Assembly (NCBI GenBank): GCA_019638025.1
Contig: JAHBUO010000008.1
Location: forward strand, 1-64,000
From: Ignavibacteriaceae bacterium
GTDB lineage: Bacteria > Bacteroidota > Ignavibacteria > Ignavibacteriales > Ignavibacteriaceae
Direction: 5' to 3'
DNA length: 64,000 bases
Under the pieces are notes generated by a model, which was not told the origin of the DNA, made no database searches, and was given only the letters and a program-made list of their open reading frames with translations. A program made the translations under genes and the position numbers. This document shows, in pieces, positions 1-64,000 of the stretch (its first letter is position 1; the number at the start of each line of letters is the position of its first letter).

Positions 1-1
1 A

Positions 2-607
2 ACCATTGAGTTATCTAAAATTGCTCATCCCATTCTTACTGAATTTTTGCAAATTGTTTACGCAACATTCTACTTTCTTCCGATGATTTTAGCAATTTCA
101 CTTTATAAGAAAAATAAATTAGTTGCTACAGATTTTGTAATCTTTTCAACTGTGTATGGTTTTTTTGTATCGTATATCGGTTACATCTTAGTTCCGGCAG
201 TGGGTCCAAGATTTCATCTGCATGATTTTTTTGCAACTAATTCCGAACTGCCCGGATTACTTCTTACAAATTTCTTAAGGGAGATTATCAATACCGGCGA
301 ATCGATTCCGGCCGGAACGTTGAATCCAATTGAGGTTGTTCAGAGAGATGTTTTTCCCAGTGGTCACACAATGATGACGGCAATTGTAATGTATATTTCC
401 TATAAGTTAAAAGATAAGACACAATATTTTCTCCTTCCGATTGGAACTTTACTGATTTTCAGTACTGTTTATTTGAGGTACCACTATTTTATCGATGTCT
501 TTGCCGGATTAATTTGCGCTCTATTCTCGCTAACTACAGGATACTACATTTTTAATTATTGGCAGAAGAAAGTTTCACGTGAGTTATTTAATTACAGAAA
601 ATGTTAA
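2..607 (+). CDS. PAP2-family phosphatase, 5' end outside window
   Basis: Integral membrane phosphatase of the PAP2 (type 2 phosphatidic acid phosphatase) superfamily, which dephosphorylates lipid phosphates such as phosphatidate or undecaprenyl pyrophosphate at the membrane. The frame is open back to base 2, so the TTG at 47 is probably internal and the gene starts to the left of the window. Visible motifs are PSGHTMM, with the family's central histidine, and RYHYFIDVFAG, with the catalytic HxxxD arrangement. Several hydrophobic segments alternate with short loops. It ends 11 bases before the methyltransferase gene on the same strand, so the two are likely cotranscribed. The substrate cannot be told from sequence. 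Confidence 0.85.
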   Translation, partial: TIELSKIAHPILTEFLQIVYATFYFLPMILAISLYKKNKLVATDFVIFSTVYGFFVSYIGYILVPAVGPRFHLHDFFATNSELPGLLLTNFLREIINTGESIPAGTLNPIEVVQRDVFPSGHTMMTAIVMYISYKLKDKTQYFLLPIGTLLIFSTVYLRYHYFIDVFAGLICALFSLTTGYYIFNYWQKKVSRELFNYRKC

Positions 608-618
608 GGTGAGTTAAT

Positions 619-1308
619 TTGAACCCGATTGAGAAGAAGAACGAAGTAAGACGAATGTTTGATTCGATTGCACATAAGTATGATTTTCTAAATCATTTTC
701 TTAGCGCCGGTATTGATATTTATTGGAGAAGAAAAGCTTTAAGATTGACCAAACTTAGTTCAGATGCTTTTTTGTTAGATGTAGCTTGTGGAACAGGTGA
801 CTTTGCAATTGAAGCCAGAAAATTTGGTGTTAACAAAATTATTGGAGCAGATTTTTCTTTCAATATGTTAAAACTATTCAATAAAAAGAGTAGATGGATA
901 AACGGAATGAATATTCAAGTTGCTGCGGAATTTCTTCCAATAAAAAATAATCAAGTTACAAACATTACTGTCGCATTTGGTGTACGCAATTTCTACGATA
1001 TTCAATTGGCGTTTCATTCATTTAATAGAGTTTTAAGTAAAAACGGAAAAGTGACAATTCTTGAATTCAGTATGCCGAAAAATATATTTGTGAAATTACT
1101 TTATAGACTTTATTTCCACTCAATCTTACCTCTCATTGGTAAAATCATTTCGAAAGACAAAAGTGCATATACTTATCTTCCGGAATCTGTTGAAGACTTC
1201 GATAAGAATGTTGATTTAGAGAAATTACTCTCAACAGCAGGATTCAGAAAAGTAGAAAAACACTTTCTTACATTTGGTTTGGTACAAGTTGTTATTGCCG
1301 CGAAATAA
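619..1308 (+). CDS. ubiE: Demethylmenaquinone methyltransferase UbiE/MenG
   Basis: SAM-dependent C-methyltransferase that carries out the last step of menaquinone synthesis (demethylmenaquinone to menaquinone). The N-terminus has the UbiE signature region around FDSIAHKYDFLNHFLS, followed by SAM motif I DVACGTGDF (about residues 54-62) and the GADFSFNML segment; 229 aa is the usual length. The start is TTG at 619, supported by an AAGGTGAG Shine-Dalgarno block about 8 bases upstream. It follows the PAP2 gene closely. In this lineage the product is expected to be menaquinone rather than ubiquinone, so menG is an equally good symbol. Confidence 0.93.
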   Translation: MNPIEKKNEVRRMFDSIAHKYDFLNHFLSAGIDIYWRRKALRLTKLSSDAFLLDVACGTGDFAIEARKFGVNKIIGADFSFNMLKLFNKKSRWINGMNIQVAAEFLPIKNNQVTNITVAFGVRNFYDIQLAFHSFNRVLSKNGKVTILEFSMPKNIFVKLLYRLYFHSILPLIGKIISKDKSAYTYLPESVEDFDKNVDLEKLLSTAGFRKVEKHFLTFGLVQVVIAAK

Positions 1309-2073
1309 CTAAGGTTTTATAAACTCAATTAATCTTTGTGAAACAACTTCATTCTCAGGAAGTTGAGAAATACCGCTACAGCTCAGAATCCCTTGGACAA
1401 GACTACTTCCATCAAACTTTACAAATCCAAATCCATCTGCATACCAGGCATATGCGGAATATGTTTCAATTCCAAATGGATTAAACGGATCAGTATTAAG
1501 TTTAAATTCATATAATATCTGCTTTGCAGTGATTTGCTGACTCACATTATTTATCACCAAAGTCAGATTTTCATCTTTGATGAAACTTGCTTTAAGTTCC
1601 ATTATAGGGATGTTGAGAATCGACAGACTAAATGATGTCCAATATTTCCCATCTGTTAAAGGGAATGAAAGAATTGTAAATTCTTTATCAAACTTAATGA
1701 GTTGCCTAACTGTGTCTGGAATTTGTTGAGTAATCAGACTGGAAAAGCCTGTTGTATCAACATAATAATATAATCCTGCATTTGTATTACGAAAGTAAGT
1801 TGTTGAAACGGCTAAACCATTATCCAATGTTGTTGAATCTAATTGACGAAAATATTCAATCGACTTTGAAGTATCGGCTGTGAGTATGTATGATTTACGA
1901 TATCCCCTCTCTACAGACACGTTTACAGAGTCTGTAGTACTTACTTTATATACAGAAATAATTCCTGAATTATTTGGAAAACCATTCATCGGAAGAGTAA
2001 CTGAAGGTTCAGTCGGTGCTTCTTTGCATGAGACTAAGATTAGACTTAAAAATATTAAATATAAAAATTTCAT
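1309..2073 (-). CDS. Putative lipoprotein of unknown function
   Basis: Product of 254 aa with a lipoprotein signal peptide: a hydrophobic stretch followed by the lipobox LVSC, with Cys16 as the predicted acylated residue. The mature part is rich in Ser, Thr and aromatic residues and has no motif I recognise. It overlaps the start of rdgB by 4 bases (ATGA) and so is the last gene of the uvrA-rdgB run; its stop abuts the convergent ubiE stop. Many lipoproteins in this lineage are small secreted or surface proteins of unknown role, and I assign none here. Confidence 0.7.
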   Translation of the reverse strand: MKFLYLIFLSLILVSCKEAPTEPSVTLPMNGFPNNSGIISVYKVSTTDSVNVSVERGYRKSYILTADTSKSIEYFRQLDSTTLDNGLAVSTTYFRNTNAGLYYYVDTTGFSSLITQQIPDTVRQLIKFDKEFTILSFPLTDGKYWTSFSLSILNIPIMELKASFIKDENLTLVINNVSQQITAKQILYEFKLNTDPFNPFGIETYSAYAWYADGFGFVKFDGSSLVQGILSCSGISQLPENEVVSQRLIEFIKP

Positions 2074-2660
2074 TTTTTAATTTTACTCAATTCTTTAGCC
2101 AGTTCGCTGAAAGCTTTAGCTCTATGACTAATTTTATTTTTATCTATTAAACTCAACTCAGCCGTCGTTTGATTAAATCCATCGGGAAGAAATAAAGGGT
2201 CATAACCAAAGCCATTTTCACCGCGTGGTAAATCTATTATTTGTCCTTCGATAGTACCATGAGATGAAATATAACTTTTCCCATCAAAGTAAACAGCACA
2301 GCAGACAAATCTGGCAATATGTGGCTTCGGATATTTTGTAAGTTCATTAAGCAATTTCTTATTATTCTTCTCATCGGTTGAATCTTCACCGGCATATCTT
2401 GCTGAATAAACACCCGGAGCACCGTCTAATTGGTCAACAGCTAATCCGGAATCATCTGCTAAAACAGGAATTCTAAAGACATCATAAAAAGCATCCGCTT
2501 TCTTCTTTGCATTTCCTTCAAACGTATCGCAATCTTCAATAACATCGGGAATATCTTCAAGTCCGATTAAAGTTAAAACTTCAATTCCCTTGCTTGAAAA
2601 AAGCTCTACCACTTCCTTCATCTTCCCTTTGTTCTGAGTAGCGAATAATAATTTCATCAT
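2070..2660 (-). CDS. rdgB: XTP/dITP diphosphatase (HAM1/RdgB family)
   Basis: House-cleaning nucleotide pyrophosphatase that hydrolyses dITP, dXTP and ITP to monophosphates and keeps deaminated purines out of DNA and RNA. Family motifs are visible: the N-terminal FATQNKGKMKEV loop, the LADDSGLAVDQLDGAPGVYS segment with catalytic acidic residues, and GENGFGYDPLF followed by the C-terminal SHRAKAF. At 196 aa it is full length. Both ends overlap neighbouring genes by 4 bases. It sits directly after a purine-type deaminase in the same operon as uvrA, a fitting context for nucleotide sanitation. Confidence 0.95.
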   Translation of the reverse strand: MMKLLFATQNKGKMKEVVELFSSKGIEVLTLIGLEDIPDVIEDCDTFEGNAKKKADAFYDVFRIPVLADDSGLAVDQLDGAPGVYSARYAGEDSTDEKNNKKLLNELTKYPKPHIARFVCCAVYFDGKSYISSHGTIEGQIIDLPRGENGFGYDPLFLPDGFNQTTAELSLIDKNKISHRAKAFSELAKELSKIKK

Positions 2661-4000
2661 TGGACCCTTTTTAGTAGCGAGTTAAGTTCACTTTTTGATT
2701 TCGATAATAATTCATTTTGATCATATAATAAAGAATTAGAATTACGAACCTTCCATTCCCCATTTATCATAACATCCGAAACGTTATTTTGGTTCGCAGA
2801 ATACACGATTTTTGAATATAATTTTTCATCATCATCTGTTAGTGGTAAAGTAGGATCGTTTAAGTTGAGTAAAACTAAATCGGCAAATTTACCAACTTCA
2901 ATACTTCCGGTTTGGTCGTCAATGTGAAGTGCTTTGGCTCCTTCGATAGTTGCAAGTTTGAAGACAGTTTTGGCATCCATTGACGATTCACCATGAATCG
3001 GTTTCTGAATTAGAGCGGATAACCGCATCTCATAAAATTGAGAGAGATTATTATTACAAGGAGCACCATCTGCACCTAAAGAGACACTAATCCCTTCAGA
3101 TAAATAGCGTGGAATATTTGCAATTCCCGAGGCAAGCTTCAAATTCGAAGAAGGACAATGAGAAACTCGTGCATTTTTTTGTTTCATTAACCCAATTTCA
3201 TTTTCATTAAGATGAATGCAATGAGCTAATACAGTATGATCATCAAGAATATTTATATGATTGAAGTATTCAATGTTCTCTTTGTTATGTCTCCTTCTCA
3301 CTTCAGCAACTTCATTCTTGTTTTCAGAAGAATGAGTATGGTAGATGGAACCGTCAAAATCCTTCATCATTTGCTTAGTTTCTTTTAGAAGTTTTTCGGA
3401 ACAAGATAAAACAAATCTCGGAGCAAAACCATATTTGATTCTTCCGCCTGCCGAATTATGAAACGACTTGGCTAATTGATATGTTTCGTCCAAATCATAT
3501 TGAGTATCATTTTTAAATGACTCGAACAAATCATTTTCGTCCATCATACATTTGCCGGCAAACGCCCGCATACCTGAATTTATCAGCTCTTCAAAAATTA
3601 TATGTTGATGTCGCAATGTTCCCATATCTAAAAGAGTAGTTGTTCCACTATTGATAAGCTCATTAATTCCAAGTTTAACTGAGTGTAGTAAGGAGGATTC
3701 TGAATGAGCATTTTCATAAGGGAAGATTCTCATTTGAAGCCAATCAAGCAGTTGAAGATCATCTGCAAGTCCTCTGAAAAGAGTCTGACATAAGTGAACA
3801 TGAGTTTGAATAAATCCGGGGATTAACACCTTATCTTCAGCATGAATAATTTCTCCGTCATAAGTATCAAAGTTAACATCAGTAATACTAATCAGACGAG
3901 TGATTTTTGATTCAACAATTTCAACTGCTGTTTTAGATAGTATTGAATCACTCGAATTTAGAGTAATTATTTTTTCCGGAATTATTAATTTTTTTTTCAT
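2657..4000 (-). CDS. Amidohydrolase, adenosine-type/S-adenosylhomocysteine deaminase-like
   Basis: Metal-dependent amidohydrolase of the TRZ/ATZ/MtaD group, which deaminates adenine-containing by-products such as 5'-deoxyadenosine, methylthioadenosine or S-adenosylhomocysteine. Motifs seen: HVHLCQTLFRG (metal-binding HxH), HTHSSEN (substrate and metal), LAHCIHLNENE, SHCPSSNLKLASG, and SLGADGAPCNN with the metal Asp. I place the start at the ATG at 4000 (MKKKLIIPEKI). The frame remains open to 4087, but the extra 29 residues are Cys-rich, atypical and overlap the preceding gene. The exact substrate is not settled by sequence; guanine or cytosine-like substrates are alternatives. Confidence 0.85.
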   Translation of the reverse strand: MKKKLIIPEKIITLNSSDSILSKTAVEIVESKITRLISITDVNFDTYDGEIIHAEDKVLIPGFIQTHVHLCQTLFRGLADDLQLLDWLQMRIFPYENAHSESSLLHSVKLGINELINSGTTTLLDMGTLRHQHIIFEELINSGMRAFAGKCMMDENDLFESFKNDTQYDLDETYQLAKSFHNSAGGRIKYGFAPRFVLSCSEKLLKETKQMMKDFDGSIYHTHSSENKNEVAEVRRRHNKENIEYFNHINILDDHTVLAHCIHLNENEIGLMKQKNARVSHCPSSNLKLASGIANIPRYLSEGISVSLGADGAPCNNNLSQFYEMRLSALIQKPIHGESSMDAKTVFKLATIEGAKALHIDDQTGSIEVGKFADLVLLNLNDPTLPLTDDDEKLYSKIVYSANQNNVSDVMINGEWKVRNSNSLLYDQNELLSKSKSELNSLLKRVQ

Positions 4001-4008
4001 CGAAATAC

Positions 4009-4494
4009 CTAATTGAATAATATAGCACTTAATGCATAATATACAGCCATTACACCTGAGAATATTCCGCTTGCAACAAATCTCCATTTATACGGGATAT
4101 AGTTTTGCAATACAAAATTTGCGGGGAAAACAAATGGAGTGCTGTATAAAAAGGAGTACCAACCAATTGTAACTAAATCAAAATTAATCGCTTCAAAATT
4201 CAACGAGATTAAATTAATCATCAGCAGATGACGGGCAATCCAAAGTGGATTAAAATATAGGTGAAAGAGAATCCCCCGCTTTAACTTGGCTTTAAGGTCA
4301 TTCCCCCAATTTTTATCGTTAAGATAAAGAAGATAATTGGGTATTTCGAAGGCATAAACGGTGCCGCCGATTATTAACATCCCAATTAGTCTGGTTATTA
4401 AAAACTCACCAGAAATCAGACAAGCGAGGGTATCACCAATCGCATAGATTAATGAACCACGAAGAATATTTGAACGGGAATAAAAAAGTGCCAA
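4009..4494 (-). CDS. Mpv17/PMP22-like integral membrane protein
   Basis: Membrane protein of about 161 aa if started at the TTG at 4494. This start lies two bases after the preceding stop and has an AGGAAG Shine-Dalgarno sequence just upstream; a longer reading to 4563 would overlap that gene by 68 bases. Four hydrophobic segments are visible. The pattern resembles the Mpv17/PMP22 family: GDTLA near the N-terminus, a Gly-rich second helix followed by a Tyr-Leu pair, then NFV..N.IPYKWR before the last helix. The similarity is by eye, so membership is tentative. Mpv17 proteins are peroxisomal or mitochondrial channels in eukaryotes; the bacterial role is unknown. Confidence 0.6.
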   Translation of the reverse strand: MALFYSRSNILRGSLIYAIGDTLACLISGEFLITRLIGMLIIGGTVYAFEIPNYLLYLNDKNWGNDLKAKLKRGILFHLYFNPLWIARHLLMINLISLNFEAINFDLVTIGWYSFLYSTPFVFPANFVLQNYIPYKWRFVASGIFSGVMAVYYALSAILFN

Positions 4495-4495
4495 T

Positions 4496-4870
4496 CTATT
4501 TCTCTTCCTTTGTTTGTTCGGATGAAATTTCTGAAAATATTTCATCCATAATTTCAAACGCATATCTTAAATGTGGAATGACAATTGAACCACCTACAAT
4601 TAGTGCAACATTAAAGGTTTCCATTAATTCTTCCCTTGTTGCCCCTTCTTGAATCGAGCGATCGATATGATAAAATATGCAATCATTACATCTGAGTACC
4701 ATCGATGCACTTAATCCCATCAGCTCTTTTGTCTTTGTATTTAGAGCACCATTGATATAAGCTTTATTGTCTAATGCAAAAAACTTATTGAAATCTCTAA
4801 ATCCTGAAGTTAAAATCTTTTCATTCATATCAGTTCTGTATTTGCGCGTATCGGAAGTTGTTTTCTTCAT
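4496..4870 (-). CDS. Carboxymuconolactone decarboxylase/AhpD-like protein
   Basis: Small helical protein of 124 aa with the CMD/AhpD core. The key motif is the CNDC pair followed three residues on by His (CNDCIFYHI), the redox-active CxxC...H arrangement of the peroxidase-reductase-like members, then the conserved E.. ETFNVALIVGGSIV helix. The CxxC suggests a thiol-dependent peroxidase or disulfide role rather than ring decarboxylation, but the substrate is unknown. The gene overlaps the uvrA stop by 4 bases and precedes the Mpv17-like gene by one base, so translation is probably coupled along this run. Confidence 0.85.
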   Translation of the reverse strand: MKKTTSDTRKYRTDMNEKILTSGFRDFNKFFALDNKAYINGALNTKTKELMGLSASMVLRCNDCIFYHIDRSIQEGATREELMETFNVALIVGGSIVIPHLRYAFEIMDEIFSEISSEQTKEEK

Positions 4871-7704
4871 TTATCAACCTTTATTTTTAATTCTTTTTTT
4901 AGAAATTGACCTGTAATACTTTTGGTATTTGTGATAACATCTTCAGGAGTTCCTTCCGCAATTATTTCACCGCCACTTTCTCCACCACCGGGACCAAGAT
5001 CAATAATCCAATCTGCAGTTTTAATTACATCGAGATTGTGTTCAACTATAACAACAGTATTCCCTTTCTCCACAAGCTTATTCAAGACGGACAATAATAC
5101 TCGTACATCTTCAAAATGAAGTCCCGTAGTTGGTTCATCAAGAAAGTAAATTGTTTTTCCGGTACTAACTTTACTTAATTCGGTAGCCAGTTTTACACGC
5201 TGAGCTTCTCCACCGGAAAGAGTAGTGGCTTGTTGACCCAGTTTTAAGTAGCCTAATCCTACATCATTTAAAGCTTTAATTTTTCTTTTGATTCTTGGGA
5301 GATCTTCAAAAAAATCAAGAGCTTCGCTTACCGTCATTTCAAGTACATCCGAAATAGATTTCATTTTGTAGAGAACTTCAAGCGTTTCAATATTGTACCT
5401 CTTCCCTCTGCAAACATCGCAAGTTACATATACATTCGGAAGGAAATTCATTTCGATAGTTTTCAAACCATCTCCGCTACATTCTTCACATCTTCCGCCG
5501 GAAACATTAAAACTGAAACGTCCCGGCGCATATCCTCTCATTTTTGATTCGGGTAGTTGCGTAAATAAATCACGAATGAATGTAAATAACCCTGTATATG
5601 TTGCGGGATTGGAGCGAGGTGTTCTTCCAATCGGTGATTGATCTATTTCGATAACTTTATCAATATGTTTAAGCCCATCAATACTTTTATAGGGAAGTGG
5701 AACTGTTTTGGATTTATAAATATCCTTCATTAAAATATTGACAAGAGTTTCGTTGATTAATGATGATTTACCGGAACCACTTACACCGGTGACTGCAATC
5801 AGCTTACCAAGCGGAATTCTCAAATTAATTTGTTTTAGATTATTCCCCGATGCACCATTCAGAACTAAATAAGCACCATTCCCTTCTCTACGTAGTTCAG
5901 GAATATTTATTGATTTAGTCTCCGAGAGATAATCGAGGGTAATCGATTTAGGTTTCTTTTTAGCTGAAAAAAGTTTCTTCGTATAATCCGAAACACATAC
6001 TTTTCCGCCATGCTCTCCGGCAGCAGGACCAAGGTCAATAAGATAATCGGCACTTTCGATAGTCTCTTTATCATGCTCAACAACAATTACAGTATTATTG
6101 AGGTCTCTTAAATTTTTAAGTGATTTTATTAATTTTAGATTATCGCTTTGATGAAGCCCAATACTTGGCTCATCAAGTACATATAAAACACCTGCAAGTT
6201 GAGTTCCGATTTGAGTTGCTAATCTGATTCTTTGAGACTCGCCACCCGACAAAGTTCTGGCGCTCCGGCTCAATGTTAAGTAATCAAGCCCCACATTAAG
6301 AAGGAAATCTAGGCGCGAAGTAATCTCTTTTAAGATAGGTTTTGCAATAATCTCGGTATTTCCCTTTAATTTCACTCCGGAAAAAAAATCGTGTGCTTTT
6401 CGGATTGACAAATTGGAGACTTGAGCAATATTCAATTTATTGAAAGTTACAGAAAGAGACTCCCTCTTCAAACGTCCCCCTTTACAAGTTGAACATTCAA
6501 TAGTATTCATGAAAGATTCAACCCACTCACGCAATTTAGGTGATGAAGTTCCCTCATAAAACGATTTCAAATAGCCCATCATACCATTGAATTTATGATG
6601 GTAAGTTACCCCTTTGCCTCCTCCGTATGAATAACGGAATGGGATTTTCTCTTTCGTTCCATTAAGTAAAATATCGATTTGCTCTTTTGTTAAATCAGAA
6701 AGTTTTTGGTCGAAAGTGAATTCATACATTTCGGCTACTGCTCTAAGTTGAGCGTATATCCAAATCTCACGTGGTTTTCCGAGAGGAACTAAACCTTCTT
6801 CGTTAATGCTTTTATTCCAATCGGGGATAATATACTCAACTAGAAATTCCCTCTTTTCACCTAAACCATCACAATCAGGACAAGAACCATACGGAGAATT
6901 AAATGAGAAGGAATTTGGAGCCATTTCTTGATAGCTGATTCCGCACTCCATACAAGCTAAATGTCGGCTGAAAACAAAATCTTTTTCATCTGAATGAATG
7001 ATTAAATTACCGTGTCCATAATTCAGAGCTACTTCAATTGATTCAACTAACCTTGCCTCCATCGCATCGTTAACAGTTAATCTATCAATCACAATTTCGA
7101 TATTATGAATTTTGTATCGATCAACCTGATAATTTTTGGCGAGTTCTGTAACTACACCATCAATCCGAACCCGAAGAAATCCATCTGACATTATCTCTTC
7201 GAATAATTCCCGATAATGCCCTTTTCTGCCGCGCACTACCGGTGCTAAAATCATAATCCGTTTTTGATTATGTTCAGATTTTATTGAATCAATAATTTGA
7301 GTAGTAGATTGTTTATTTACAGGTTTACCGCAATTATAGCAATGAGGAATACCTATTCGTGCATATAGTAGCCGCAAATAATCGTAAATCTCAGTAACTG
7401 TTCCGACTGTTGATCTTGGATTACCCGTTGTAACTTTTTGTTCAATTGAAATCGCGGGACTTAAACCTTCAATTAAATCAACATCCGGTTTTTCAAGCAT
7501 ATCCAAAAACTGACGGGCATAAGCTGACAAACACTCTATATAACGTCTTTGACCTTCAGCATAAATTGTATCAAACGCAAGTGATGATTTACCCGAACCG
7601 GATAAACCGGTTATCACAGTGAGAGAATTTCGAGGGATTTCAACATCAATATTTTTAAGATTATGTTGACGAGCACCTTTTATTATTATTCTATCTTGTT
7701 CCAA
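4867..7704 (-). CDS. uvrA: Excinuclease ABC subunit A
   Basis: Damage-recognition ATPase of nucleotide excision repair, which loads UvrB onto lesions as a UvrA2-UvrB complex. At 945 aa it is full length. Two ABC ATPase halves are seen: Walker [15 protein letters not shown] near residue 33 and [14 protein letters not shown] in the second half, with signatures [12 protein letters not shown] and [12 protein letters not shown]. Zinc-binding cysteines occur as CYNCG, CMECG..CPDCDG and [14 protein letters not shown]. It is the first gene of a six-gene overlapping minus-strand run and is divergent from the yigZ-family gene across 92 bases, where its promoter must lie. I saw no convincing operator there. 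Confidence 0.98.
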
Positions 7705-7796
7705 ACTTTAGCTTATTTCTGAAATTTTAAACTGTTATTTTAGTTATGCTTTATCTGAAAATCAAATAATTTGAGAAGAAAAATATTGAGTCCCAA

Positions 7797-8417
7797 TTGA
7801 AAGAACATATAAAAACAATCAATGGTTTCACTGAATCAAAATTTAAGGAGAAAGGCTCACTTTTTATTGGGCAGGCATTTCCGGTAAAGAATGAGGATGA
7901 AATAATTTCGATTCTGAATCAGCTAAGAAAAGATTTTTATGACTCGACTCACATTTGTTATGCATATCGACTTGCTTCAGATAAACAAAAATATTCAGAT
8001 GATGGCGAACCTTCAGGCACTGCAGGAATTAGAATCATGAACGCTATTGAACATTTTGAACTGAGTGATATTCTTGTTGTTTCAATAAGATACTTTGGCG
8101 GAACAAAACTTGGCGTTGGACCTTTGGGAAAAGCCTACTACAAATCTACAATCGATACAATCTCTTCTTCTTCGTTTTCTGATAAGTATGCTTTCAAGAA
8201 GATTAAAATATTTTTTGATATCGCACACGTAAAAACTGTCTATAAGTTATTAACCGGAGCAAAGGTTTTGAAGAGTGATTACGAGGGGGGCTTCTATGTT
8301 GAAGCGTTAGTTCTTTTGAGCAAGTTGGAATCAACATTAAACGAGATACAATCAAACCTGAATAATAAATGCACAATAAAATTGTTTGAAGAAGTTGAAT
8401 ATCTCGAAATCAATTAA
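7797..8417 (+). CDS. YigZ/IMPACT family protein (UPF0029)
   Basis: Member of the YigZ/YvyE/IMPACT family, a two-domain protein associated with ribosomes and translation regulation but without an established enzymatic role. The signature stretches DDGEPSGTAG and SIRYFGGTKLGVGPLG are intact, followed by the ferredoxin-like C-terminal domain; 206 aa is typical. No ATG is available, and the start is taken as TTG at 7797 with a poor Shine-Dalgarno sequence, so it is uncertain by a few codons. It is transcribed divergently from uvrA, and its last 8 bases overlap the convergent unknown gene. Confidence 0.88.
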   Translation: MKEHIKTINGFTESKFKEKGSLFIGQAFPVKNEDEIISILNQLRKDFYDSTHICYAYRLASDKQKYSDDGEPSGTAGIRIMNAIEHFELSDILVVSIRYFGGTKLGVGPLGKAYYKSTIDTISSSSFSDKYAFKKIKIFFDIAHVKTVYKLLTGAKVLKSDYEGGFYVEALVLLSKLESTLNEIQSNLNNKCTIKLFEEVEYLEIN

Positions 8418-8853
8418 CTCGTTTTAATGAATTAAAGTACATCTTTGTCCACTCTAAATCTAACATCAAAGAATTTAATCTGGCAAAAGATTCAGAAGAA
8501 AGTTCAAGAAAATCTTTCTCATATCTATATTTAAGCGATTCATCACTGTTTGCAATCACGTCTCTTAATTGCTGATAGAACTTCTCAATATTTTGAGAAA
8601 GGTCAGCCTGAATTTGCTTTAAATTTGAAATCTCAGGATTCTCAATTGCATTCTTTACAACCCTCATTAATCCCTGAATATATTTAGCCGTGAAAATTAA
8701 ATTTTCAAACTCATCGAACTTACTATTGTAGGCTGTTAATTCAAGTAGTTCTTGTAGTTCGATTCTAAGTTTCAGCTTGTTATTACTAAACGAATCAATC
8801 TCTTGAAGAAGTTTTCCGGCATTCTCTCTCTGAAACACAAACCCAGCACTCAT
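8410..8853 (-). CDS. Helical protein of unknown function
   Basis: A 147-aa protein with no recognised domain. It is predicted mostly alpha-helical, with repeated charged and Leu-rich stretches and no signal peptide or membrane segment, so it is probably cytoplasmic. It lies 11 bases after the O-methyltransferase gene and is the last gene in the lepA-lepB-protease-methyltransferase run. The close spacing supports it being a real gene. Its end overlaps the YigZ-family gene tail to tail. No function is proposed. Confidence 0.6.
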   Translation of the reverse strand: MSAGFVFQRENAGKLLQEIDSFSNNKLKLRIELQELLELTAYNSKFDEFENLIFTAKYIQGLMRVVKNAIENPEISNLKQIQADLSQNIEKFYQQLRDVIANSDESLKYRYEKDFLELSSESFARLNSLMLDLEWTKMYFNSLKRVN

Positions 8854-8864
8854 AACTACTCCTT

Positions 8865-9530
8865 TTACTTTTTAACTCCAAAACCAATACCATCGCCAAC
8901 GGTTAAAATTGTCGAACTTAACTCCGGATGACTCATAAACAAACGATTAAATTTTCTGATTTGCTCTGTTGATTTTTTATATTTCGACGGAACTCTACTT
9001 GCAGCAGTGTGACCATGCCAAAGCAAATTATCAACAAATAACACTCCGTTACTTTTCAACAATCCAACAGACTGATTTAAAATTGATTCGTAATCTTCTT
9101 TGTCTGCATCTAAGAAAATTAAATCATACTTTGTTTGAAGGGTTGGCAGTATGTGCAAAGCATCACCTTTGTAAATCACGATTTTATTTTTAGATCCCGA
9201 TTTTGAAATAAATTTTTCGGCTAATTGAAGATTATTCTCACTCTTTTCGATTGCCTCAACTTTTGCTGAAGGAGAAAGTACTCCGGCTATTTGAATAGTC
9301 GAATAACCAATAGCCATCCCAATCTCTAAGATGTTTTCTACTTGCTTAGATTTAGTGAGAGTCAATAAAAATTGAAGTGAAAGTTTATCGAGAATAGGAA
9401 TTTTATTCTTGTGAGCAAAACTTTCCATTTCAAAAATTAACTCATCATCCTCATTTAAGAGACTTAAAAGGTAATCAATTTGATTAGGCTTAACTATACG
9501 ATTAACAGATTCTTTAGTTTTACCACTCAT
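8865..9530 (-). CDS. SAM-dependent O-methyltransferase (caffeoyl-CoA OMT/TrmR-like)
   Basis: Class I methyltransferase of family 3. Motif I is LEIGMAIGYSTIQIAG, followed by the acidic ribose-binding region AIEKS and the family's metal/substrate segment DLIFLDADKEDYE, then LFVDNLLWHG. At 221 aa the length fits bacterial members of this family. Some bacterial members (TrmR) methylate 5-hydroxyuridine at the tRNA wobble position; others act on small catechols. Sequence alone does not separate these. The start overlaps the stop of the upstream protease gene by 4 bases. Confidence 0.85.
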   Translation of the reverse strand: MSGKTKESVNRIVKPNQIDYLLSLLNEDDELIFEMESFAHKNKIPILDKLSLQFLLTLTKSKQVENILEIGMAIGYSTIQIAGVLSPSAKVEAIEKSENNLQLAEKFISKSGSKNKIVIYKGDALHILPTLQTKYDLIFLDADKEDYESILNQSVGLLKSNGVLFVDNLLWHGHTAASRVPSKYKKSTEQIRKFNRLFMSHPELSSTILTVGDGIGFGVKK

Positions 9531-11503
9531 CTCAGAAGCAACATTTTCTTTGCATAAAAATCATTTCCGACTCGCAGAACGGAATAATAAACTCCACTCG
9601 CAACATCAATTCCCTTTGCATTCTTACCATTCCAGATGAATTCATTTTTCCCGACTATTGAAGCCCCGTTATACATAACTTTTATTTGTTCACCAATAAC
9701 ATTATAAATTATCAATTCAACATTTTCAACCCTTGGAGAATAGAAAACAATCGCAGTATTTTTTTTGAATGGATTTGGATAGTTCTGTTCAAATTTAAAT
9801 GAGGTTGGTGTATATGATATTTGAGCCGAAAGTTTTGTAGAACCATAAATAAAATTATAATCTTTATTCATTCCCGGCTCACGAAAATCTAAGCCGACAC
9901 TATCTTTATATGAGAAGAAAAAATTTACCACCTCACCATTACTTATACCACTAATATCTGCTGAAAAAATTGAAGCTGAATCATTCATACTAACAATAGA
10001 ATACAACTCACTATTCGCTTTTTTGAAGTTTAACTTAACTGAAGTCGGATTGATATTTTTTTGCTGAAACCGCTTCATCATGGTCACATGGTTATTTTTA
10101 TAAAACAGAACCGGAAAGGTAATTGCTCTTAATGCTGAAGATAGTCCATAACCTTTATTATTATCCGGAGTTGATGATTGGTCGGCAGTTTCAATTAAAA
10201 TATTTCTAACTTGTACATTATCCAAAACTTGTGGAAATGCTGACATTAACAATGCACTTATCCCCGCTGCAATAGGAGCCGCAGCAGATGTTCCGTTTGC
10301 ATATCCATAATTACTGACAGTTGAAGCTGTAGCTCCATAAACCGCCACACCTTGAGTTACTATTTCCGGTTTAATTCGATTATCTGAAGTTGGCCCCCGC
10401 GAGCTAAATGATGCTAACTGATTCTGTGCGTTTATAGCACCGACTGCTATTGTATTAAATCCATCAGCAGGTGCGGTAATATGACGCCATGAAGAATTCC
10501 CTTCATTTCCGGCGGAGGTAATAACAACAATCCCCCTCTCAAAAGCTTTTTCGGCGGCCTTAGTAACGATGGTCGTCTTTCCATCCATCTGTGAATAAGA
10601 ATATGAACCTTCGCCTGAGTCAAATTCATTATAGCCAAGCGAACTGCTTGTAATATCAACACCAATACTATCCATCCACTCAAGTGCGCGCGCATAATTA
10701 TCTTCTTCTGTGTGTGTTTCAGTCGGAACGTACTCAGTTTTTGCTAAGAGGAAACTCGATTCATAAGCAGCACCAATTAGCTTCCCTGAGGAATTACCTC
10801 CAACTATAGAAAAAACATAAGTGCCATGATCATGCTGAGATGATGCATCAGCAGCTTCATTCCTTGTGATTCCATCATTAAATACAAAATCATATTCTGC
10901 AAGAACATTCGCTCCCGAAAGTGATTCATGTTGCTGCCAATCGAATCCTGTATCTAATAATCCAACAACAATGTTTTTTCCGGTAATTCCTCGTGAATGA
11001 ATTTCCGGAATATTGGATAAATCTAATTGTGTGAAGGATAATCCGTAATCAAGGTTATTTGTATTTTTATTTTTCTCAAAACTTTGTTGAGATTCATCAA
11101 GATTAAATTTATTCCTATAAACAAATTTCCGAACCGGTTCTATTGAATCAATAAAATTTAGTTTTTTAAGCAGTGATATTTGATTACCGGTAAGGTTAGC
11201 GCTAACTGCATTAAACCACTTTAATCGATGAATTATTTTTACGCCATAACTTTCAAGTTCACTAACATATTCTTCTTTGACTGGGATATCATCATAATTG
11301 ACAATGTTATCACCGAGACTTGAATTTAACCTTCTGGCAATACTTTTTTCTGATATTGATTTTATTGCGCTATCGTAGAATTGAGAATTTTTTGAAAGGG
11401 TAAATTCCGGACTTATCCCTTTATCTTTAAAACTAATTAGATATTTTTCCTGAGGGGATACAGAGATTACCATTACGAAAAAAAGGATTACAAAAATTTT
11501 CAT
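9527..11503 (-). CDS. Secreted S8 subtilisin-like protease with T9SS sorting domain
   Basis: Exported serine protease. From the ATG at 11503 it has a Sec signal peptide (KIFVILFFVMVISVSPQ) and an inhibitor-I9-like propeptide of about 100 residues. The S8 catalytic domain follows with Asp in GLLDTGFDWQ, His in HDHGTYV and Ser in NGTSAAAPIA. The C-terminal 90 residues begin FEQNYPNPF and contain a Gly-x-Tyr-Tyr segment and KKMLL end typical of type A sorting domains for the type IX secretion system. So it is likely secreted across the outer membrane and processed there. A longer reading to 11548 would run into lepB and lose the signal peptide at the N-terminus. Confidence 0.92.
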   Translation of the reverse strand: MKIFVILFFVMVISVSPQEKYLISFKDKGISPEFTLSKNSQFYDSAIKSISEKSIARRLNSSLGDNIVNYDDIPVKEEYVSELESYGVKIIHRLKWFNAVSANLTGNQISLLKKLNFIDSIEPVRKFVYRNKFNLDESQQSFEKNKNTNNLDYGLSFTQLDLSNIPEIHSRGITGKNIVVGLLDTGFDWQQHESLSGANVLAEYDFVFNDGITRNEAADASSQHDHGTYVFSIVGGNSSGKLIGAAYESSFLLAKTEYVPTETHTEEDNYARALEWMDSIGVDITSSSLGYNEFDSGEGSYSYSQMDGKTTIVTKAAEKAFERGIVVITSAGNEGNSSWRHITAPADGFNTIAVGAINAQNQLASFSSRGPTSDNRIKPEIVTQGVAVYGATASTVSNYGYANGTSAAAPIAAGISALLMSAFPQVLDNVQVRNILIETADQSSTPDNNKGYGLSSALRAITFPVLFYKNNHVTMMKRFQQKNINPTSVKLNFKKANSELYSIVSMNDSASIFSADISGISNGEVVNFFFSYKDSVGLDFREPGMNKDYNFIYGSTKLSAQISYTPTSFKFEQNYPNPFKKNTAIVFYSPRVENVELIIYNVIGEQIKVMYNGASIVGKNEFIWNGKNAKGIDVASGVYYSVLRVGNDFYAKKMLLLR

Positions 11504-11517
11504 AGCATAAATTGATA

Positions 11518-12414
11518 TTACTTTATAAAATTCAAAATACGGTTCCATCGAACCGGAATTAATGAAGAATTTAATTCGTCTTCAACCGACCAATAGATTA
11601 ACTCAGCTCTTCCAACGATTAAATCTCTTGAAACAAATCCCCAGAACCTGCTATCAAGACTATCATCTCTGTTATCTCCGAGGACAAAGAAGTAATCATT
11701 TTTAAAGATGTATTCATTTACAAACTCATTGTGAATCAGAACATTGCCGTTTTTGATTTCGATACATCTTTTCCCGGCATCACGTTCGATAATTGTTTTC
11801 CAATCGTTAATATTATATAAATCCAACAAAACTTTCATCCCTTTTTGGGGGACAATAACCGGACCGTAGTTATCCTCATTCCAGTTTTTCCCAAGGGGAA
11901 AAATATTGTTCTCTTCATTAAAGAGTTTACCTTCTTTACTGTTATTGAGCCTAATGGTGTTAACCTCTTGATGCTGCTGGTCATTTATGAAAACTTGTTT
12001 CCGCACAATTTTGATTGTATCACCGGGGAGACCGATAATTCTTTTAATGTAGTTAATCTCCTCTTTAGCAACTATTTCATCTCTATTTCCCGGAAATTTA
12101 AATACAATGATTTCATTCCGCTCAGGTTCTTTAAAACCCGGCATATCAAGGGGAGGAATGGTAAATCCAAACAGAGGAAATTTAACCGAAGTGTTCGCTC
12201 CGTAAAGAAGTTTATTTACGACAATAAAATCACCTTCGAGAAGTGTATCTTTCATAGAGGCTGTAGGGATTTTATACGCTTCAATAAAGAATGTTTTCAG
12301 AAAAAGTGCAGCAAAAACAGCAATCAATAAGACGAAGATATACTCTTTAAGTTTTTTCTTCAACCTTGTAGAAAACTTAGCTTTTGAATTTGAATCGGAT
12401 GCGGAACTTTCCAA
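11518..12414 (-). CDS. lepB: Signal peptidase I
   Basis: Membrane serine protease that removes Sec and Tat signal peptides. It has one N-terminal transmembrane helix (about residues 20-45). Catalytic Ser is in PTASMKDTL, catalytic Lys in the INYIKRIIGLPGDTI box, and the C-terminal LGDNRDDSLDSRFWGFV box is conserved. At 298 aa it is slightly longer than minimal enzymes because of the insert between the Lys box and the last box, as is common in this lineage. It follows lepA by 14 bases, the same lepA-lepB order found in many bacteria, and precedes a secreted protease that would be one of its substrates. Confidence 0.96.
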   Translation of the reverse strand: MESSASDSNSKAKFSTRLKKKLKEYIFVLLIAVFAALFLKTFFIEAYKIPTASMKDTLLEGDFIVVNKLLYGANTSVKFPLFGFTIPPLDMPGFKEPERNEIIVFKFPGNRDEIVAKEEINYIKRIIGLPGDTIKIVRKQVFINDQQHQEVNTIRLNNSKEGKLFNEENNIFPLGKNWNEDNYGPVIVPQKGMKVLLDLYNINDWKTIIERDAGKRCIEIKNGNVLIHNEFVNEYIFKNDYFFVLGDNRDDSLDSRFWGFVSRDLIVGRAELIYWSVEDELNSSLIPVRWNRILNFIK

Positions 12415-12428
12415 TGTTCCATCCTTCC

Positions 12429-14222
12429 TTAATCTTCAATCTGTAATACTGCTAAAAATGCTTCTTGCGGAATTTCGACATTACCGACTTGCTTCATCCT
12501 TTTCTTTCCTTCTTTTTGTTTTTCGAGAAGTTTTCGTTTTCGGGAAATGTCACCGCCGTAACATTTAGCAAGAACATTTTTGCGAAGTGCTTTTACAGTC
12601 GATTTCGAAATAACTTTTGTACCTATAGCAGCCTGAATCGATATTTCGAATAATTGTCTTGGGATAAGTTCTTTTAACTTTTCGCAGACTTTTCTTCCCC
12701 AATCGTATGATTTCGTTCTGTGAACAATCATAGATAGTGCATCAACCGCTTCTCCGTTAAGAAGAATATCTAACTTCACTAATTCTGATTCTTTATAACC
12801 TATGAATTCATAATCAAAAGAAGCATAACCACGTGTAGTTGATTTCAGTTTGTCGTAAAAATCAAAAATTATTTCGGCAAGAGGAAATTCAAACTCTAAA
12901 TCAGCCCTTGTCGGGTCGATATAAGTTGTATTAATGTAAGTTCCACGCTTATCCATAGCAAGTTTCATTATGTTACCCACGTACTCACTCGGAGTAACAA
13001 TTTGGGATTTCACATATGGTTCTTCTACATATTCTATATCACCAACATGCGGCATTTGCGCAGGGTTATCGACTACAACTTTATCACCGTTACGCTTAAA
13101 TACATAATATTCAACGTTAGGAAGGGTTGTAATAATCGATTGATTAAACTCGCGGTACAATCGCTCTTGAACGATTTCCATGTGAAGAAGCCCTAAAAAT
13201 CCGCATCTAAAGCCGAAACCGAGAGCAGCTGAAGTTTCAGGTTCATAGACAAGTGCGGAATCATTAAGCCTAAACTTTTCGAGGGCATCACGAAGGTCTT
13301 CAAACTCTTCAGTATTAGTTGGATAGAGTCCGCTATAAACCATTGGTTTGATATCTTTATAACCCGGAAGTGCTTCCGTTGCACCATGTTTGGCAATGGT
13401 TATTGTATCACCTACTTTAGTATCGTGAACATCCTTAATTCCTGCGATTAAGTAACCGACATTTCCGGCAGAGATTTCACCGGTTCGGATTTTCTTTAAT
13501 CCCAAGATACCCACTTCTTCAGCTTCATATTGAATATCGTGAGCAAAAAACTTCAGCTTAGCTTTTTCTTTTAGAACTCCATTTTTTACCCGAAGATAAG
13601 CAACAGCCCCTCGATACGGGTCGAAGACTGAATCAAAAATTAATGCTTGAAGCGGTTTAGTTTCATCACCGACAGGGGGAGGAATTCTTGCAACAATTGC
13701 TTCAAGTATCTCTTCTATTCCAAGTTTTGATTTTGCACTTGCAAGTAGAATTGATGAATCTTCACATCCGAGTAAATCAATCACCTGCCCCTTAATTCTA
13801 TCAACCTCGGCACTTGGAAGGTCAATTTTATTTAAGACAGGAATAATTTCTAATCCGGCTTCAATTGCTAGATAAAGATTACTTATTGTTTGTGCCTCTA
13901 CTCCTTGTGCCGCATCAACAATAAGAATTGCCCCTTCACAAGCTGCTAATGATCGTGAAACTTCGTATGAAAAATCTACGTGTCCCGGAGTATCAATAAG
14001 ATTTAATGTGTATTCAATTCCATCTTTAGCTTTGTATTTCATTTGGATAGCGTGAGATTTAATTGTAATCCCTCTTTCACGTTCCAAATCCATATCATCC
14101 AATACTTGAGCCTTAGCTTCGCGCTGACTGATGGTACCGGTCTGTTCCAAAAGACAATCAGCTATCGTTGATTTACCATGGTCAATATGCGCAATAATGC
14201 AAAAGTTTCTTAAGTAGTTCAT
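12429..14222 (-). CDS. lepA: Translation elongation factor 4 (LepA)
   Basis: Ribosomal GTPase related to EF-G that back-translocates or remodels stalled ribosomes. G1 is [10 protein letters not shown]3 [11 protein letters not shown] and G4 NKIDL. EF-G-like domains and the LepA-specific C-terminal domain follow, including [16 protein letters not shown]. The length, 597 aa, is exactly typical. First gene of the lepA-lepB-protease-methyltransferase run. The 211 bases to the divergent lipoprotein gene hold the promoters for both directions; I saw no defined regulatory site there. Confidence 0.98.
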
Positions 14223-14433
14223 TCGTTCCTAAAATATTGAATAACAAATTTAACAAGTAGTGGTGTGTTAAACAATTAAGTTCGGTTTATAATGATTGAA
14301 AAGTTTGTCCCTTTTGATTCTTGTACAACAAACTAATAATCATAATCGGTTTGAAATTAGTTTTTTGATTCAACCGATATTCTTATTTTGATTTAGGCAG
14401 TTCAAATCTTTTATTTAATGATAATGGGAAATT

Positions 14434-15213
14434 ATGAAATATGCTTTTCACTTAATTAGTGTTCTACTCATGACGTTTTTTCTTCTCTCTTGTGAAGAAA
14501 GAGAGGAAATTCAATCGAAAACAAATATCGAAGCAACACCTGATTCACTCAAACAAGAACTCACAACTATTACTGCAAAATTTGATGCAGTTTACACCAA
14601 TTCAAATGGAGCTATTTTCTCCTTTACAGATAAAGAGGGTAAATCTTATGATTTCTGGGAAACCGGTGAAAATGTAGAGGGACTTGAGTTTACTCGCTCA
14701 CTTCAGCCCAACTATATTGACCCAAAGTTTGACAATATTTTGTTTGAAGTTACTTACACAACACGTAAAAAAGAGTTCTATCTCAGTGGTTCTGAAGTGG
14801 GAGAACTTAGGGATGTTCTTTCAATTGTAAGCGTAAAAGAGTTAAAAGCCGATCTGAATATTTCCGTTGAGGATATTTTAAGAATGCAATTATCAGGTAC
14901 TGAGCCGTTTTGGAGTATAAAGTTTAAAGAAGATTACGCTGAATTCTTCACACCGGATAATATTGATGGGGTCAAGATATTTTATAAAATCGAGAGTGGT
15001 AATAAAGCAAAACCAAAATTGAAAGATGTAGTTAAAAATGTCGATAAACTTGCAGTTGAGATTTTGGGGACTCTGAAAGGTGAGAGAATCAAGATTAAAA
15101 TTAAAAGAGAAAAGTGTAGTGATGATATGTCTGATGAAATTTTTTCTTTTTCGGCGGAAGTTTTAATGAGTAAATCAACGAAATTAAACGGATGCGGAAA
15201 AATCCATTTATGA
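14434..15213 (+). CDS. Lipoprotein with COG3650-type C-terminal domain
   Basis: Exported lipoprotein of 259 aa: signal peptide ending in FFLLSC, with acylated Cys about residue 20. The C-terminal 110 residues show the pattern GTEPFWSIKF ... TPDN ... CSDDMSDE.FSF ... LNGCG, which matches the uncharacterised family often annotated near NlpE/HslJ-like proteins (COG3650). The two conserved cysteines may form a disulfide. The middle part is a beta-rich region with no known match. It stands alone on the plus strand, divergent from lepA. No enzymatic role is known for the family. Confidence 0.75.
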   Translation: MKYAFHLISVLLMTFFLLSCEEREEIQSKTNIEATPDSLKQELTTITAKFDAVYTNSNGAIFSFTDKEGKSYDFWETGENVEGLEFTRSLQPNYIDPKFDNILFEVTYTTRKKEFYLSGSEVGELRDVLSIVSVKELKADLNISVEDILRMQLSGTEPFWSIKFKEDYAEFFTPDNIDGVKIFYKIESGNKAKPKLKDVVKNVDKLAVEILGTLKGERIKIKIKREKCSDDMSDEIFSFSAEVLMSKSTKLNGCGKIHL

Positions 15214-15310
15214 TGTTTTTTTGTGGTAGGTGATGTTCTAATCCCCAGGTTAAAACTATCGATTAATTAACTTGCAAAAGCATTTTGCCGAATAATCTTT
15301 TTAACCAATA

Positions 15311-15340
15311 AAAAAAAATCCGGATGAACCGGATTTTTCT
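15311..15340 (-). terminator. Rho-independent terminator after tRNA-fMet
   Basis: Perfect stem AATCCGG/CCGGATT with a 5-base loop. On the minus strand it begins 3 bases after the tRNA 3' end and is followed by a run of T. The flanking A-rich arm means it can also work for the plus-strand lipoprotein gene that ends 100 bases away. Confidence 0.85.
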
Positions 15341-15342
15341 TG

Positions 15343-15415
<73 letters not shown>

Positions 15416-15477
15416 ATGTATTTAATTTTAGGTTACAAATATAGGCTTTTTATTTAACAGTGTCAATTAATTGAATT

Positions 15478-16130
15478 CTATAATCGATAATATTTTAATT
15501 CTTTTTCGAGTGATTTGTAATTCGGGAGAATCTTTTCAACTTCTCTCCAATACTTTTGGGAATGATTCATTTCTTTCAAATGACACAACTCGTGAATGAT
15601 AATATAATCTATCAATCGGCCGGGTAGTTTAATTAATTTATAGTTAAGATTTATATTCTTCTTGCTCGAACAACTCCCCCACTTGGTAGCCTGGTTTCTA
15701 ACAGTAATTCTATTCACATAAAAATTGTGTGTTGCTGCAATTTCTTGCAATCTGCGTGGGAGGTATATTTTACTATATCGAGTTACATACCATTCGTAAA
15801 GTTTGTTTACACTAACTTTTGATTTTGATGGACTCGTTATTTTCAGAACTGAAGGATTTTCAAAATTAAACGTATGCTCTTTTATATTATCAATTTTAGT
15901 CTGAACTATTTGAATCTCATCTCCGAACAATAGAAACTTATCTTGATGAGTTTTCAGACGGCTATAATTTTTCTCAATCCACCTTGTGTTAGATTCTGCA
16001 AAAGTGCGAGCATTCTGAATATTGATTCCTTTTGGAATTACAACTTCAATAATTCGATGTCTTGTAATTCTTAACTGAAGCCGTTTAGCTTTTGTGCTAT
16101 ACCTAAAAAAACAGTAAACCGATTATTCAT
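15478..16130 (-). CDS. YgjP/DUF45-type zinc metallopeptidase, apparent N-terminal frameshift
   Basis: Predicted zinc peptidase of the YgjP (DUF45, SprT-like) family. The active-site motif HELCHLKEMNHSQKYW gives the HExxH-type helix and third-ligand His. The stretch RVRNQATKWGSC-like (TVRNQATKWGSCSSKKN) just before it is also family-typical. In one frame the first usable start is a TTG at 15930, but family-like sequence (RLQLRITRHRIIEVVIP) continues upstream to about 16105 without any ATG, GTG or TTG. The natural ATG, at 16130, is in the next frame and reads MNNRFTVF up to a run of seven T (bases 16105-16111); a -1 shift there restores one protein of about 217 aa. This is a sequencing error, a real frameshift mutation or slippage. 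Confidence 0.75.
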
Positions 16131-16175
16131 TAATCAGAAATGATATTTTATGGTCAACAGTTTCCGACATTAATA

Positions 16176-17594
16176 TCAGCTATTGACTGAAGTAATTTTA
16201 TATGTAGTGCCTTCTTTTGAATCTTGTAAAATCACGCCTAAATCATTCAGCTGATTCCTTATTTTATCCGATAACTGAAAATTTTTTTCTTTCTTTGCAT
16301 CAGTACGCAAATTAATTAAAAGTTGAATCAAACTTTGTTCAAGACCGTTATCACTTTGTGGCGTGGCATCTACATCTATAATTCCAAGTACATTCTGGGC
16401 TGTTGCTTGTAAAAATTCTTTTATTGAATTAAGTTCAACTTTTCCAACCGATGAGTTTCCATCAAGAAATCGATTAGCTTCTTTTATATAATCAAAAATT
16501 ACAGCTGTAGCTTTTGATGTATTGAAATCATCATCCATCGCATTCTCAAATGCTTCTTTATAGGTAGTGGATGAGAAATCAACAGCAGTTTTATCAATTG
16601 CAGTTTTAAGTAATTCATTTATTCTATGCACTAAGTTCTCAATCTTTTCTAATCCCTTTTTGGATGCTTCTAGAAGAGAATCATTATAATTCAATGGACC
16701 GGCATAATGTGTCTGAGAGAAAAATAACCGTATTACTCCAGCTGAATATTTTTTCAAGACTTCTCTTGTAGTGAAGAAATTTCCGAGTGACTTAGACATT
16801 TTTTCATTATCGATATTTAAGAATCCAAAGTGAATCCAATAATTAGAAAAAGTCTTACCCGTTGCGGCTTCACTTTGAGCAATTTCATTTTCGTGATGGG
16901 GAAAAATTAAATCATTCCCACCGGCGTGAATATCAAATGATTCACCTAAATGTTTGCAACTCATTGCCGAACACTCGATATGCCAACCCGGACGACCTTT
17001 ACCCCAAGGGCTTTCCCAATAAGGTTCATTGGGTTTTGCTTTTTTCCAAAGAGAAAAGTCAAGTGGATTTCTTTTTGATTCATTTATTTCAACTCGTGCA
17101 CCGGATTCTAAGTCTTCAATATTTTTACCACTCAACTTTCCGTAGCCGTCGAACTTTTTGACATTGTAAAAAACATCGCCATTGTTGTTGTATGCAAACC
17201 CTTTTTCTTCAAGTTGTTTAATCAAATCAATAATTTCTTGCATGTGTGCGGTTGCTTTAGGATTGACTGTTGCCCGTTTCACTTTCAATTTTTCTATATC
17301 TTCAAAAAAAGCTTTACTATAAAATTCGGCTACATCGGTTGATGTTTTCCCCTCTTCGTTTGCTTTTTTAATAATCTTATCGTCAACATCTGTAAGGTTC
17401 ATAACAAATTTTACATTGTACTTTTTATATTCTAGATAGCGTCGAATTATATCGGACATAATAAAAGAGCGGGCATTCCCAAGGTGAAAATAATCATACA
17501 CAGTTGGTCCGCATATATACATTTTTACTTCATTAGGAGTAATCGGTTTAAACTCTTGTTTAGTTTTCGTAAGTGTATTGTAAATAGTTAGCAT
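16176..17594 (-). CDS. cysS: Cysteinyl-tRNA synthetase
   Basis: Class I aminoacyl-tRNA synthetase charging tRNA-Cys. The HIGH-type motif is [21 protein letters not shown] is [15 protein letters not shown], and the zinc site is built from Cys28, Cys in HIECSAM and His in [13 protein letters not shown]. At 472 aa it has the complete C-terminal DALR helical domain. It is a single gene on the minus strand with 40 bases to rluD downstream. The ATG is 7 bases after a weak GA-rich stretch. Confidence 0.97.
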
Positions 17595-17634
17595 CGTAAT
17601 TCTTTAAATTTGAAATAGTAAGATAATAATTTGG

Positions 17635-18618
17635 TTAAAAACCTCTAAGTTCGGATAACAGTAATAAAATATCTTCCGGTAATTCGCTGCTATAGCGAAC
17701 TAACTCTTTTGTGTTTGGGTGAATGAATCCTAAAGTTTTTGCATGAAGTGCTTGTCGCGGCATTATCTTCATTAAGTTCTCGAATCGATTCTTCATTTTC
17801 GGTAGAGATGAGCCATAAATTATTGATCGTCCGTCGTAGGTCGGGTCCCCAAATATCGGATGATTTAGACTTGATAGATGCACTCTAATTTGATGAGTTC
17901 TACCTGTTTTTAATCTAAGCTTTATTAGTGAAGCAAAATCAAATTCCTCAATAACCTCATAAAACGTGATTGCCGTTTTCCCTTCAGATGCACTGGTTGT
18001 AAATTTTTTTCTATCTGAAGGAGAACGAACAATATTTTTATTAATCTCGCCTGATGATGATTTCATTCTTCCCCAAATTACTGCCCAATATTCTCGTTCA
18101 ATCGAATGAGCGGCGAATTGTTTTGCAAGAAAAGCATGAGTAGCATCATCTTTTGCAACAACAAGTAAACCACTTGTTTCTTTATCAATTCGATGTACTA
18201 TCCCCGGACGCGTCATTTCATTGCTATTGCTTAATTTTGAAGAATGATGAAGCAATGCATTTACCAAAGTTCCCGTATAATTAGCGTAAGCCGGATGAGC
18301 TACCATTCCCGGGGGTTTGTTAACAATTATGAAAAAATCATCTTCATAAATAATGTTTAAGGGAATTTCTTCAGGTTCAATATTTTCCGGTCGAGGAGAA
18401 ATCGGAATAGTTATCTCAATCAAATCGAAAGGAGACACTTTATAATTTTGTTTTACTACTTTACCGTTTACAATAACTAATTCGGCATCAATTAGTTTTT
18501 GAATCCTATTCCTTGTAGCATTTTCGAGCTTATGAGTGAGGTGAACATCGATTCGTTCTTTTTTCTGACCTTCAGGAACTTCGATACTGAACTTTTTTTC
18601 AGTTATCAGATTTATCAT
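17635..18618 (-). CDS. rluD: 23S rRNA pseudouridine synthase RluD family
   Basis: Pseudouridine synthase of the RluA/RluD family, with an N-terminal S4 RNA-binding domain (GQKKERIDVHLTHKLENATR). The catalytic domain has motif HRIDKETSGLLVVAKDD, with the nucleophilic Asp, and RTHQIRVHLSSLNHPIFGD. The 327-aa length fits RluD, which modifies helix 69 of 23S rRNA; RluC or RluA specificity cannot be excluded. The start overlaps the end of lspA by 20 bases. The lspA-rluD pairing is conserved in many bacteria, which supports the assignment. Confidence 0.9.
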   Translation of the reverse strand: MINLITEKKFSIEVPEGQKKERIDVHLTHKLENATRNRIQKLIDAELVIVNGKVVKQNYKVSPFDLIEITIPISPRPENIEPEEIPLNIIYEDDFFIIVNKPPGMVAHPAYANYTGTLVNALLHHSSKLSNSNEMTRPGIVHRIDKETSGLLVVAKDDATHAFLAKQFAAHSIEREYWAVIWGRMKSSSGEINKNIVRSPSDRKKFTTSASEGKTAITFYEVIEEFDFASLIKLRLKTGRTHQIRVHLSSLNHPIFGDPTYDGRSIIYGSSLPKMKNRFENLMKIMPRQALHAKTLGFIHPNTKELVRYSSELPEDILLLLSELRGF

Positions 18619-19267
18619 TTTTGATTGATTCAGTCTCAGCAGATAAAGGGCTTACTTCATCAACATCAATTGAACTTGATATATCATTTGAGGTTACTTC
18701 ATCGCCTGATAAATTTATTTCTTCAGTTTTGGTTTCTTCGATGTGCCGATAAAAAATCAAGAGGACCATAACTCCGATTGATACTGCCATATCTGCAATA
18801 TTAAAAATTGGCCATCTGTCGTAAGTTCTACCTAAAATTTCAAAATCAAAAAAATCGAAGTCTAAGAAGTCTACAACTTTTCCGTAGAAAAGAGGAGCGT
18901 AACCATAAAACACGCCATAGAAGACTCTATCAATTAAGTTACCGATTGCACCACCGAGAATTAATGCTAATGATAATCGTAAACTAAAACTCTGATTTCT
19001 TACGTGATAGAGATAGTAAAAGAGACCGACACTTGCCACAACTGAAAATAGTGAAAGCCAAAGTTTAACGGAAGGACCAAAGTCGATTCCAAAAGCCATT
19101 CCGGGGTTTTCAACAAAAGTTAGTCTAAAGAAATCACCGATAATAGGTATTCGTTCGCCATAATACATCCCCTCGTAAGCGAAGGAGATGATTGAAAAAC
19201 CTTTTACTAATATTTTTGTTAATTGATCTAATACAACAATTACTAAGGTATAATAAAGAACTTTCAA
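18599..19267 (-). CDS. lspA: Lipoprotein signal peptidase (SPase II)
   Basis: Inner-membrane aspartic protease that cleaves prolipoprotein signal peptides. Four transmembrane helices are visible. Family boxes: DQLTKILVKG, VENPGMAFG, GGAIGNLIDRVFYG with catalytic Asp, and FNIADMAVSIG with the second Asp. At 222 aa it is longer than the usual 160-180 because of an acidic, Ser-rich C-terminal tail of about 50 residues, probably cytoplasmic and disordered. A short insert of aromatic residues precedes the first box pair (periplasmic loop). It lies in the order ileS - DksA-like - lspA - rluD. Confidence 0.96.
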   Translation of the reverse strand: MKVLYYTLVIVVLDQLTKILVKGFSIISFAYEGMYYGERIPIIGDFFRLTFVENPGMAFGIDFGPSVKLWLSLFSVVASVGLFYYLYHVRNQSFSLRLSLALILGGAIGNLIDRVFYGVFYGYAPLFYGKVVDFLDFDFFDFEILGRTYDRWPIFNIADMAVSIGVMVLLIFYRHIEETKTEEINLSGDEVTSNDISSSIDVDEVSPLSAETESIKNDKSDN

Positions 19268-19334
19268 ATTATCACTTCCCTATCCGACAACAATTTTCAC
19301 ATCTATATCGGACGATTATCCTAAATTCCACTAA

Positions 19335-20093
19335 TTATTTTTTCTTCTCTTGACGTAACTTAATTGGCGTACATAACTGACTGTGCGGTACAGCTTCAAG
19401 CCTTGCTTTTGGTATTAACGGACATGTTTCACAGAGATGTTGTGGTTCATCAATACACTCGACACATATTCCATAAGTTCCGGCTTCAATTCTTTTTAAT
19501 GCATCTTCCAAATAACCTAAAAATTTATTTTCCCTTTGAGCATATAAGAATGTTTTTTCTCTTTCCATAGCATCCGTCCCTTGTTCTGCCATGTGTAGAG
19601 AATAGGGAGAATTTTCATTTATGTACTCACCGGTTGTCGGATCCATCATTTGATCTCTCAAATTCTGAAGTTGGTCTAAAATTTCATTTCTTTTTTCAAG
19701 AATTATCTTCTTAAAATGTTCTAAATCTTTTTTGCTGTAACCTTTAATTTTGGCAACCTTCTTTGCGGGTTCGGGAACTTGCACAACTTCCGGTTGTTTA
19801 GCTACTTTTTTAACTTTCTTCTCAGTCACTTTTTTCTCGATCACTTTCTTTTCAACTTTTTTCACAGTTTTGGGTTTTGCGGAGATTTTCGTTGCAGACT
19901 TCTTCACCACCTTAACAGCTTTTGCTACCGGTTTCGCCTTTTTTGCCGGAGCCACTTTTGGTTTCGCTTTTGTTTTTGCGACATCTTTCTTCACTGCTTT
20001 TACTTTGTTAACTACCTTTTTTGATGAAGCAGGTTTCTTAGCAGATTTCTTTTTATCTGCTGATTTCTTTGCGGGTGTTGCTTTTTTTGCCAT
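19335..20093 (-). CDS. DksA/TraR-type zinc finger protein with histone H1-like N-terminal tail
   Basis: A 252-aa protein in two parts. Residues 1-115 are almost entirely Lys, Ala, Pro and Val in repeats such as KKSAKKPA and KKVTEKKVKK, resembling a histone H1-like DNA-binding tail. From about residue 120 a coiled-coil and zinc-finger domain of the DksA/TraR family follows, expected to reach the RNA polymerase secondary channel. The zinc region is unusual: CVEC is followed by an extra HLCETCPLIPKARLEAVPHSQLC, so it has six cysteines and lacks the normal final CxxC. It lies between ileS and lspA. The usual role would be transcription tuning; here it could also bind DNA. Confidence 0.85.
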   Translation of the reverse strand: MAKKATPAKKSADKKKSAKKPASSKKVVNKVKAVKKDVAKTKAKPKVAPAKKAKPVAKAVKVVKKSATKISAKPKTVKKVEKKVIEKKVTEKKVKKVAKQPEVVQVPEPAKKVAKIKGYSKKDLEHFKKIILEKRNEILDQLQNLRDQMMDPTTGEYINENSPYSLHMAEQGTDAMEREKTFLYAQRENKFLGYLEDALKRIEAGTYGICVECIDEPQHLCETCPLIPKARLEAVPHSQLCTPIKLRQEKKK

Positions 20094-20109
20094 GCTACTA
20101 TCTCCTCTT

Positions 20110-23100
20110 TTAGGATGAATATTTCTCTATACTAATTTTACATTGAAAGTCATTTATTGTCAATTCTTGAACAATGCTTTCTTCATTAAATTGATTACTT
20201 ACAGATTCAGCTAAGGTTTCATTCGCAATATAGTCATTGAATTGATTGATTGCATCAAAAAGCGTATCCTCTGCTGAAAAATTAATTAAAATTCTGTCTG
20301 TCACTTCAAAACCGGATTCTTTTCTCAGATTTTGAACCCGATTTACAAACTCTCTCGCCAATCCTTCGTTGATTAGGTCGGGGGTTAATTCAGTATCTAA
20401 AGCTACAATTATCCCATCCTGACTTTCAACTGACCAGCCGGTTATTTCGGTACTTACAATTTCAACATCGGCTAATGTAACTATTACATCAGAACCGTTC
20501 AAATTTAGTGAAATTTCTTCACCGGATTCAAGCATTTTTATTTGATCTTTTCCAAACTCCTTTATTGCGTTTGCAACCGGATTTACCAATTTACCAAATT
20601 TAGGTCCAATTGATTTGAAATTTGGTTTTGCAGATTTGTTAACAATTCCCGAATCATCAGTTAGGACAACCAACTCTTTAATATTTAATTCATCAAGAAT
20701 GACATCTTGCATATCAGAAAGAGCACTCTTTTTCTCATCAGAAACAACTACCATAATTTTTTTGAGCGGTTGTCTCACTTTTAGATTTAATTTTGCCCTC
20801 ATTGCTCTTGTCAGATAAACAACATTTTGAGCAATTTCCATTTTTGTTTCAAGTGATTCATCAGAAAAAGTTTTTTCGGGATAAAGAGCTAAATGTACTG
20901 ATTCGAATTCTTCCTTCTTGGTCAGATTATTTAAATTTTGATATAACTCCTCTGCTAAGAACGGCGTGAAAGGTGAAATCAATTTTGCCACCGTCAGCAA
21001 GCACTCGTACAAAGTTTGATAAGCTGAAAGTTTTTGCAAATTCATTTCGGACTTCCAAAAACGTCTTCGGCTTCGTCTTACGTACCAATTAGAAAGTTGA
21101 TCGATAGTAAATGAAGAAATTGCTCTTGCAGCTTTTGTTACATCATAGCTTTCCATGTAACCTTCAACTTCAGCAATCAGCGAATTTAATTTTGAAATTA
21201 TCCACCTATCGATTTCAGGTCTCTCGCTATAAGGGACGAGTTCTTCTTTAAATCGAAATCCATCAATATTTGCATATAGTGCAAAGAAAGAATAAGTATT
21301 CATCAAAGTCCCGAAAAATTTCCTTTGTGTCTCTGCGAGAGATTCTTCGTCGAATAAAGTTGGTCTCCATGGTGGACTGTTAAATACTAAATACCATCTA
21401 GTTGCATCTGAACCATACTTGTCAAAAAGTAAAAACGGGTCAACCGTATTACCTTTAGACTTAGACATTTTTTGTCCGTTCTTATCAAGGATTAAATCAT
21501 TTACTAATACATTTTTATAAGCAACTTTATCAAATAACATTGTCCCGATTGCATGAAGTGTATAGAACCAACCTCGTGTTTGGTCAATTCCTTCGGAGAT
21601 AAAGTCAGATGGAAAGTTTTTTTCAAACCATTCTTTATTTTCGAATGGATAATGATATTGAGCAAAAGGCATTGCACCGGAGTCATACCAAACGTCAATT
21701 AATTCGGGAGTACGTTTAAATATTTTTCCATTTTTTTCAAATAATATATTATCCACAAAAGGTTTGTGAAGGTCAATATTTTCAATATCTCTGACAGATG
21801 TTCGTTTTCCATCTTCCTCGATAAAACCTTCCTTCAATTCTTCAATTGAACCAACAGCAATCATCTCTCCATCATCGCTGACCCAAATAGGTAAAGGTGT
21901 AGCCCAAAATCTATCACGTGATAAAGCCCAGTCTTTATTTTCTTCTAGCCAATTACCAAATCTACCCGCACCTACTTCGGGTGGATACCAATTAATTGTT
22001 TTGTTTAACTCGACCATTCTATCTGCGATTGCAGTTGTTCTAATGAACCATGACTCTCTGGCATAATAGATTACAGGGACATTATCAAATCGCCAACTGA
22101 AAGGATAAGAGTGTTCGATGGTTTCTTTTTTGTATAGTTTACCTTCTTCTCTAAGTTTTTTTATAATTCCGGCATCAGCATCTTTAACAAACTGACCGGC
22201 AAAGTCAGTTACTTCCGGTGTAAACAACCCCCCTCTTGTAACAGGTTGAACCATAGGGAGATTATATTTTTTCGAAATTTCATAATCATCCGCTCCAAAT
22301 GCAGGAGCTATATGCACTATTCCCGAACCATCTTCAGTGCTTACAAAATCGCCGACAACAATAAAGAAAGCTTTTTTATCAACCGATACATAGGGCATAA
22401 GTTGTTCGTATTCTTTCCCTTCGAGTGTAGCTCCTTTAAATTCTTCAACTAATTCATAATCACCATCGAGGACTGATAATCGGGCTTTAGCAAGAATAAT
22501 ATTTTTTTCTTTATGCTTAATCTTTACATAATCAACTTCAGCACCAACTGCAAGCCCAACATTTGAAATAAGTGTCCATGGAGTTGTAGTCCAAACTAAA
22601 ATAGAAGTCTCTTCTCCTTTTAGTTTGAATAGAACATAAACTGACGGATCTTTTGTCATCTTATAGCCAAGTGCAAGTTCGTGCGAAGATAGCACCGTTT
22701 CTGATCTGGGGCACTGAGGAACAATTTTGTAATCTTTAAAGATTAATCCTTTATCGAATAAAGTTTTTAATGACCACCAAACCGATTCTATATAATTATT
22801 TGTACATGTCACATAAGCAGTATCAAGGTCAATCCAATAACCCATTCGTTTGGTCATCTTTTCCCAAAGGTCTTTATAGGTAAAGACTGACTCACGACAA
22901 GCTTTGTTATACTTCTCTACTCCGAATTGAGGGATTTCACTCTTACTCTTTATCCCTAAAGTTTTTTCAACTTCAATTTCAACCGGAAGACCGTGTGTAT
23001 CCCATCCTCCTTTGCGATGAACTTGAAATCCTTTTAGAGTCTTATAACGACAAGCCATGTCTTTTAACGTTCTTGCCATAACGTGATGAATTCCGGGTTT

Positions 23101-23256
23101 ACCATTTGCTGTTGGAGGACCTTCATAGAATGTGAATGTTTTTTCATCACTCCTTGAAGAGATGCTTTTTTCAAAAATTTTGTGGTCTTCCCAATATTTT
23201 AATATCTTGGCTTCGACTGATGGATAATGAATATTTTCAGGGTATTGTTTGAACAT
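20110..23256 (-). CDS. ileS: Isoleucyl-tRNA synthetase, long (type 2) form
   Basis: Class I synthetase charging tRNA-Ile. HIGH motif appears as GPPTANGKPGIHHVMAR, KMSKS as GQKMSKSKGNTVDPF, with a large CP1 editing domain in between. The 1,048-aa length and the C-terminal end without a CxxC...CxxC zinc finger indicate the type 2 (eukaryote-like) form found in Bacteroidota and relatives, a type that tends to be less sensitive to mupirocin. It starts 32 bases after the upstream membrane coiled-coil gene and is followed 16 bases later by the DksA-like gene. I found no T-box leader in front of it. Confidence 0.97.
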   Translation of the reverse strand: MFKQYPENIHYPSVEAKILKYWEDHKIFEKSISSRSDEKTFTFYEGPPTANGKPGIHHVMARTLKDMACRYKTLKGFQVHRKGGWDTHGLPVEIEVEKTLGIKSKSEIPQFGVEKYNKACRESVFTYKDLWEKMTKRMGYWIDLDTAYVTCTNNYIESVWWSLKTLFDKGLIFKDYKIVPQCPRSETVLSSHELALGYKMTKDPSVYVLFKLKGEETSILVWTTTPWTLISNVGLAVGAEVDYVKIKHKEKNIILAKARLSVLDGDYELVEEFKGATLEGKEYEQLMPYVSVDKKAFFIVVGDFVSTEDGSGIVHIAPAFGADDYEISKKYNLPMVQPVTRGGLFTPEVTDFAGQFVKDADAGIIKKLREEGKLYKKETIEHSYPFSWRFDNVPVIYYARESWFIRTTAIADRMVELNKTINWYPPEVGAGRFGNWLEENKDWALSRDRFWATPLPIWVSDDGEMIAVGSIEELKEGFIEEDGKRTSVRDIENIDLHKPFVDNILFEKNGKIFKRTPELIDVWYDSGAMPFAQYHYPFENKEWFEKNFPSDFISEGIDQTRGWFYTLHAIGTMLFDKVAYKNVLVNDLILDKNGQKMSKSKGNTVDPFLLFDKYGSDATRWYLVFNSPPWRPTLFDEESLAETQRKFFGTLMNTYSFFALYANIDGFRFKEELVPYSERPEIDRWIISKLNSLIAEVEGYMESYDVTKAARAISSFTIDQLSNWYVRRSRRRFWKSEMNLQKLSAYQTLYECLLTVAKLISPFTPFLAEELYQNLNNLTKKEEFESVHLALYPEKTFSDESLETKMEIAQNVVYLTRAMRAKLNLKVRQPLKKIMVVVSDEKKSALSDMQDVILDELNIKELVVLTDDSGIVNKSAKPNFKSIGPKFGKLVNPVANAIKEFGKDQIKMLESGEEISLNLNGSDVIVTLADVEIVSTEITGWSVESQDGIIVALDTELTPDLINEGLAREFVNRVQNLRKESGFEVTDRILINFSAEDTLFDAINQFNDYIANETLAESVSNQFNEESIVQELTINDFQCKISIEKYSS

Positions 23257-23288
23257 TTTTATGATAACTTAATTAGTGGACAAAAATC

Positions 23289-23897
23289 TTATTCTTCGTA
23301 TTTCTTTATTAATTCTTTTTCGATTTGAATGAATTCTTTCAATTCTCTCTCGATACGCTCTTTTTTGAGTAGTATATTTTTTGATGTAGTTTCAGCTTCA
23401 TTTACGATTTGCGTTGCTTTCAGTTGAGCTTCTCGCAATATTAATTCAGCTTCCCGCTTTGAGGAACCGATGGTTTCCGAATATACTTTCAATTTCTCGT
23501 TTGCAATATCAAATTCTTTTTTTGATTTGTAGATTTCAGAAACTGCAAATCCGAACAACCCCATTGAACTCAACAAAATTACTCTTAACAAGTACATAAT
23601 CAAACTTTCAAAAAGCAAGATTCCTTGAGTGAAGTAAGTGTTCATCAATGTTACCAGCACCAAAGTTAAGATAGATGCTGAAATTGTTACAGAGAGGAGT
23701 ACCTTAGTCCCACTTCCCCAATCAAAATATTTATTAGTTATCCACCCCATTCCAAACTGCAGAAATGAAATAGCAAACCAAACAGTAAACAAATAACCGA
23801 TTGATTCAAAAATTTCAGGGGATAAAAAATTTGAAAGCGTTATAAATATTACCGACAACACGGGAAATAAATACGATATGTTTTTATTTGAAGTCAT
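23289..23897 (-). CDS. Membrane protein with C-terminal DivIVA-like coiled coil
   Basis: Unknown 202-aa protein. Residues 1-120 contain four hydrophobic segments, and residues 125-202 form a charged coiled coil on the cytoplasmic side. The coiled coil includes EAELILREAQLKATQIVNEAE, which closely resembles a stretch in the DivIVA-like protein two genes upstream (LMLKEAELKAAQILEKAK). It abuts the purine nucleoside phosphorylase gene by one base, so it is cotranscribed. A scaffolding role at the cell envelope is possible, but no function is known. Confidence 0.6.
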   Translation of the reverse strand: MTSNKNISYLFPVLSVIFITLSNFLSPEIFESIGYLFTVWFAISFLQFGMGWITNKYFDWGSGTKVLLSVTISASILTLVLVTLMNTYFTQGILLFESLIMYLLRVILLSSMGLFGFAVSEIYKSKKEFDIANEKLKVYSETIGSSKREAELILREAQLKATQIVNEAETTSKNILLKKERIERELKEFIQIEKELIKKYEE

Positions 23898-24715
23898 TAT
23901 AAACTCTTAACAACTTCTTTCATAATCAAAGTCATTTTCGGTTCAGCTTCCATTGCCGCTGAAAGCACATCTTCAATACTAACAGGTTTAAGTGAATCAG
24001 GGAAACACTCATCTGTGATTATGCTGAATCCTAAAACTTTCATCCCCATATGATTTGCAACGATGTTCTCAGGAACAGTCGACATACCAACAACATCGGC
24101 ACCGATAGCACGGAGGAAACGATATTCAGCTCGTGTTTCCAAATTTGGTCCGGGGACAGCAACATATACACCTCGATGAACTTTAATTGCATTGCTGAGA
24201 GCTATATTTTCTGCCATCTCAACCAATTCCAGATTATAGGGTTCGCTCATATCAGGGAATCTTGGACCTAACGAATCTTCATTTTTTCCGATGAGTGGAT
24301 TATCACCAAGCATATTTATATGGTCAATCATCAGCATAATATCGCCTCTGCGATAAACCGGATTCATACCGCCACACGCATTAGAAACCAACAAAGTTTC
24401 AACTCCTAAAAACTTCATTACTCGAATTGGATATGTAAGTTGCTGCATAGAGTAACCTTCATAAAAATGGAAGCGGCCTTGCATAGCAACAACATTTTTA
24501 TCACCAATTTTTCCAAAAATTAATTTTCCGTGATGAGATTCTACAGTTGATAACGGGAAATGAGGAATATCAGCATATTCAACCGAATGCTCTATTTCTA
24601 TTTCCTTCACTAATCCACCTAAACCGGTACCTAATACTATTCCGACTGAATAGGTTTTATCGGTCACACTTCTTAAATATCGAAGCGTTTCATCAATTCT
24701 ATTTAACAATGTCAT
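23897..24715 (-). CDS. Purine nucleoside phosphorylase, class I trimeric type
   Basis: Phosphorolyses purine nucleosides to free base and (deoxy)ribose-1-phosphate in salvage. The 272-aa sequence has the trimeric PNP layout: phosphate-binding GTGLGGL (about residue 28), GRFHFYEGY, SNACGGMN, and the base-site segment ETRAEYRFLRAIGADVVGMSTVPE. The conserved residue that normally is Asn in mammalian-type enzymes (Asn243 in human PNP) is Asp here, at residue 235 in SIITDECF, which could widen use of 6-aminopurine nucleosides. It overlaps the divIVA-like gene by 4 bases. Confidence 0.93.
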   Translation of the reverse strand: MTLLNRIDETLRYLRSVTDKTYSVGIVLGTGLGGLVKEIEIEHSVEYADIPHFPLSTVESHHGKLIFGKIGDKNVVAMQGRFHFYEGYSMQQLTYPIRVMKFLGVETLLVSNACGGMNPVYRRGDIMLMIDHINMLGDNPLIGKNEDSLGPRFPDMSEPYNLELVEMAENIALSNAIKVHRGVYVAVPGPNLETRAEYRFLRAIGADVVGMSTVPENIVANHMGMKVLGFSIITDECFPDSLKPVSIEDVLSAAMEAEPKMTLIMKEVVKSL

Positions 24716-25248
24716 AATAATTTTTCTATAATATCATCAATTTTAATTTCAACTTTTGCAGGTTGAGCTGTTTTGGGAACCGCTTTTGGTTCAACTTCAG
24801 CTTTCTCAACCTTTATTTCTAAAAGCTGTGATTGAGTTGATACAATCGCTTTTAATCTTGCAATAATTAAATCTCGTTCCTCTCTAAGTTTTATAATCGA
24901 GCTCCTGATGTCATCAGCACCTTCTTTAGCTTTTTCAAGTATTTGAGCTGCTTTTAGTTCTGCTTCTTTAAGCATCAAATTAGTTTGCTTCTTTGCTGAT
25001 TCAATTGACTTAGCTGAGTTTTCATGAGCTTTTATTAAAGTATCCTGAAGATTCTTTTCGATTCTACGAAATTCTGCCAACTGATGATTGGCATCTTCAA
25101 GAGAATTTTTAAGTGATTCATTTTCAGAAATAAGAGTTTCGAATTCATCAGCTAACTTTTCAAGAAATGCTGTGACTTCTTCTGTCTCAAATCCTCTAAG
25201 AGATTTTTTAAATTCTTGTTTCTTGATATTTAATGGAGTTATTCTCAA
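24712..25248 (-). CDS. DivIVA-domain coiled-coil protein
   Basis: A 178-aa cytoplasmic coiled-coil protein. The N-terminal 60 residues match the DivIVA/GpsB lipid-binding module: ITPLNIKKQEFKKSLRGF followed by the E.EV.AFLEKLADE helix. The rest is a long coiled coil and a short low-complexity end. DivIVA proteins sense curved membranes and organise pole or septum growth in Gram-positives; in this lineage their role is less clear. It is sandwiched by 4-base overlaps between yggS and the phosphorylase gene; the yggS-divIVA adjacency is common in other phyla. Confidence 0.88.
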   Translation of the reverse strand: MRITPLNIKKQEFKKSLRGFETEEVTAFLEKLADEFETLISENESLKNSLEDANHQLAEFRRIEKNLQDTLIKAHENSAKSIESAKKQTNLMLKEAELKAAQILEKAKEGADDIRSSIIKLREERDLIIARLKAIVSTQSQLLEIKVEKAEVEPKAVPKTAQPAKVEIKIDDIIEKLL

Positions 25249-25949
25249 TTAAAACCTATTGGATTATAAATTCTATCACCAAAAATTGCAGAGCCGATTC
25301 TTAAAATTGTTGCTCCTTCTTCAATAGCAATTTTGAAATCGCTTGTCATTCCCATTGAAAGGTGCTTACAATCAATTTTTAATTCGTACTCAATTTCTTC
25401 TTTCAAATTCCTTAACGAAACAAAACTATTTCTTATCAGTTTTTCATCTTCAACAAAAGGAGCAATCGTCATCAAACCTTGGAAATCGAGAGAGGTTGAT
25501 TTTGAAATATAATTAAGAATTCCGAAAATCTCATTTTTATTCGTTAAACCGTACTTACTCTCTTCTTCAGAAGTTTTCATTTCGAGAAGCACTTTTTGAG
25601 TTTTTCCAATTTTTGCTGAAACTTTCTCAATTTCCATCGCAATTTTAAGAGAATCAATCGAGTGAATATATTCGGCAACCGGAACTACATATTTAACCTT
25701 ATTTGATTGAAGATGCCCAATAAAATGCCACTCAATTTTTTTTGTTGATAACTCTTTCGCCTTTGCTGCTAGCTCCTGAGCTTTGTTTTCTCCAAAACAA
25801 AACAATCCTTCATCATAAACCGTTAATATCTCGTCAACACTAAAAGTCTTCGAAACTGCCACTAATTTTATCTCTTCAATCTTTCGATTTGAAGAAATAG
25901 CGGCACTCATAATTTCTTCTTGAATGATCCGAATGTTTTGCTTTTTCAT
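25245..25949 (-). CDS. YggS-family pyridoxal phosphate homeostasis protein
   Basis: Single-domain, alanine-racemase-fold PLP protein (YggS/PROSC/YlmE). PLP lysine lies in the KLVAVSKTF segment about residue 31, with ENKAQEL and WHFIGHLQSNKVKY. SMGMTSDFKIAIEEGATILRIGSAIFG near the C-terminus binds the cofactor phosphate. The 234-aa length is standard. It buffers PLP and affects amino acid balance; no catalysis is established. First gene of a four-gene run (yggS - divIVA-like - PNP - membrane protein). The divergent pta gene starts 194 bases away. Confidence 0.93.
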   Translation of the reverse strand: MKKQNIRIIQEEIMSAAISSNRKIEEIKLVAVSKTFSVDEILTVYDEGLFCFGENKAQELAAKAKELSTKKIEWHFIGHLQSNKVKYVVPVAEYIHSIDSLKIAMEIEKVSAKIGKTQKVLLEMKTSEEESKYGLTNKNEIFGILNYISKSTSLDFQGLMTIAPFVEDEKLIRNSFVSLRNLKEEIEYELKIDCKHLSMGMTSDFKIAIEEGATILRIGSAIFGDRIYNPIGFN

Positions 25950-26089
25950 AATAAATTTAAGAGGGCAAAGTTATCCTTTTTAGTTGCAAAAATCAATTGT
26001 AATCGTTACAGATTGACCACCGCTATTTACGGGAGAGATTATCGCATTCATTTTAATAAATTAAAGATATAAATTTTTAAGAGAAAACA

Positions 26090-26126
26090 TCCTCCAAATT
26101 CCGTAACTTGTGGAGGTATTTTTTAC
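26090..26126 (+). promoter_or_regulatory. Hairpin plus T-run in the pta leader
   Basis: CCTCCA and TGGAGG pair across a 14-base loop, directly followed by TATTTTTT, 17 bases before the pta ATG. This looks like an intrinsic terminator or attenuator in the leader, since no plus-strand gene ends here (yggS is divergent). Only a short stem, so regulatory use is uncertain. Confidence 0.4.
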
Positions 26127-26142
26127 AATTATTAGGATAGTT

Positions 26143-27123
26143 ATGGCAGAGTTAGTTTTATTAGAACAAATCAAAGAAAAAGCTTCAAAAAAGAAAAAAA
26201 CGATAGTTCTTCCGGAGTCACACGATGAACGTGTACTTCGTGCAGCTGAGATTTTAACTGCACAAAATATTGTTAATGTAATTACAATCGGGAATGAATC
26301 TAAAGTACGCGAGGATGCAGAAAAAATCGGTATTAATTTACAAGGAGTACGGATTATTAACCCTGAGACTTCAGATAAATTGAGCGATTTTTCTAATCTC
26401 TTCTTTAATCAACGAAAACACAAAGGTGTAACCATCGAGCAAGCACGTGAAACAATGAAAAAGGATTTATTCTTTGGTGCTATGCTTGTGAAAGAAGGAA
26501 TGGCTGATGGGAATGTTGCGGGTTCTTTTGCTTCGACAGGTGATGTATTGCGTGCAGCAATCCAGGTAGTTGGAATGGCGGAAGGTATTTCAATTGTTTC
26601 CTCTTTTTTCTTGATGGTTTATCCTGAAATTACATACAGTTTTGCTGATTGTGCAGTTGTTCCGAATCCTGATGCAATTCAATTAGCAGATATTGCAATC
26701 AGTACTGCAGACAATCACAAAAAACTCACCGGTGAGGACCCTTATGTTGCTATGCTTTCATTTTCAACAAAGGGGAGTGCTGAACATGAATTAATCGATA
26801 AAGTGAGAACTGCAACTCAGTTTATAAAAGATAAACGACCTGACTTAAATGTCGATGGCGAGTTGCAATTTGATGCTGCAATCGTTGATTCAATCGGTAG
26901 GAAAAAAGCTCCCGGAAGTAACGTTGCGGGACGTGCGAATGTTTTAGTTTTCCCCGATTTACAAGCTGGAAATATCGGATATAAAATTGCTCAGCGTTTA
27001 GGTAAAGCTGAAGCTGTTGGACCGGTTGTCCAAGGATTGAAAAAACCTCTTTTTGATTTAAGTCGTGGTTGTAGTGTTGAAGATATAGTTAATACTTCTG
27101 CAATTGCCGCCTTAATGGCTTAA
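26143..27123 (+). CDS. pta: Phosphate acetyltransferase (Pta, single-domain)
   Basis: Interconverts acetyl-CoA and acetyl phosphate. The 326-aa product (start at the ATG at 26143, behind TTAGGAT) covers the catalytic PTA_PTB domain only, without the N-terminal regulatory domain of the E. coli enzyme. Visible segments: KTIVLPESHDERVLRAAE, GNVAGSFASTGDVLRAA, FADCAVVPNPDAIQLADIA, and GSNVAGRANVLVFPDLQAGNI GYK. A further reading frame to 26110 would add 11 residues without support. No acetate kinase gene is adjacent, so the partner lies elsewhere. A short hairpin lies in the leader and a strong terminator after the gene. Confidence 0.95.
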   Translation: MAELVLLEQIKEKASKKKKTIVLPESHDERVLRAAEILTAQNIVNVITIGNESKVREDAEKIGINLQGVRIINPETSDKLSDFSNLFFNQRKHKGVTIEQARETMKKDLFFGAMLVKEGMADGNVAGSFASTGDVLRAAIQVVGMAEGISIVSSFFLMVYPEITYSFADCAVVPNPDAIQLADIAISTADNHKKLTGEDPYVAMLSFSTKGSAEHELIDKVRTATQFIKDKRPDLNVDGELQFDAAIVDSIGRKKAPGSNVAGRANVLVFPDLQAGNIGYKIAQRLGKAEAVGPVVQGLKKPLFDLSRGCSVEDIVNTSAIAALMA

Positions 27124-27130
27124 TTTTTTG

Positions 27131-27160
27131 AAGGGAGATTATTTAATAATCTCCCTTTTA
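27131..27160 (+). terminator. Bidirectional terminator between pta and a convergent gene
   Basis: Near-perfect stem AGGGAGATTATT/AATAATCTCCCT with a T-rich tail on the plus strand and an A-rich arm giving T on the other strand. Its right edge overlaps the stop codon of the convergent small membrane gene, so it can end both transcripts. Confidence 0.9.
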
Positions 27161-27355
27161 AGAATTCTTACAAAAAGACACCATCTGTCTAATCAATTTG
27201 AATAATCTATAAGAGAAAATCGAAATCGGGATTACTAAAATAACCGTTAATAAATATCTCTCATCCATTGTCATCCTAACAAACAAATAGATATGAAAAA
27301 CAAGGGTGCCAAATACAAATAAAAATTGAGATAAAAACTTTCTATTGAACATCAA
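27158..27355 (-). CDS. Small membrane protein, unknown
   Basis: A 65-aa protein with two predicted transmembrane helices (about residues 9-25 and 34-52) and a short basic linker. Its start overlaps the end of the large membrane protein by 14 bases, which supports translation coupled to it. No recognised family. A subunit or accessory role with that neighbour is possible but unproven. Confidence 0.5.
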   Translation of the reverse strand: MMFNRKFLSQFLFVFGTLVFHIYLFVRMTMDERYLLTVILVIPISIFSYRLFKLIRQMVSFCKNS

Positions 27356-28478
27356 TCAACTTTCCTAAAAGTTTATCACTCTCATAGTCTTCTATTGATA
27401 AGATTAGCAGAGGGATTGCAAAAGTAAAATATGAGATGTCAAAATAGTCATTGAATAAAGCATTGGTAAGTCCATATTTCAAAATTGTAACAAGCATCGA
27501 AAATAATGTAACTAGAAATAAAATAATTCCTCCGGCAAAAAAATATTCTCGTAGCGATAATATTATGAACCCGCTGTACAGAATAATTATTAAGAAAAGT
27601 AAGATTCCCCATGTAGGTAAATATAAAAGCTGAATTGAGAAAGGTCCGTTTGTAATAAAATACTCACCATCCCAAAGATAGAATGGAATTAATGTTATAA
27701 CGAATACAAGCCCTGAGGATATGGAAAATAGTATTAACTTGGAGATATTATTTCGGAATTGGAAAATTATAAATAATAACAACAGCAACCCTATTACTAA
27801 TCTTGTTGATAGAAGCAAACCCATCAAAATAGCTCCGGTATAAAAGACAACTTTACTTTCACAATTATCCAGACTTTTGTGATAAGGGATTAATATCGCT
27901 AAAAAGATTGTCACATTTGCCAATAGCTCACTTCGCACAGCTAATTCATAATAAACCGGAATTGCAGAAAATAAGAGAAAAACTTTAACTATAAATTCTT
28001 TTTCTGTTTTCACCGAGTTGAGTATTATGTAAATGAATAATAGTAAACCAAAAACTTCAAAATAGCCTACATCTCCAAGCAGATAAAAGGGACTGACTAA
28101 AAAGAACAGAATTGGAAAACCGGAAGGGTTTGATTCCGCTCTATACGGGAAATTTCCCCTCTCAATATTTCCGAGCCAATCTAAAATTGCCGGTAATCTC
28201 CCAACTCGAGTAGTTTCGGGTATGTTGGTCATTACGAAGACTAATATCACCCCTAATAAAATCAAAGAAAGCAACAAATATTTTCGATTGAAATTCCAGC
28301 TTGAAACTCTTTTCCTATCGATAAAAAAAAGAAATAGTAAGAAGAAGATTCCGAATATTAGTATTGGCAATATTGAGTATTCGGTATAACGACTTCCGTA
28401 CTTAAGCAAGAACAGCAAACTTATTAATAATATAAGTGATGCAGATATTATATTTATTAAATATTTTGTTCCAAACAA
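27342..28478 (-). CDS. Polytopic membrane protein, GT-C-like
   Basis: A 378-aa protein with about ten hydrophobic segments spread over the whole length. The first long loop has a charged, aromatic stretch (TRVGRLPAILDWLGNIERGNF) before PYRAESNPSGFP, and the overall layout resembles a GT-C-type glycosyltransferase or DUF2029-like membrane protein, but no catalytic motif is certain. The start is TTG at 28478 with no obvious Shine-Dalgarno sequence. It faces the glutathione peroxidase gene divergently. Function uncertain. Confidence 0.5.
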   Translation of the reverse strand: MFGTKYLINIISASLILLISLLFLLKYGSRYTEYSILPILIFGIFFLLFLFFIDRKRVSSWNFNRKYLLLSLILLGVILVFVMTNIPETTRVGRLPAILDWLGNIERGNFPYRAESNPSGFPILFFLVSPFYLLGDVGYFEVFGLLLFIYIILNSVKTEKEFIVKVFLLFSAIPVYYELAVRSELLANVTIFLAILIPYHKSLDNCESKVVFYTGAILMGLLLSTRLVIGLLLLLFIIFQFRNNISKLILFSISSGLVFVITLIPFYLWDGEYFITNGPFSIQLLYLPTWGILLFLIIILYSGFIILSLREYFFAGGIILFLVTLFSMLVTILKYGLTNALFNDYFDISYFTFAIPLLILSIEDYESDKLLGKLIDVQ

Positions 28479-28535
28479 TTGAACTTTTTTCTTTCTATCT
28501 TGTTACTATAGATATACATCAAAGGAGTAAACTAA

Positions 28536-29138
28536 ATGAAAACTGTTTTTCTATTATCCACAATTATAATTGTAGCCGGAGCATTAATTTTCTTGGTTGC
28601 AAAAAATACAAAAAGCAACTCGTATTCAAAAAAAGGAGATGGTAAAAAATTGGAAGCATCTATTCTTAATTATTCAGTTAAAGATAATGGTGGCAATATA
28701 GTAAACTTGGCTGATTATAAAGGCAAAGTTCTTTTAATTGTCAATGTTGCTAGCAAATGCGGTTATACTAAACAGTATAAAGGTTTAGAACAGATATACA
28801 GAAAGTACAAAGATAGCGGGTTTGAGATTTTAGCATTCCCTTGTAATGATTTCGGTGGACAAGAACCCGGGACAAATGAACAAATTGCTGATTTTTGCTC
28901 AACTAATTACGATGTTACTTTTAAGTTATTTGATAAGATAAAAGTTAAGGGGGACAAAAAGGAACCATTATACGCAATGTTGACAAATAATGGAGTCACC
29001 GGTACTGATGATATCGGTTGGAATTTCGAAAAGTTTTTAATTGCGAAAGATGGAAACGTAGTTAAGAAATTTAAAAGTAAGGTTGACCCTTTGAGTGATG
29101 AATTAACTTCGCTAATTGAATCAGAGTTAGAAAAATAA
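28536..29138 (+). CDS. Membrane-anchored glutathione peroxidase-like protein
   Basis: Thiol peroxidase of the glutathione peroxidase family that reduces hydroperoxides. Catalytic Cys is in NVASKCGYTKQY, catalytic Gln in FPCNDFGGQEPGTN, and catalytic Trp in GWNFEKFLI. The enzyme domain starts near residue 45. Before it is a hydrophobic helix (about residues 5-22) that would anchor the enzyme to the membrane with the domain facing the periplasm. It has Cys rather than selenocysteine. At 200 aa it is the usual length plus anchor. Alone on the plus strand. Confidence 0.92.
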   Translation: MKTVFLLSTIIIVAGALIFLVAKNTKSNSYSKKGDGKKLEASILNYSVKDNGGNIVNLADYKGKVLLIVNVASKCGYTKQYKGLEQIYRKYKDSGFEILAFPCNDFGGQEPGTNEQIADFCSTNYDVTFKLFDKIKVKGDKKEPLYAMLTNNGVTGTDDIGWNFEKFLIAKDGNVVKKFKSKVDPLSDELTSLIESELEK

Positions 29139-29146
29139 ATTGAAAA

Positions 29147-29195
29147 AATCTCCGCTGTTGATATAAGTGTGTGTTACTACTCGACAGCGGGGATT
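29147..29195. terminator. Convergent hairpin between peroxidase and TPR kinase genes
   Basis: Arms AATCTCCGCTGT and ACAGCGGGGATT pair (one wobble) around a 26-base loop that holds the end of the kinase gene. A-rich flanks on one side and T on the other make it usable by both converging transcripts. Confidence 0.65.
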
Positions 29196-31480
29196 ATTAT
29201 TGTAAATGTAGTCCCCTTCCCATCTTCACTTTGAACTTCCAGTTTTCCATTGTTCTTTTCGACAAAATCTCTTGCAATAATCAACCCCAAACCGGTTCCT
29301 TGTTCGTTATCTGTTCCTCTGGTTGAAGAAGATTCTCGATCGCTAAAAAGTTTGGACAATTGTTCTTTAGTCATTCCTACACCATTATCCGAAACATTAA
29401 TTTCAACTGTTTGATTGCCTTGATTTACTTTAATCGAAATTTCCCCTTCGGCATTAGTAAACTTAATTGCATTTGAAATCAAGTTTCTTAATGATGATTC
29501 AATCATTCCACGATCTGCTTTAATAAACATGCTTGGTGGACAATCAAATCTTAACATAATCCCTTTTGATTCAGCAATAATTCTGTAAGACTTTAATAAT
29601 GTTTCTATTAAACTTTGAAGTTCAATTTTCTCGGGGTTTGCCGAAATCATATTTTTCTGAATTCGTGCCCAATCAAGCAAATTCTGTATAAGTACAACAA
29701 GCTGCGAAGAGGATGAATGAATATAGCTGGCGTACAACTTTGCATCTGTAACGTTTCCACTTTCAATCTCTTCATTTAGAATTTTTGAGAATCCCATCAA
29801 AGACATAAAGGGACTTTTCAAGTCATGTGCAATTATGGTGAAGAGTTTATCTTTTGTTTGATTAATTTCCTCAAGATTAAGATTGCTTTGTTTAAGTAGC
29901 TCATTTAAATTTTCTAATTCATTTTTCTGCTTTTGAATTAATTTTGTGTATCTCCTCTGGTTTCTAAAATATATGTACAGAATTACAAATATTCCAAGAG
30001 TTAAGATAATAATTATAAAAAGTACATTATTTAATACCTTCTGACGTTCAATATCAGCAAGCTGAAACTCATTTTTTTGTTTCAACAATTCATTTTCTTG
30101 CAAGGTTTTTTCGATGGTCAATCGGACGTTAAAATTTGAAATATTATGAATTACAACGCTGTTAAATAAACTATCCTTTAGTAAAGTGTAATTCTGAAGT
30201 TCAGAATATGCCTCAGCAAATCTTTTGTTTTTTACATGTATCTGAGATAAAAGCTGATAATTATCGCGAAGGATTTCCAAAAGATTATTCGATTGAGAAA
30301 TGAGCTTAGATTCATTAATCAAATCTTCTGCTTCATCAATTTTATTTTGATTGACTAACACTCTCGCAAGATTTGTCATACTCATCGCCAGAGCATATTT
30401 GTCATTAATACTCTTACTTGTATCAATCGCATTTCGATAGTACTTGCGAGCAGTTTCTAAATCTTTTAACGCTTCATAAGATCTTCCTATCGAATTTAGC
30501 AAGAGCGATATCCCATTTAAGTCACGAGCTTCTGACGTGATATTATATGAAATCCAAAAATGTTCAAGCGCTTTTTTAGGATTCCCTTGTTCAAGATACA
30601 GTTCCCCAAAATTTGAATTTGAATAACCAATACCTGCTTTATAACCGGCAGAGTCTGCAATTCTTAAAGCCTCAGTAAAGTTTTCTTCGGCAAGATTATT
30701 ATATCTAAGCCTTTTATAAATCAATCCGATGTTGTTTAGAATCATCGCATAGCTGGTTCTATTTCCAACTTCCTCGCGAAGTTTTAACGCTTGTTGATAG
30801 CACTTAAAAGCATTGTAGTAATCACCATACTTCCAATAAGCGACACCTAAATTTTGCACAGCATTTCCCAGAGACCTGGGGTTATTAACTTTTTCGCGCA
30901 ACCGAACAGCTAATTTAAAATTCTCGATAGCTAAAATATTTTCTCCACGCCTCCAATAAATTAATCCCAAATTATTGTATGCAAAAGCTTCCCCAACAAT
31001 ATTTTTTAACTTAATATTTATGGCAAGCGATTTTCTGTGAAAAATAATGGCACTATCTGCATTGGGGATTTTTTCATAATTCAAAGCTATATTTGAGTAT
31101 ATCAAAGCGGTAAGAGAATCATTTTCTTTACTTCTTTCGGACACTCGGAGTGCTTCGAAAAATATCTGCTGTGCTTGTGAATATTTTTTAAGTTGAAATA
31201 ATGCTTCTCCTGTACCATTGAGTGTAATGATTATTCCTTTAACAATATTCTCCGATTGAGCATATTTTTTAGATTCATTAAATATTTCTAATTTTAGCAA
31301 TGAATCTTCATTAGGTAAAGCTGAAGCAATTTCATTAGCTTTTAGAATTCTGTCCATTCCGGAAAGAGAGTTGATGATAGCATTAACGCTATCTATTTTT
31401 GATTGCGGGTTTATATTATTATTCACAATCAAAAAGAGAAGTGAGAAAAGTAGTATATTTATATTAAATATTTTTTTCAT
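29177..31480 (-). CDS. TPR-containing sensor histidine kinase
   Basis: Sensor kinase of 767 aa. Signal peptide (residues 1-25), then a periplasmic domain of about ten TPR-like repeats (residues 60-430; for example GEAFAYNNLGLIYWRRGE, RTSYAMILNNIGLIYKRL). One transmembrane helix follows (about 483-505). A coiled coil precedes HisKA with H-box IIAHDLKSPFMSLMGFSK, and HATPase_c with NLISNAIKF, DNGVGM and GTGLGL completes it. No receiver domain is attached. TPR sensors of this sort are frequent in Bacteroidota-type genomes and may sense peptides or protein partners in the periplasm. It stands alone; the partner regulator is not adjacent. Confidence 0.92.
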   Translation of the reverse strand: MKKIFNINILLFSLLFLIVNNNINPQSKIDSVNAIINSLSGMDRILKANEIASALPNEDSLLKLEIFNESKKYAQSENIVKGIIITLNGTGEALFQLKKYSQAQQIFFEALRVSERSKENDSLTALIYSNIALNYEKIPNADSAIIFHRKSLAINIKLKNIVGEAFAYNNLGLIYWRRGENILAIENFKLAVRLREKVNNPRSLGNAVQNLGVAYWKYGDYYNAFKCYQQALKLREEVGNRTSYAMILNNIGLIYKRLRYNNLAEENFTEALRIADSAGYKAGIGYSNSNFGELYLEQGNPKKALEHFWISYNITSEARDLNGISLLLNSIGRSYEALKDLETARKYYRNAIDTSKSINDKYALAMSMTNLARVLVNQNKIDEAEDLINESKLISQSNNLLEILRDNYQLLSQIHVKNKRFAEAYSELQNYTLLKDSLFNSVVIHNISNFNVRLTIEKTLQENELLKQKNEFQLADIERQKVLNNVLFIIIILTLGIFVILYIYFRNQRRYTKLIQKQKNELENLNELLKQSNLNLEEINQTKDKLFTIIAHDLKSPFMSLMGFSKILNEEIESGNVTDAKLYASYIHSSSSQLVVLIQNLLDWARIQKNMISANPEKIELQSLIETLLKSYRIIAESKGIMLRFDCPPSMFIKADRGMIESSLRNLISNAIKFTNAEGEISIKVNQGNQTVEINVSDNGVGMTKEQLSKLFSDRESSSTRGTDNEQGTGLGLIIARDFVEKNNGKLEVQSEDGKGTTFTIIIPAVE

Positions 31481-31595
31481 TTTATTGACTAAATCTAATA
31501 AGATTTTGTTTCAGAAACTCAAGATATTTTAACAAATAACTTCAATATTTATTTAAAAATATTCTAATTGCACATTGTTTTATTATTGAACAATT

Positions 31596-32327
31596 ATGAT
31601 TTCAAATAGTAAAGTATTAATTACGGCACATAGGGGAGCATCAGGGTATGCCCCGGAAAACACAATAGCATCAATTAAATTGGCATTGGAATTCAAATCA
31701 GATATAATTGAAATTGATGTTCAGGAAACGAGTGAAGGACAAGTCGTTCTTCATCACGACCTAACACTAAAACGAACCGCAAAAATCCCAAAGCTGATTT
31801 CGAACTTGACTTTAGCCGAATTAAAAACAATCGATGTCGGAAGTTGGTTTAATCCAAAATTCTCAAATGAAAGGATACCAACCCTTGAAGAAGTTATTTT
31901 GTTAGTTGGTATGAATTCGATACTGAATATTGAATTAAAATCAGGAATCAAGCAAAAAAAACTCGTAGAAAAAGTGGTAGAAATTGTCTCGAATACAGAT
32001 TATGTAAGCAATTGTATTATCACATCTTTCGACCATACTTTAATTGACAAAGTAAAAAAATTAAATTCCAAAATTAAAACGGGATATATTTATTCGATAT
32101 TTAATCAGATAGAGCATCAGGATTTAAGACAAACTGATATCTTAAGTGTCCACCACAGATTAGTATCAGAAAAGATGATTGAGTTTTGTCAAAAAGAAAA
32201 TAAACCTCTTCATGTCTGGACTATAAACAAGGAGAAGACAATCCGCAACTTTATTAAGAAAAATATAGCTTCAATAATTACAAATTTTCCAGACATAGCA
32301 ATACGCGAAAGGGATTCTGATGGATGA
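31596..32327 (+). CDS. Glycerophosphodiester phosphodiesterase
   Basis: Hydrolyses glycerophosphodiesters to glycerol-3-phosphate and alcohol. The TIM-barrel start has TAHRGASGYAPENTIASI with catalytic His, then DIIEIDVQ and LHHDLTLKRT with the second His and metal-binding acidic residues. VWTINKEK near the C-terminus is also characteristic. There is no signal peptide, so it should act in the cytoplasm; 243 aa is the normal length. It overlaps the cold-shock-like gene downstream by 8 bases, so the two are cotranslated. Confidence 0.93.
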   Translation: MISNSKVLITAHRGASGYAPENTIASIKLALEFKSDIIEIDVQETSEGQVVLHHDLTLKRTAKIPKLISNLTLAELKTIDVGSWFNPKFSNERIPTLEEVILLVGMNSILNIELKSGIKQKKLVEKVVEIVSNTDYVSNCIITSFDHTLIDKVKKLNSKIKTGYIYSIFNQIEHQDLRQTDILSVHHRLVSEKMIEFCQKENKPLHVWTINKEKTIRNFIKKNIASIITNFPDIAIRERDSDG

Positions 32328-32856
32328 AAAGCTAGATTTCTGCCGCGTTAAAAAAATAGACGAAAAAGGTTTTGGATTCTTAAAAAGTTTTTATTTCACA
32401 AAAGATATTTTCTTCCACTTCAATCAGATAAAGCGCGAAGAGTTTCGTGAAAAACTTAATGCCATGAAAAGAGGCGAGTTTTTCGTTTACTACATTTCGA
32501 AAGAGGTTGGAGATAATAAGCGAAAAGTAAAGCAATTCTGGTATTCACTTAAAGATGTTCCGAAAGAGTATCTTGATGACTTCAAAAATCGAGTGATTAC
32601 TGAGTTTGATTCCGGCGTTACAAATATATTCGATTTACTTTTTACTTTCTCCGAGATGAAAGGATTAAATTTAATCGAGGATAAAGAGCTGGAGAAGATT
32701 TTTATTTCAACAAAAATACAAAAACTTCCCTCAGTTATTCTCCCATTTTTGAACAAAGAAGAAATCGAACTTCTAAAAGCTCAAATTAATTTTGAGAATA
32801 TTGCAGCATCAGAACAAAAACCATTTTGGTTTGATGATTTTCTGAAGTTTATTTAA
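32320..32856 (+). CDS. Cold-shock-domain-like protein with unknown C-terminal domain
   Basis: A 178-aa protein. Residues 8-65 look like a cold shock/OB nucleic-acid-binding domain: KGFGFLKS (RNP1-like GFGF) and KDIFFHFNQIK (RNP2-like DIFFHF). Residues 70-178 have no recognisable fold and end with a helix rich in acidic and aromatic residues (KPFWFDDFLKFI). Such fusions may bind single-stranded RNA or DNA and regulate partners. It overlaps the phosphodiesterase gene and its tail overlaps the convergent cupin gene by 8 bases. Function of the C-terminus unknown. Confidence 0.65.
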   Translation: MDEKLDFCRVKKIDEKGFGFLKSFYFTKDIFFHFNQIKREEFREKLNAMKRGEFFVYYISKEVGDNKRKVKQFWYSLKDVPKEYLDDFKNRVITEFDSGVTNIFDLLFTFSEMKGLNLIEDKELEKIFISTKIQKLPSVILPFLNKEEIELLKAQINFENIAASEQKPFWFDDFLKFI

Positions 32857-33169
32857 TCATTGTTAAAAGCATTTTGGTTTGCATCAAGGCTTTTAATCCA
32901 TGAGGAATATCTGCAGGCATAACTAGATACTCATTTGAATTTACTTCAACCGGTTCTCCACCGATTGTTACACTCATTTTTCCTTCGACAATATAAACCA
33001 GTGCATCAAAAGGAGAAGTATGTTCCGATAAATTTTCACCTTCGTCAAATGAAAAAAGAGTAACATTACCGTTCGGTTTTTTGATTATCTGTTTACTTAC
33101 AATTGAAGCAGGTTGGAAAGAGATATCTTCAATGTATTTTTTGGGTTGTAACTGATTTGAAGTGCTCAT
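32849..33169 (-). CDS. Cupin domain protein
   Basis: Single cupin barrel of 106 aa, with motif 1 around NLSEHTSPFDALVYIVEGKM (only one clear metal-binding His) and motif 2 SNEYLVMPADIPHGLKA (His in PHG). Small cupins of this type often act as sensors or isomerases, and the substrate is unclear. It begins one base after the stop of the propeller kinase in the same direction, so it may be cotranscribed with it. Confidence 0.8.
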   Translation of the reverse strand: MSTSNQLQPKKYIEDISFQPASIVSKQIIKKPNGNVTLFSFDEGENLSEHTSPFDALVYIVEGKMSVTIGGEPVEVNSNEYLVMPADIPHGLKALMQTKMLLTMIK

Positions 33170-36100
33170 TTATGTACTCTCATTATTTTCTTTATAAATT
33201 GGTAATTTAATTTTAAATGTAGTTCCTATTCCGAATTTGCTTTCTACACTTATTGTACCGCCTTGTCTATTAATCATTTCTTTACACAATAATAAACCAA
33301 GTCCGGTACCTTCCTCCAACGCAGTCCCTTTTGTAGAATGGTGAAGTTCAATATTAAAAAGCTTATTCAGATCTTCTTCGCGGATTCCAACTCCGTCATC
33401 TTCAATTGAAAGGATGTGAAAACCTTCTTCTTGTTCCGATAAAAACTTAATTGTTCCATTAGAATTAGAAAACTTAATCGCGTTTGAAAGTAAATTCATA
33501 ATAACCGAATGGAGCATATTATCATCAGCATGCACAAATGCCGTAGGAGAAATTAAGTTAAGAACGGTTATGTTTTTATTATCAGCATTCACTTTTAATA
33601 AATTTATAGAGTCGTTTACTTTTTCACGTAAACTTATCATTAAAGGTAGAAACTCAAATCGCCCAAGTTGAAGTCTTGACCAACTCAGCAAATTAGATAA
33701 AAATGTAAAAGTGTTCTTGGAGATTTCTTTAATATATGACAAGTATTCCTTAATCTCATCACGTTCAAGTTCATCATAAGAATCATTTAATATTTCAGAA
33801 TATCCGAGGAGTCCTTGAAACGGACTCTTTAGATCATGTGCAACAATTGAGAAAAATTTGTCTTTAGCAGCATTATTTGCCCTAAGCTCATCTGAATACT
33901 TTTTAATCTCCTCTTCAATTTTTTTCCTCTCGGAGATTTCACAAAGAAGAGCATCATTAATTCGTTTTAACTCAATAGTTCTTTCTTCTACCGTTTTTTC
34001 TAAAAGCTTGTTTGACTCTTCAATAACAGAAACTCTTTTTCGATACGAATAATAAATTGAAATGACTATCAAAGTAACAACAATTAGAAAAAACCACCAA
34101 GTTCGCCATATCGGAGGTTTTACAATCAGATTGATTTCTAATGGGTTGGCTGACCAGACTCCATCATTATTTGAACCAATAACTCTAAAAACATAATTGC
34201 CGGGAGCTAGATTTGAAACTGTCACCGAGCGCTCATTTTTTAGAGGAATCCAATAAGTAGTAATTCCCTCCACCATATATTTATACTGGTTTCTTCCGGG
34301 AGAAGTGAAATCCAATGAGGCAAATTCAAATCCAATAATTCTATCATCATAACTAAGTTCAATTGTTTTTGTTGAATAGATTGAGCCTTCAAACAACTTT
34401 CTACCATCTCTTGTGATACCACTTTTTACACTTACCCCACTCAATTTGAAATCTGTTAAACTTATTTGCGGAGTTGTAGTGTTTTTCACGATATCTTTAG
34501 CAAAAAAGGAGTTGTATCCATTTATACCACCAAAGTATAGTTTGTTTTGTTTGTTCTTATAATAGGCATTAGTATTGAATTCATTATCTTGTAACCCATC
34601 AGTAACGGTAAAATTTTCAAAACTCAAATCGGCATAATTGAATTTGGATAAGCCATAATTTGTGCTAAGCCAGAGATTCCCAAATTCATCTTCAAGAATT
34701 CCATAGATTACATCATTAGGCAAACCATCGCCTTGATAAAATGTCTCAAATTCATTCGATAAGTAGTCAAACCGATTTAAGCCGTTACGAGTACCAAGCC
34801 ATAATCTGTTTTTTGAATCCATCATAATTGATTTTATTGAGTTACTACTTATAGAACTTGACGAACTTCTAAAGTTCTTGACTACTTTTTTGTCTCTTTT
34901 ATTAATTTGAAATAGCCCCATGTTTTCAGTACCAACCCAAAGATTACCGTATGAGTCTTCGAACAAAGCAGTTACTTGTGATTGATTTGTATTCTTCTCT
35001 AATGGATTACCTAACTTAACTACTTCAATATTTTTTGTTTTAGTGTGATAGACTAATAATCCCAGATGAGACCCAATCCAGAGTAAATTTTCATTATCCA
35101 TATATAATGTGGATACAAAGTGTCCATATTGCGGAGAGTAATTATCTATGTTAAGATTTATAGACTTAAACTCTTTTGTTCTTTTATCGAATTGAACTAA
35201 CCCACCCCCTTCGCTGCCTAACCACAATTTAGTTTGATCAGTTAAATCCGGATAGATTGTATAGATGTTATCATTTCCGATTCTGTCACCTCCTCTATTC
35301 CAGTAATGTGTTTGATGTTTTTGCGATTTGGAATTGTATTCAACAAGTCCATGATATCCACCAATCCACACAGTGCCACTTTCATCTTCATAAAAACACC
35401 TTATACTCGAAAGCTCCATTCCTCCTTTCTGGAAGTAAACCGGATTAAATTTATATGAATATTGATTGAGTAATGAAATCCCCTTTCCGTTAGAACCAAT
35501 CCAAATAATTCCTGACCTATCTCGGAGAATTGATTGAAGCACATTCGTAGATATTGATGTTAAATCAGAAGGATTATTTTTATGAAAAATTAAATTTTGA
35601 GAGGTAACATCGAATTGAATTAGTCCATCTCCACGTGTCGCGACATACAAATACTTATCATCATATGCAATTCCTGTGCAAAAAATATAGGCATTTTTAG
35701 GACCTAGTTTTTTATATGAGTGAGTTACGGTATTTAGAATACCAAAACCACCTCCGTTTGTAATATATAAATTGCCATTCGGAGCTTCTGCTATTCCTGA
35801 TATGAAATCAACCATGAGTGGATAAATAGGGTCATTTGAGTTATAGTATCTATCGAACTTATTACGAGAATTATTGAATTTGTATATACCGAGCCCTGAT
35901 GAACCGCCCCAAATGTTCCCTCTAGAATCTTGAAATAAAACTCTCATCAAATAGGAATCGGAAAAATATTCTGGTTGAAACGATTGATATTTGTGAGAAA
36001 ATATGTTGAATGCTAATATATGATTTGATATGCTAATCCAAAGGAGAGAGTCATTTCTACTATCTTTAATGATAGAATAAACTGACTTACTATTTAAGGA

Positions 36101-36460
36101 ATCATCTTCAAACGAAAAACTTCCAAGAGTATCATAGTCATAATTATAATAAGATAGACCCGTCTTAGTTCCAATCCAGATATTTCCAAAAGCATCTTCA
36201 CAAATTGATTCAATCCAATTATTAGTTAATACAGGTCTTTGTGGATTACTTGTACGAAAGACTTCAAAATTATAACCATCGAATCTATTTAAACCGTCTT
36301 GAGTTCCTACCCAAATAAAACCTCTGCTGTCTTGCAACATGCATCGTATAGAGCCTTGAGACAACCCTTTAACATCAAGTTTATCAAATTTTATCGGTTT
36401 AACTTGCGCAATAATGGGTAATGCAAGACTAATAATCACTATTATAATTCTGATGTACAT
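33170..36460 (-). CDS. Two-component propeller sensor histidine kinase
   Basis: Periplasm-sensing kinase of 1,096 aa. Signal peptide (1-19), then about ten to fourteen repeats of the regulator-propeller type, each with a W.GT or WIG.. .GL core (for example GFIWVGTQDGLNRFDGY, LWLGTRNGLNRFDY), making two seven-bladed propellers. A Y_Y_Y domain (RNQYKYMVEG..W..L) follows, then one transmembrane helix (WWFFLIVVTLIVISIYY), a coiled coil, HisKA with SIVAHDLKSPFQGLLGYSE, and HATPase_c with NLLSNAIKF, DDGVGI and GTGLGLLL. It lacks the AraC and receiver domains of classic hybrid systems. Its downstream cupin neighbour may be linked. Confidence 0.93.
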   Translation of the reverse strand: MYIRIIIVIISLALPIIAQVKPIKFDKLDVKGLSQGSIRCMLQDSRGFIWVGTQDGLNRFDGYNFEVFRTSNPQRPVLTNNWIESICEDAFGNIWIGTKTGLSYYNYDYDTLGSFSFEDDSLNSKSVYSIIKDSRNDSLLWISISNHILAFNIFSHKYQSFQPEYFSDSYLMRVLFQDSRGNIWGGSSGLGIYKFNNSRNKFDRYYNSNDPIYPLMVDFISGIAEAPNGNLYITNGGGFGILNTVTHSYKKLGPKNAYIFCTGIAYDDKYLYVATRGDGLIQFDVTSQNLIFHKNNPSDLTSISTNVLQSILRDRSGIIWIGSNGKGISLLNQYSYKFNPVYFQKGGMELSSIRCFYEDESGTVWIGGYHGLVEYNSKSQKHQTHYWNRGGDRIGNDNIYTIYPDLTDQTKLWLGSEGGGLVQFDKRTKEFKSINLNIDNYSPQYGHFVSTLYMDNENLLWIGSHLGLLVYHTKTKNIEVVKLGNPLEKNTNQSQVTALFEDSYGNLWVGTENMGLFQINKRDKKVVKNFRSSSSSISSNSIKSIMMDSKNRLWLGTRNGLNRFDYLSNEFETFYQGDGLPNDVIYGILEDEFGNLWLSTNYGLSKFNYADLSFENFTVTDGLQDNEFNTNAYYKNKQNKLYFGGINGYNSFFAKDIVKNTTTPQISLTDFKLSGVSVKSGITRDGRKLFEGSIYSTKTIELSYDDRIIGFEFASLDFTSPGRNQYKYMVEGITTYWIPLKNERSVTVSNLAPGNYVFRVIGSNNDGVWSANPLEINLIVKPPIWRTWWFFLIVVTLIVISIYYSYRKRVSVIEESNKLLEKTVEERTIELKRINDALLCEISERKKIEEEIKKYSDELRANNAAKDKFFSIVAHDLKSPFQGLLGYSEILNDSYDELERDEIKEYLSYIKEISKNTFTFLSNLLSWSRLQLGRFEFLPLMISLREKVNDSINLLKVNADNKNITVLNLISPTAFVHADDNMLHSVIMNLLSNAIKFSNSNGTIKFLSEQEEGFHILSIEDDGVGIREEDLNKLFNIELHHSTKGTALEEGTGLGLLLCKEMINRQGGTISVESKFGIGTTFKIKLPIYKENNEST

Positions 36461-36516
36461 ATTCCCAACTAAAAAGTAATATGAATTTCAAAATCTAAGT
36501 TATTAAAATTTGAGGT

Positions 36517-36589
36517 AAAAAAGGAAGAACCCAAAGGGAAATCAGATAACTTAAACGGATTAAATAAGTCCCAAAACCTTTAGGTTCTT
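36517..36589 (-). terminator. Terminator after the chemoreceptor gene
   Basis: Inverted repeat AAGAACCcAAAGG/CCTTTaGGTTCTT (12 of 13 paired) with a 39-base loop; on the minus strand the second arm is followed by CC and a run of six T. It lies just beyond the chemoreceptor stop and before the propeller kinase. Confidence 0.7.
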
Positions 36590-36605
36590 GTAGCTATTAT
36601 GTAGA

Positions 36606-38435
36606 TTAGTATTTTCTGAGTTTACTCTGACTTCGAGTTACTAAAGAGTTATTGTTGTAATCATATCCATCAAATTTGAAACGATTCACTATTCCATGCA
36701 ATTGAACCATCAAATTATTTAAATCTTCAGCTGCTCTGGCAATCTCTTGAATACCTTGAGCAGTTTCATTTGTAACCGTACTAATAGATTCAATATTTTT
36801 ACTTATTTGCTCACTCGTGGTACTTTGTTCTTCACTGGCTGCAGCGACTTGATCAATTTCAAGAGCAACATGCTGTGCACTTTCAAAAATGCTCTTCAAC
36901 GCTAATTCAACTTCATCGTTAAGTTTATTACCTATATCGACAGATTGTTTAGCTTCAATCATAGACTCATTAGCTTTTTTCGTTTCACTTTGAATATCTT
37001 TAATTGTATTTGCAATTTCTTTTGTCGCTTTGGTAGTTCTTTCCGCAAGTTTACGAACTTCATCTGCTACAACTGCAAATCCTCTTCCATGCTCACCTGC
37101 TCGTGCAGCTTCAATTGCGGCATTGAGAGCCAACAAGTTTGTTTGGTCTGCGATATCATCGATAACTTGCGCAATTTCACCAATTTGATCTGTCTTGTCA
37201 GCTAAACTTGCAATTATCTGAGCGGTGTATTGGGCAGATTTGATTATTCTCTGCATTCCATCTTTAGCTTCACCAATTTTATTAACACCGTTTTGAGCCG
37301 AATTACTTGAGGTTTTAGCATTCTGTGATGCTTGGCTTGCATTCTTAGAAGTTTCATAAATTGTCTTAGTCATCTCTTCAACAGCTACAGCAATTTCACC
37401 GGTTTGCGAACTCTGCTCATTCGCACCTGCAGCTATCTCTTCGGTCGCTGATGAAATTTGATTAGCTGATCGAGTAGTAGAAATAACTGAATCAGAAACT
37501 TGCTTTAGCAAACTCCCCATATTTTTTACTGTTTTATTAAAACCTGCATACAACTGCCCAATTTCATCATCGCCTTTTACAGGAATTTCTAAAGCTAGGT
37601 CACCATCAGCAACTTTTTCCATTTCAGATAACAAAAACTTAACACTATCAGAAAGATATTTTTTCTGTTCTTCACTCGCTTTTACCGCATCTTCAACTTT
37701 TCTCTCAACGGATTTCTTCTCTTCTTCGAGTTGGCAATTAGCGCTTGAAATATTCTCAATCATTTTGTTAAATGCTAAAGTAAGGTCACCAACTTCATCA
37801 TCAGAATTTTTTTCAAGAGTAACATGTAAGTTCCCTTCACTTGCTTCTCGAGCTGCATCTCTTAGACTAGTTACATTTCGTGAAATTTTATTAAAGATGA
37901 AAAGGATTAAAACTACACCCATTACTATAATTACTAAACTCAAAAGAACTGATGTAATAATTCCATTCCGAATTTGTTCAGATACCTGGTCCATCGAGTA
38001 TTTCATTACAATTCGACCAAAGTGCTTTCCCTTATATTCAATGTCAACGGAATTGTTATAAGAGTTATCATCTTCTTCAAACCCAAACTTCACAATTGAT
38101 TTCCCATCAATTTTTAGATTGCTCGGGTTATGTTCAATTAAGACCTCGTTATTATCATCTATTATTGCTGTATATGTTACATTAGCGTCTTTCTTAATCC
38201 ATTCAAAGGCAGTTTGCACTAAGTCAAAATTGCTGTCATTCAGTCCTGCACCTACAGAAAAGGCAAGCATTTCGCCGAGTGTTTTAATTTGTGTTTCTGT
38301 ATATCCTATGCTCTGATCTTTTTGCAATTTGGGAAAGTAGACGAGCACAAAAGCCATAATTAAAATCAAAGGTATTAGAAATGCTGAGATTCCTTTGTTT
38401 CGAATTGATTTTGTTATAAGTTTTTTGAGTTCCAT
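36606..38435 (-). CDS. Methyl-accepting chemotaxis protein
   Basis: Transmembrane chemoreceptor of 609 aa. Two membrane helices (about residues 17-34 and 161-185) flank a periplasmic sensor of about 125 residues with the sequence features of a small PAS/Cache-like domain. A HAMP domain and a second HAMP-like segment follow, then the signalling hairpin with the tip [31 protein letters not shown]. No C-terminal NWETF-type docking pentapeptide is present. It should report to CheA/CheW elsewhere. It is downstream of the porin cassettes, separated by a hairpin, and on the same strand. Confidence 0.95.
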
Positions 38436-38469
38436 GTTTAATCCGTTTTTTCTTTGTATTCTTTTTTCG

Positions 38470-38497
38470 ATAGTGGAGAAAAAATTATCTCCACTAT
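38470..38497. terminator. Hairpin between chemoreceptor and porin cassettes
   Basis: Perfect ten-base stem ATAGTGGAGA/TCTCCACTAT with an 8-base A/T loop, followed by TTTT on the plus strand. It lies in the 125-base gap between the mini-PBP gene and the chemoreceptor gene. The T tail is in the wrong orientation for a classic minus-strand terminator, so it may only be partial. Confidence 0.5.
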
Positions 38498-38560
38498 TTT
38501 CTTAATACTATTATCGTTGATTTTTGACCTATTATACATTCCCCATTAAGGTTATTTTTA

Positions 38561-38968
38561 CTACTTCAATTCAAGTAGAACGTTAACACTTGGGTTTACA
38601 CTACTCGACTTTACATATCCAATAGCTCCAGGAGTTGAAGATACTTTAGCAATTACATCTGCATCGCTACCTAAAACCAGAGGGGCTTTTGCTTCACCAG
38701 TTAATTGTTTTTTCATCCATTCTTTCTTCAGCGTTAGTAAATCTTTACCTATTCCCTTATAAAATGAGGAACTTGCTTCGCTGCTATTATCAAATACAAC
38801 TACTTTACTACCATTAGACCATTTAGTTGCATCAAGTGAATAGATTAATGCTACTTTTTGTGCGTTTGCTGATTCAGTTACTGATTTATTCACAACCACA
38901 CTAACTTGTGCAATAGAAACTATATTTATCCCCGCAACAAAAGCAATTATTAATAGTATATTTTTCAT
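38561..38968 (-). CDS. Mini PstS-like periplasmic binding protein, copy B
   Basis: Periplasmic protein of 135 aa with a signal peptide (cleavage after SIAQ). The mature part resembles just one lobe of a PstS-type (PBP-like) fold: NKSVTE..., W..G.KVVVFDNS.EASSSFYKGIG, LKKEWMKKQLTG and KVSSTPGAIGYVKSSSV. Full PstS proteins exceed 300 residues, so this is a minimal single-domain form and no ABC transporter genes are nearby. It is followed by a chemoreceptor and preceded by a porin-like gene, 10 bases apart. Ligand unknown; phosphate or another oxyanion is an inference. Confidence 0.75.
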   Translation of the reverse strand: MKNILLIIAFVAGINIVSIAQVSVVVNKSVTESANAQKVALIYSLDATKWSNGSKVVVFDNSSEASSSFYKGIGKDLLTLKKEWMKKQLTGEAKAPLVLGSDADVIAKVSSTPGAIGYVKSSSVNPSVNVLLELK

Positions 38969-38978
38969 TTTCTACTCC

Positions 38979-40145
38979 TTAAAATAAAACGCTAACAGCG
39001 ATTTGATAAGATTTATAATCAATATCTACATTTGTATTTACTGCCGGAATATTCGGATTAATTACTACATCGAAAGAACTTTTCGCATAGTATGCTGCAT
39101 AGCTTCCTTTAATAACTACTGATTCCAATGGTTTGAAACCCATACCAAAGATTAACCCCTTCATGCCTGAATTAAGGATATTATCATTTTCATCTTTCAA
39201 ATAACTGTATGAACCATATGCAAACAGATCATCAGTAATATTGTAACCTAAGGTTCCATAATAAAATAATTTGTTCTGATTCTTTGTTGAGTTCTTTGGT
39301 TTAAGATTTACCGCGATGTATTCAGCATCAAAAAAGAAATTGTATAATGAATAACCTAAATCAAATGCAAATCTTGTACGACTTACATCTTCTTGTATTG
39401 TTGCTTGTTGATTATCTTTATCGGAAGTAAAAGAAACACCAAAACGAAGATCACTATACTTTGCACCTACTCTTCCACCAAACAGTTTGAAATTAGTAGT
39501 ATCAACGCTTGTTCCACCGGTTGCACCACTTCCTGAGATATAACTATTTTCTGAAGGACCTGCAAATACTGCATAATCAAATGTGATATCACTAACCGGT
39601 ATATAACCATAAGCTTGAACAAAAGCACGTTCCGGAACGAAGTGCGAATAGTTAATAGTTTTATTTGATGACTCATATACGAGTGGTCGAGTTATATACG
39701 GCAACAAAGGCATTCTGTTTTTAATCTCATTGAGATAAGCGAATCGTGGAATTAAAAGACCTGCTTTTACATTAAAAGCATTATTCATCTGATAATTAAC
39801 CCATGCTTCTTCTAGGCTGAACGAACCCCAAGAGTTACCACTATTATAACTGCCTAGAATTTCGAAATTCACCCACGCTGTAAACTTTTCATTTAATTCT
39901 TTTCTGAAGAATAAATTTAATTGTTGAATCGATGGGTTTGTATAGTCATCTTTTTTCTCAGATAATACTAACTTGCCTGTGGGATTTACCATAGCCGGAA
40001 CATCTGCAATTGCTGAATATCCCCCTTTGAGTTTTGAAACGGACCCTTGGAAAAATCCAAATACCTGAAGGTCACTCTGTGCAAAATTAGATTGTGACAT
40101 TAATGCCATAATTAAGACGAATAGAACTGTTTTTGTTTTTTTCAT
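38979..40145 (-). CDS. Porin-like outer membrane beta-barrel protein, copy B
   Basis: A 388-aa exported protein with a signal peptide (MALMSQSNFAQ) and a mature chain made of alternating beta strands ending in IAVSVLF, with the C-terminal Phe typical of barrels. The mature start LQVFGFFQGSVSK parallels LQVFGFTQAYYT of the second copy, and several strands (NLFFRKELNEKFTAWVNFE) align, so the two are paralogs. Likely an outer membrane channel with no established substrate. It lies 10 bases upstream of a mini-PBP gene. Confidence 0.8.
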   Translation of the reverse strand: MKKTKTVLFVLIMALMSQSNFAQSDLQVFGFFQGSVSKLKGGYSAIADVPAMVNPTGKLVLSEKKDDYTNPSIQQLNLFFRKELNEKFTAWVNFEILGSYNSGNSWGSFSLEEAWVNYQMNNAFNVKAGLLIPRFAYLNEIKNRMPLLPYITRPLVYESSNKTINYSHFVPERAFVQAYGYIPVSDITFDYAVFAGPSENSYISGSGATGGTSVDTTNFKLFGGRVGAKYSDLRFGVSFTSDKDNQQATIQEDVSRTRFAFDLGYSLYNFFFDAEYIAVNLKPKNSTKNQNKLFYYGTLGYNITDDLFAYGSYSYLKDENDNILNSGMKGLIFGMGFKPLESVVIKGSYAAYYAKSSFDVVINPNIPAVNTNVDIDYKSYQIAVSVLF

Positions 40146-40168
40146 GTTTTCCTCAAGTTTATTTCATT

Positions 40169-40582
40169 TTATTTAATTTCGAGTAAGACTTTTACATTGG
40201 AATTAACTTTATCTGCTGAGATAAATCCAATAGCACCTGCTGTTGAACTAACTTTTGATAAAACATCATCCTCTGAAGATACCGGTTCAGGAGGTGTACT
40301 CCCGCCTGTTAGTTTTGCCTTAAGCCATTGCTTCTTAAGATCCCCATTGTTTTCCCCGATGCCCTTTAAGAAAGTTGATAAGGTACTTCCCTCATTAGTT
40401 AAGAAATAAAGCCTAACTTTCTGTGAATTTAACTCACTTGATTGAAGTGTGTATAAGTTTTTCAATTGTGCTATCGAAACTGAATTTGCAGATACCCCTT
40501 TATTTGCAATTATTGCAACTTGAGCATAGATATTTGGAATTGTTAAACTTAATAGGATTGCTAATAAATACATTTTTTTCAT
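40169..40582 (-). CDS. Mini PstS-like periplasmic binding protein, copy A
   Basis: Paralog of the 38561-38968 product, 137 aa with a signal peptide (cleavage after IYAQ). Same layout: VAIIANKGVS, FLKGIGENNGDLKKQWLKAKLTG and KVSSTAGAIGFIS. Together with the porin-like gene 10 bases upstream it forms the first of two tandem cassettes. The spacing and repeated order suggest duplication of a porin + mini-PBP unit. Ligand unknown. Confidence 0.75.
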   Translation of the reverse strand: MKKMYLLAILLSLTIPNIYAQVAIIANKGVSANSVSIAQLKNLYTLQSSELNSQKVRLYFLTNEGSTLSTFLKGIGENNGDLKKQWLKAKLTGGSTPPEPVSSEDDVLSKVSSTAGAIGFISADKVNSNVKVLLEIK

Positions 40583-40592
40583 TTTTTACTCC

Positions 40593-41801
40593 TTAAAACA
40601 TTATGCTTGCGCCAATTGAAAAATTATGTTCTCTGAAATCACGAACCGGATCAGCAACGGTTCCCACATCATACTTGGCAAAGTTTAGGATGTACTGCGC
40701 TTTAAGAACAATATTATCATTCAAATTATATCCACCACCGACATGAATTCCGTAATAACCTTCTAACCCAAAAAAGAAAGGATCGACTTTATCAGTTAAA
40801 TAATCGTACATGGTGTACGCAAACAGTTTCTCTGTGATATTGTATTGAAGGAGGACATAGTAAAATTCCTTATCGAAACTATTCCCGATATAATACGGGT
40901 CAGCATTATTCCATGCATTAAGTGAATCTTGAATATCGCTAGTAACTTTTGAAGAAACTTTTAAGTATTCACCTTTAAGATTGAAGCCGGCAAAGTTGAA
41001 ATCAAAATCGAAACCTAGTCTTGTGCGTGGTAAATCACCTAAGTCAACTTCATTACCATTGACATCTGAAATAAATCCTCGTTTGTTATCTTTGTCTGCA
41101 CTTACTGAAACACCAACATTAAATCCACCATAGTTAAATCCTAAGCGTCCACCGAGCCCAACATAATTAACAGCTGATTGTCCATATGATACATATCCCG
41201 GAATCAAATCGTTATTGGGAGAAGAGATGAATTTGTTAACCGGATTTGTTAAAAAAGCAGAATACTCTATACTTGCTTTTTCAAGAGGAAACGTTCCATT
41301 GATATGCAACAAAGCTTTTTGAGGAAGTATATCGAAAATATCAACCAAGTTTTCCATATTTACTTCATACAATTTTGGGCGAACTAAGAATGGCATTAAT
41401 GGAGTTTTATTATAAACCTGGTAAAGTCCATTGAACTGCGGTATAACTGAACCAAACTTCACTTTAAGATAATCAGGTCCGTCCCATTTAAAGTAAGCTT
41501 CTTGCAGGTTAAAGGAGCCGAATCCTTTACTGCTTGAATAGTTATTTGTAAGTTCAAAATTGATAAAAGCCGAAAAATCATCTCCAAAATTATTATTGAA
41601 TAATAAATTTAACTGCCCGATACCCATGTGATTATATTTATAATCTTCCTCTCCTGCAGGCGGTGCAGGTGTCCAAGTATTTGAAAAACTTGTATAGTAT
41701 GCTTGGGTAAAACCAAAAACTTGCAGACCGTCTTGGGCGAACCCTAATCCGGGAAGTGCAGTAAAAACTGCAAGTAAAAATAACACTTTAATTTTGTTCA
41801 T
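40593..41801 (-). CDS. Porin-like outer membrane beta-barrel protein, copy A
   Basis: Paralog of the 38979 gene; about 402 aa from the ATG at 41801, chosen because it has GAGGATAAA just upstream and starts a regular signal peptide (VLFLLAVFTALPGLGFAQ). The mature beta-strand pattern is similar: LNLLFNNNFGDDFSAFINFE, and ends NFSIGASIMF with terminal Phe. The gene follows the receiver-kinase gene by 57 bases. Likely outer membrane channel for a ligand shared with the mini-PBP partner; no family name can be given safely. Confidence 0.8.
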   Translation of the reverse strand: MNKIKVLFLLAVFTALPGLGFAQDGLQVFGFTQAYYTSFSNTWTPAPPAGEEDYKYNHMGIGQLNLLFNNNFGDDFSAFINFELTNNYSSSKGFGSFNLQEAYFKWDGPDYLKVKFGSVIPQFNGLYQVYNKTPLMPFLVRPKLYEVNMENLVDIFDILPQKALLHINGTFPLEKASIEYSAFLTNPVNKFISSPNNDLIPGYVSYGQSAVNYVGLGGRLGFNYGGFNVGVSVSADKDNKRGFISDVNGNEVDLGDLPRTRLGFDFDFNFAGFNLKGEYLKVSSKVTSDIQDSLNAWNNADPYYIGNSFDKEFYYVLLQYNITEKLFAYTMYDYLTDKVDPFFFGLEGYYGIHVGGGYNLNDNIVLKAQYILNFAKYDVGTVADPVRDFREHNFSIGASIMF

Positions 41802-41857
41802 TTTATCCTCATGTTTTTTTATTGTAAACATCCCCTAAGAATGCTCGATTATTTTAA

Positions 41858-43147
41858 TTAATATGTCTTTTGATTTAAGTTCTTGTTCTTCTGAACGAAA
41901 TTTTCAACTTCTTGTTCTGATACTTCTTCTACTTTCTTTTCCGTTCCATTGAAAACAAATTGAATTCTTGTCCCTTTTTCCTTTTCACTGTTTACGAATA
42001 TCAGAACATTGTTCAGATCGCAATAACCTTTTGTTAAGGCCATTCCCAAGCCATTGCCTTCGTAATCTCTTGTGTAGCCTGTATGCTCTTGTGAAAAGGG
42101 ACTGAATAATCTTGTATTGATAAATTCAGAACTCATTCCAACACCTCGATCTTCGATTTCTAAGAGTAAATGTCCTTGTACATTTTTAGTTACTGAAATC
42201 TTGATGGGTTTATTCCCGGAGAATTTGTAGGCATTATCTATTGTATTCAACAAAATTTGAAGCAGTGAGTATTCATCGATTTTAATGTTAACCGATTTAT
42301 CTTCGCACACTAATTCAGTAATTCGATTTGGATAGATATGGGATAGTTGAATAAGAGCTTCTTTAATTAAGTCGTGAACGTTGACTTCCACAGGTTCTAA
42401 AGTGTAGTTACGAGTAATTAATTCAGACATTCTGATGATTAATTCTATTGTGCGGATTAATCTACGACTTCCTTTGTTAATTGCTTCGAAACCATTTTTT
42501 AGTAGTTCACTGGATTCAAAATCAATTTCCATTGAGATTAAATCGAGATAAGAAAGAATTGCATTTAACGGTGTTCTTATTTCGTGGGAAATTTGTCCGA
42601 GGAATTCATTTTTTAGTGTATTTGCCTGCTCAAGTTCTTTTTTTGCAACTTCGAGTTCGGAGATAGTCTCAAACAATTGACGAGTTCTTTTTCTTACTAA
42701 CTTCTCTAAATCCTGTTTATAAGTTTTGTTTTCTTTTATAAGAAAAGCTTTTTCTAAAGCACGTAAAACACTCATCTCTAATTCTTCAAAATGCAGAATT
42801 GGTTTAGATACATATTCCCATGCACCTAAATTCATAGAGCGAATAGCTTCTTTGATAATTCCTGTTCCCGATACAACTACAATAGGAACATCAGGATAGT
42901 TTCGTGAAATGTGAGAAATTACTCCATGTCCACCCATCCCCGGCATATTTAAATCAACTAACACTATTTCTGGATTAATCAATTTAAATTTTTCAAGTCC
43001 CTCTTCACCACTTTTAGCTGTTGTAACTAAACAGTTTAAATCTTCAAAAAAATACTTAATGCTTTTCGATAATGATTCATCATCATCAATCACTAACATT
43101 TTTGTGTTTGATAGATTATAATAACTGTTGACTTTTATTTGCTCCAC
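41858..43147 (-). CDS. Receiver-histidine kinase fusion protein
   Basis: Cytoplasmic protein of 429 aa without transmembrane segments. An N-terminal receiver domain (VIDDDESLSKS, phospho-Asp in VLVDLNMPGM, conserved Lys in SKPILHFEE) is followed by a coiled coil, HisKA with SHEIRTPLNAILSYLDL, and HATPase_c with NTIDNAYKF, DRGVGM and GNGLGMALT. The input is therefore phosphorylation of its own receiver, so it would accept phosphate from another kinase or be controlled by it. It is the last kinase in the operon, just before the porin cassettes and 103 bases after the NarL-type gene. Confidence 0.92.
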   Translation of the reverse strand: MEQIKVNSYYNLSNTKMLVIDDDESLSKSIKYFFEDLNCLVTTAKSGEEGLEKFKLINPEIVLVDLNMPGMGGHGVISHISRNYPDVPIVVVSGTGIIKEAIRSMNLGAWEYVSKPILHFEELEMSVLRALEKAFLIKENKTYKQDLEKLVRKRTRQLFETISELEVAKKELEQANTLKNEFLGQISHEIRTPLNAILSYLDLISMEIDFESSELLKNGFEAINKGSRRLIRTIELIIRMSELITRNYTLEPVEVNVHDLIKEALIQLSHIYPNRITELVCEDKSVNIKIDEYSLLQILLNTIDNAYKFSGNKPIKISVTKNVQGHLLLEIEDRGVGMSSEFINTRLFSPFSQEHTGYTRDYEGNGLGMALTKGYCDLNNVLIFVNSEKEKGTRIQFVFNGTEKKVEEVSEQEVENFVQKNKNLNQKTY

Positions 43148-43250
43148 TTGAACCTCGAGTATTTAAATTCTTACGGTTCAAATATTACATATAAGTGTAC
43201 AGGAATAAATTCCTCAAGTGGGATAATTTTGGGTACTAAATTGGGTTAGT

Positions 43251-43886
43251 CTATTTTTGAAGGTAATTGTGCTCGATGCCGTATTTAACAAGTTCAGCTA
43301 TACTGTGCAGATTTAATTTCTTTAGAATATTCTTTCTATGTTTTTGAACTGTGAACACACTAATAAAGAGTTGTTCGGCTATTTGCCTGCTTCTAACACC
43401 CGAGGTAATCAGACTTAAAATTTCAACTTCTCTTTTACTGAGTGTAACATTGTCTTCCTTTTTACTTTTATGCTTATTAACCAATACCTTAGTAACTCGA
43501 GAATCAAAATAGTTTTCGCCAGAGATAACACTTTCAACTGCAAAAAGTAAATCATCAATTCCTGTCATTTTGAATAAGTATCCATTAATATCAGCGGATA
43601 GGGCGTCAAGAATATAACGGTCTTCTTCCATCATCGTAAGGATAATAATTTTAATTGATTTATTCTTTTTTCTAATTTGATGAGCAGCTTCCACGCCATC
43701 TAATAACGGCATATTTATATCCATCAAGACCAAATCTGGATTTAGTTTAAATACAGCTTCTACAGCCTCTTTTCCATTAGCTGCTTCACCAATAATTTGA
43801 TATTTATTTGTACTATTCAATACAGATGCAATTCCGTCTCGAACAAGTTTATGATCATCAACTAATAATATTTTTGTTTTGCTCAT
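43251..43886 (-). CDS. NarL/FixJ-type response regulator
   Basis: DNA-binding response regulator of 211 aa. Receiver domain with phospho-Asp in LVLMDINMPLLDG and Lys in FKMTGIDD region, then a LuxR-type helix-turn-helix (LSKREVEILSLITSGVRSRQ...SVFTVQKHRKNI) at the C-terminus. Its start overlaps the REC-HisKA_3 kinase stop by 4 bases, and kinases of that class are its usual partners. It is the only DNA-binding regulator in the signalling block and the most likely transcriptional output. Confidence 0.95.
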   Translation of the reverse strand: MSKTKILLVDDHKLVRDGIASVLNSTNKYQIIGEAANGKEAVEAVFKLNPDLVLMDINMPLLDGVEAAHQIRKKNKSIKIIILTMMEEDRYILDALSADINGYLFKMTGIDDLLFAVESVISGENYFDSRVTKVLVNKHKSKKEDNVTLSKREVEILSLITSGVRSRQIAEQLFISVFTVQKHRKNILKKLNLHSIAELVKYGIEHNYLQK

Positions 43887-45031
43887 AATGTTAAATCAAA
43901 AATTATTTTAACACCTTTATTTATTTCAGTTTCTATTTTGAAGTTACCGTTTAAATCAGCAATTCTTTCTTCCATACTAAAAAAACCGGTACTCGTAAGC
44001 CGTCTGTTTTCTATGTTCATCTCAAGTCCAATTCCGTCATCAGAAATTTCACAACGAATTTTGTTGTCTAAAAATTCTGTTATCAAAACTACCGAACTTG
44101 CCTTTGAGTGCTTTGTAATATTATTTAATGCTTCTTGAAAAACCCGATAAATGTTTAATTTAACTTGTCTGTCTAATGCGGGCTCTTCTCCTACAATAAT
44201 TGTTTTTATGTTTAGATTGGAAATCTTTCTGAATGATTCAACTAACGATTCAATATTATCTGTCAACGAATATTTGTCTATAGATTGTGGATATAACATT
44301 TTCACGATTGCTGATAATTCTGTACTAATTTGAGTTACACTCTCTGAAGCAGTTTCAATGTATCTACCACTATCATCCTTATTTTTAAGAGCTAATTCTA
44401 AATTTAGTTTTAAGAAAACCATTTTTTGACCAATGGAATCATGTAATTCTTTCGATAACATTTTTCGGCTTTCTTCAATTGCCTTAATTACATTCGAAGT
44501 TCCAACTTTGAGCTGTTCTTCAGCATTTTTTCTTTTTTGAATTTCTTCAAGTAGTTGCTTGTTGGCATTTCTCAATTCCTCTGTTCTTAACTCTACAATA
44601 TTCTCAAGGTTATTACGATAGTTTTCAATTTCTTTGCTTAAGGAATTCTTCTCAAGTACGTTTTTTATAACTAAACCAAACTCATCAAAATTAAGTATTG
44701 GCTTAGACACAAAATCATCTGCACCCGATTTCACTGTCTCAACTGCTTCAGCTAAATCCAAAGTTCCGGAAATAATTATTATGGGTAAAAATTCATCGAC
44801 TTCTTTTATTAAGGGGAGCAAATCCAATCCGCTTATCTTAGGCATTTTCAAGTCAAGGAAGACTAAATCGGGTTTTTTGTTTTCTATTGAAAGAATTGCT
44901 TCTGCAGGATTTGTAATTATTTTTACCGTAGCTGAATAATCGGAGAGATAACCTTCAATGCTTTTAGCGAAGTCATAATCATCATCAACAATTAGAACGT
45001 CAACCCCCTCTAACCAACTAAAGGAATTCAT
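43883..45031 (-). CDS. Receiver domain-HisKA_3 sensor kinase (NarX-like)
   Basis: Cytoplasmic kinase of 382 aa with an N-terminal receiver (VDDDYDFAKSIEGYL, VFLDLKMPKISGLDLL, VSKPILNFDEF), coiled coil, HisKA_3 with H-box KELHDSIGQKM, and HATPase_c with FQEALNNITKHSKA. HisKA_3 kinases pair with LuxR-type regulators, which fits the adjoining NarL-like gene (4-base overlap). Its receiver would make it a relay element rather than a direct sensor, as no membrane segment is present. Confidence 0.93.
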   Translation of the reverse strand: MNSFSWLEGVDVLIVDDDYDFAKSIEGYLSDYSATVKIITNPAEAILSIENKKPDLVFLDLKMPKISGLDLLPLIKEVDEFLPIIIISGTLDLAEAVETVKSGADDFVSKPILNFDEFGLVIKNVLEKNSLSKEIENYRNNLENIVELRTEELRNANKQLLEEIQKRKNAEEQLKVGTSNVIKAIEESRKMLSKELHDSIGQKMVFLKLNLELALKNKDDSGRYIETASESVTQISTELSAIVKMLYPQSIDKYSLTDNIESLVESFRKISNLNIKTIIVGEEPALDRQVKLNIYRVFQEALNNITKHSKASSVVLITEFLDNKIRCEISDDGIGLEMNIENRRLTSTGFFSMEERIADLNGNFKIETEINKGVKIIFDLTL

Positions 45032-45402
45032 GAAGAAAGAATTTGGTTAATCTTATCTATTAAATCACGCATATCATCAAGAGGTTTATATAGAATATTC
45101 TCGTTAGTCATTCCAATCTCTGTGAGAGATTCAGAAACAACATAGTCTAGTGAACCTGTATGAATAATATACTTTTTTATTTTTTTTGTAGGATGCGTTT
45201 GCATAACAAACTCTTCACCGTTTATCCCCGGTAACCGTAAATCAACGATTGCGATATCAAAACTTCTTGATTCAACAATATTTAGGGCTATTTCTGCTGA
45301 CTGTGCAACAACACAATTACACCCTTCATCTTCAAGAAATAATCTTAGATTAAATCTCAACTCATCATCATCATCTATAACTAGTACATTAATATCATTC
45401 AT
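45028..45402 (-). CDS. Stand-alone receiver protein, copy 2
   Basis: A 124-aa receiver domain without an output. Acidic pocket IDDDDELR, phospho-Asp in IVDLRLPGING, Thr in IIHTGSLD and Lys in YKPLDD are all present. It is similar to the preceding receiver protein in the run (shared HTG and xKPxD segments; RLFLEDEG versus KLFLEDEN), so the pair probably arose by duplication. It could act as a CheY-like diffusible relay or phosphate sink. Start overlaps that gene's neighbour by one base or so; it also overlaps the REC-HisKA_3 gene by 4 bases. Confidence 0.93.
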   Translation of the reverse strand: MNDINVLVIDDDDELRFNLRLFLEDEGCNCVVAQSAEIALNIVESRSFDIAIVDLRLPGINGEEFVMQTHPTKKIKKYIIHTGSLDYVVSESLTEIGMTNENILYKPLDDMRDLIDKINQILSS

Positions 45403-45403
45403 T

Positions 45404-45793
45404 TTATAAATCTACAGAATTACTTTCAACACTTTCATAAATTTTTTGAGTGAATTTTTCCATGTTATCAATTGGTTTAATAAGCACATCGTGGATGGGC
45501 AAATTCAACCGCTTTAATTCATCCGGAATTGAATAATAATCTGAACCTGTGTGAACTATGTATTTTAGCTTTCTATCTATTCTACTTGCATACTTCATAA
45601 AATCGTTCCCATTCATTCCGGGGAGTTTTATGTCAACTATTGCAATATCAAACTTATTGTTTTTTACGTGTTGGAGAGCTTCTTCCGCATTAACAGCGGG
45701 GGTAACGGCAATGTTCTCATCTTCCAGAAAAAGTTTCAAATTAAAGAGAAGAGCTTCATCATCATCTAAGAGTAATAGATTTAATTGGTTCAT
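45404..45793 (-). CDS. Stand-alone receiver protein, copy 1
   Basis: A 129-aa receiver domain only. LLDDDEALLFNL gives the acidic pocket, IVDIKLPGMNG carries the phospho-Asp, IVHTGSD the Thr, and IKPIDNM the Lys. It starts one base after the stop of the 45794 kinase and is followed after 1 base by its paralog. A CheY-like role linking the large kinases to other parts is likely but unproven. Confidence 0.93.
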   Translation of the reverse strand: MNQLNLLLLDDDEALLFNLKLFLEDENIAVTPAVNAEEALQHVKNNKFDIAIVDIKLPGMNGNDFMKYASRIDRKLKYIVHTGSDYYSIPDELKRLNLPIHDVLIKPIDNMEKFTQKIYESVESNSVDL

Positions 45794-48700
45794 TTAGTCT
45801 CTCTTTTGTAATGGTAACTCAATTATAAATTTTGCGCCGATACCTTCGGTTGATTCTACGCTTAGTCTTCCGTTATGATTGTTTGTAATTATCATATATG
45901 AAACAGATAGACCAAGCCCGGTCCCTTCACCAACATCTTTTGTGGTAAAGAATGGTTCAAATATACGACTTTTTACATTATCAGGAATACCAGGTCCATT
46001 ATCTTCGACTTCAATTTTTACAAATTTATTTAATTCGTATGCTCTAATAACAAGTTTTGGTGTTTTTTTGTCATTTGGCTTAAATGCTTGGACAGCATTT
46101 TTAATCAAGTTGAAAAGAACTTGTTCCATTTCAGTAACAGTAAGCGGGATTAATGGGAGATTTTCATCTATCTCTTTAACTATTTCAAATGAGCGGATAT
46201 CGAATTTTTTCTTTAAATCAAAATCACTACAAGCTAGTTCAATCGTGTTATTTATTAATTGTACGATATCAGCTTCAACCATCTTGGACTCACTTCTGCG
46301 GCTGAACTGAAGCATATTTTTTATTATATCTGAAGCTTTGGATGCAGCTACTCGCATTGATTCAACTATATCATTTATTTGTCGTTTTTGAAAATATTCT
46401 TCAATCTTTGCGACGTTTATTCCTATTCCTTCAGCGATATCAACATTTCTTTGCAGATTAAAAGAAATGCGCCTAAGTATATTTTGACAACCCTGAACAA
46501 TAGTTCCTAATGGATTATTAATTTCATGCGCCATTCCGGCAGCTAATCCGGCTACTGAAAGCATTTTTTCTGATTGAATCATAACCTCTTGTAATTTGGT
46601 CTGTTCACTCACATCATCAATTAAAATAACATACCCGCCTTGATAACTTTTCTCCATAGGAAAAATAGATAAGGAAAAATACTGAATAATACTTTGTTCA
46701 ATATAAATAAGCTGAGGGTAAGTTTTTGGCTCTCTTTTATTCATAGCCTCTTTCAAGTAAACTTCAACAAATTGAAGCTTTGGAAATAAAGTCCACAAGT
46801 CATTAGAGTTTATATTTGAACTTTGATTTTTAAACTTATCTGCCGATTTATTTGAGTGGGTAACATTTCCATTCTCATCAATTGAAATTATTGCTGTGTC
46901 GATTGAGTCAATAACATATTGAATATATGTAAATGCATCTTTCAGTTTTTCCTCTGCAACAACCTTGTTCTGAATTAATGAGAGTAACTCTATATTTTTA
47001 GCATTTAGTGATTTCAATCTCCATTTCACAAAAAGAAAAACAAAGAATCCCAATGCCAGCAGAATGATAATTCTGAACCAAAATGTCTGATAGAATTTTG
47101 GTAATTGAATTAACGTAAGCTTAACTTCGGATAAATCCCATTTTTCTTGTCCATTATCTGCTTGAATTATTAATGTATATTCACCGGGATTTAAATTACT
47201 GAGATAGATTGTCGACCTTTTATTTGTGTAAATCCACTCATCATTTGACTCTAAAATTTTGTATCGAAAATTGAGATGTGAATTATTCCCAAAATTCAAT
47301 GTGCTAAAGTTAACTTCTATATTCGTTGAACCTGCAGGTATTTCAATTGACTCTGCTGGAGGATAAAATTTTGAATCAATACTTATTCCTCGAATATATA
47401 CGGGAGTAGGTGTAATTGAGTTGATTAGACTATCCGGATGAAATATTACAACTCCACCCATACCGGCAAACCATATTTTTTTATTTGAAGATCTAAACCC
47501 GACATTATGTCCGGTATTGCACTCAGGGTCAATCATTCCATCAAGTTGTCCGAACATTAAAGCAGGTATTTTATCAATCTTTTTTTGATCGTACAAGTAA
47601 ATATCATTTTTGTTTATTACGGAGATACCCTCATCAGAGGTTAGCCAAAAGTTATTATTATTATCTTCAACGATTGACCAAACATATTTTGACAATAAGC
47701 CGTCTTGTATAGTATAATTATAGATTCTCCCATTTTGTCGTTTAGATAAACCACCTCCGCTTGTTCCAATCCAAACAACTCCATCATCATCTTTATAGAT
47801 AGTTCGTATTGAATTTACCGATAAACCCTGGTTTATTGAATAGTGCTTTGTATTCATTCTACCATCAACTACAAAGAGTCCTCTTGCTGTTGCTATGTAT
47901 GCAATGGAGTCAGCATAGACAATCGAAAATATAAAATCTTTGTTAACATCTGTTTTATAAATTTCCTTGAGCTCTTTGCCATTAAAACTTAAGATTTCTC
48001 CGTTTGAAGTCCCTAAAACTAATTCATTTGAAATCGGATTCTTTGTTATAACTCGAATTGCTGAACCTGATGATTTACCTAATGAAAAAACTTCAATTTT
48101 GCCTTCCTTGAGTTTTGCAAAAGCATTATTAGAAGCAATCCAAATTGTCTTATCATTATCCTCATAAATAGAATAGATATCTTTAAACTTGAGGAGATTA
48201 GAATATGAGCTGAGTATTCTACTTCTATTATCAAATTTATACAACCCAGCACCAACAGTCCCAATCCAATAATTACTATCTTTATCTTCATATACTGCTC
48301 GAACGTGATTTGTTCCTAAACCAAAATCAGTTGAGATAGAATTGATAAATGATTTGCGAAATGAATTTAGCCCGTTATAAGTCCCAACCCAAATAATATC
48401 TTCTTTTGAAATGAATGTCGATAAAACTCTCCGATCTGAAAAATTTTTATAAACTGTTGAGGTTTGAGTTTCCTGATTTACACTTATAAGCCCATCATCG
48501 GAGGTAACAAATAAATAACCCGAAATACCCGGTTCTATTTTAGTGATTTGATTACCACTAAAAACCTTTCTTGGACTTCCCTTCGATACATAAAATAAAT
48601 CATTTAAAGTACTAATCCACAAATTCCACTTCTCATCGAAGTAGACAGATGTCGGGTTCTTAAACTCATCAATTAATAAACTCCGCTCTGATATTATATT

Positions 48701-49345
48701 AAAGTTCTTATCGAAGGTTACAATCCCTTTTTTGAAAACTGCCAATACAAGATTTCCATCTCGGTCGACTTTCATATCTTTTATCGAACTTACTGCCGGA
48801 TAAGTTATTACTTGTTCAACCAAACCGTTGTTATATCTGAATAATCCATCTTCTGAACAAATGAGGATTCCATATTCTTTTGCATCATAAATTTTGCTTA
48901 TTGTATTTGAGTTTACACTTTTGCCGACTTTAATATTTTTGAACAGACCATTTTTAAAAAGGAAGACTCCATATCCATTGGAGCTAATTAATAATTCACC
49001 GGGATTTATTTCTATTACTGAAGTAAAATGCTCTCCGGTTAATTCACGATTTGTTGTCAAATTGTAAGTAGTAAAAGTTAAACCATCATACTGAACAAGC
49101 CCTTGAATTGTTGTTAACCAAATAAATCCATTCTCTGATTGAAAGATACTGGTTACATAACTTGAGGGGAGATTATCCTTAAGTTCCCAAGATTGATGAA
49201 CACGTCCAAAGAAAGGGTCTCTATAGCGCCTACCATGTTGTGAGAAAATAGTTGAAGTTAAGAAACTAAATTGCAGAAGAATAATTAGTATGAAGAGTTG
49301 CAGCTTCATTTTTGAAATATTAACTAACCAAAATTTAAATTGCAT
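45794..49345 (-). CDS. Propeller sensor kinase with PAS domain
   Basis: A 1,183-aa sensor kinase. If started at the ATG at 49309 it begins with a signal peptide (KLQLFILIILLQFSF); the ATG at 49345 adds 12 residues. Two sets of propeller repeats (NYWIGTVGAGLYKFD, VVWIGTSGGGLSKRQ) and a Y_Y_Y domain fill the periplasmic part, then one membrane helix (FWFRIIILLALGFFVFLFV). A cytoplasmic PAS (YIQYVIDSIDTAIISID) leads to HisKA with GLAAGMAHEINNPLGTI and HATPase_c (NLIKNAVQAF, DNGPGI, GTGLGL). The cytoplasmic module is shared with the two kinases upstream. No receiver is attached. Confidence 0.94.
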   Translation of the reverse strand: MQFKFWLVNISKMKLQLFILIILLQFSFLTSTIFSQHGRRYRDPFFGRVHQSWELKDNLPSSYVTSIFQSENGFIWLTTIQGLVQYDGLTFTTYNLTTNRELTGEHFTSVIEINPGELLISSNGYGVFLFKNGLFKNIKVGKSVNSNTISKIYDAKEYGILICSEDGLFRYNNGLVEQVITYPAVSSIKDMKVDRDGNLVLAVFKKGIVTFDKNFNIISERSLLIDEFKNPTSVYFDEKWNLWISTLNDLFYVSKGSPRKVFSGNQITKIEPGISGYLFVTSDDGLISVNQETQTSTVYKNFSDRRVLSTFISKEDIIWVGTYNGLNSFRKSFINSISTDFGLGTNHVRAVYEDKDSNYWIGTVGAGLYKFDNRSRILSSYSNLLKFKDIYSIYEDNDKTIWIASNNAFAKLKEGKIEVFSLGKSSGSAIRVITKNPISNELVLGTSNGEILSFNGKELKEIYKTDVNKDFIFSIVYADSIAYIATARGLFVVDGRMNTKHYSINQGLSVNSIRTIYKDDDGVVWIGTSGGGLSKRQNGRIYNYTIQDGLLSKYVWSIVEDNNNNFWLTSDEGISVINKNDIYLYDQKKIDKIPALMFGQLDGMIDPECNTGHNVGFRSSNKKIWFAGMGGVVIFHPDSLINSITPTPVYIRGISIDSKFYPPAESIEIPAGSTNIEVNFSTLNFGNNSHLNFRYKILESNDEWIYTNKRSTIYLSNLNPGEYTLIIQADNGQEKWDLSEVKLTLIQLPKFYQTFWFRIIILLALGFFVFLFVKWRLKSLNAKNIELLSLIQNKVVAEEKLKDAFTYIQYVIDSIDTAIISIDENGNVTHSNKSADKFKNQSSNINSNDLWTLFPKLQFVEVYLKEAMNKREPKTYPQLIYIEQSIIQYFSLSIFPMEKSYQGGYVILIDDVSEQTKLQEVMIQSEKMLSVAGLAAGMAHEINNPLGTIVQGCQNILRRISFNLQRNVDIAEGIGINVAKIEEYFQKRQINDIVESMRVAASKASDIIKNMLQFSRRSESKMVEADIVQLINNTIELACSDFDLKKKFDIRSFEIVKEIDENLPLIPLTVTEMEQVLFNLIKNAVQAFKPNDKKTPKLVIRAYELNKFVKIEVEDNGPGIPDNVKSRIFEPFFTTKDVGEGTGLGLSVSYMIITNNHNGRLSVESTEGIGAKFIIELPLQKRD

Positions 49346-49351
49346 ATTAGC

Positions 49352-52300
49352 TCAATTCATTCTCTTCTTTTGGATAGGAAGTTTTATTATAAATTTTGTG
49401 CCTAATCCTAGTTTTGATTCACAGTATAATTCGCCTTGATGATTATCTCTAATAATCATATATGAAACTGATAAACCGAGCCCTGTTCCTTCTCCAACAT
49501 CTTTTGTTGTAAAAAATGGTTCGAATATGCGGTTCTTAACTTTTTCAGGTATGCCTGGCCCGTTATCTTCTATTTCAATGCGCACAAACCTATCTTCTTT
49601 TGCAGCTCGAATTATTAATTTAGGACGTTTTTGTGAATCATGTTCATTAGCTATCGCTTGTGCCGCATTCTTTATGATATTGAATAAGACTTGTTCAATT
49701 TCAGTAATAGTGATGCTCAAAACAGGTAAATTGTGTTCTATTTCTTTCAATACTTCAAAAGATCTGAAATCATAACGCTTCTTTAAATCATAATCGTTAT
49801 AAGCTAATTCGATTGATTCATCAATTATTTTTGATAATTGGGCTTCAACTTTTTTTGATTCACTTCTTCTACTAAACTGAAGCATATTTTTAATGATATC
49901 AGAAGCTTTCCCTGCTGCCGTACGCATTGAATCAATTATATCGAATATTTGTCTTTCTTTAAAATAATCTTCAAATTTTTTAATATCGACCCCAAGATTC
50001 TCTGCTGTCTCAACATTCTTAGGAATATTTGAAGAAACTCTTCGCATAATATTTTGACAACCTTGCACAATTGTACCAAGCGGGTTGTTAATTTCGTGCG
50101 CCATGCCGGCTGCGAGTCCGGCAACTGTTATCATTTTTTCGGATTGAATCATCATTTCAGAAAATCGAGTTTTTTCGGTTGTATCTTCAACCATGATTAC
50201 AAAATCGTTATCAATGCTACTCTTTAATGGAAATATTGCAATTGAATAATAATGTGTGTCTGAATTCTCATCAATAACCATTCTTGAATTCATGACTGAA
50301 TCATTTTCGGTCATAGCCATATCAATATCTTCCCTTATGAACTTTAATTTCGGAAAAACTTCAAAAATGGGACCTGATTTAACTGATGAATCAATGCGAA
50401 AAGATTCAGCAGCTTTGTTAAAATGTGTAATTATTAAATCGCTATTAAAAGAAATAATTGAAGTTGTAATTGAATCAACTACATATTGGATATACTCAAA
50501 CGCACTTTTAAGCTTTTGTTCAGCATTTCGGATTTGTGTTATATCTTTGATTGTTGTTAACGTTGCAAGCTTTTTGTTAAAGTTAATCACTATTGATGAA
50601 AATAATGAAACATGACTGCTTCCATCCGGATTAGAATATTCGATTTCATAATTATCCACTTGTCCATCTCGTTCAAAAACTTCCCTTAACCTTTGTTCCA
50701 TAACGTCATCTAAAAAGTACATTGAGGTTTTCCCTACAACTTCTTCTCGAGTTCTTCCGGTTAATTCTGTGTAAGCTTTATTTACCTCAGCAATAATTGA
50801 ATTCCCCACATAAGTTATTACTTGAGGGATTGGAGATTTTCTAAAAATAGTATTAAAATTTTCTGAACTCTGATTAATTTCCTCTAACGCTTGCATCCGT
50901 AGCGTTATATCTTTTACAGCTCCGAGCATTCTGATGGGGACTTTATTCTCATTTTCAATCACAATTCCTGTATCTTCGATATAAACTATCTCACCGGTTT
51001 TTCTAACTATACGATATTGTGTAGAGTAGTTCCCTCCTTTTCTTATTGCACTTTCAAAAAATTCTGAAGTGGGTTCTTTGTCATCAGTATGGAGAATACT
51101 TTCCCACCTATTTTGACTATCAGTTAAAAATTCGTTTTCATGATAACCGGTTATACTTTCAATTGGACCTGACCAAATTACTTCCCGGTTTGATAAATCG
51201 ATATCATATACGAGTTGCCCGGTCTGTTCTATTGTAAGTCGATATCTTGCTTCACTTTCTTGAAGTAGATTTTTAGCTATTACCTCCTCATTCACATCTC
51301 GTATAAAAACAACAATCCCTTTTATTGCTGGAGTATCGAAGTGATTTTTCCCTTGAGCATCAACATATATACTAGCTCCATTTTTTTTCTTTGCTCTAAA
51401 GAGAGTTGGGACTCCGTCATTTTCTTTATTAATAATTGTAATTAATTCGCTCTTCATGAATTCAACATCATCTTCATTCATAAATGAAAAAGCATTTTTA
51501 CCTATCATCTCATCCGGTGTATAGCCAAATATTTTTTCGCATGAAGGGCTAACATAAGTAAGTGTAGCATTTGCATCGATGATAACTATTCCATCATTTA
51601 AGCCATGAACAATATTTCTGAATTTGTCCTCACTGAGAATTAATTGCTGCTTAATTTTATATTCATTACTTATATCTGTTGCAATTCCTAAATATCCTGT
51701 AATCTCTCCGTTTGCAGCCTTAACTGATGTTACAACTAAATTCACCCTTACTTCGTTACCGTCTTTCCTAATATAAGTACACTCGAATGTATCGCTCCCC
51801 GATAGTCTGGCTACGTGTATGAGAGATTCAAAATCATTTACCTCAGAATTATATTTTACCTTTATCTCTTTAACTTTTTCTTTGAGTTCTTCAGATTTGT
51901 GGAAGAGAACCGGTGAGAATTTATTAATTACCTCTGAGCCGTTATAACCTATTAATTTTTCGGCACCGGAATTAAATATTTTTATAATCCCGGATTTATC
52001 CGTTGCAATAATTGATACTTCTGATGCTGCCTCCAGAACATTTTGAAGTTCAGCTTTTGCAATCCTAATTTCCTCTTCTGCTTTCTTCGATTCTGAAACA
52101 TCTATTACAATACCTCTGAGTCCAACCGGTTTTTTGTTCTCAATTATCGGAGAAGAATAAATTAAAATTGGGAAAACGGTCCCGTCTTTTTTAACTCCGA
52201 GATAATCATTCCCTCCACTCACTTTACCATTTAAAATACTTTTAATATTTTCTTTAGCCTTTTGTTTTGAAGATTCATGTAAAACATCAAATACATTTAG

Positions 52301-55072
52301 TCCTTCTCTAAAGTTTATATCATCGAAGCCGAAAATTTTAAAACTTGATTTATTAAGGAATGTAAACCTTCCACTCAAATCGGTCTCAAAAACAGTTTGT
52401 GGAAGCAAATCAGTCATTTCTCGATACTTTTTCTCACTCTCACGCAGTGCCTCTTCAGCAGCCTTTCTCAGTGTTAAGTCTCTCCAAGTGACATGTATTA
52501 ATTCTTCACCTTTTATAGAAATTGGTGCTAGAGCAACTTCAACAAAAAATTCATTGAATTGATTATCAATATGAACCCATTCAAACAGATGGTTCCCATT
52601 TCGTAATGCAATATTAATCATCTCAACTGCTTTCTCGGATGAGAGTCTACCGTCGGGTTGATATTCAGGGCTCAATTCAAATGGTGTTTTCCCGATAAGT
52701 GATTTTTTATCTTCATAACCTAAGATTGAAAGAGCCGCCCTATTGTATTCAATAAATTTGCCATCTTTTAAAAGTATAATCGGGTCAAAAGAATCATCAA
52801 AAAGTTTTTTGAATCTTTCTTCGCTCTCATGCAGTGCTTCTTCAGATTTCTTTTTAATGATGGCTGAGGAGATGTGATTAGTTAGTACTGCTAATATTTC
52901 AACATCCACTTCTGAAAAGTTTTTATCTGAATTTGTTTTTTTAAGAATTAAAATTCCGAGTTGATTACTATCAAGCTGAAAAGTTGTTCCTAAAATACTA
53001 TTGATGGGAATTTTTGTGTTAAGTGTTGGGAATAATAATGATAAATCATCTTTGGAAAATATTTTCGGTACTCTCTCCTCGATTAACTTTTTAGCCAGCA
53101 ACTCATCAAAATCTGTAAAACTTGCTTCATAATTATCAGACATTAAAATTTCGAGATTACCATTTACGCTGTCATAGAGTGTTAGCAACAAACTATCGGA
53201 AATGAATAATTCCGCAAGAATCAACTTAAGTTTGTTAATTAGGTCGGTTAATGAATCAGATACAATTGAGGAATTATCTATTTCACGAATAACAGACTGA
53301 AGGAGTTCATTTTTTTTACGCTCATCAATATCTGAGTGAGTTCCAATCATTCGCAAAGGTTTACCGGATTCGTCTCTTTCTAAAACTTTGCCTCTTGCAA
53401 GAATCCATTTGTATTTTCCATCTTTACATCGAAGTCGGTGTTCAATTTCATAATTTGAGGAATTGGATGAAAAATGCTTTTCAATATGGGTGAAAACTCT
53501 ATGCATATCCTCCGGATGGAGTTTGTTCTGCCATTCCTCGAAATTATTCTGAATTTCATCATCCTCATAGCCAATCATCTTTTTCCATTGGGGAGAAAAA
53601 TAGACTTCATTAGTTCTTATATTCCAATCCCAAACTCCATCGCTTGCTGCTTCAAAAGCTAACTTTAAGCGTTCTTCATTTTCTCTTAATTCGATTTCTA
53701 TACTTTTTCTGAGTTCTATTTCGTCTTCAAGATTTTTGGTTGTCGATTTAATTTTACTAGATAAATCGTTGAACGAATTAGCAAGGAGTTTAAATTCATA
53801 ATAAAACTCATCCTCCCTAAGTCGGACATTATAATTACCATCTCCAAATTTTTCGAGGGCTTCTGACAATACGGAAAGGGGTCTCTTAATAAAGAACCAA
53901 ACACTAATTATTAGTACTATCGATATTACTAAGATACCGAATATTAGTTTATTATAAACCGAAGTTTCAAAAGAAGCTACAAGACTATTAACTCTCTCGG
54001 TATTTGAACTAAATATGATAAAGTAGGGGTTGCCATCCAGACTTAATTGAGAAAAGCCGTAACTAACCTTATTATCAATGTCAATAAAAATTCCTTCATT
54101 CTGATTAATTAGTTCATCGATTAGTGAAACACCGTAATAATCTTTTGCGGATTTTTTTAGAACTTCTTCCTTCGGAGGGATATAAAAATCCCCATTTTTA
54201 TCCAGAACAGCGAAACTACCTTTGAATGTATTTTTAGCCTTATCAAAAAATATATTTGCTTCATGAAGTGAAGAGTTATCAAACCTATATCTATACTCCG
54301 AAGCCATATTTTTTTTGATGATTGCTTCGTGCTCGAGAATAGATTTTGCTACAGTATTCTTAATTGATACTCCCAAAAACAATATTGGAATTATTGCTAA
54401 TAAAATAAACCACAATACCAATCGGATTGCTAAAAAATTTTTAAGAATCGGGGCGGCAGCGAAAAATTTATCAACTGACGAATTCTTCATGTTTTGGGGT
54501 GATATTGAGATTCCCCACAACGGTTTGTTGTATTTAGCCGGTAATGCAATTAGAATTAAAGAAGTAATAAATGAAGTAATTAGAAATTCGGGTATCCATC
54601 CTTTATAAATTTTTATCAATGCAGGGAAAAATTCATGGTTACCTTTGACAATAAGGTTATAGAACTCAGGGAATGCAAAATATACTGATGCAAATAATGG
54701 AATATAAAAAATGAAGTAATATGAGAAAATAAGGAGTATCCAAGCAGGGATTAGTAATAATATAGATAGTTTCCCATAAATATATTTCTTATAACAATAA
54801 GCAACTAATACAGCTCCGATTATATGCTGAAGGATGATATAAATAACTAATTCACCTGTTGGGTCATATATTGATGAAAGTATTGAGATGATTACTGCAC
54901 CAATAGGACCCGTAAGAGCAGCGCCTATTGTTACTAATATTTCACGAGGATCAGTAAGAAGATTTGTCCCGGGAATTGTAAAATATATCTTAGCATATAT
55001 TAGTACAAAAGCAAAACAACCTAGAATAACTGATACAATAAGTGCCTTACGGTTAATTAGATTTGATGACAT
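49352..55072 (-). CDS. Giant multi-PAS sensor kinase with 5TM-type N-terminus
   Basis: About 1,906 aa from the ATG at 55072 (the TTG at 55078 lies just upstream). Order: five or six transmembrane helices resembling the LytS-type 5TM receptor (1-185), a second helix (about 215-235), an extracellular segment of about 140 residues, a third helix (about 375), HAMP, then PAS 1, a GAF-like domain, PAS 2-8, and finally HisKA with GLAAGMAHEINNPLGTI and HATPase_c (IIKNAAQAI, DNGPGI, GTGLGL). PAS 8 (AFEYIQYVVDSI) belongs to the module shared with its neighbours. Such stacks are typical of redox or ligand integration; specific ligands are unknown. Confidence 0.93.
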   Translation of the reverse strand: MSSNLINRKALIVSVILGCFAFVLIYAKIYFTIPGTNLLTDPREILVTIGAALTGPIGAVIISILSSIYDPTGELVIYIILQHIIGAVLVAYCYKKYIYGKLSILLLIPAWILLIFSYYFIFYIPLFASVYFAFPEFYNLIVKGNHEFFPALIKIYKGWIPEFLITSFITSLILIALPAKYNKPLWGISISPQNMKNSSVDKFFAAAPILKNFLAIRLVLWFILLAIIPILFLGVSIKNTVAKSILEHEAIIKKNMASEYRYRFDNSSLHEANIFFDKAKNTFKGSFAVLDKNGDFYIPPKEEVLKKSAKDYYGVSLIDELINQNEGIFIDIDNKVSYGFSQLSLDGNPYFIIFSSNTERVNSLVASFETSVYNKLIFGILVISIVLIISVWFFIKRPLSVLSEALEKFGDGNYNVRLREDEFYYEFKLLANSFNDLSSKIKSTTKNLEDEIELRKSIEIELRENEERLKLAFEAASDGVWDWNIRTNEVYFSPQWKKMIGYEDDEIQNNFEEWQNKLHPEDMHRVFTHIEKHFSSNSSNYEIEHRLRCKDGKYKWILARGKVLERDESGKPLRMIGTHSDIDERKKNELLQSVIREIDNSSIVSDSLTDLINKLKLILAELFISDSLLLTLYDSVNGNLEILMSDNYEASFTDFDELLAKKLIEERVPKIFSKDDLSLLFPTLNTKIPINSILGTTFQLDSNQLGILILKKTNSDKNFSEVDVEILAVLTNHISSAIIKKKSEEALHESEERFKKLFDDSFDPIILLKDGKFIEYNRAALSILGYEDKKSLIGKTPFELSPEYQPDGRLSSEKAVEMINIALRNGNHLFEWVHIDNQFNEFFVEVALAPISIKGEELIHVTWRDLTLRKAAEEALRESEKKYREMTDLLPQTVFETDLSGRFTFLNKSSFKIFGFDDINFREGLNVFDVLHESSKQKAKENIKSILNGKVSGGNDYLGVKKDGTVFPILIYSSPIIENKKPVGLRGIVIDVSESKKAEEEIRIAKAELQNVLEAASEVSIIATDKSGIIKIFNSGAEKLIGYNGSEVINKFSPVLFHKSEELKEKVKEIKVKYNSEVNDFESLIHVARLSGSDTFECTYIRKDGNEVRVNLVVTSVKAANGEITGYLGIATDISNEYKIKQQLILSEDKFRNIVHGLNDGIVIIDANATLTYVSPSCEKIFGYTPDEMIGKNAFSFMNEDDVEFMKSELITIINKENDGVPTLFRAKKKNGASIYVDAQGKNHFDTPAIKGIVVFIRDVNEEVIAKNLLQESEARYRLTIEQTGQLVYDIDLSNREVIWSGPIESITGYHENEFLTDSQNRWESILHTDDKEPTSEFFESAIRKGGNYSTQYRIVRKTGEIVYIEDTGIVIENENKVPIRMLGAVKDITLRMQALEEINQSSENFNTIFRKSPIPQVITYVGNSIIAEVNKAYTELTGRTREEVVGKTSMYFLDDVMEQRLREVFERDGQVDNYEIEYSNPDGSSHVSLFSSIVINFNKKLATLTTIKDITQIRNAEQKLKSAFEYIQYVVDSITTSIISFNSDLIITHFNKAAESFRIDSSVKSGPIFEVFPKLKFIREDIDMAMTENDSVMNSRMVIDENSDTHYYSIAIFPLKSSIDNDFVIMVEDTTEKTRFSEMMIQSEKMITVAGLAAGMAHEINNPLGTIVQGCQNIMRRVSSNIPKNVETAENLGVDIKKFEDYFKERQIFDIIDSMRTAAGKASDIIKNMLQFSRRSESKKVEAQLSKIIDESIELAYNDYDLKKRYDFRSFEVLKEIEHNLPVLSITITEIEQVLFNIIKNAAQAIANEHDSQKRPKLIIRAAKEDRFVRIEIEDNGPGIPEKVKNRIFEPFFTTKDVGEGTGLGLSVSYMIIRDNHQGELYCESKLGLGTKFIIKLPIQKKRMN

Positions 55073-55108
55073 ACTCAAAATAAATTGTATATTTTTTAAC
55101 TGAATTTT

Positions 55109-57364
55109 TTATTCGCTAAGAGGAATTCTAATCGAGAATTTAGTCCCTTTTCTTAATGTCGATTCCACAGTAATATTTCCTTTGTGATTTTTCGTTATAA
55201 TCATATAAGAAACAGATAAACCCAATCCGGTTCCTTCCCCAACTTCCTTTGTTGTGAAGAATGGTTCAAATATACGATTTTTAATTTCTTCAGGAATACC
55301 GGGGCCATTATCCTCAATTTCAATAACTAAATTATATCTCCCTCTTCTGACTCGTAAAATTATATGATAGTGCTTTTTCTTATCATTTTCTGATTTGATT
55401 GCTTGAGCTGCATTTTTTATTATGTTAAAAATCACTTGCTCTATTTCAGTAACATTCAATTTAACTTTGGGCAAATTATCTTCATATTCTTTGATAATAT
55501 TGATTGATTTGAAATCGATTCTCTTTTTCATATCGTAATCATTGTAAGCCAATTCAATAGCTTCATCAATTACTTCCGCGATGCTCATAAGTACTTGTTT
55601 TGATTCCGTTCTTCGACTAAACTGAAGCATATTTTTAATAATATCTGAAGCTTTTGCTGAAGCAACTCGCATTGAATCAATTATATCATATATTTGTCGT
55701 TCTTTAAAGTATTCAACCAAATTTTCTATGGTAACACCCATTTGATTAGCTACTTCGATATTTTTAGGTATTTCATTTGAAACCCTACGCAAGATGTTTT
55801 GGCACCCTTGAACAATTGTCCCAAGTGGATTATTTATTTCATGTGCCATACCTGCAGCTAATCCGGCTATTGTAAGCATCTTTTCGGATTGAATCATCAT
55901 GTCTTCCATTTTGACACGTTCAGTAATATTATCAATCATTATTACAAATCCGGGGTCAGTAATATTAGCTAGTGGAGAAACAGCAACTGAATAATATTCT
56001 ACTTCACCACCCGGTTGACCAACAGTTTTTTGTCTTGATAGATATGTACCAGAATCTCTCACTTCACTAAGTTCATCAGAGATAAAATTAAGTTTGGGAA
56101 ATAAAACAAACAAGTTTTGTTTAACAACGTGTTTATTCACCTTAAATTTTTCAGCTTCTTTATTGTAATGTTTGACGTTGAAATGACTATCAGTCGAGAT
56201 AATTACTGTAGCGATGGAATCTACCACATACTGAATATACTTGTATGCATCAGAAATTTCTATCTGACCCAAAATAATGTCTGTAATTTCTCTAGCAACC
56301 AGAGTAACACCCGCAAACTTCCCTTGTATATCTTTGCGAGGCGAAATTTTTGCACTCCAGAATGAATTTTCTTTTTCCATAGAAAGAGAAAAATCAAATG
56401 ATTCGACAGTTAGATTTTTTCTGACTAACTCAATTGAATTTTGTATTTGCATTACAATTTCAGAGTTGAGTATCTCATTAATAGAATACCCTATTATTTT
56501 TTCAGAGTTATTAAAGAATTTTTCGGGGTTAGGATAGTAATAACTGATACAATAATTATTATCATCTAATACAAGCACTAAATCATCCATTGATGATAGT
56601 GTTGATGTTAATAACTCCTCACTTTCCCTTAGGGCATTTGAAGTAGCTTTAATTTCTTCAGTCTTTAATAATTCTTCATCAAATAATCTTTGGTTTTCTA
56701 TTGTAACAGCAATATGATTTGCTCCGGTTTGAAGCTGTTGGATATCCTCATTTGAGAAGTTTTTTAATTTCGAAGTTGTATAGACCCCAAGAATTCCAAT
56801 AACGTTGTCTCTGATTAGCAATGGAACGCCGGCATAAGAAATAAATTGAAAATGTTTTCTATCTTTCTTAATCATTGATTTTGTAATGTCATCAGAAGTT
56901 ACATCTTCAATAATATAAGGACTACGAGTTTCTATAATTCTTTTTGAAATCCCAACATTACTCGGGAGTGACTGTGCTAAAAGGTCATAATCAATCCCCT
57001 CTGCAGCCAAAAGGTCCAAATTGTTTCCGGTTAATGTTCGAATAATGCAAGTATCAACTTCAAAAGCAGAAATAATTGATTTCATCATCTTTGAAACTGC
57101 ATTGTTCAGAGTTTCCTCACCAATAACAGAAGTTGTGATTTCATTAATCAGTTTAAGTCGCTTATTATAATATTTTAAAAGCTGTTCATTTTGCTTTAAT
57201 TCAGAAATGTCTGTCATAACTCCTATAGAGCCATAGACATTTCCATTTTTATCATACATTGGTGAACCCGAAACAAGAAAAGGTAAATACTCTCCTTTCT
57301 GAGTTTTAAAACTTATTTCATAATGAGAGAAAATACCGGTGGTTCTCTTATAACCCGACGTCAA
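55109..57364 (-). pseudogene. PAS-GAF-PAS sensor kinase, truncated at its N-terminus by the prophage
   Basis: The reading frame of 751 aa begins in the middle of a PAS domain: the first 60 residues match only its second half (FKTQKGEYLPFLVSGSPMYD, GVMTDISELKQNE), then a GAF (70-235), a PAS (250-365), the shared PAS (YIQYVVDSIATVIIS), HisKA GLAAGMAHEINNPLGTI and HATPase_c (IIKNAAQAI, GTGLGL). The only in-frame start is a TTG at 57364 with no Shine-Dalgarno sequence, and the frame closes a few codons further upstream within sequence that belongs to the prophage end. The missing 5' part may lie beyond the window. The kinase module may still be made from a new start, but sensing is lost. Confidence 0.8.
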
Positions 57365-57376
57365 GTTTGAGATAAA

Positions 57377-57480
57377 TTTGCATTTGGTTTGAGATTTTTA
57401 AACGTTATTTGCTATTTATAAGCTATTTATGTCCGATGTTAATGTCGTTTAAACTACCATAATCTCAAACCTAATGCAAA
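57377..57480. repeat. Inverted and direct repeats at the prophage edge
   Basis: A 20-base motif TTTGCATTTGGTTTGAGATT (57377-57396) recurs inverted at 57461-57480 with one mismatch. Its GTTTGAGAT part also appears directly repeated at 57365-57373. TTTAAACG follows both arms internally. There is no T-tract next to the arms, so this is not a typical terminator. Candidate binding sites for an end-recognising transposase or integrase. Confidence 0.75.
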
Positions 57481-57493
57481 CGGGGAACTACCT

Positions 57494-58285
57494 CTAATAA
57501 TTCATTATCAGCAATTCATGACCTCTTGGTTTAGTAACCCTTTTCGTGTGTCTGGTTATACCTGCTGAGTGCTTTGCGGTCTCCTTTTCAAGTATCCGGT
57601 AATCGCTATAGAATTCCCTAACTAATGGATGATCGTAATAGCTGAGCACAAACTTCCCCTTTATTCTCTTTAACACTTGACTAAGCTTCTTGTGTTCCAC
57701 TGCACCAAAGTTAACTTCATTCGTTTTGTAATAATGTTCAACTTCAACGTAAGGGGGGTCTAAATAAAACAACGTATTTTTAGTATCATATTTATTTATA
57801 CATACTGAGAAATCGAGACATTCTATTTGCACCTTTTTTAACCGAGCATTAATAGCTCCTAACCTCTTCAAAAATGGGAGCCATTTACCACTACCTGTTC
57901 TATCCAGAGCTACAACGTAACCCCAGCCGCCCCTACCTGAAAAAGATTGAACTCTCATAATTGCAGAATGCATTGCCTTTTCCACATCATTTAAAAACTT
58001 ATCGTCCTTAAGTTTTTCTTTTGCTTCGGTGTACATTTCCCTACTATGCAATGACCACTCAGCACGATGGCTAAATTCTTCATAATTGTCACGAATTGTC
58101 CGGAACAAATTGACCAATTGGCTATTCAAATAATTATATGTCTCAAGCACACTCTCTTCTTTTTTAAATAATACCCAACCACCTCCACCGAATACTTCGC
58201 AGTATTGCATCTTCTGGTAGTTCTTGGGAAAATTTGATATTATCCAACCGGATAAATAATTTTTACCGCCTATATAGGGGATCAT
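57494..58285 (-). CDS. DNA adenine N6-methyltransferase (Dam/D12 class)
   Basis: Phage-encoded N6-adenine methylase of the D12 class. SAM-binding start IPYIGGKNYLSGWIISNFP (a GGK-type motif), EVFGGGGWVLFKKE, the catalytic DPPY in LFYLDPPYVEVE, and the C-terminal FVLSYYDHP; 263 aa is typical. It is the last gene of the prophage, with an AGAGG Shine-Dalgarno block 7 bases before the ATG. Likely protects phage DNA from restriction or times expression. The target sequence (GATC or other) cannot be read from the protein. Confidence 0.92.
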   Translation of the reverse strand: MIPYIGGKNYLSGWIISNFPKNYQKMQYCEVFGGGGWVLFKKEESVLETYNYLNSQLVNLFRTIRDNYEEFSHRAEWSLHSREMYTEAKEKLKDDKFLNDVEKAMHSAIMRVQSFSGRGGWGYVVALDRTGSGKWLPFLKRLGAINARLKKVQIECLDFSVCINKYDTKNTLFYLDPPYVEVEHYYKTNEVNFGAVEHKKLSQVLKRIKGKFVLSYYDHPLVREFYSDYRILEKETAKHSAGITRHTKRVTKPRGHELLIMNY

Positions 58286-58297
58286 GATTATAACCTC

Positions 58298-58327
58298 TTG
58301 TTGTTATTTTTTTATTTTGTATTTTTG
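58298..58327 (+). promoter_or_regulatory. Bacteroidota-type promoter candidate
   Basis: TTG at 58298, a 19-base spacer and TATTTTTG at 58320-58327 match the -33/-7 pattern TTG-N19-TAnnTTTG known for Bacteroidota primary sigma. It points to the plus strand, towards the structured hairpin. The region is very T-rich, so a chance match is possible. It also overlaps the Dam ribosome-binding area on the other strand. Confidence 0.35.
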
Positions 58328-58332
58328 AGAGG

Positions 58333-58461
58333 TTACTTTTAAGGGTGGTAACTAAATCAGTTTTATTAAAGGATGGGTGGGCTGTTAACCTACTCGGCCA
58401 CCTCGTAAGTGCCGGTAGCAGTTATCTCAAAAGCCCATCCTTTAATAAGACTGTTTTTTTT
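58333..58461 (+). ncRNA. Candidate structured RNA ending in a terminator
   Basis: A long hairpin: outer arms CAGTTTTATTAAAGGATGGG (58358-58377) and CCCATCCTTTAATAAGACTG (58434-58453) pair at 19 of 20 positions, with inner pairs GGGCT/AGCCC, CTAC/GTAG, CGG/CCG and CAC/GTG around a seven-base loop. The right arm is followed by eight T, so a transcript from the plus strand would end there. The loop contains no long reading frame on that strand. No known RNA family is recognised; a terminator or a regulatory element of the prophage is equally possible. Confidence 0.5.
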
Positions 58462-58509
58462 GTTTATCAATAAGGGTCTCGATATGAAATTATTATTCAC
58501 TTTTGTCAT
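58390..58509 (-). CDS. Possible small prophage protein
   Basis: A 39-codon frame (ATG at 58509, TAG at 58390) ending ITATGTYEVAE, in the direction of the tail genes. It overlaps the structured hairpin, so only one of the two readings may matter. It lacks a good Shine-Dalgarno sequence and homology cannot be judged by eye. Confidence 0.25.
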   Translation of the reverse strand: MTKVNNNFISRPLLINKKNSLIKGWAFEITATGTYEVAE

Positions 58510-58726
58510 CTATGAAAAACCAATTTCTTCTGCCCCAGTAGTAGCTTTCCAAGCGATTTTTAAATATCCTTTTAACAAAAACAATACACTTCAATTTTTT
58601 CTTGATTATCAACCTATCAACTACTCTTTTGTCCCACTTAACCCTCCAGTCAAGTCTGATGATAGGTTAATTAAAGTTGACGGATATTCCAGAAAATTAG
58701 GCGTTATCTTTAGTTATTATTTCTAA
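58484..58726 (+). CDS. Small ORF resembling a beta-barrel C-terminus
   Basis: An 80-codon frame on the plus strand opposite to the tail genes, with AGGGT about ten bases before the ATG. The C-terminal end KLGVIFSYYF has alternating aromatic residues and a terminal Phe as seen in outer membrane barrels, and FNKNNTLQFFLDYQPI resembles two barrel strands. It could be a remnant of a larger gene or a chance frame. It begins just after the hairpin's T-tract. Confidence 0.3.
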   Translation: MKLLFTFVIYEKPISSAPVVAFQAIFKYPFNKNNTLQFFLDYQPINYSFVPLNPPVKSDDRLIKVDGYSRKLGVIFSYYF

Positions 58727-58727
58727 G

Positions 58728-60008
58728 CTATTTCCAGTATGGAATCAACTTATAAGTTGATTCTTCCTTAGTTAGATTTTGAACCAATTCGGTTATAAAA
58801 TATTTATCTCCAAGCACCAAACAATCACGAATTAAAATGTCGGTTCTTGGCAATATTAATTCGTCTCTCCGTACAGTCTGTCTGGAGAGATAATATTCAC
58901 CCCAATAATCTGCTAAAAAGTCATACTTGTATTTATAGGAATACTCAGATGACTTAATGTAACCGACTGTGTAATAATTTCCCTCAGCAAATATTCTATA
59001 AACATTTTGATACACAAATATTTCTAATTTTTCCTCTTCGATACCCGTATCTGTTCCGGATTCTCCATATAATGTATTATCTGCGCGTAAAACCAAATAA
59101 TTTAACTTCTGATAAGGTCGTTTGAATATTAACTGTTTACGACTTTCGCTATTAACTGTTACCTGCCGGTACGAAGTTATGGGATGCAATACTTTAAATA
59201 TTGCTCTCTTTTGAGAAATCATCCCGGTAACACATCCTAAATCAAATGCGAGAGCTTTTAAAACTTTCATATAAGTCTTATAGCCGTTGGGAGAATAACC
59301 TTCGCCATCTAAGGTCTGAAATAAACCTCTATATCTTACATATAAGTTGTCAAAATTAACCTCAAAAGACCTTGGTGGTGGTGATACCTCAGCTTTCCAA
59401 GTCCAGTCGTGTGTGAATTCGACACTAATATCCGGATCGATAATTTTATACAAATCGGTTATTAATGTTTTAACTAATACATACTGATTACTGTTCCAGT
59501 CATAATAGTCACCAAGCAAATTATTAAATGTCTCACCAATATGAGTAGGCGAATAATTTAGTTTTTCTGATTGGGGGGAAAACTCCATCGTGAATAGATT
59601 TTTCGTCTCATCAAACATAAATACCTTATGATCCCAAAATCCGGAAAAATAAGTATAATAATCAGTTGTCCCATTATCCTTGCGTTGATATTCTAAAGTG
59701 ACAGAATTTAATTTACAGTTGGGAGCATTTAGGATTCTCCCCAGATAATTGTATTTATCAAATATCTCTATTTTGAAAGTTGATAATATTATCCAAAATT
59801 CCCTATCATTAATATCGGTCTTAAATATATCGTCTGAAATCACTTCTATACCAAATTCATCATTTGAATAATCAACCCAACTAAATGATCCTAAAATCAT
59901 ATAAGTTGCATCAATCGAAAGAATAATTTTTCTCGTTAAAGAAGGGTAAGTTTTTGGGCTGAATGTAATTCTAAATTTACCTACTAAATTCTCTGTATCT
60001 ATAGTCAT
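58728..60008 (-). CDS. Phage tail tip/baseplate-like protein
   Basis: A 426-aa protein directly after the tape measure gene (4-base overlap), the position of distal tail and tail-hub proteins in siphoviruses. It is rich in aromatic residues and beta-type stretches (DYYTYFSGFWDHKVFMFD, RDNGTTDY-like loops), with no signal peptide. The assignment rests on gene order and composition rather than a motif, so it is tentative; a receptor-binding component is another possibility. The 442 bases after it hold the hairpin and small frames described separately. Confidence 0.6.
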   Translation of the reverse strand: MTIDTENLVGKFRITFSPKTYPSLTRKIILSIDATYMILGSFSWVDYSNDEFGIEVISDDIFKTDINDREFWIILSTFKIEIFDKYNYLGRILNAPNCKLNSVTLEYQRKDNGTTDYYTYFSGFWDHKVFMFDETKNLFTMEFSPQSEKLNYSPTHIGETFNNLLGDYYDWNSNQYVLVKTLITDLYKIIDPDISVEFTHDWTWKAEVSPPPRSFEVNFDNLYVRYRGLFQTLDGEGYSPNGYKTYMKVLKALAFDLGCVTGMISQKRAIFKVLHPITSYRQVTVNSESRKQLIFKRPYQKLNYLVLRADNTLYGESGTDTGIEEEKLEIFVYQNVYRIFAEGNYYTVGYIKSSEYSYKYKYDFLADYWGEYYLSRQTVRRDELILPRTDILIRDCLVLGDKYFITELVQNLTKEESTYKLIPYWK

Positions 60009-61849
60009 CTTTTTAATACCAATTCTTCTTCAGTAGCCCTGAGTACACCACGTAGTTCTTTCCCATCTCCGGTTAGTACCACTGGTGGAATTTTTAACCT
60101 TAAAACTTGAGGTACTGCAGAACCAATAAATTTATTAAGTTCTGAGAGTGGGAACACACCTTCAGCTTCATCACCTTCACCTATCAGAGCAAGTGTAGGC
60201 TTGGTGACTACGCCACCTTTTGCAAATCCAAATATTTTTGTCGCAATGCTGAACAGCGAAATAATATCAAACCCTCCGGAACTTTTCTCACCAGCTTCAC
60301 CCGGCTCTCCGGAATTAGCACTTGTAATTTTATTCTTCAGCGAGTCCAGCAAACCGCTAACCATCATATCAGTTAATGAAGCATAAAATGTGATTTTTAT
60401 TCGTGACCACATAGATGCCCAGGCATCATCCATTCTACCCGTACCGTTCACGAATTCATCTACGAAACTATTGATTCCAGGCCGCATACTTTCAAGAGCA
60501 GCATTTGCAACCTTGTTATTTTCTTCCCACTCTCGAATTATTGCTTCTCTATTCCGCTTTTCATTTTTTTTATCTTTGTCATACTGAAGTGGGTCAACGT
60601 TCTGATATTCCTTTTTAAGAGTCACTCCTGGAAGTTTTTGGGGCAATCTGTCGAATTTACCAATTGTACCTATTGGTTTACCTGTTTCAAAATTAAGAGG
60701 TCTTAACGATTGTGCAGTTTTATTAATTTCCTTGAATTCTTCTTTTAGTATTCGTACTCTTTCTTTAAATCGATACTCATTTAACAATTTTTCAAGTACC
60801 GCATCACCTTTTGCAATTTTCATTTTTTCAGCATAATAGTTCTCCACTTCCTGAAGCTCTTTCTTATAACCAGTTTGCGTTTTTTCGAGAAGGTCTCTTA
60901 ATAACGACTCTTTTGCTCCACGTTCTTTCTCTGCTTGCCTTTTATCTTTTTCATCCTTTTTCTCTTTACTTTGTTCGTCCTGGAACTCTGATTCACGTAT
61001 AAGTTTTTTATAATAGTTGATTTGTTGATCGAGGGCAAATACATATCGGGGGTCTTTTATCATTCCCCGTCTTTCAAGCAGTAGGGATAATTGGTTATCC
61101 AAATCTTTGGTATAACCAACTTGTGCCGAAGCTTTATCCAAAGCGTTCATCTTATCGAGCAAATCAGTATATTTTTTCTGTTCTGTCTCACTTAAATTAG
61201 CATAACCCGAAACCAGGCTACCAATGCCCAAAGGTAAAGAATCAAGAAATTCCTTTCTGCCTGAATATTTTGCCCCATATTCTTTTGTAAGTTCAATAAG
61301 TTGTAACTTTGTTTTTGCTCTCTCATTATCGATCTGGCGACGTGTAAGTTTTTCATATTTACTTGCCAGGTCATCAATTGCCTTTTCTTGCTTTTCAACC
61401 TCCTTTGTTGTATCAGCAAATAATTGCGGGAGTACCTGTAGTAAAAACATAAGTGCATTTACTGCAAGCAAAACTCCACCAGGCCCCTTAATTGAATTGA
61501 ATAATGCTGTTTTGAGGGAAATACCGAGCTCTTTAGCCTCACGACTTGCCTGTTGCATGTACATAACAACCATCGGTATATTATTACCTATTGACATCAT
61601 TCCCATTCTAAAATTAACCATAAACATTGAGGCATCGCCAAGCACCCAGCCAAATTGCTGAACTGCTATGTTCATTCCCTTCATGTCTGCTGTTGTTTTT
61701 TGTGTAGGTGCTTCGGGGAGCGTCTTAAATAGCTTATCTATTTTCTCAGCATACTCCTTACTAATTTTTTCCCCTTTCCCTAACTCGGTTAGGAATGGCT
61801 TCAAATCTAAAATTAAGGCAAGTGCTAACTCATTATTATTGTTTGACAT
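60005..61849 (-). CDS. Phage tail tape measure protein
   Basis: A 614-aa protein that would set tail length and be ejected during infection. N-terminal helical part, a hydrophobic stretch (GPGGVLLAVNALMFLLQVLPQL, about residues 130-150), long charged coiled coils (200-400), and a C-terminal segment FAKGGVVTKPTLALIGEGDE followed by EGVFPLSEL, the characteristic tape measure ending. It overlaps the frameshifted chaperone end by 14 bases and the next gene by 4. It is short for a tape measure, so a short tail of about 90 nm is inferred if 0.15 nm per residue holds. Confidence 0.88.
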   Translation of the reverse strand: MSNNNNELALALILDLKPFLTELGKGEKISKEYAEKIDKLFKTLPEAPTQKTTADMKGMNIAVQQFGWVLGDASMFMVNFRMGMMSIGNNIPMVVMYMQQASREAKELGISLKTALFNSIKGPGGVLLAVNALMFLLQVLPQLFADTTKEVEKQEKAIDDLASKYEKLTRRQIDNERAKTKLQLIELTKEYGAKYSGRKEFLDSLPLGIGSLVSGYANLSETEQKKYTDLLDKMNALDKASAQVGYTKDLDNQLSLLLERRGMIKDPRYVFALDQQINYYKKLIRESEFQDEQSKEKKDEKDKRQAEKERGAKESLLRDLLEKTQTGYKKELQEVENYYAEKMKIAKGDAVLEKLLNEYRFKERVRILKEEFKEINKTAQSLRPLNFETGKPIGTIGKFDRLPQKLPGVTLKKEYQNVDPLQYDKDKKNEKRNREAIIREWEENNKVANAALESMRPGINSFVDEFVNGTGRMDDAWASMWSRIKITFYASLTDMMVSGLLDSLKNKITSANSGEPGEAGEKSSGGFDIISLFSIATKIFGFAKGGVVTKPTLALIGEGDEAEGVFPLSELNKFIGSAVPQVLRLKIPPVVLTGDGKELRGVLRATEEELVLKR

Positions 61850-62473
61850 CTTTCAACTGCTGTAAAAGAGTAATATTTTTATTTAAGCTTTCTTCTCTCA
61901 TAAGAAGCAGATATTGGTTTATTAATAAAGGGTTGTCTTCCATTTGTTTTTTTACCATCTCTATTTTAGTGGCATCGCCGCCGGTTAACTGATACAGAAG
62001 TCTTGTATCTGCTTCTGTATATTTTACACGGTAATATTTTGGGAGATGCTTTCCGAACCTTGAGAGCTCATGTTTGATTTCATCAATTGTGTCGCTCTCT
62101 CGCTTAGTAATATCAGCAATCGATTCAGTAAGCAGCTTGTTGCGGTCGAACCTTCTAAAAAAAAATCGCTGAATATTTCTGCTATAACCTTTCGACTGCT
62201 ATTTCTATACAACCAGTAGCGGTACAATTTAAACTTAAGCAGAAAATTTTTCTCTACAGGCTCAATAATAAGATCGAGCAATTGAGGTGTTTTTTTACTT
62301 GCAATAATAGAAGCGAGTACACCACCGCTAACTGCAAGCATATCACTTGCAAAATTAAATTGTACCGGTATTTTGGTATCTAACTTGGAAATGATACTGA
62401 GGAACTTTTCATCTTCCTTTAAACGCATTTCTTTTTGTCGAAAATCTTGATTGTTCAGGGGATAAGATTTCAT
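61836..62473 (-). CDS. Tail assembly chaperone, G-T type product by -1 frameshift
   Basis: Extended form of the 62024-62473 product. Slipping one base back on the nine-T run at 62157-62165 joins SDFF to FRRFDRNKLL and continues for about 105 more residues to a TAA at 61836, giving about 212 aa. The downstream frame is open, uses no start codon, and ends by overlapping the tape measure start by 14 bases. This is the layout of lambda gpG/gpGT, where the extended protein guides tape measure assembly into the tail tube. Codon count is whole only with a -1 shift. Confidence 0.8.
62024..62473 (-). CDS. Tail assembly chaperone, G-like product
   Basis: The unshifted product of 149 aa, ATG at 62473 overlapping the upstream stop by 4 bases. 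Residues 25-100 are helical and basic (LLKFKLYRYWLYRNSSRKV). The last 45 residues after the T-run (LEGSTATSCLLNRL) are in the frame that would be the rare continuation if the frameshift occurs. Position directly in front of the tape measure gene is the place of chaperone genes in siphophages. Confidence 0.75.
   Translation of the reverse strand: MKSYPLNNQDFRQKEMRLKEDEKFLSIISKLDTKIPVQFNFASDMLAVSGGVLASIIASKKTPQLLDLIIEPVEKNFLLKFKLYRYWLYRNSSRKVIAEIFSDFFLEGSTATSCLLNRLLILLSERATQLMKSNMSSQGSESISQNITV
62157..62165 (-). promoter_or_regulatory. Slippery T9 frameshift site
   Basis: Nine consecutive T on the minus strand (AGCGA-T9-AGAAGG). In the zero frame GAT TTT TTT TTA GAA; a single -1 slip gives TTT AGA AGG TTC. 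Slippage on homopolymers is common in tail chaperones. I did not find an obvious downstream pseudoknot, so stimulatory structure is unverified. Confidence 0.7.
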
Positions 62474-63477
62474 TCGCCATATACCCTTATTTCAAGAAAT
62501 ATGTTTATACCGGCTGTTACTGAGCCAGCAAACAGTTGATTGACTAAACCACACTCAAGTTCGTAGACATCAGTTTCGTATTCTTCCATTTGGAGATATG
62601 TTAATGTGACTCTCTGATATTCTCTCTCGGTAATAAATACAACCGTGTTTTCTAAGGTTGCCCCATACTGTGTTAGCCCAAATACTTTATAATATCCAGC
62701 ATTCGTTCTGGCAAAACTTAATTCCCCTATATTATTGAAGTAAGGCGTTACAGCCAGAGTCCCTTGATCACCATTTTGATAGAGCCCCACAACAACACTT
62801 TTGTAAGGTAGCCCTAAAGCATTACCATTAACTTTAACTTCTCCATTTAAATTTATCTTATCAGCGTATATAGTTACTTCTCCATAATCTTCTCCGGCTG
62901 TTGAAGTAATACTTGCATATGTTCCATTAGAAGCATTTGCTGTACTCAAAAGAGCAGTAGAATTATCAAGGTCAAAAATTATATTATTATTGTTGCCTTC
63001 GTCATTCTTACTATAATACGAAAACACTCTCTGTGTTACGGAAAATGTCCCACTTGCGTTTGTATAAGGATCAGTTTTCGTTATCTGAAAGTTCTCTTCA
63101 GGATTAACTACAAGCTGAATTGTTCCAAAATCATCCTCTGTTGACTGTGATGAAAACCGTAAATCCATCATAATGGGGTTACTGTTCACTGATAAATAAT
63201 TATCACTCCCAGCACCGGTTAATTGTAAATGCCCGAAAATTGTGTCGCCTGTTGTTTTAACATAACCGGTATCATTAAACTCTGATTTTTTCATATAATC
63301 AGAATCATTTGCAATTGTAGCATATACTACAACGGGTAACGGGCTAACTTGTGAGACAGGCACAATTGCCTCGCTTCCGGAGCCGGCTTTAGTGGTATCA
63401 ACAAATCGCACAACTTGAGACCACGACACAGTGGTCATTATAAGTAACGTAATTAGCAGAAAATTTAGTTTTTTCAT
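62470..63477 (-). CDS. Exported phage-locus structural protein
   Basis: A 335-aa protein in the usual place of the major tail protein but with a Sec signal peptide (NFLLITLLIMTTVSWSQ). The middle part has tail-fibre-like stretches (YMKKSEFNDTGYVKTTGDTI, GHLQLTGAGSD). The last 120 residues contain a domain (GLYQNGDQGTLAVTPYFNN...SFARTNAGYYKV) also present in the next gene upstream. AGAGGTG lies 7 bases before its ATG. It may be a secreted moron, a fibre, or a structural protein with a false signal-like start; the combination is unusual. Confidence 0.65.
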   Translation of the reverse strand: MKKLNFLLITLLIMTTVSWSQVVRFVDTTKAGSGSEAIVPVSQVSPLPVVVYATIANDSDYMKKSEFNDTGYVKTTGDTIFGHLQLTGAGSDNYLSVNSNPIMMDLRFSSQSTEDDFGTIQLVVNPEENFQITKTDPYTNASGTFSVTQRVFSYYSKNDEGNNNNIIFDLDNSTALLSTANASNGTYASITSTAGEDYGEVTIYADKINLNGEVKVNGNALGLPYKSVVVGLYQNGDQGTLAVTPYFNNIGELSFARTNAGYYKVFGLTQYGATLENTVVFITEREYQRVTLTYLQMEEYETDVYELECGLVNQLFAGSVTAGINIFLEIRVYGE

Positions 63478-63487
63478 TTTGCACCTC

Positions 63488-63507
63488 TATTAATTAATTA
63501 ATTAATT
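63488..63507. repeat. Short TTAA tandem repeat
   Basis: TTAATTAATTAATTAATT between and into the end of the upstream structural gene, five copies of TTAA. It may simply reflect AT-rich sequence, but it is a possible slippage or integration hot spot. Confidence 0.6.
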
Positions 63508-64000
63508 CAAAGTAAATTATTATATTTTCATCAAGCTCTTCTACTCTTCCATCAGCATCGTTTATGTTCAATATTATCCTATCATCACTGCTTCTTGTAA
63601 TTCTACCAAATAAAAGAGTATCAGACTTAACAACCGCCGATAATTGAGCAACTAATTTGTTAAGCTTAAATGTGTTATCTAAATCGCCAAAATATTCCCC
63701 CTCATTATTACGTGTCCAAGCTATTGCACCAACACTATTTTTATAAGTAGTTACAATTGTTGGATCTGCAGTTGAGGCTTGATTTAATTTAACATGATAC
63801 ACACGGTTACGGCCGGAAGTTATAACCCAATTCGTTCCATTACTTTCAACGTTACAGCTTTCATCAATACCAATAGTCCAAATTATAGTTGAATCAGCAA
63901 CAACCATAAGGGGACCGTTAGCCCCTTTATTTACAAATGTATATTTCTTACCCGGAAGACTTTCCGGAGTGTCAAGAATAAGCTCAACACCATTAGTAAG
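63494..64000 (-). CDS. Phage structural protein, 5' end outside window
   Basis: Frame open to the right edge (reads LTNGVELILDTPESLPGKKY before ATG 63907), so the true start lies outside. Its C-terminal half contains VKLNQASTADPTIVTTYKNS followed by IAWTRNNEGEYFG, similar to the matching segment of the next gene, a domain seen in structural proteins of Bacteroidota phages. No signal peptide can be seen because the start is missing. Likely a tail or neck component. Confidence 0.65.
   Translation of the reverse strand, partial: LTNGVELILDTPESLPGKKYTFVNKGANGPLMVVADSTIIWTIGIDESCNVESNGTNWVITSGRNRVYHVKLNQASTADPTIVTTYKNSVGAIAWTRNNEGEYFGDLDNTFKLNKLVAQLSAVVKSDTLLFGRITRSSDDRIILNINDADGRVEELDENIIIYFELIN

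Follow-up and report, generated by a model that had tools for sequence, protein, structure and literature searches.

Organization of the signaling gene block

The DNA analyzed here, referred to as the window, is a stretch of 64,000 nucleotides from an Ignavibacteriaceae bacterium (GCA_019638025.1, JAHBUO010000008.1:1-64000), whose genome (G000) comprises 3.7 Mb in 169 contigs. Positions 33170 to 57364 carried 14 genes, all on the minus strand, which were assigned by Pfam analysis or, for the second mini-PBP and porin pair, by paralogy (Table 1). As described in the original prediction for this region, these included six histidine kinases, one chemoreceptor (MCP), and two porin and mini-PBP cassettes (38561-41831); the NarL/LuxR-type regulator was the only protein with a DNA-binding domain, and two of the kinases, REC-HK and REC-HK3, had a receiver at the N-terminus. 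Whereas the prediction counted four receiver-type regulators and described most gaps as 4-base or shorter, we found three free-standing ones (RECa, RECb, and NarL) and such short gaps at only 4 of the 13 junctions (-4, -4, 0, and 1 nt, the remainder being 6, 10, 10, 23, 26, 30, 103, 125, and 145 nt). The 103-bp gap separated the relay genes from those for REC-HK, porin, mini-PBP, and MCP. As read from the sequences, all five receivers retained the Asp pocket and Lys, and the H-box His was intact in all six kinases. PropHK2, PASHK, and GAFHK (45794-57364) had a common kinase core, preceded in each by a different sensor region.

A cupin gene at 32849-33169 abuts PropHK1 with zero gap and may share its operon. 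There was also a strong hairpin (11 pairs, U-rich loop) at 38469-38498 in the gap between mini-PBP A and MCP, which is not a terminator for the operon because A's come next on the operon strand. Sigma70 and terminator scans gave counts equal to those for shuffled sequence and were uninformative, and there was no match in an Rfam search.

The end of the block at 57364 proved not to be natural. The GAFHK open reading frame lacks the first half of its PAS domain and starts directly at the end of a prophage (window 57365-57480; L042, contig 56501-72516). Three GTTTGAGAT sites lie at this end, of which two belong to a 22-bp repeat and one is inverted, and a DNA methyltransferase and then tail and head genes adjoin it. 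The layout of end sites, methyltransferase, and tail and head genes suggested that the prophage is a Mu-like transposable phage. A pattern search for prophage ends found the window end only and so did not lead to the missing part of the GAF kinase gene.

Table 1. Genes and candidate regulatory site of the block, in window coordinates
Feature	Position	Strand	Description
PropHK1	33170..36460	-	Two-component-propeller + Y_Y_Y + HisKA/HATPase sensor kinase (Pfam); outside conserved core, absent from L009/L012/L178 blocks
MCP	36606..38435	-	'S1' periplasmic sensor (about residues 38-158), HAMP, MCPsignal (Pfam); core; 52-58% identity to L009/L012
mini-PBP A	38561..38968	-	Secreted; predicted single lobe of PstS; core; PstS 1twy residues 101-217, E 2.6e-11
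porin A	38979..40145	-	Porin_O_P-like outer-membrane barrel; core; Pfam Porin_O_P 26.2 bits (cut-off 20.9); 49-58% to L009/L012
mini-PBP B	40169..40582	-	Paralogue of mini-PBP A (44%); window-specific duplicate; no own Pfam match
porin B	40593..41831	-	Paralogue of porin A (33%, alignment); window-specific duplicate; no Pfam match; 55% to L041 porin
REC-HK	41858..43147	-	Receiver + HisKA + HATPase, soluble (Pfam); core; 52-53% to L009/L012
Candidate operator ACTAACCCAATTTAGTACCCAAAATTATCC	43221..43250	-	In NarL/REC-HK gap; position and core TTTAGTACC shared by four genomes
NarL/LuxR-type response regulator	43251..43886	-	REC + GerE (Pfam); core; 55-59% to three genera
REC-HK3	43883..45031	-	Receiver + HisKA_3 + HATPase (Pfam); 4-nt overlap with NarL; core; 42-45% to three genera
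RECa	45028..45402	-	Single-domain receiver (Pfam); core; 44-45% to three genera
RECb	45404..45793	-	Single-domain receiver (Pfam), paralogue of RECa (43%); two RECs also in L009
PropHK2	45794..49345	-	Propeller sensor kinase (Pfam); kinase core in common with PASHK/GAFHK, last ~390 aa 53-59% identical
PASHK	49352..55078	-	Membrane multi-PAS kinase (Pfam); core; orthologous kinase in L009/L012/L178
GAFHK	55109..57364	-	PAS/GAF kinase, 5'-truncated by prophage; PAS_9 from profile position 60; phage end sites 57365-57395

A conserved core within the block

Among 164 genomes of the order, REC-HK3 homologues at E 1e-40 were found only in G000 and three others (G435, G459, and G018), and mini-PBP in 15, among them each of the three genomes whose REC-HK3 orthologue has the same architecture. 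Loci L009 (G459) and L012 (G435), which belong to two other genera, contained PAS-kinase, REC(s), REC-HK3, NarL, REC-HK, porin, mini-PBP, and MCP in this order, although the L009 contig contains just part of the PAS-kinase; from RECa to MCP, each of the seven genes showed 42-68% identity between the window and these loci. The block of G018 (L178), a third genus, consisted of REC, PAS-kinase, REC-HK3, NarL, a remnant of REC-HK reduced to its REC domain, and an MCP whose input is 4HB and poly-HAMP, and it had neither porin nor mini-PBP. In this MCP (L178 11579-15025), the 4HB input and five HAMP_2 matches stand in place of the porin/mini-PBP input, the relay being otherwise kept. A more distant version in G274 (L090) comprised PAS-kinase, REC, REC-HK3, NarL, and MCP beside a mini-PBP. 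The same-genus genome G001 lacked mini-PBP, the S1 sensor, and REC-HK3 alike, which shows that the block is dispensable.

The core, syntenic in other genera and missing in G001, is thus an accessory unit that has been inherited together. Added to this core are PropHK1, PropHK2, GAFHK, and the second pair of porin and mini-PBP. Co-conservation in relatives had been set beforehand as the test that could refute the grouping, and it was found for the core; synteny in other genera indicated that this grouping is more than chance. The suggestion of one integrated pathway therefore remained tenable for the core, which kept its order in two further genera and its relay and MCP in a third, with a shared DNA element upstream of the REC-HK/porin/mini-PBP/MCP unit, and it did not extend to the three additional kinases and the second porin/mini-PBP pair, which are absent from the relatives' blocks.

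The two-component relay and the chemoreceptor cassette might instead be separate operons, two or more in number, lying merely side by side in an accessory island. Such an arrangement would fit the 103-bp gap, which has a conserved element of its own, the unconserved PropHK1, PropHK2, and GAFHK, and the usual occurrence of the porin/mini-PBP/MCP trio without this relay, but the same order in three genera, the relay with MCP in a fourth, and the element that G018 shares before both its REC gene and its MCP gene argue against it, and we consider it improbable.

A candidate NarL operator

A ~30-bp element with the common core TTTAGTACC was found in the NarL/REC-HK gap of all four genomes (window, L009, L012, and L178). 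It reads AATACCCACTTTTAGTACCTCaaAATACCC in L009, L012, and L178 and takes the weaker form ACTAACCCAATTTAGTACCCAAAATTATCC in the window, and a second copy lies just upstream of the MCP gene in L178. The consensus heptamer of NarL is TACYYMT, which the TACC repeats of the element resemble, and the element is a probable NarL-RR site; its place upstream of the REC-HK/porin/mini-PBP/MCP unit would fit control by the neighboring NarL. In leave-one-out scoring, the L009, L012, and L178 sites gave 36-40 bits and the window site 14.2 bits (matrix from the other three), which was the best score in the 64 kb and lay below the 18.4 bits seen once in 1.22 Mb of the genome, the scan having covered 1.22 of the 3.7 Mb beyond the window. 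A matrix from all four sites gave a maximum of 17.6 bits in the sampled genome, compared with 33.6-46 for the sites. The window element is divergent, its leave-one-out score being lower than the best background score, and so was identified mainly by its position.

The mini-PBP as one lobe of PstS

Mini-PBP A and B are the sole copies in G000, and their nearest relatives were in Ignavibacteriales MAGs. The mini-PBP has 135 aa, compared with ~270-340 aa for the two-lobed PBP PstS. A profile built from 60 mini-PBP homologues aligned with PstS chains in a single region, residues ~101-217 (1twy, E 2.6e-11), and in a phylum search an 11-member mini-PBP profile weakly matched one part of full-length frames of ~270-340 aa belonging to one family. 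The AlphaFold2 model of mini-PBP A had a pLDDT of 91, and in a Foldseek search with this model PstS entries ranked first (E 5e-7, TMq 0.62-0.67, TMt 0.33-0.38). The restricted profile match, the confident model, and the PstS-first Foldseek result indicated that the mini-PBP corresponds to just one PstS lobe, lobe II by sequence and predicted fold. It is therefore like full-length PstS (PF12849) in lobe II and differs from it in the missing lobe I and in scores below the curated cut-offs (22.7 vs. 27 for PF12849 and 17.6 vs. 206.6 for TIGR02136).

The SGT phosphate-binding motif of lobe II was found in none of the 60 homologues, which makes it unlikely that the mini-PBP binds phosphate in the canonical way, though it may bind other ligands. 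The original prediction suggested that the mini-PBP catches a ligand entering by the porin, and named oxyanions for chemotaxis assays; such capture is conjectural, and no support was found for oxyanions specifically. A true solute-binding protein would nevertheless be in keeping with the PstS homology and with the match of one porin to Porin_O_P: the porin would admit a small anion, and the mini-PBP, perhaps as a lobe dimer, would bind it and stimulate the MCP, for which there is a precedent in phosphate chemotaxis, where loaded PstS stimulates the chemoreceptor CtpL (PMC4926252). We regard this as rather unlikely, since only one lobe is present, the SGT anion motif has been lost throughout, and there was no ABC transporter gene within the block. 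With one lobe only and no SGT motif in 60 homologues, a role as a periplasmic adaptor is at least as likely as ligand catching.

Porin and sensor genes near the mini-PBP

Neighborhoods were examined for 45 mini-PBP copies of Bacteroidota-group genomes and for a further 23 of Pseudomonadota and Acidobacteriota, with 91 ORFs located >6 kb away as controls. An adjacent same-strand porin, called with a profile iterated on these same loci, was present at 43/45 and 20/23 mini-PBPs, respectively, and at 0/91 controls. A same-strand MCP or histidine kinase lay within 3 kb of 34 of the 45 Bacteroidota-group copies (controls, 20/91), and by the profiles used there was none at the other 11. A large membrane protein followed the porin in most Pseudomonadota loci (Accumulibacter and relatives, Ferriphaselus, and Colwellia), and in the three loci examined (Accumulibacter L013, Ferriphaselus L021, and Colwellia L030) it was a dCache_3-GGDEF-EAL protein; an MCP was found at the mini-PBP locus of Pseudomonas peli and of one acidobacterium. 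The trio of porin, mini-PBP, and inner-membrane sensor thus occurred in three phyla with differing outputs. The relay was usually missing from loci with porin, mini-PBP, and MCP. At L103 (8789-11283), porin and mini-PBP were tandemly duplicated ahead of one MCP, as in the window. We found no account of the cassette in a literature search of the open text of PMC.

The window MCP had MCPsignal (PF00015, E 5.5e-49) and HAMP (PF00672, E 3e-23) domains, and CheB genes were present elsewhere in G000. The model of its S1 sensor (pLDDT 89) showed a long helix leading into a PAS-like sheet and was similar to WalK, CitA, and the periplasmic domain of the LapD-type CdgS9. A profile of S1 (~125 residues), seeded from MCP input domains only, also matched histidine kinases beside other mini-PBPs (E 1e-12 to 1e-32), the high scores near mini-PBPs being partly circular as the seeds came from such loci. 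S1 was fused to a HisKA_2 output in L084. At L107 (7930-9375), it was fused to a SpoIIE phosphatase adjoining porin and mini-PBP. S1 is not exclusive to mini-PBP loci, as it occurred without porin and mini-PBP at G190, G107, G285, G126, and G307:C38.

On the mini-PBP tree, the sensor class changed 3 times (shuffled mean 13.9) and the output class 9 times, 7 of them within S1. This suggested that the mini-PBP tracks the input domain and not the output, as expected for direct contact, the effect being indirect and partly phylogenetic.

An assignment of the sensor to CHASE8 (YfiN family) was considered but not adopted. The whole MCP matched NF053592 (E 1.8e-15), but the isolated sensor did not reproduce this match, which therefore comes mainly from the TM/HAMP part; among isolated sensors only one relative matched (E 0.0024). 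In a CHASE8 search, the window MCP gave no match, and the best relative (E 0.0011) was below the cut-off. These results bear on a further reading, an envelope-stress gauge similar to YfiBNR, in which the porin would sequester the half-PstS and free a repressed sensor with no solute involved. The three-compartment layout with outputs interchangeable as for YfiN (PMC3375315) and the resemblance of the sensor model to WalK and CdgS9 speak for such a gauge, but by sequence nothing links the block to YfiR or YfiB, its PstS-like periplasmic and porin-like outer-membrane proteins giving no YfiR or OmpA match, and the CHASE8 link is below threshold; we therefore find it doubtful.

Proposed mechanism and comparison with known systems

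In our judgment, the sensory core of the locus is real and conserved, and its periplasmic component is unusual; the surrounding block has grown by the addition of kinases and has been interrupted by a phage. From its gene content, the half-PstS and sensor folds, synteny, the cross-phylum porin association, and the conserved DNA element, we infer two linked modules, an envelope-sensing cassette (porin, half-PstS, and MCP) and a NarL feedback phospho-relay, with a probability of roughly 0.55. The cassette would combine an outer-membrane porin with a periplasmic half-PstS, most likely an adaptor, and a sensor in the inner membrane, which in this block is the MCP. In response to what passes through the porin or happens at it, the half-PstS would bind the periplasmic domain of the sensor and change the output of the receptor, which would be chemotaxis here and kinase activity or c-di-GMP elsewhere. 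In the relay, the membrane kinases with PAS or propeller inputs may phosphorylate the stand-alone receivers and those of REC-HK3 and REC-HK; REC-HK3 would then phosphorylate NarL, and NarL, by binding the conserved element upstream of REC-HK, would set the supply of REC-HK, porin, half-PstS, and MCP.

More tentatively, the half-PBP could be the dedicated adaptor of an undescribed cross-phylum tripartite cassette, linking a porin to exchangeable sensors (MCP, histidine kinase, GGDEF-EAL, and SpoIIE) and wired here to a self-supplying NarL feedback relay. If true, this would constitute a principle of porin-linked signaling from the outer to the inner membrane in at least three phyla, and would assign a role to the 'PstS-like' proteins of ~140 aa, a class that is common but has no name, and account for their siting beside porins. 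The locus would also allow a chemoreceptor apparently supplied under the control of a dedicated kinase relay to be studied in a compact setting.

The relay resembles NarX/NarL-type pairs of a HisKA_3 kinase and a LuxR-type response regulator in that REC-HK3 and NarL adjoin with a 4-nt overlap and the candidate site has TACC-type repeats, but REC-HK3 is soluble with an N-terminal receiver, so that it may itself be driven by phosphorylation. In the YfiB-YfiR-YfiN system, genes for outer-membrane, periplasmic, and inner-membrane sensor proteins lie together and the outputs are interchangeable (GGDEF, GGDEF-EAL, HPT, and HK) (PMC3375315, PMC4887326). The cassette shares with it the three-compartment gene set and exchangeable output, whereas its periplasmic part is half a PstS instead of YfiR, its outer-membrane part is a porin instead of an OmpA/Pal lipoprotein, and its sensor is not recognized as CHASE8 and has here a chemoreceptor output. 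The PstS-CtpL system likewise combines a PstS-related periplasmic protein with a chemoreceptor, but the cassette has only one lobe, has lost the phosphate motif, lacks a Pst transporter, and uses a dedicated gene adjoining porin and MCP. Because it departs from both on the features tested, the cassette appears to be like YfiBNR or PstS-CtpL in its logic and a member of neither the YfiBNR nor the PstS family.

Follow-up and report, generated by a model that had tools for sequence, protein, structure and literature searches.

A 64-kb window, the whole stretch of DNA analysed here, carries what is very probably a tail assembly chaperone gene with a predicted -1 ribosomal frameshift on a U-tract, through which a single gene would yield two product forms. 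A -1 frameshift like that of lambda G/GT is strongly supported by sequence comparison, given that the two-frame layout and an in-phase slippery run are conserved in 33 of 33 loci. The sequence-only reading had proposed that a -1 slip joins the two frames in the lambda G/GT pattern, and the relatives bear this out. We infer slippage itself, its efficiency, the ribosome rather than RNA polymerase as its agent and the chaperone function of the products. The making of two tail chaperone forms by ribosome slippage is a well-known phage trick and a textbook example of programmed frameshifting.

The chaperone gene belongs to a Mu-like prophage of an Ignavibacteriota-type bacterium. The contig that includes the window is 72.5 kb long, and past the window edge it carries genes for a head-maturation protease, a major head protein, a cement protein and Mu Gp36-like and Gp37-like proteins. 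Next comes a probable tail tube of 334 aa (P0002). Two genes, of 322 and 335 aa, separate it from the chaperone, after which come the tape measure and a tail gene of 426 aa (Table 1). The head genes and the tail-gene order together indicate that a Mu-like head module is combined here with a module for a long tail. The chaperone lies between the major tail protein and the tape measure, the tape measure adjoining it downstream and the probable tail tube lying upstream with two genes between. That P0002 is the tail tube is probable from its place in the gene order and from weak homologues that closely precede the chaperone in genomes G035 and G063; P0002 matches nothing in Pfam, PHROG or NCBIfam and is another unmodelled family of the same prophage group. 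The 426-aa gene is, by position only, a probable distal tail protein. The 335-aa gene begins with a signal-peptide-like N-terminus (MKKLNFLLITLLIMTTVSWSQ), which is odd in a tail module, and has no family match in Pfam, PHROG or NCBIfam. A D12-class adenine-N6 DNA methyltransferase (PF02086, E 2.4e-30; 57494-58285, minus strand) adjoins the last tail gene, and in phage Mu a comparable place is taken by its own DNA-modification gene, mom.

Table 1. Features of the chaperone locus and its neighbours, with the basis of each assignment.
Feature	Position	Strand	Size	Basis or note
Tail gene after tape measure	58728..60008	-	426 aa	Sub-threshold Pfam match to tail tube terminator
Tape-measure-like gene	60005..61849	-	614 aa	PHROG tape-measure matches down to 3.4e-07
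-1 frame	61836..62198	-	120 codons, stop to stop	Open-frame reading and homologues
Predicted frameshift product	61836..62473	-	212 aa	T9 run and both frames
0-frame chaperone ORF	62024..62473	-	149 aa	Predicted short product
Overlapping slippery heptamer 2, U_UUU_UUA (TT[T TTT TTA])	62156..62162	-		Sequence
T9 run (U9 in mRNA), slippery tract	62157..62165	-		Sequence; kept as a run in relatives
Slippery heptamer 1, U_UUU_UUU (GA[T TTT TTT])	62159..62165	-		Sequence and relatives
Gene between probable tail tube and chaperone	62470..63477	-	335 aa	ORF call
Probable tail tube P0002	L002:8478-9482	-	334 aa	Position and weak homologues

The coordinates of the two frames on the minus strand agree with the sequence-only reading, in which a 149-aa frame is accompanied by a second frame that runs into the tape-measure start. 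Residues 1-105 of the chaperone, up to the slip, are common to the short and the long product, and residues 106-149 form a tail found in the short product only. The N-part of the 0-frame ORF is conserved among relatives. In the -1 frame, the codons from 62159 on specify a 107-aa T-like C-terminal part, the end of which overlaps the tape-measure ATG (61849) by 14 nt. This continuation had been put at about 105 codons, a count that is here corrected to 107, and described as unlikely to arise by chance, which holds: among 20,000 sequences from a first-order Markov model of matching composition, 6 remain open over 107 codons, and in four real genes of the prophage the -1 frame reaches at most 38 codons without a stop. 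The second frame had also been described as lacking a start codon. This frame is not an ordinary separate gene, since no ORF of at least 60 aa starts within it. Homologues of the -1 frame in the same layout at 32 other loci are, on sequence comparison, a stronger argument than this chance arithmetic.

The T9 run sits inside the overlap, at the end of the shared part, in the minus-strand context 5'-AGC GAT TTT TTT TTA GAA-3', and is one of only three A/T runs of at least nine in the 64-kb window. It is in phase, for U_UUU_UUU and then for U_UUU_UUA, and both heptamers have the homogeneous XXX and YYY of the X_XXY_YYZ pattern. The second is the HIV-1 gag-pol heptamer. As the T run continues into UUA, the junction peptide may be SDFFLRRF as well as the SDFFFRRF proposed earlier, which is therefore possible and not the sole option; both junction readings are known for HIV U_UUU_UUA (PMC5009743). 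In E. coli, heptamers of the U_UU.U_UU.[U/C] and H_HH.U_UU.Y type are among the efficient ones (PMC4066793), and an older E. coli comparison, as cited in PMC5009743, has U_UUU_UUU and U_UUU_UUA as less shifty than A_AAA_AAG. No stimulatory RNA structure is predicted at the window site (z 0.97), no Rfam match was found, and no Shine-Dalgarno-like stimulator is evident upstream of the slip site on unscored inspection of the bases. Across the family, downstream RNA structure gives no consistent signal (mean z about -0.4 to -0.7). Stable hairpins do occur downstream in the individual relatives L074, L083, L072 and L082, where they are perhaps local features.

The window protein alone, used as a query, returned nothing from GTDB contigs, IMG/VR, phage records or 97 related genomes. 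The way in was provided by weak homologues of the tail tube in G035 (two prophages) and G063, whose loci were then read: each has two overlapping frames before the tape measure, and each pair is related by -1. A first profile built from four -1 parts gave further members in a phylum-wide sample, and a second built from eleven -1 parts was searched in 164 genomes of the same order, of which 23 contain matches to the -1 part (profile search, E <= 0.001). Scans of GTDB contigs and IMG/VR supplied additional loci, the titled GTDB records being Ignavibacteriota, Ignavibacterium and Melioribacter. Phylum-wide profile matches with E > 0.002 fell mostly inside long ordinary ORFs; L022, L026 and L036 (E > 0.002, checked by eye) and L019 (E 0.0018) were rejected as being without the chaperone layout. 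In all, 33 loci were tabulated with the window included. Some carry two labels and have identical sequence around the site (L072 and L056, L073 and L058, L074 and L059, L075 and L063, L071 and L053), and L071 is nearly the same as L015. Compared with L015, L071/L053 (CP053447.1, Ignavibacteriota IGN3) carries one more base in the -1 part, which breaks the long product after 37 codons; the cause is either an error in sequencing or a damaged prophage. At L066 (G518), positions 1-1006 comprise a CRISPR array with 11 repeat copies at about 73-nt spacing, the last repeat degenerate, and, directly adjoining it, a decayed remnant of the -1 part of this chaperone, its frame broken by an indel. A prophage may long ago have inserted where the array ends, or the two may have been joined in assembly.

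A -1 relation with a homopolymer in the overlap was found at 33 of 33 loci, which answers the earlier suggestion to search other prophages for the same layout and slippery run. Homologues with both parts fused in one frame without a slippery tract had been named as evidence that would speak against the slip, and there are none among the 33 loci. The runs comprise 29 T-runs (T9 in 12 loci, T8 in 5, T7 in 8 and T6 in 4) and four of A9 or A10, and an in-phase U_UUU_UUN or A_AAA_AAN occurs at every locus. Among the T-run loci the majority have GAT TTT TT., the exceptions having GCT (L039), ACT (L065) or CTT (L067) in place of GAT. The first U of the run occupies codon position 3 in the window and in 27 of the 28 other T-run loci; in L067 the run starts a base sooner, with the heptamer U_UUU_UUU still included, and L055 has heptamer 2 (U_UUU_UUA) only. 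The start of a tape-measure-like frame or another long ORF lies just downstream in most loci. The run is also kept where base composition is GC-rich: L067 (G024, minus strand), at 64% GC, retains T9 at the slip site (ACG CTT TTT TTT TCG) as the sole run of T8 or longer in 3.3 kb, and L083, at 56% GC, retains T7.

Purifying selection acts on the -1 part in the L015 subgroup: across five close pairs, the stretch past the 0-frame stop has a dN/dS of 0.08-0.12, and the 0-frame part gives similar values. For the window copy, purifying selection on the -1 part would follow by homology only, because close relatives of that copy are absent. Codon choice at the slip site was assessed in the 12 D-F-F loci, where multiplying P(GAT) and P(TTT) under local codon usage gives 2.5e-05; as evidence for the slippery run this value is supporting only, because D-F-F is conserved as protein and the loci are related.

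These data are best explained by a model in which most ribosomes would translate the 0 frame to its stop, giving a short and abundant gpG-like form. On GAU UUU UUU (UUA), a minority would move back by one base as the P-site and A-site tRNAs re-pair in tandem, either on U_UUU_UUU or on the overlapping U_UUU_UUA. Slipped ribosomes would then produce the long, gpGT-like form with its T-like C-terminal part, ending at the tape-measure start. By analogy with lambda, a fixed ratio of the two forms may allow the tape measure to be coated and tail-tube subunits to be recruited.

Among the closest parallels is lambda G/GT, whose slip site is GGGAAAG and whose gene order V-G-T-H, with overlaps, is the same as the window anatomy. 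Shared features are the position between the major tail protein and the tape measure, and a pair of overlapping frames in which the -1 shift comes late in the first and the second overlaps the tape-measure start (PMC5009743). Unlike lambda, the prophage has genes of 322 and 335 aa interposed between its probable tail tube and the chaperone, and its slip site is a homopolymer. Homology to lambda G or T is undetectable for either part (hhalign probability below 1%), and neither part has a match above noise in Pfam, PHROG, NCBIfam or PDB. The gene probably works like a G/GT pair, a likeness that lies in its anatomy. A plain homopolymer had been considered unusual for such a gene. It is not, because the tail chaperone of P2, E/E+E', undergoes its -1 frameshift on TTTTTTG with no downstream hairpin found, and the P2-like phages KS5, KS14 and KL3 are listed with it for the same hairpin-free U-run frameshift (PMC3091744). 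Both P2 and the window thus use a U-run heptamer without a hairpin, although P2 is a myophage, its run is six U followed by G rather than nine followed by A, and PHROG and Pfam scans of the window chaperone gave no match to P2 E. IS3-family transposases use the same kind of heptamer, U_UU.U_UU.C, for bacterial -1 frameshifting (PMC4066793), in a gene of different function and purpose.

Alternative origins of the long product merit consideration. It is improbable, if conceivable, that long U-tracts in this family (U9, with two overlapping heptamers and no RNA structure) serve two kinds of slippage at once, ribosome and RNA polymerase together setting the short/long ratio, and that lineages have switched between U-runs and A-runs with that ratio maintained. 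We consider it quite improbable that transcriptional slippage alone is responsible, with RNA polymerase adding one U on T9 in a share of the transcripts and ordinary translation of the resulting U10 message giving the fused protein. T9, present in 12 of the 33 loci, is long enough for such slippage, the window site has no detected stimulatory structure, and homopolymers of 9-11 A/T do slip in bacteria, as in tssM of Citrobacter rodentium (A11) and Yersinia (A9) (PMC4256274). However, in four relatives the run is just T6, with C or A after it, and in eight it is just T7, lengths judged too short for efficient polymerase slippage. A homopolymer of about nine or more in all members, irrespective of codon phase, is not what the family displays: polymerase slippage has no need of codon phase, yet phase is kept, and the common denominator of the loci is the in-phase U_UUU_UUN or A_AAA_AAN heptamer. 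Given the T6C, T6A and T7 relatives, ribosomal slippage is the better common explanation.

Homopolymers are error-prone in assembly, and at the window site a true T10 would fuse the frames and a true T8 would give another frame, leaving the gene in one frame or broken. Such a miscount had been named as a reason to abandon the slip; tested as far as possible, relatives with T6, T7, T8 and T9 all keep the -1 relation. The 32 other loci, nearly all independent assemblies, keep it with T6 to T9 or A9-A10, and none is fused. Since run length varies and the -1 relation is constant, an assembly error or a pseudogene is very unlikely. That the -1 frame is a separate gene expressed by re-initiation or coupling is hardly tenable, for although overlaps are frequent among small phage genes, the window's -1 frame has no ORF of at least 60 aa starting in it, as noted above, and in L013, L072, L074, L075, L076 and L078 the frame opens right at the run, so that a start ahead of the conserved part would have no space.

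Ribosomal frameshifting at a U-tract is an already known mechanism; what is new is the chaperone family, which lacks library matches by sequence, and the host group. For annotation, gene callers would annotate the short ORF and so miss the second domain, as has happened in current libraries. The family may also serve as a natural series of U6, U7, U8, U9 and A9-A10 sites, mostly without obvious stimulatory structure, in which run length can be related to frameshift efficiency. To the frameshifted tail chaperones our analysis adds a previously unmodelled family, carried by transposable prophages of the poorly studied Ignavibacteriota and their relatives.
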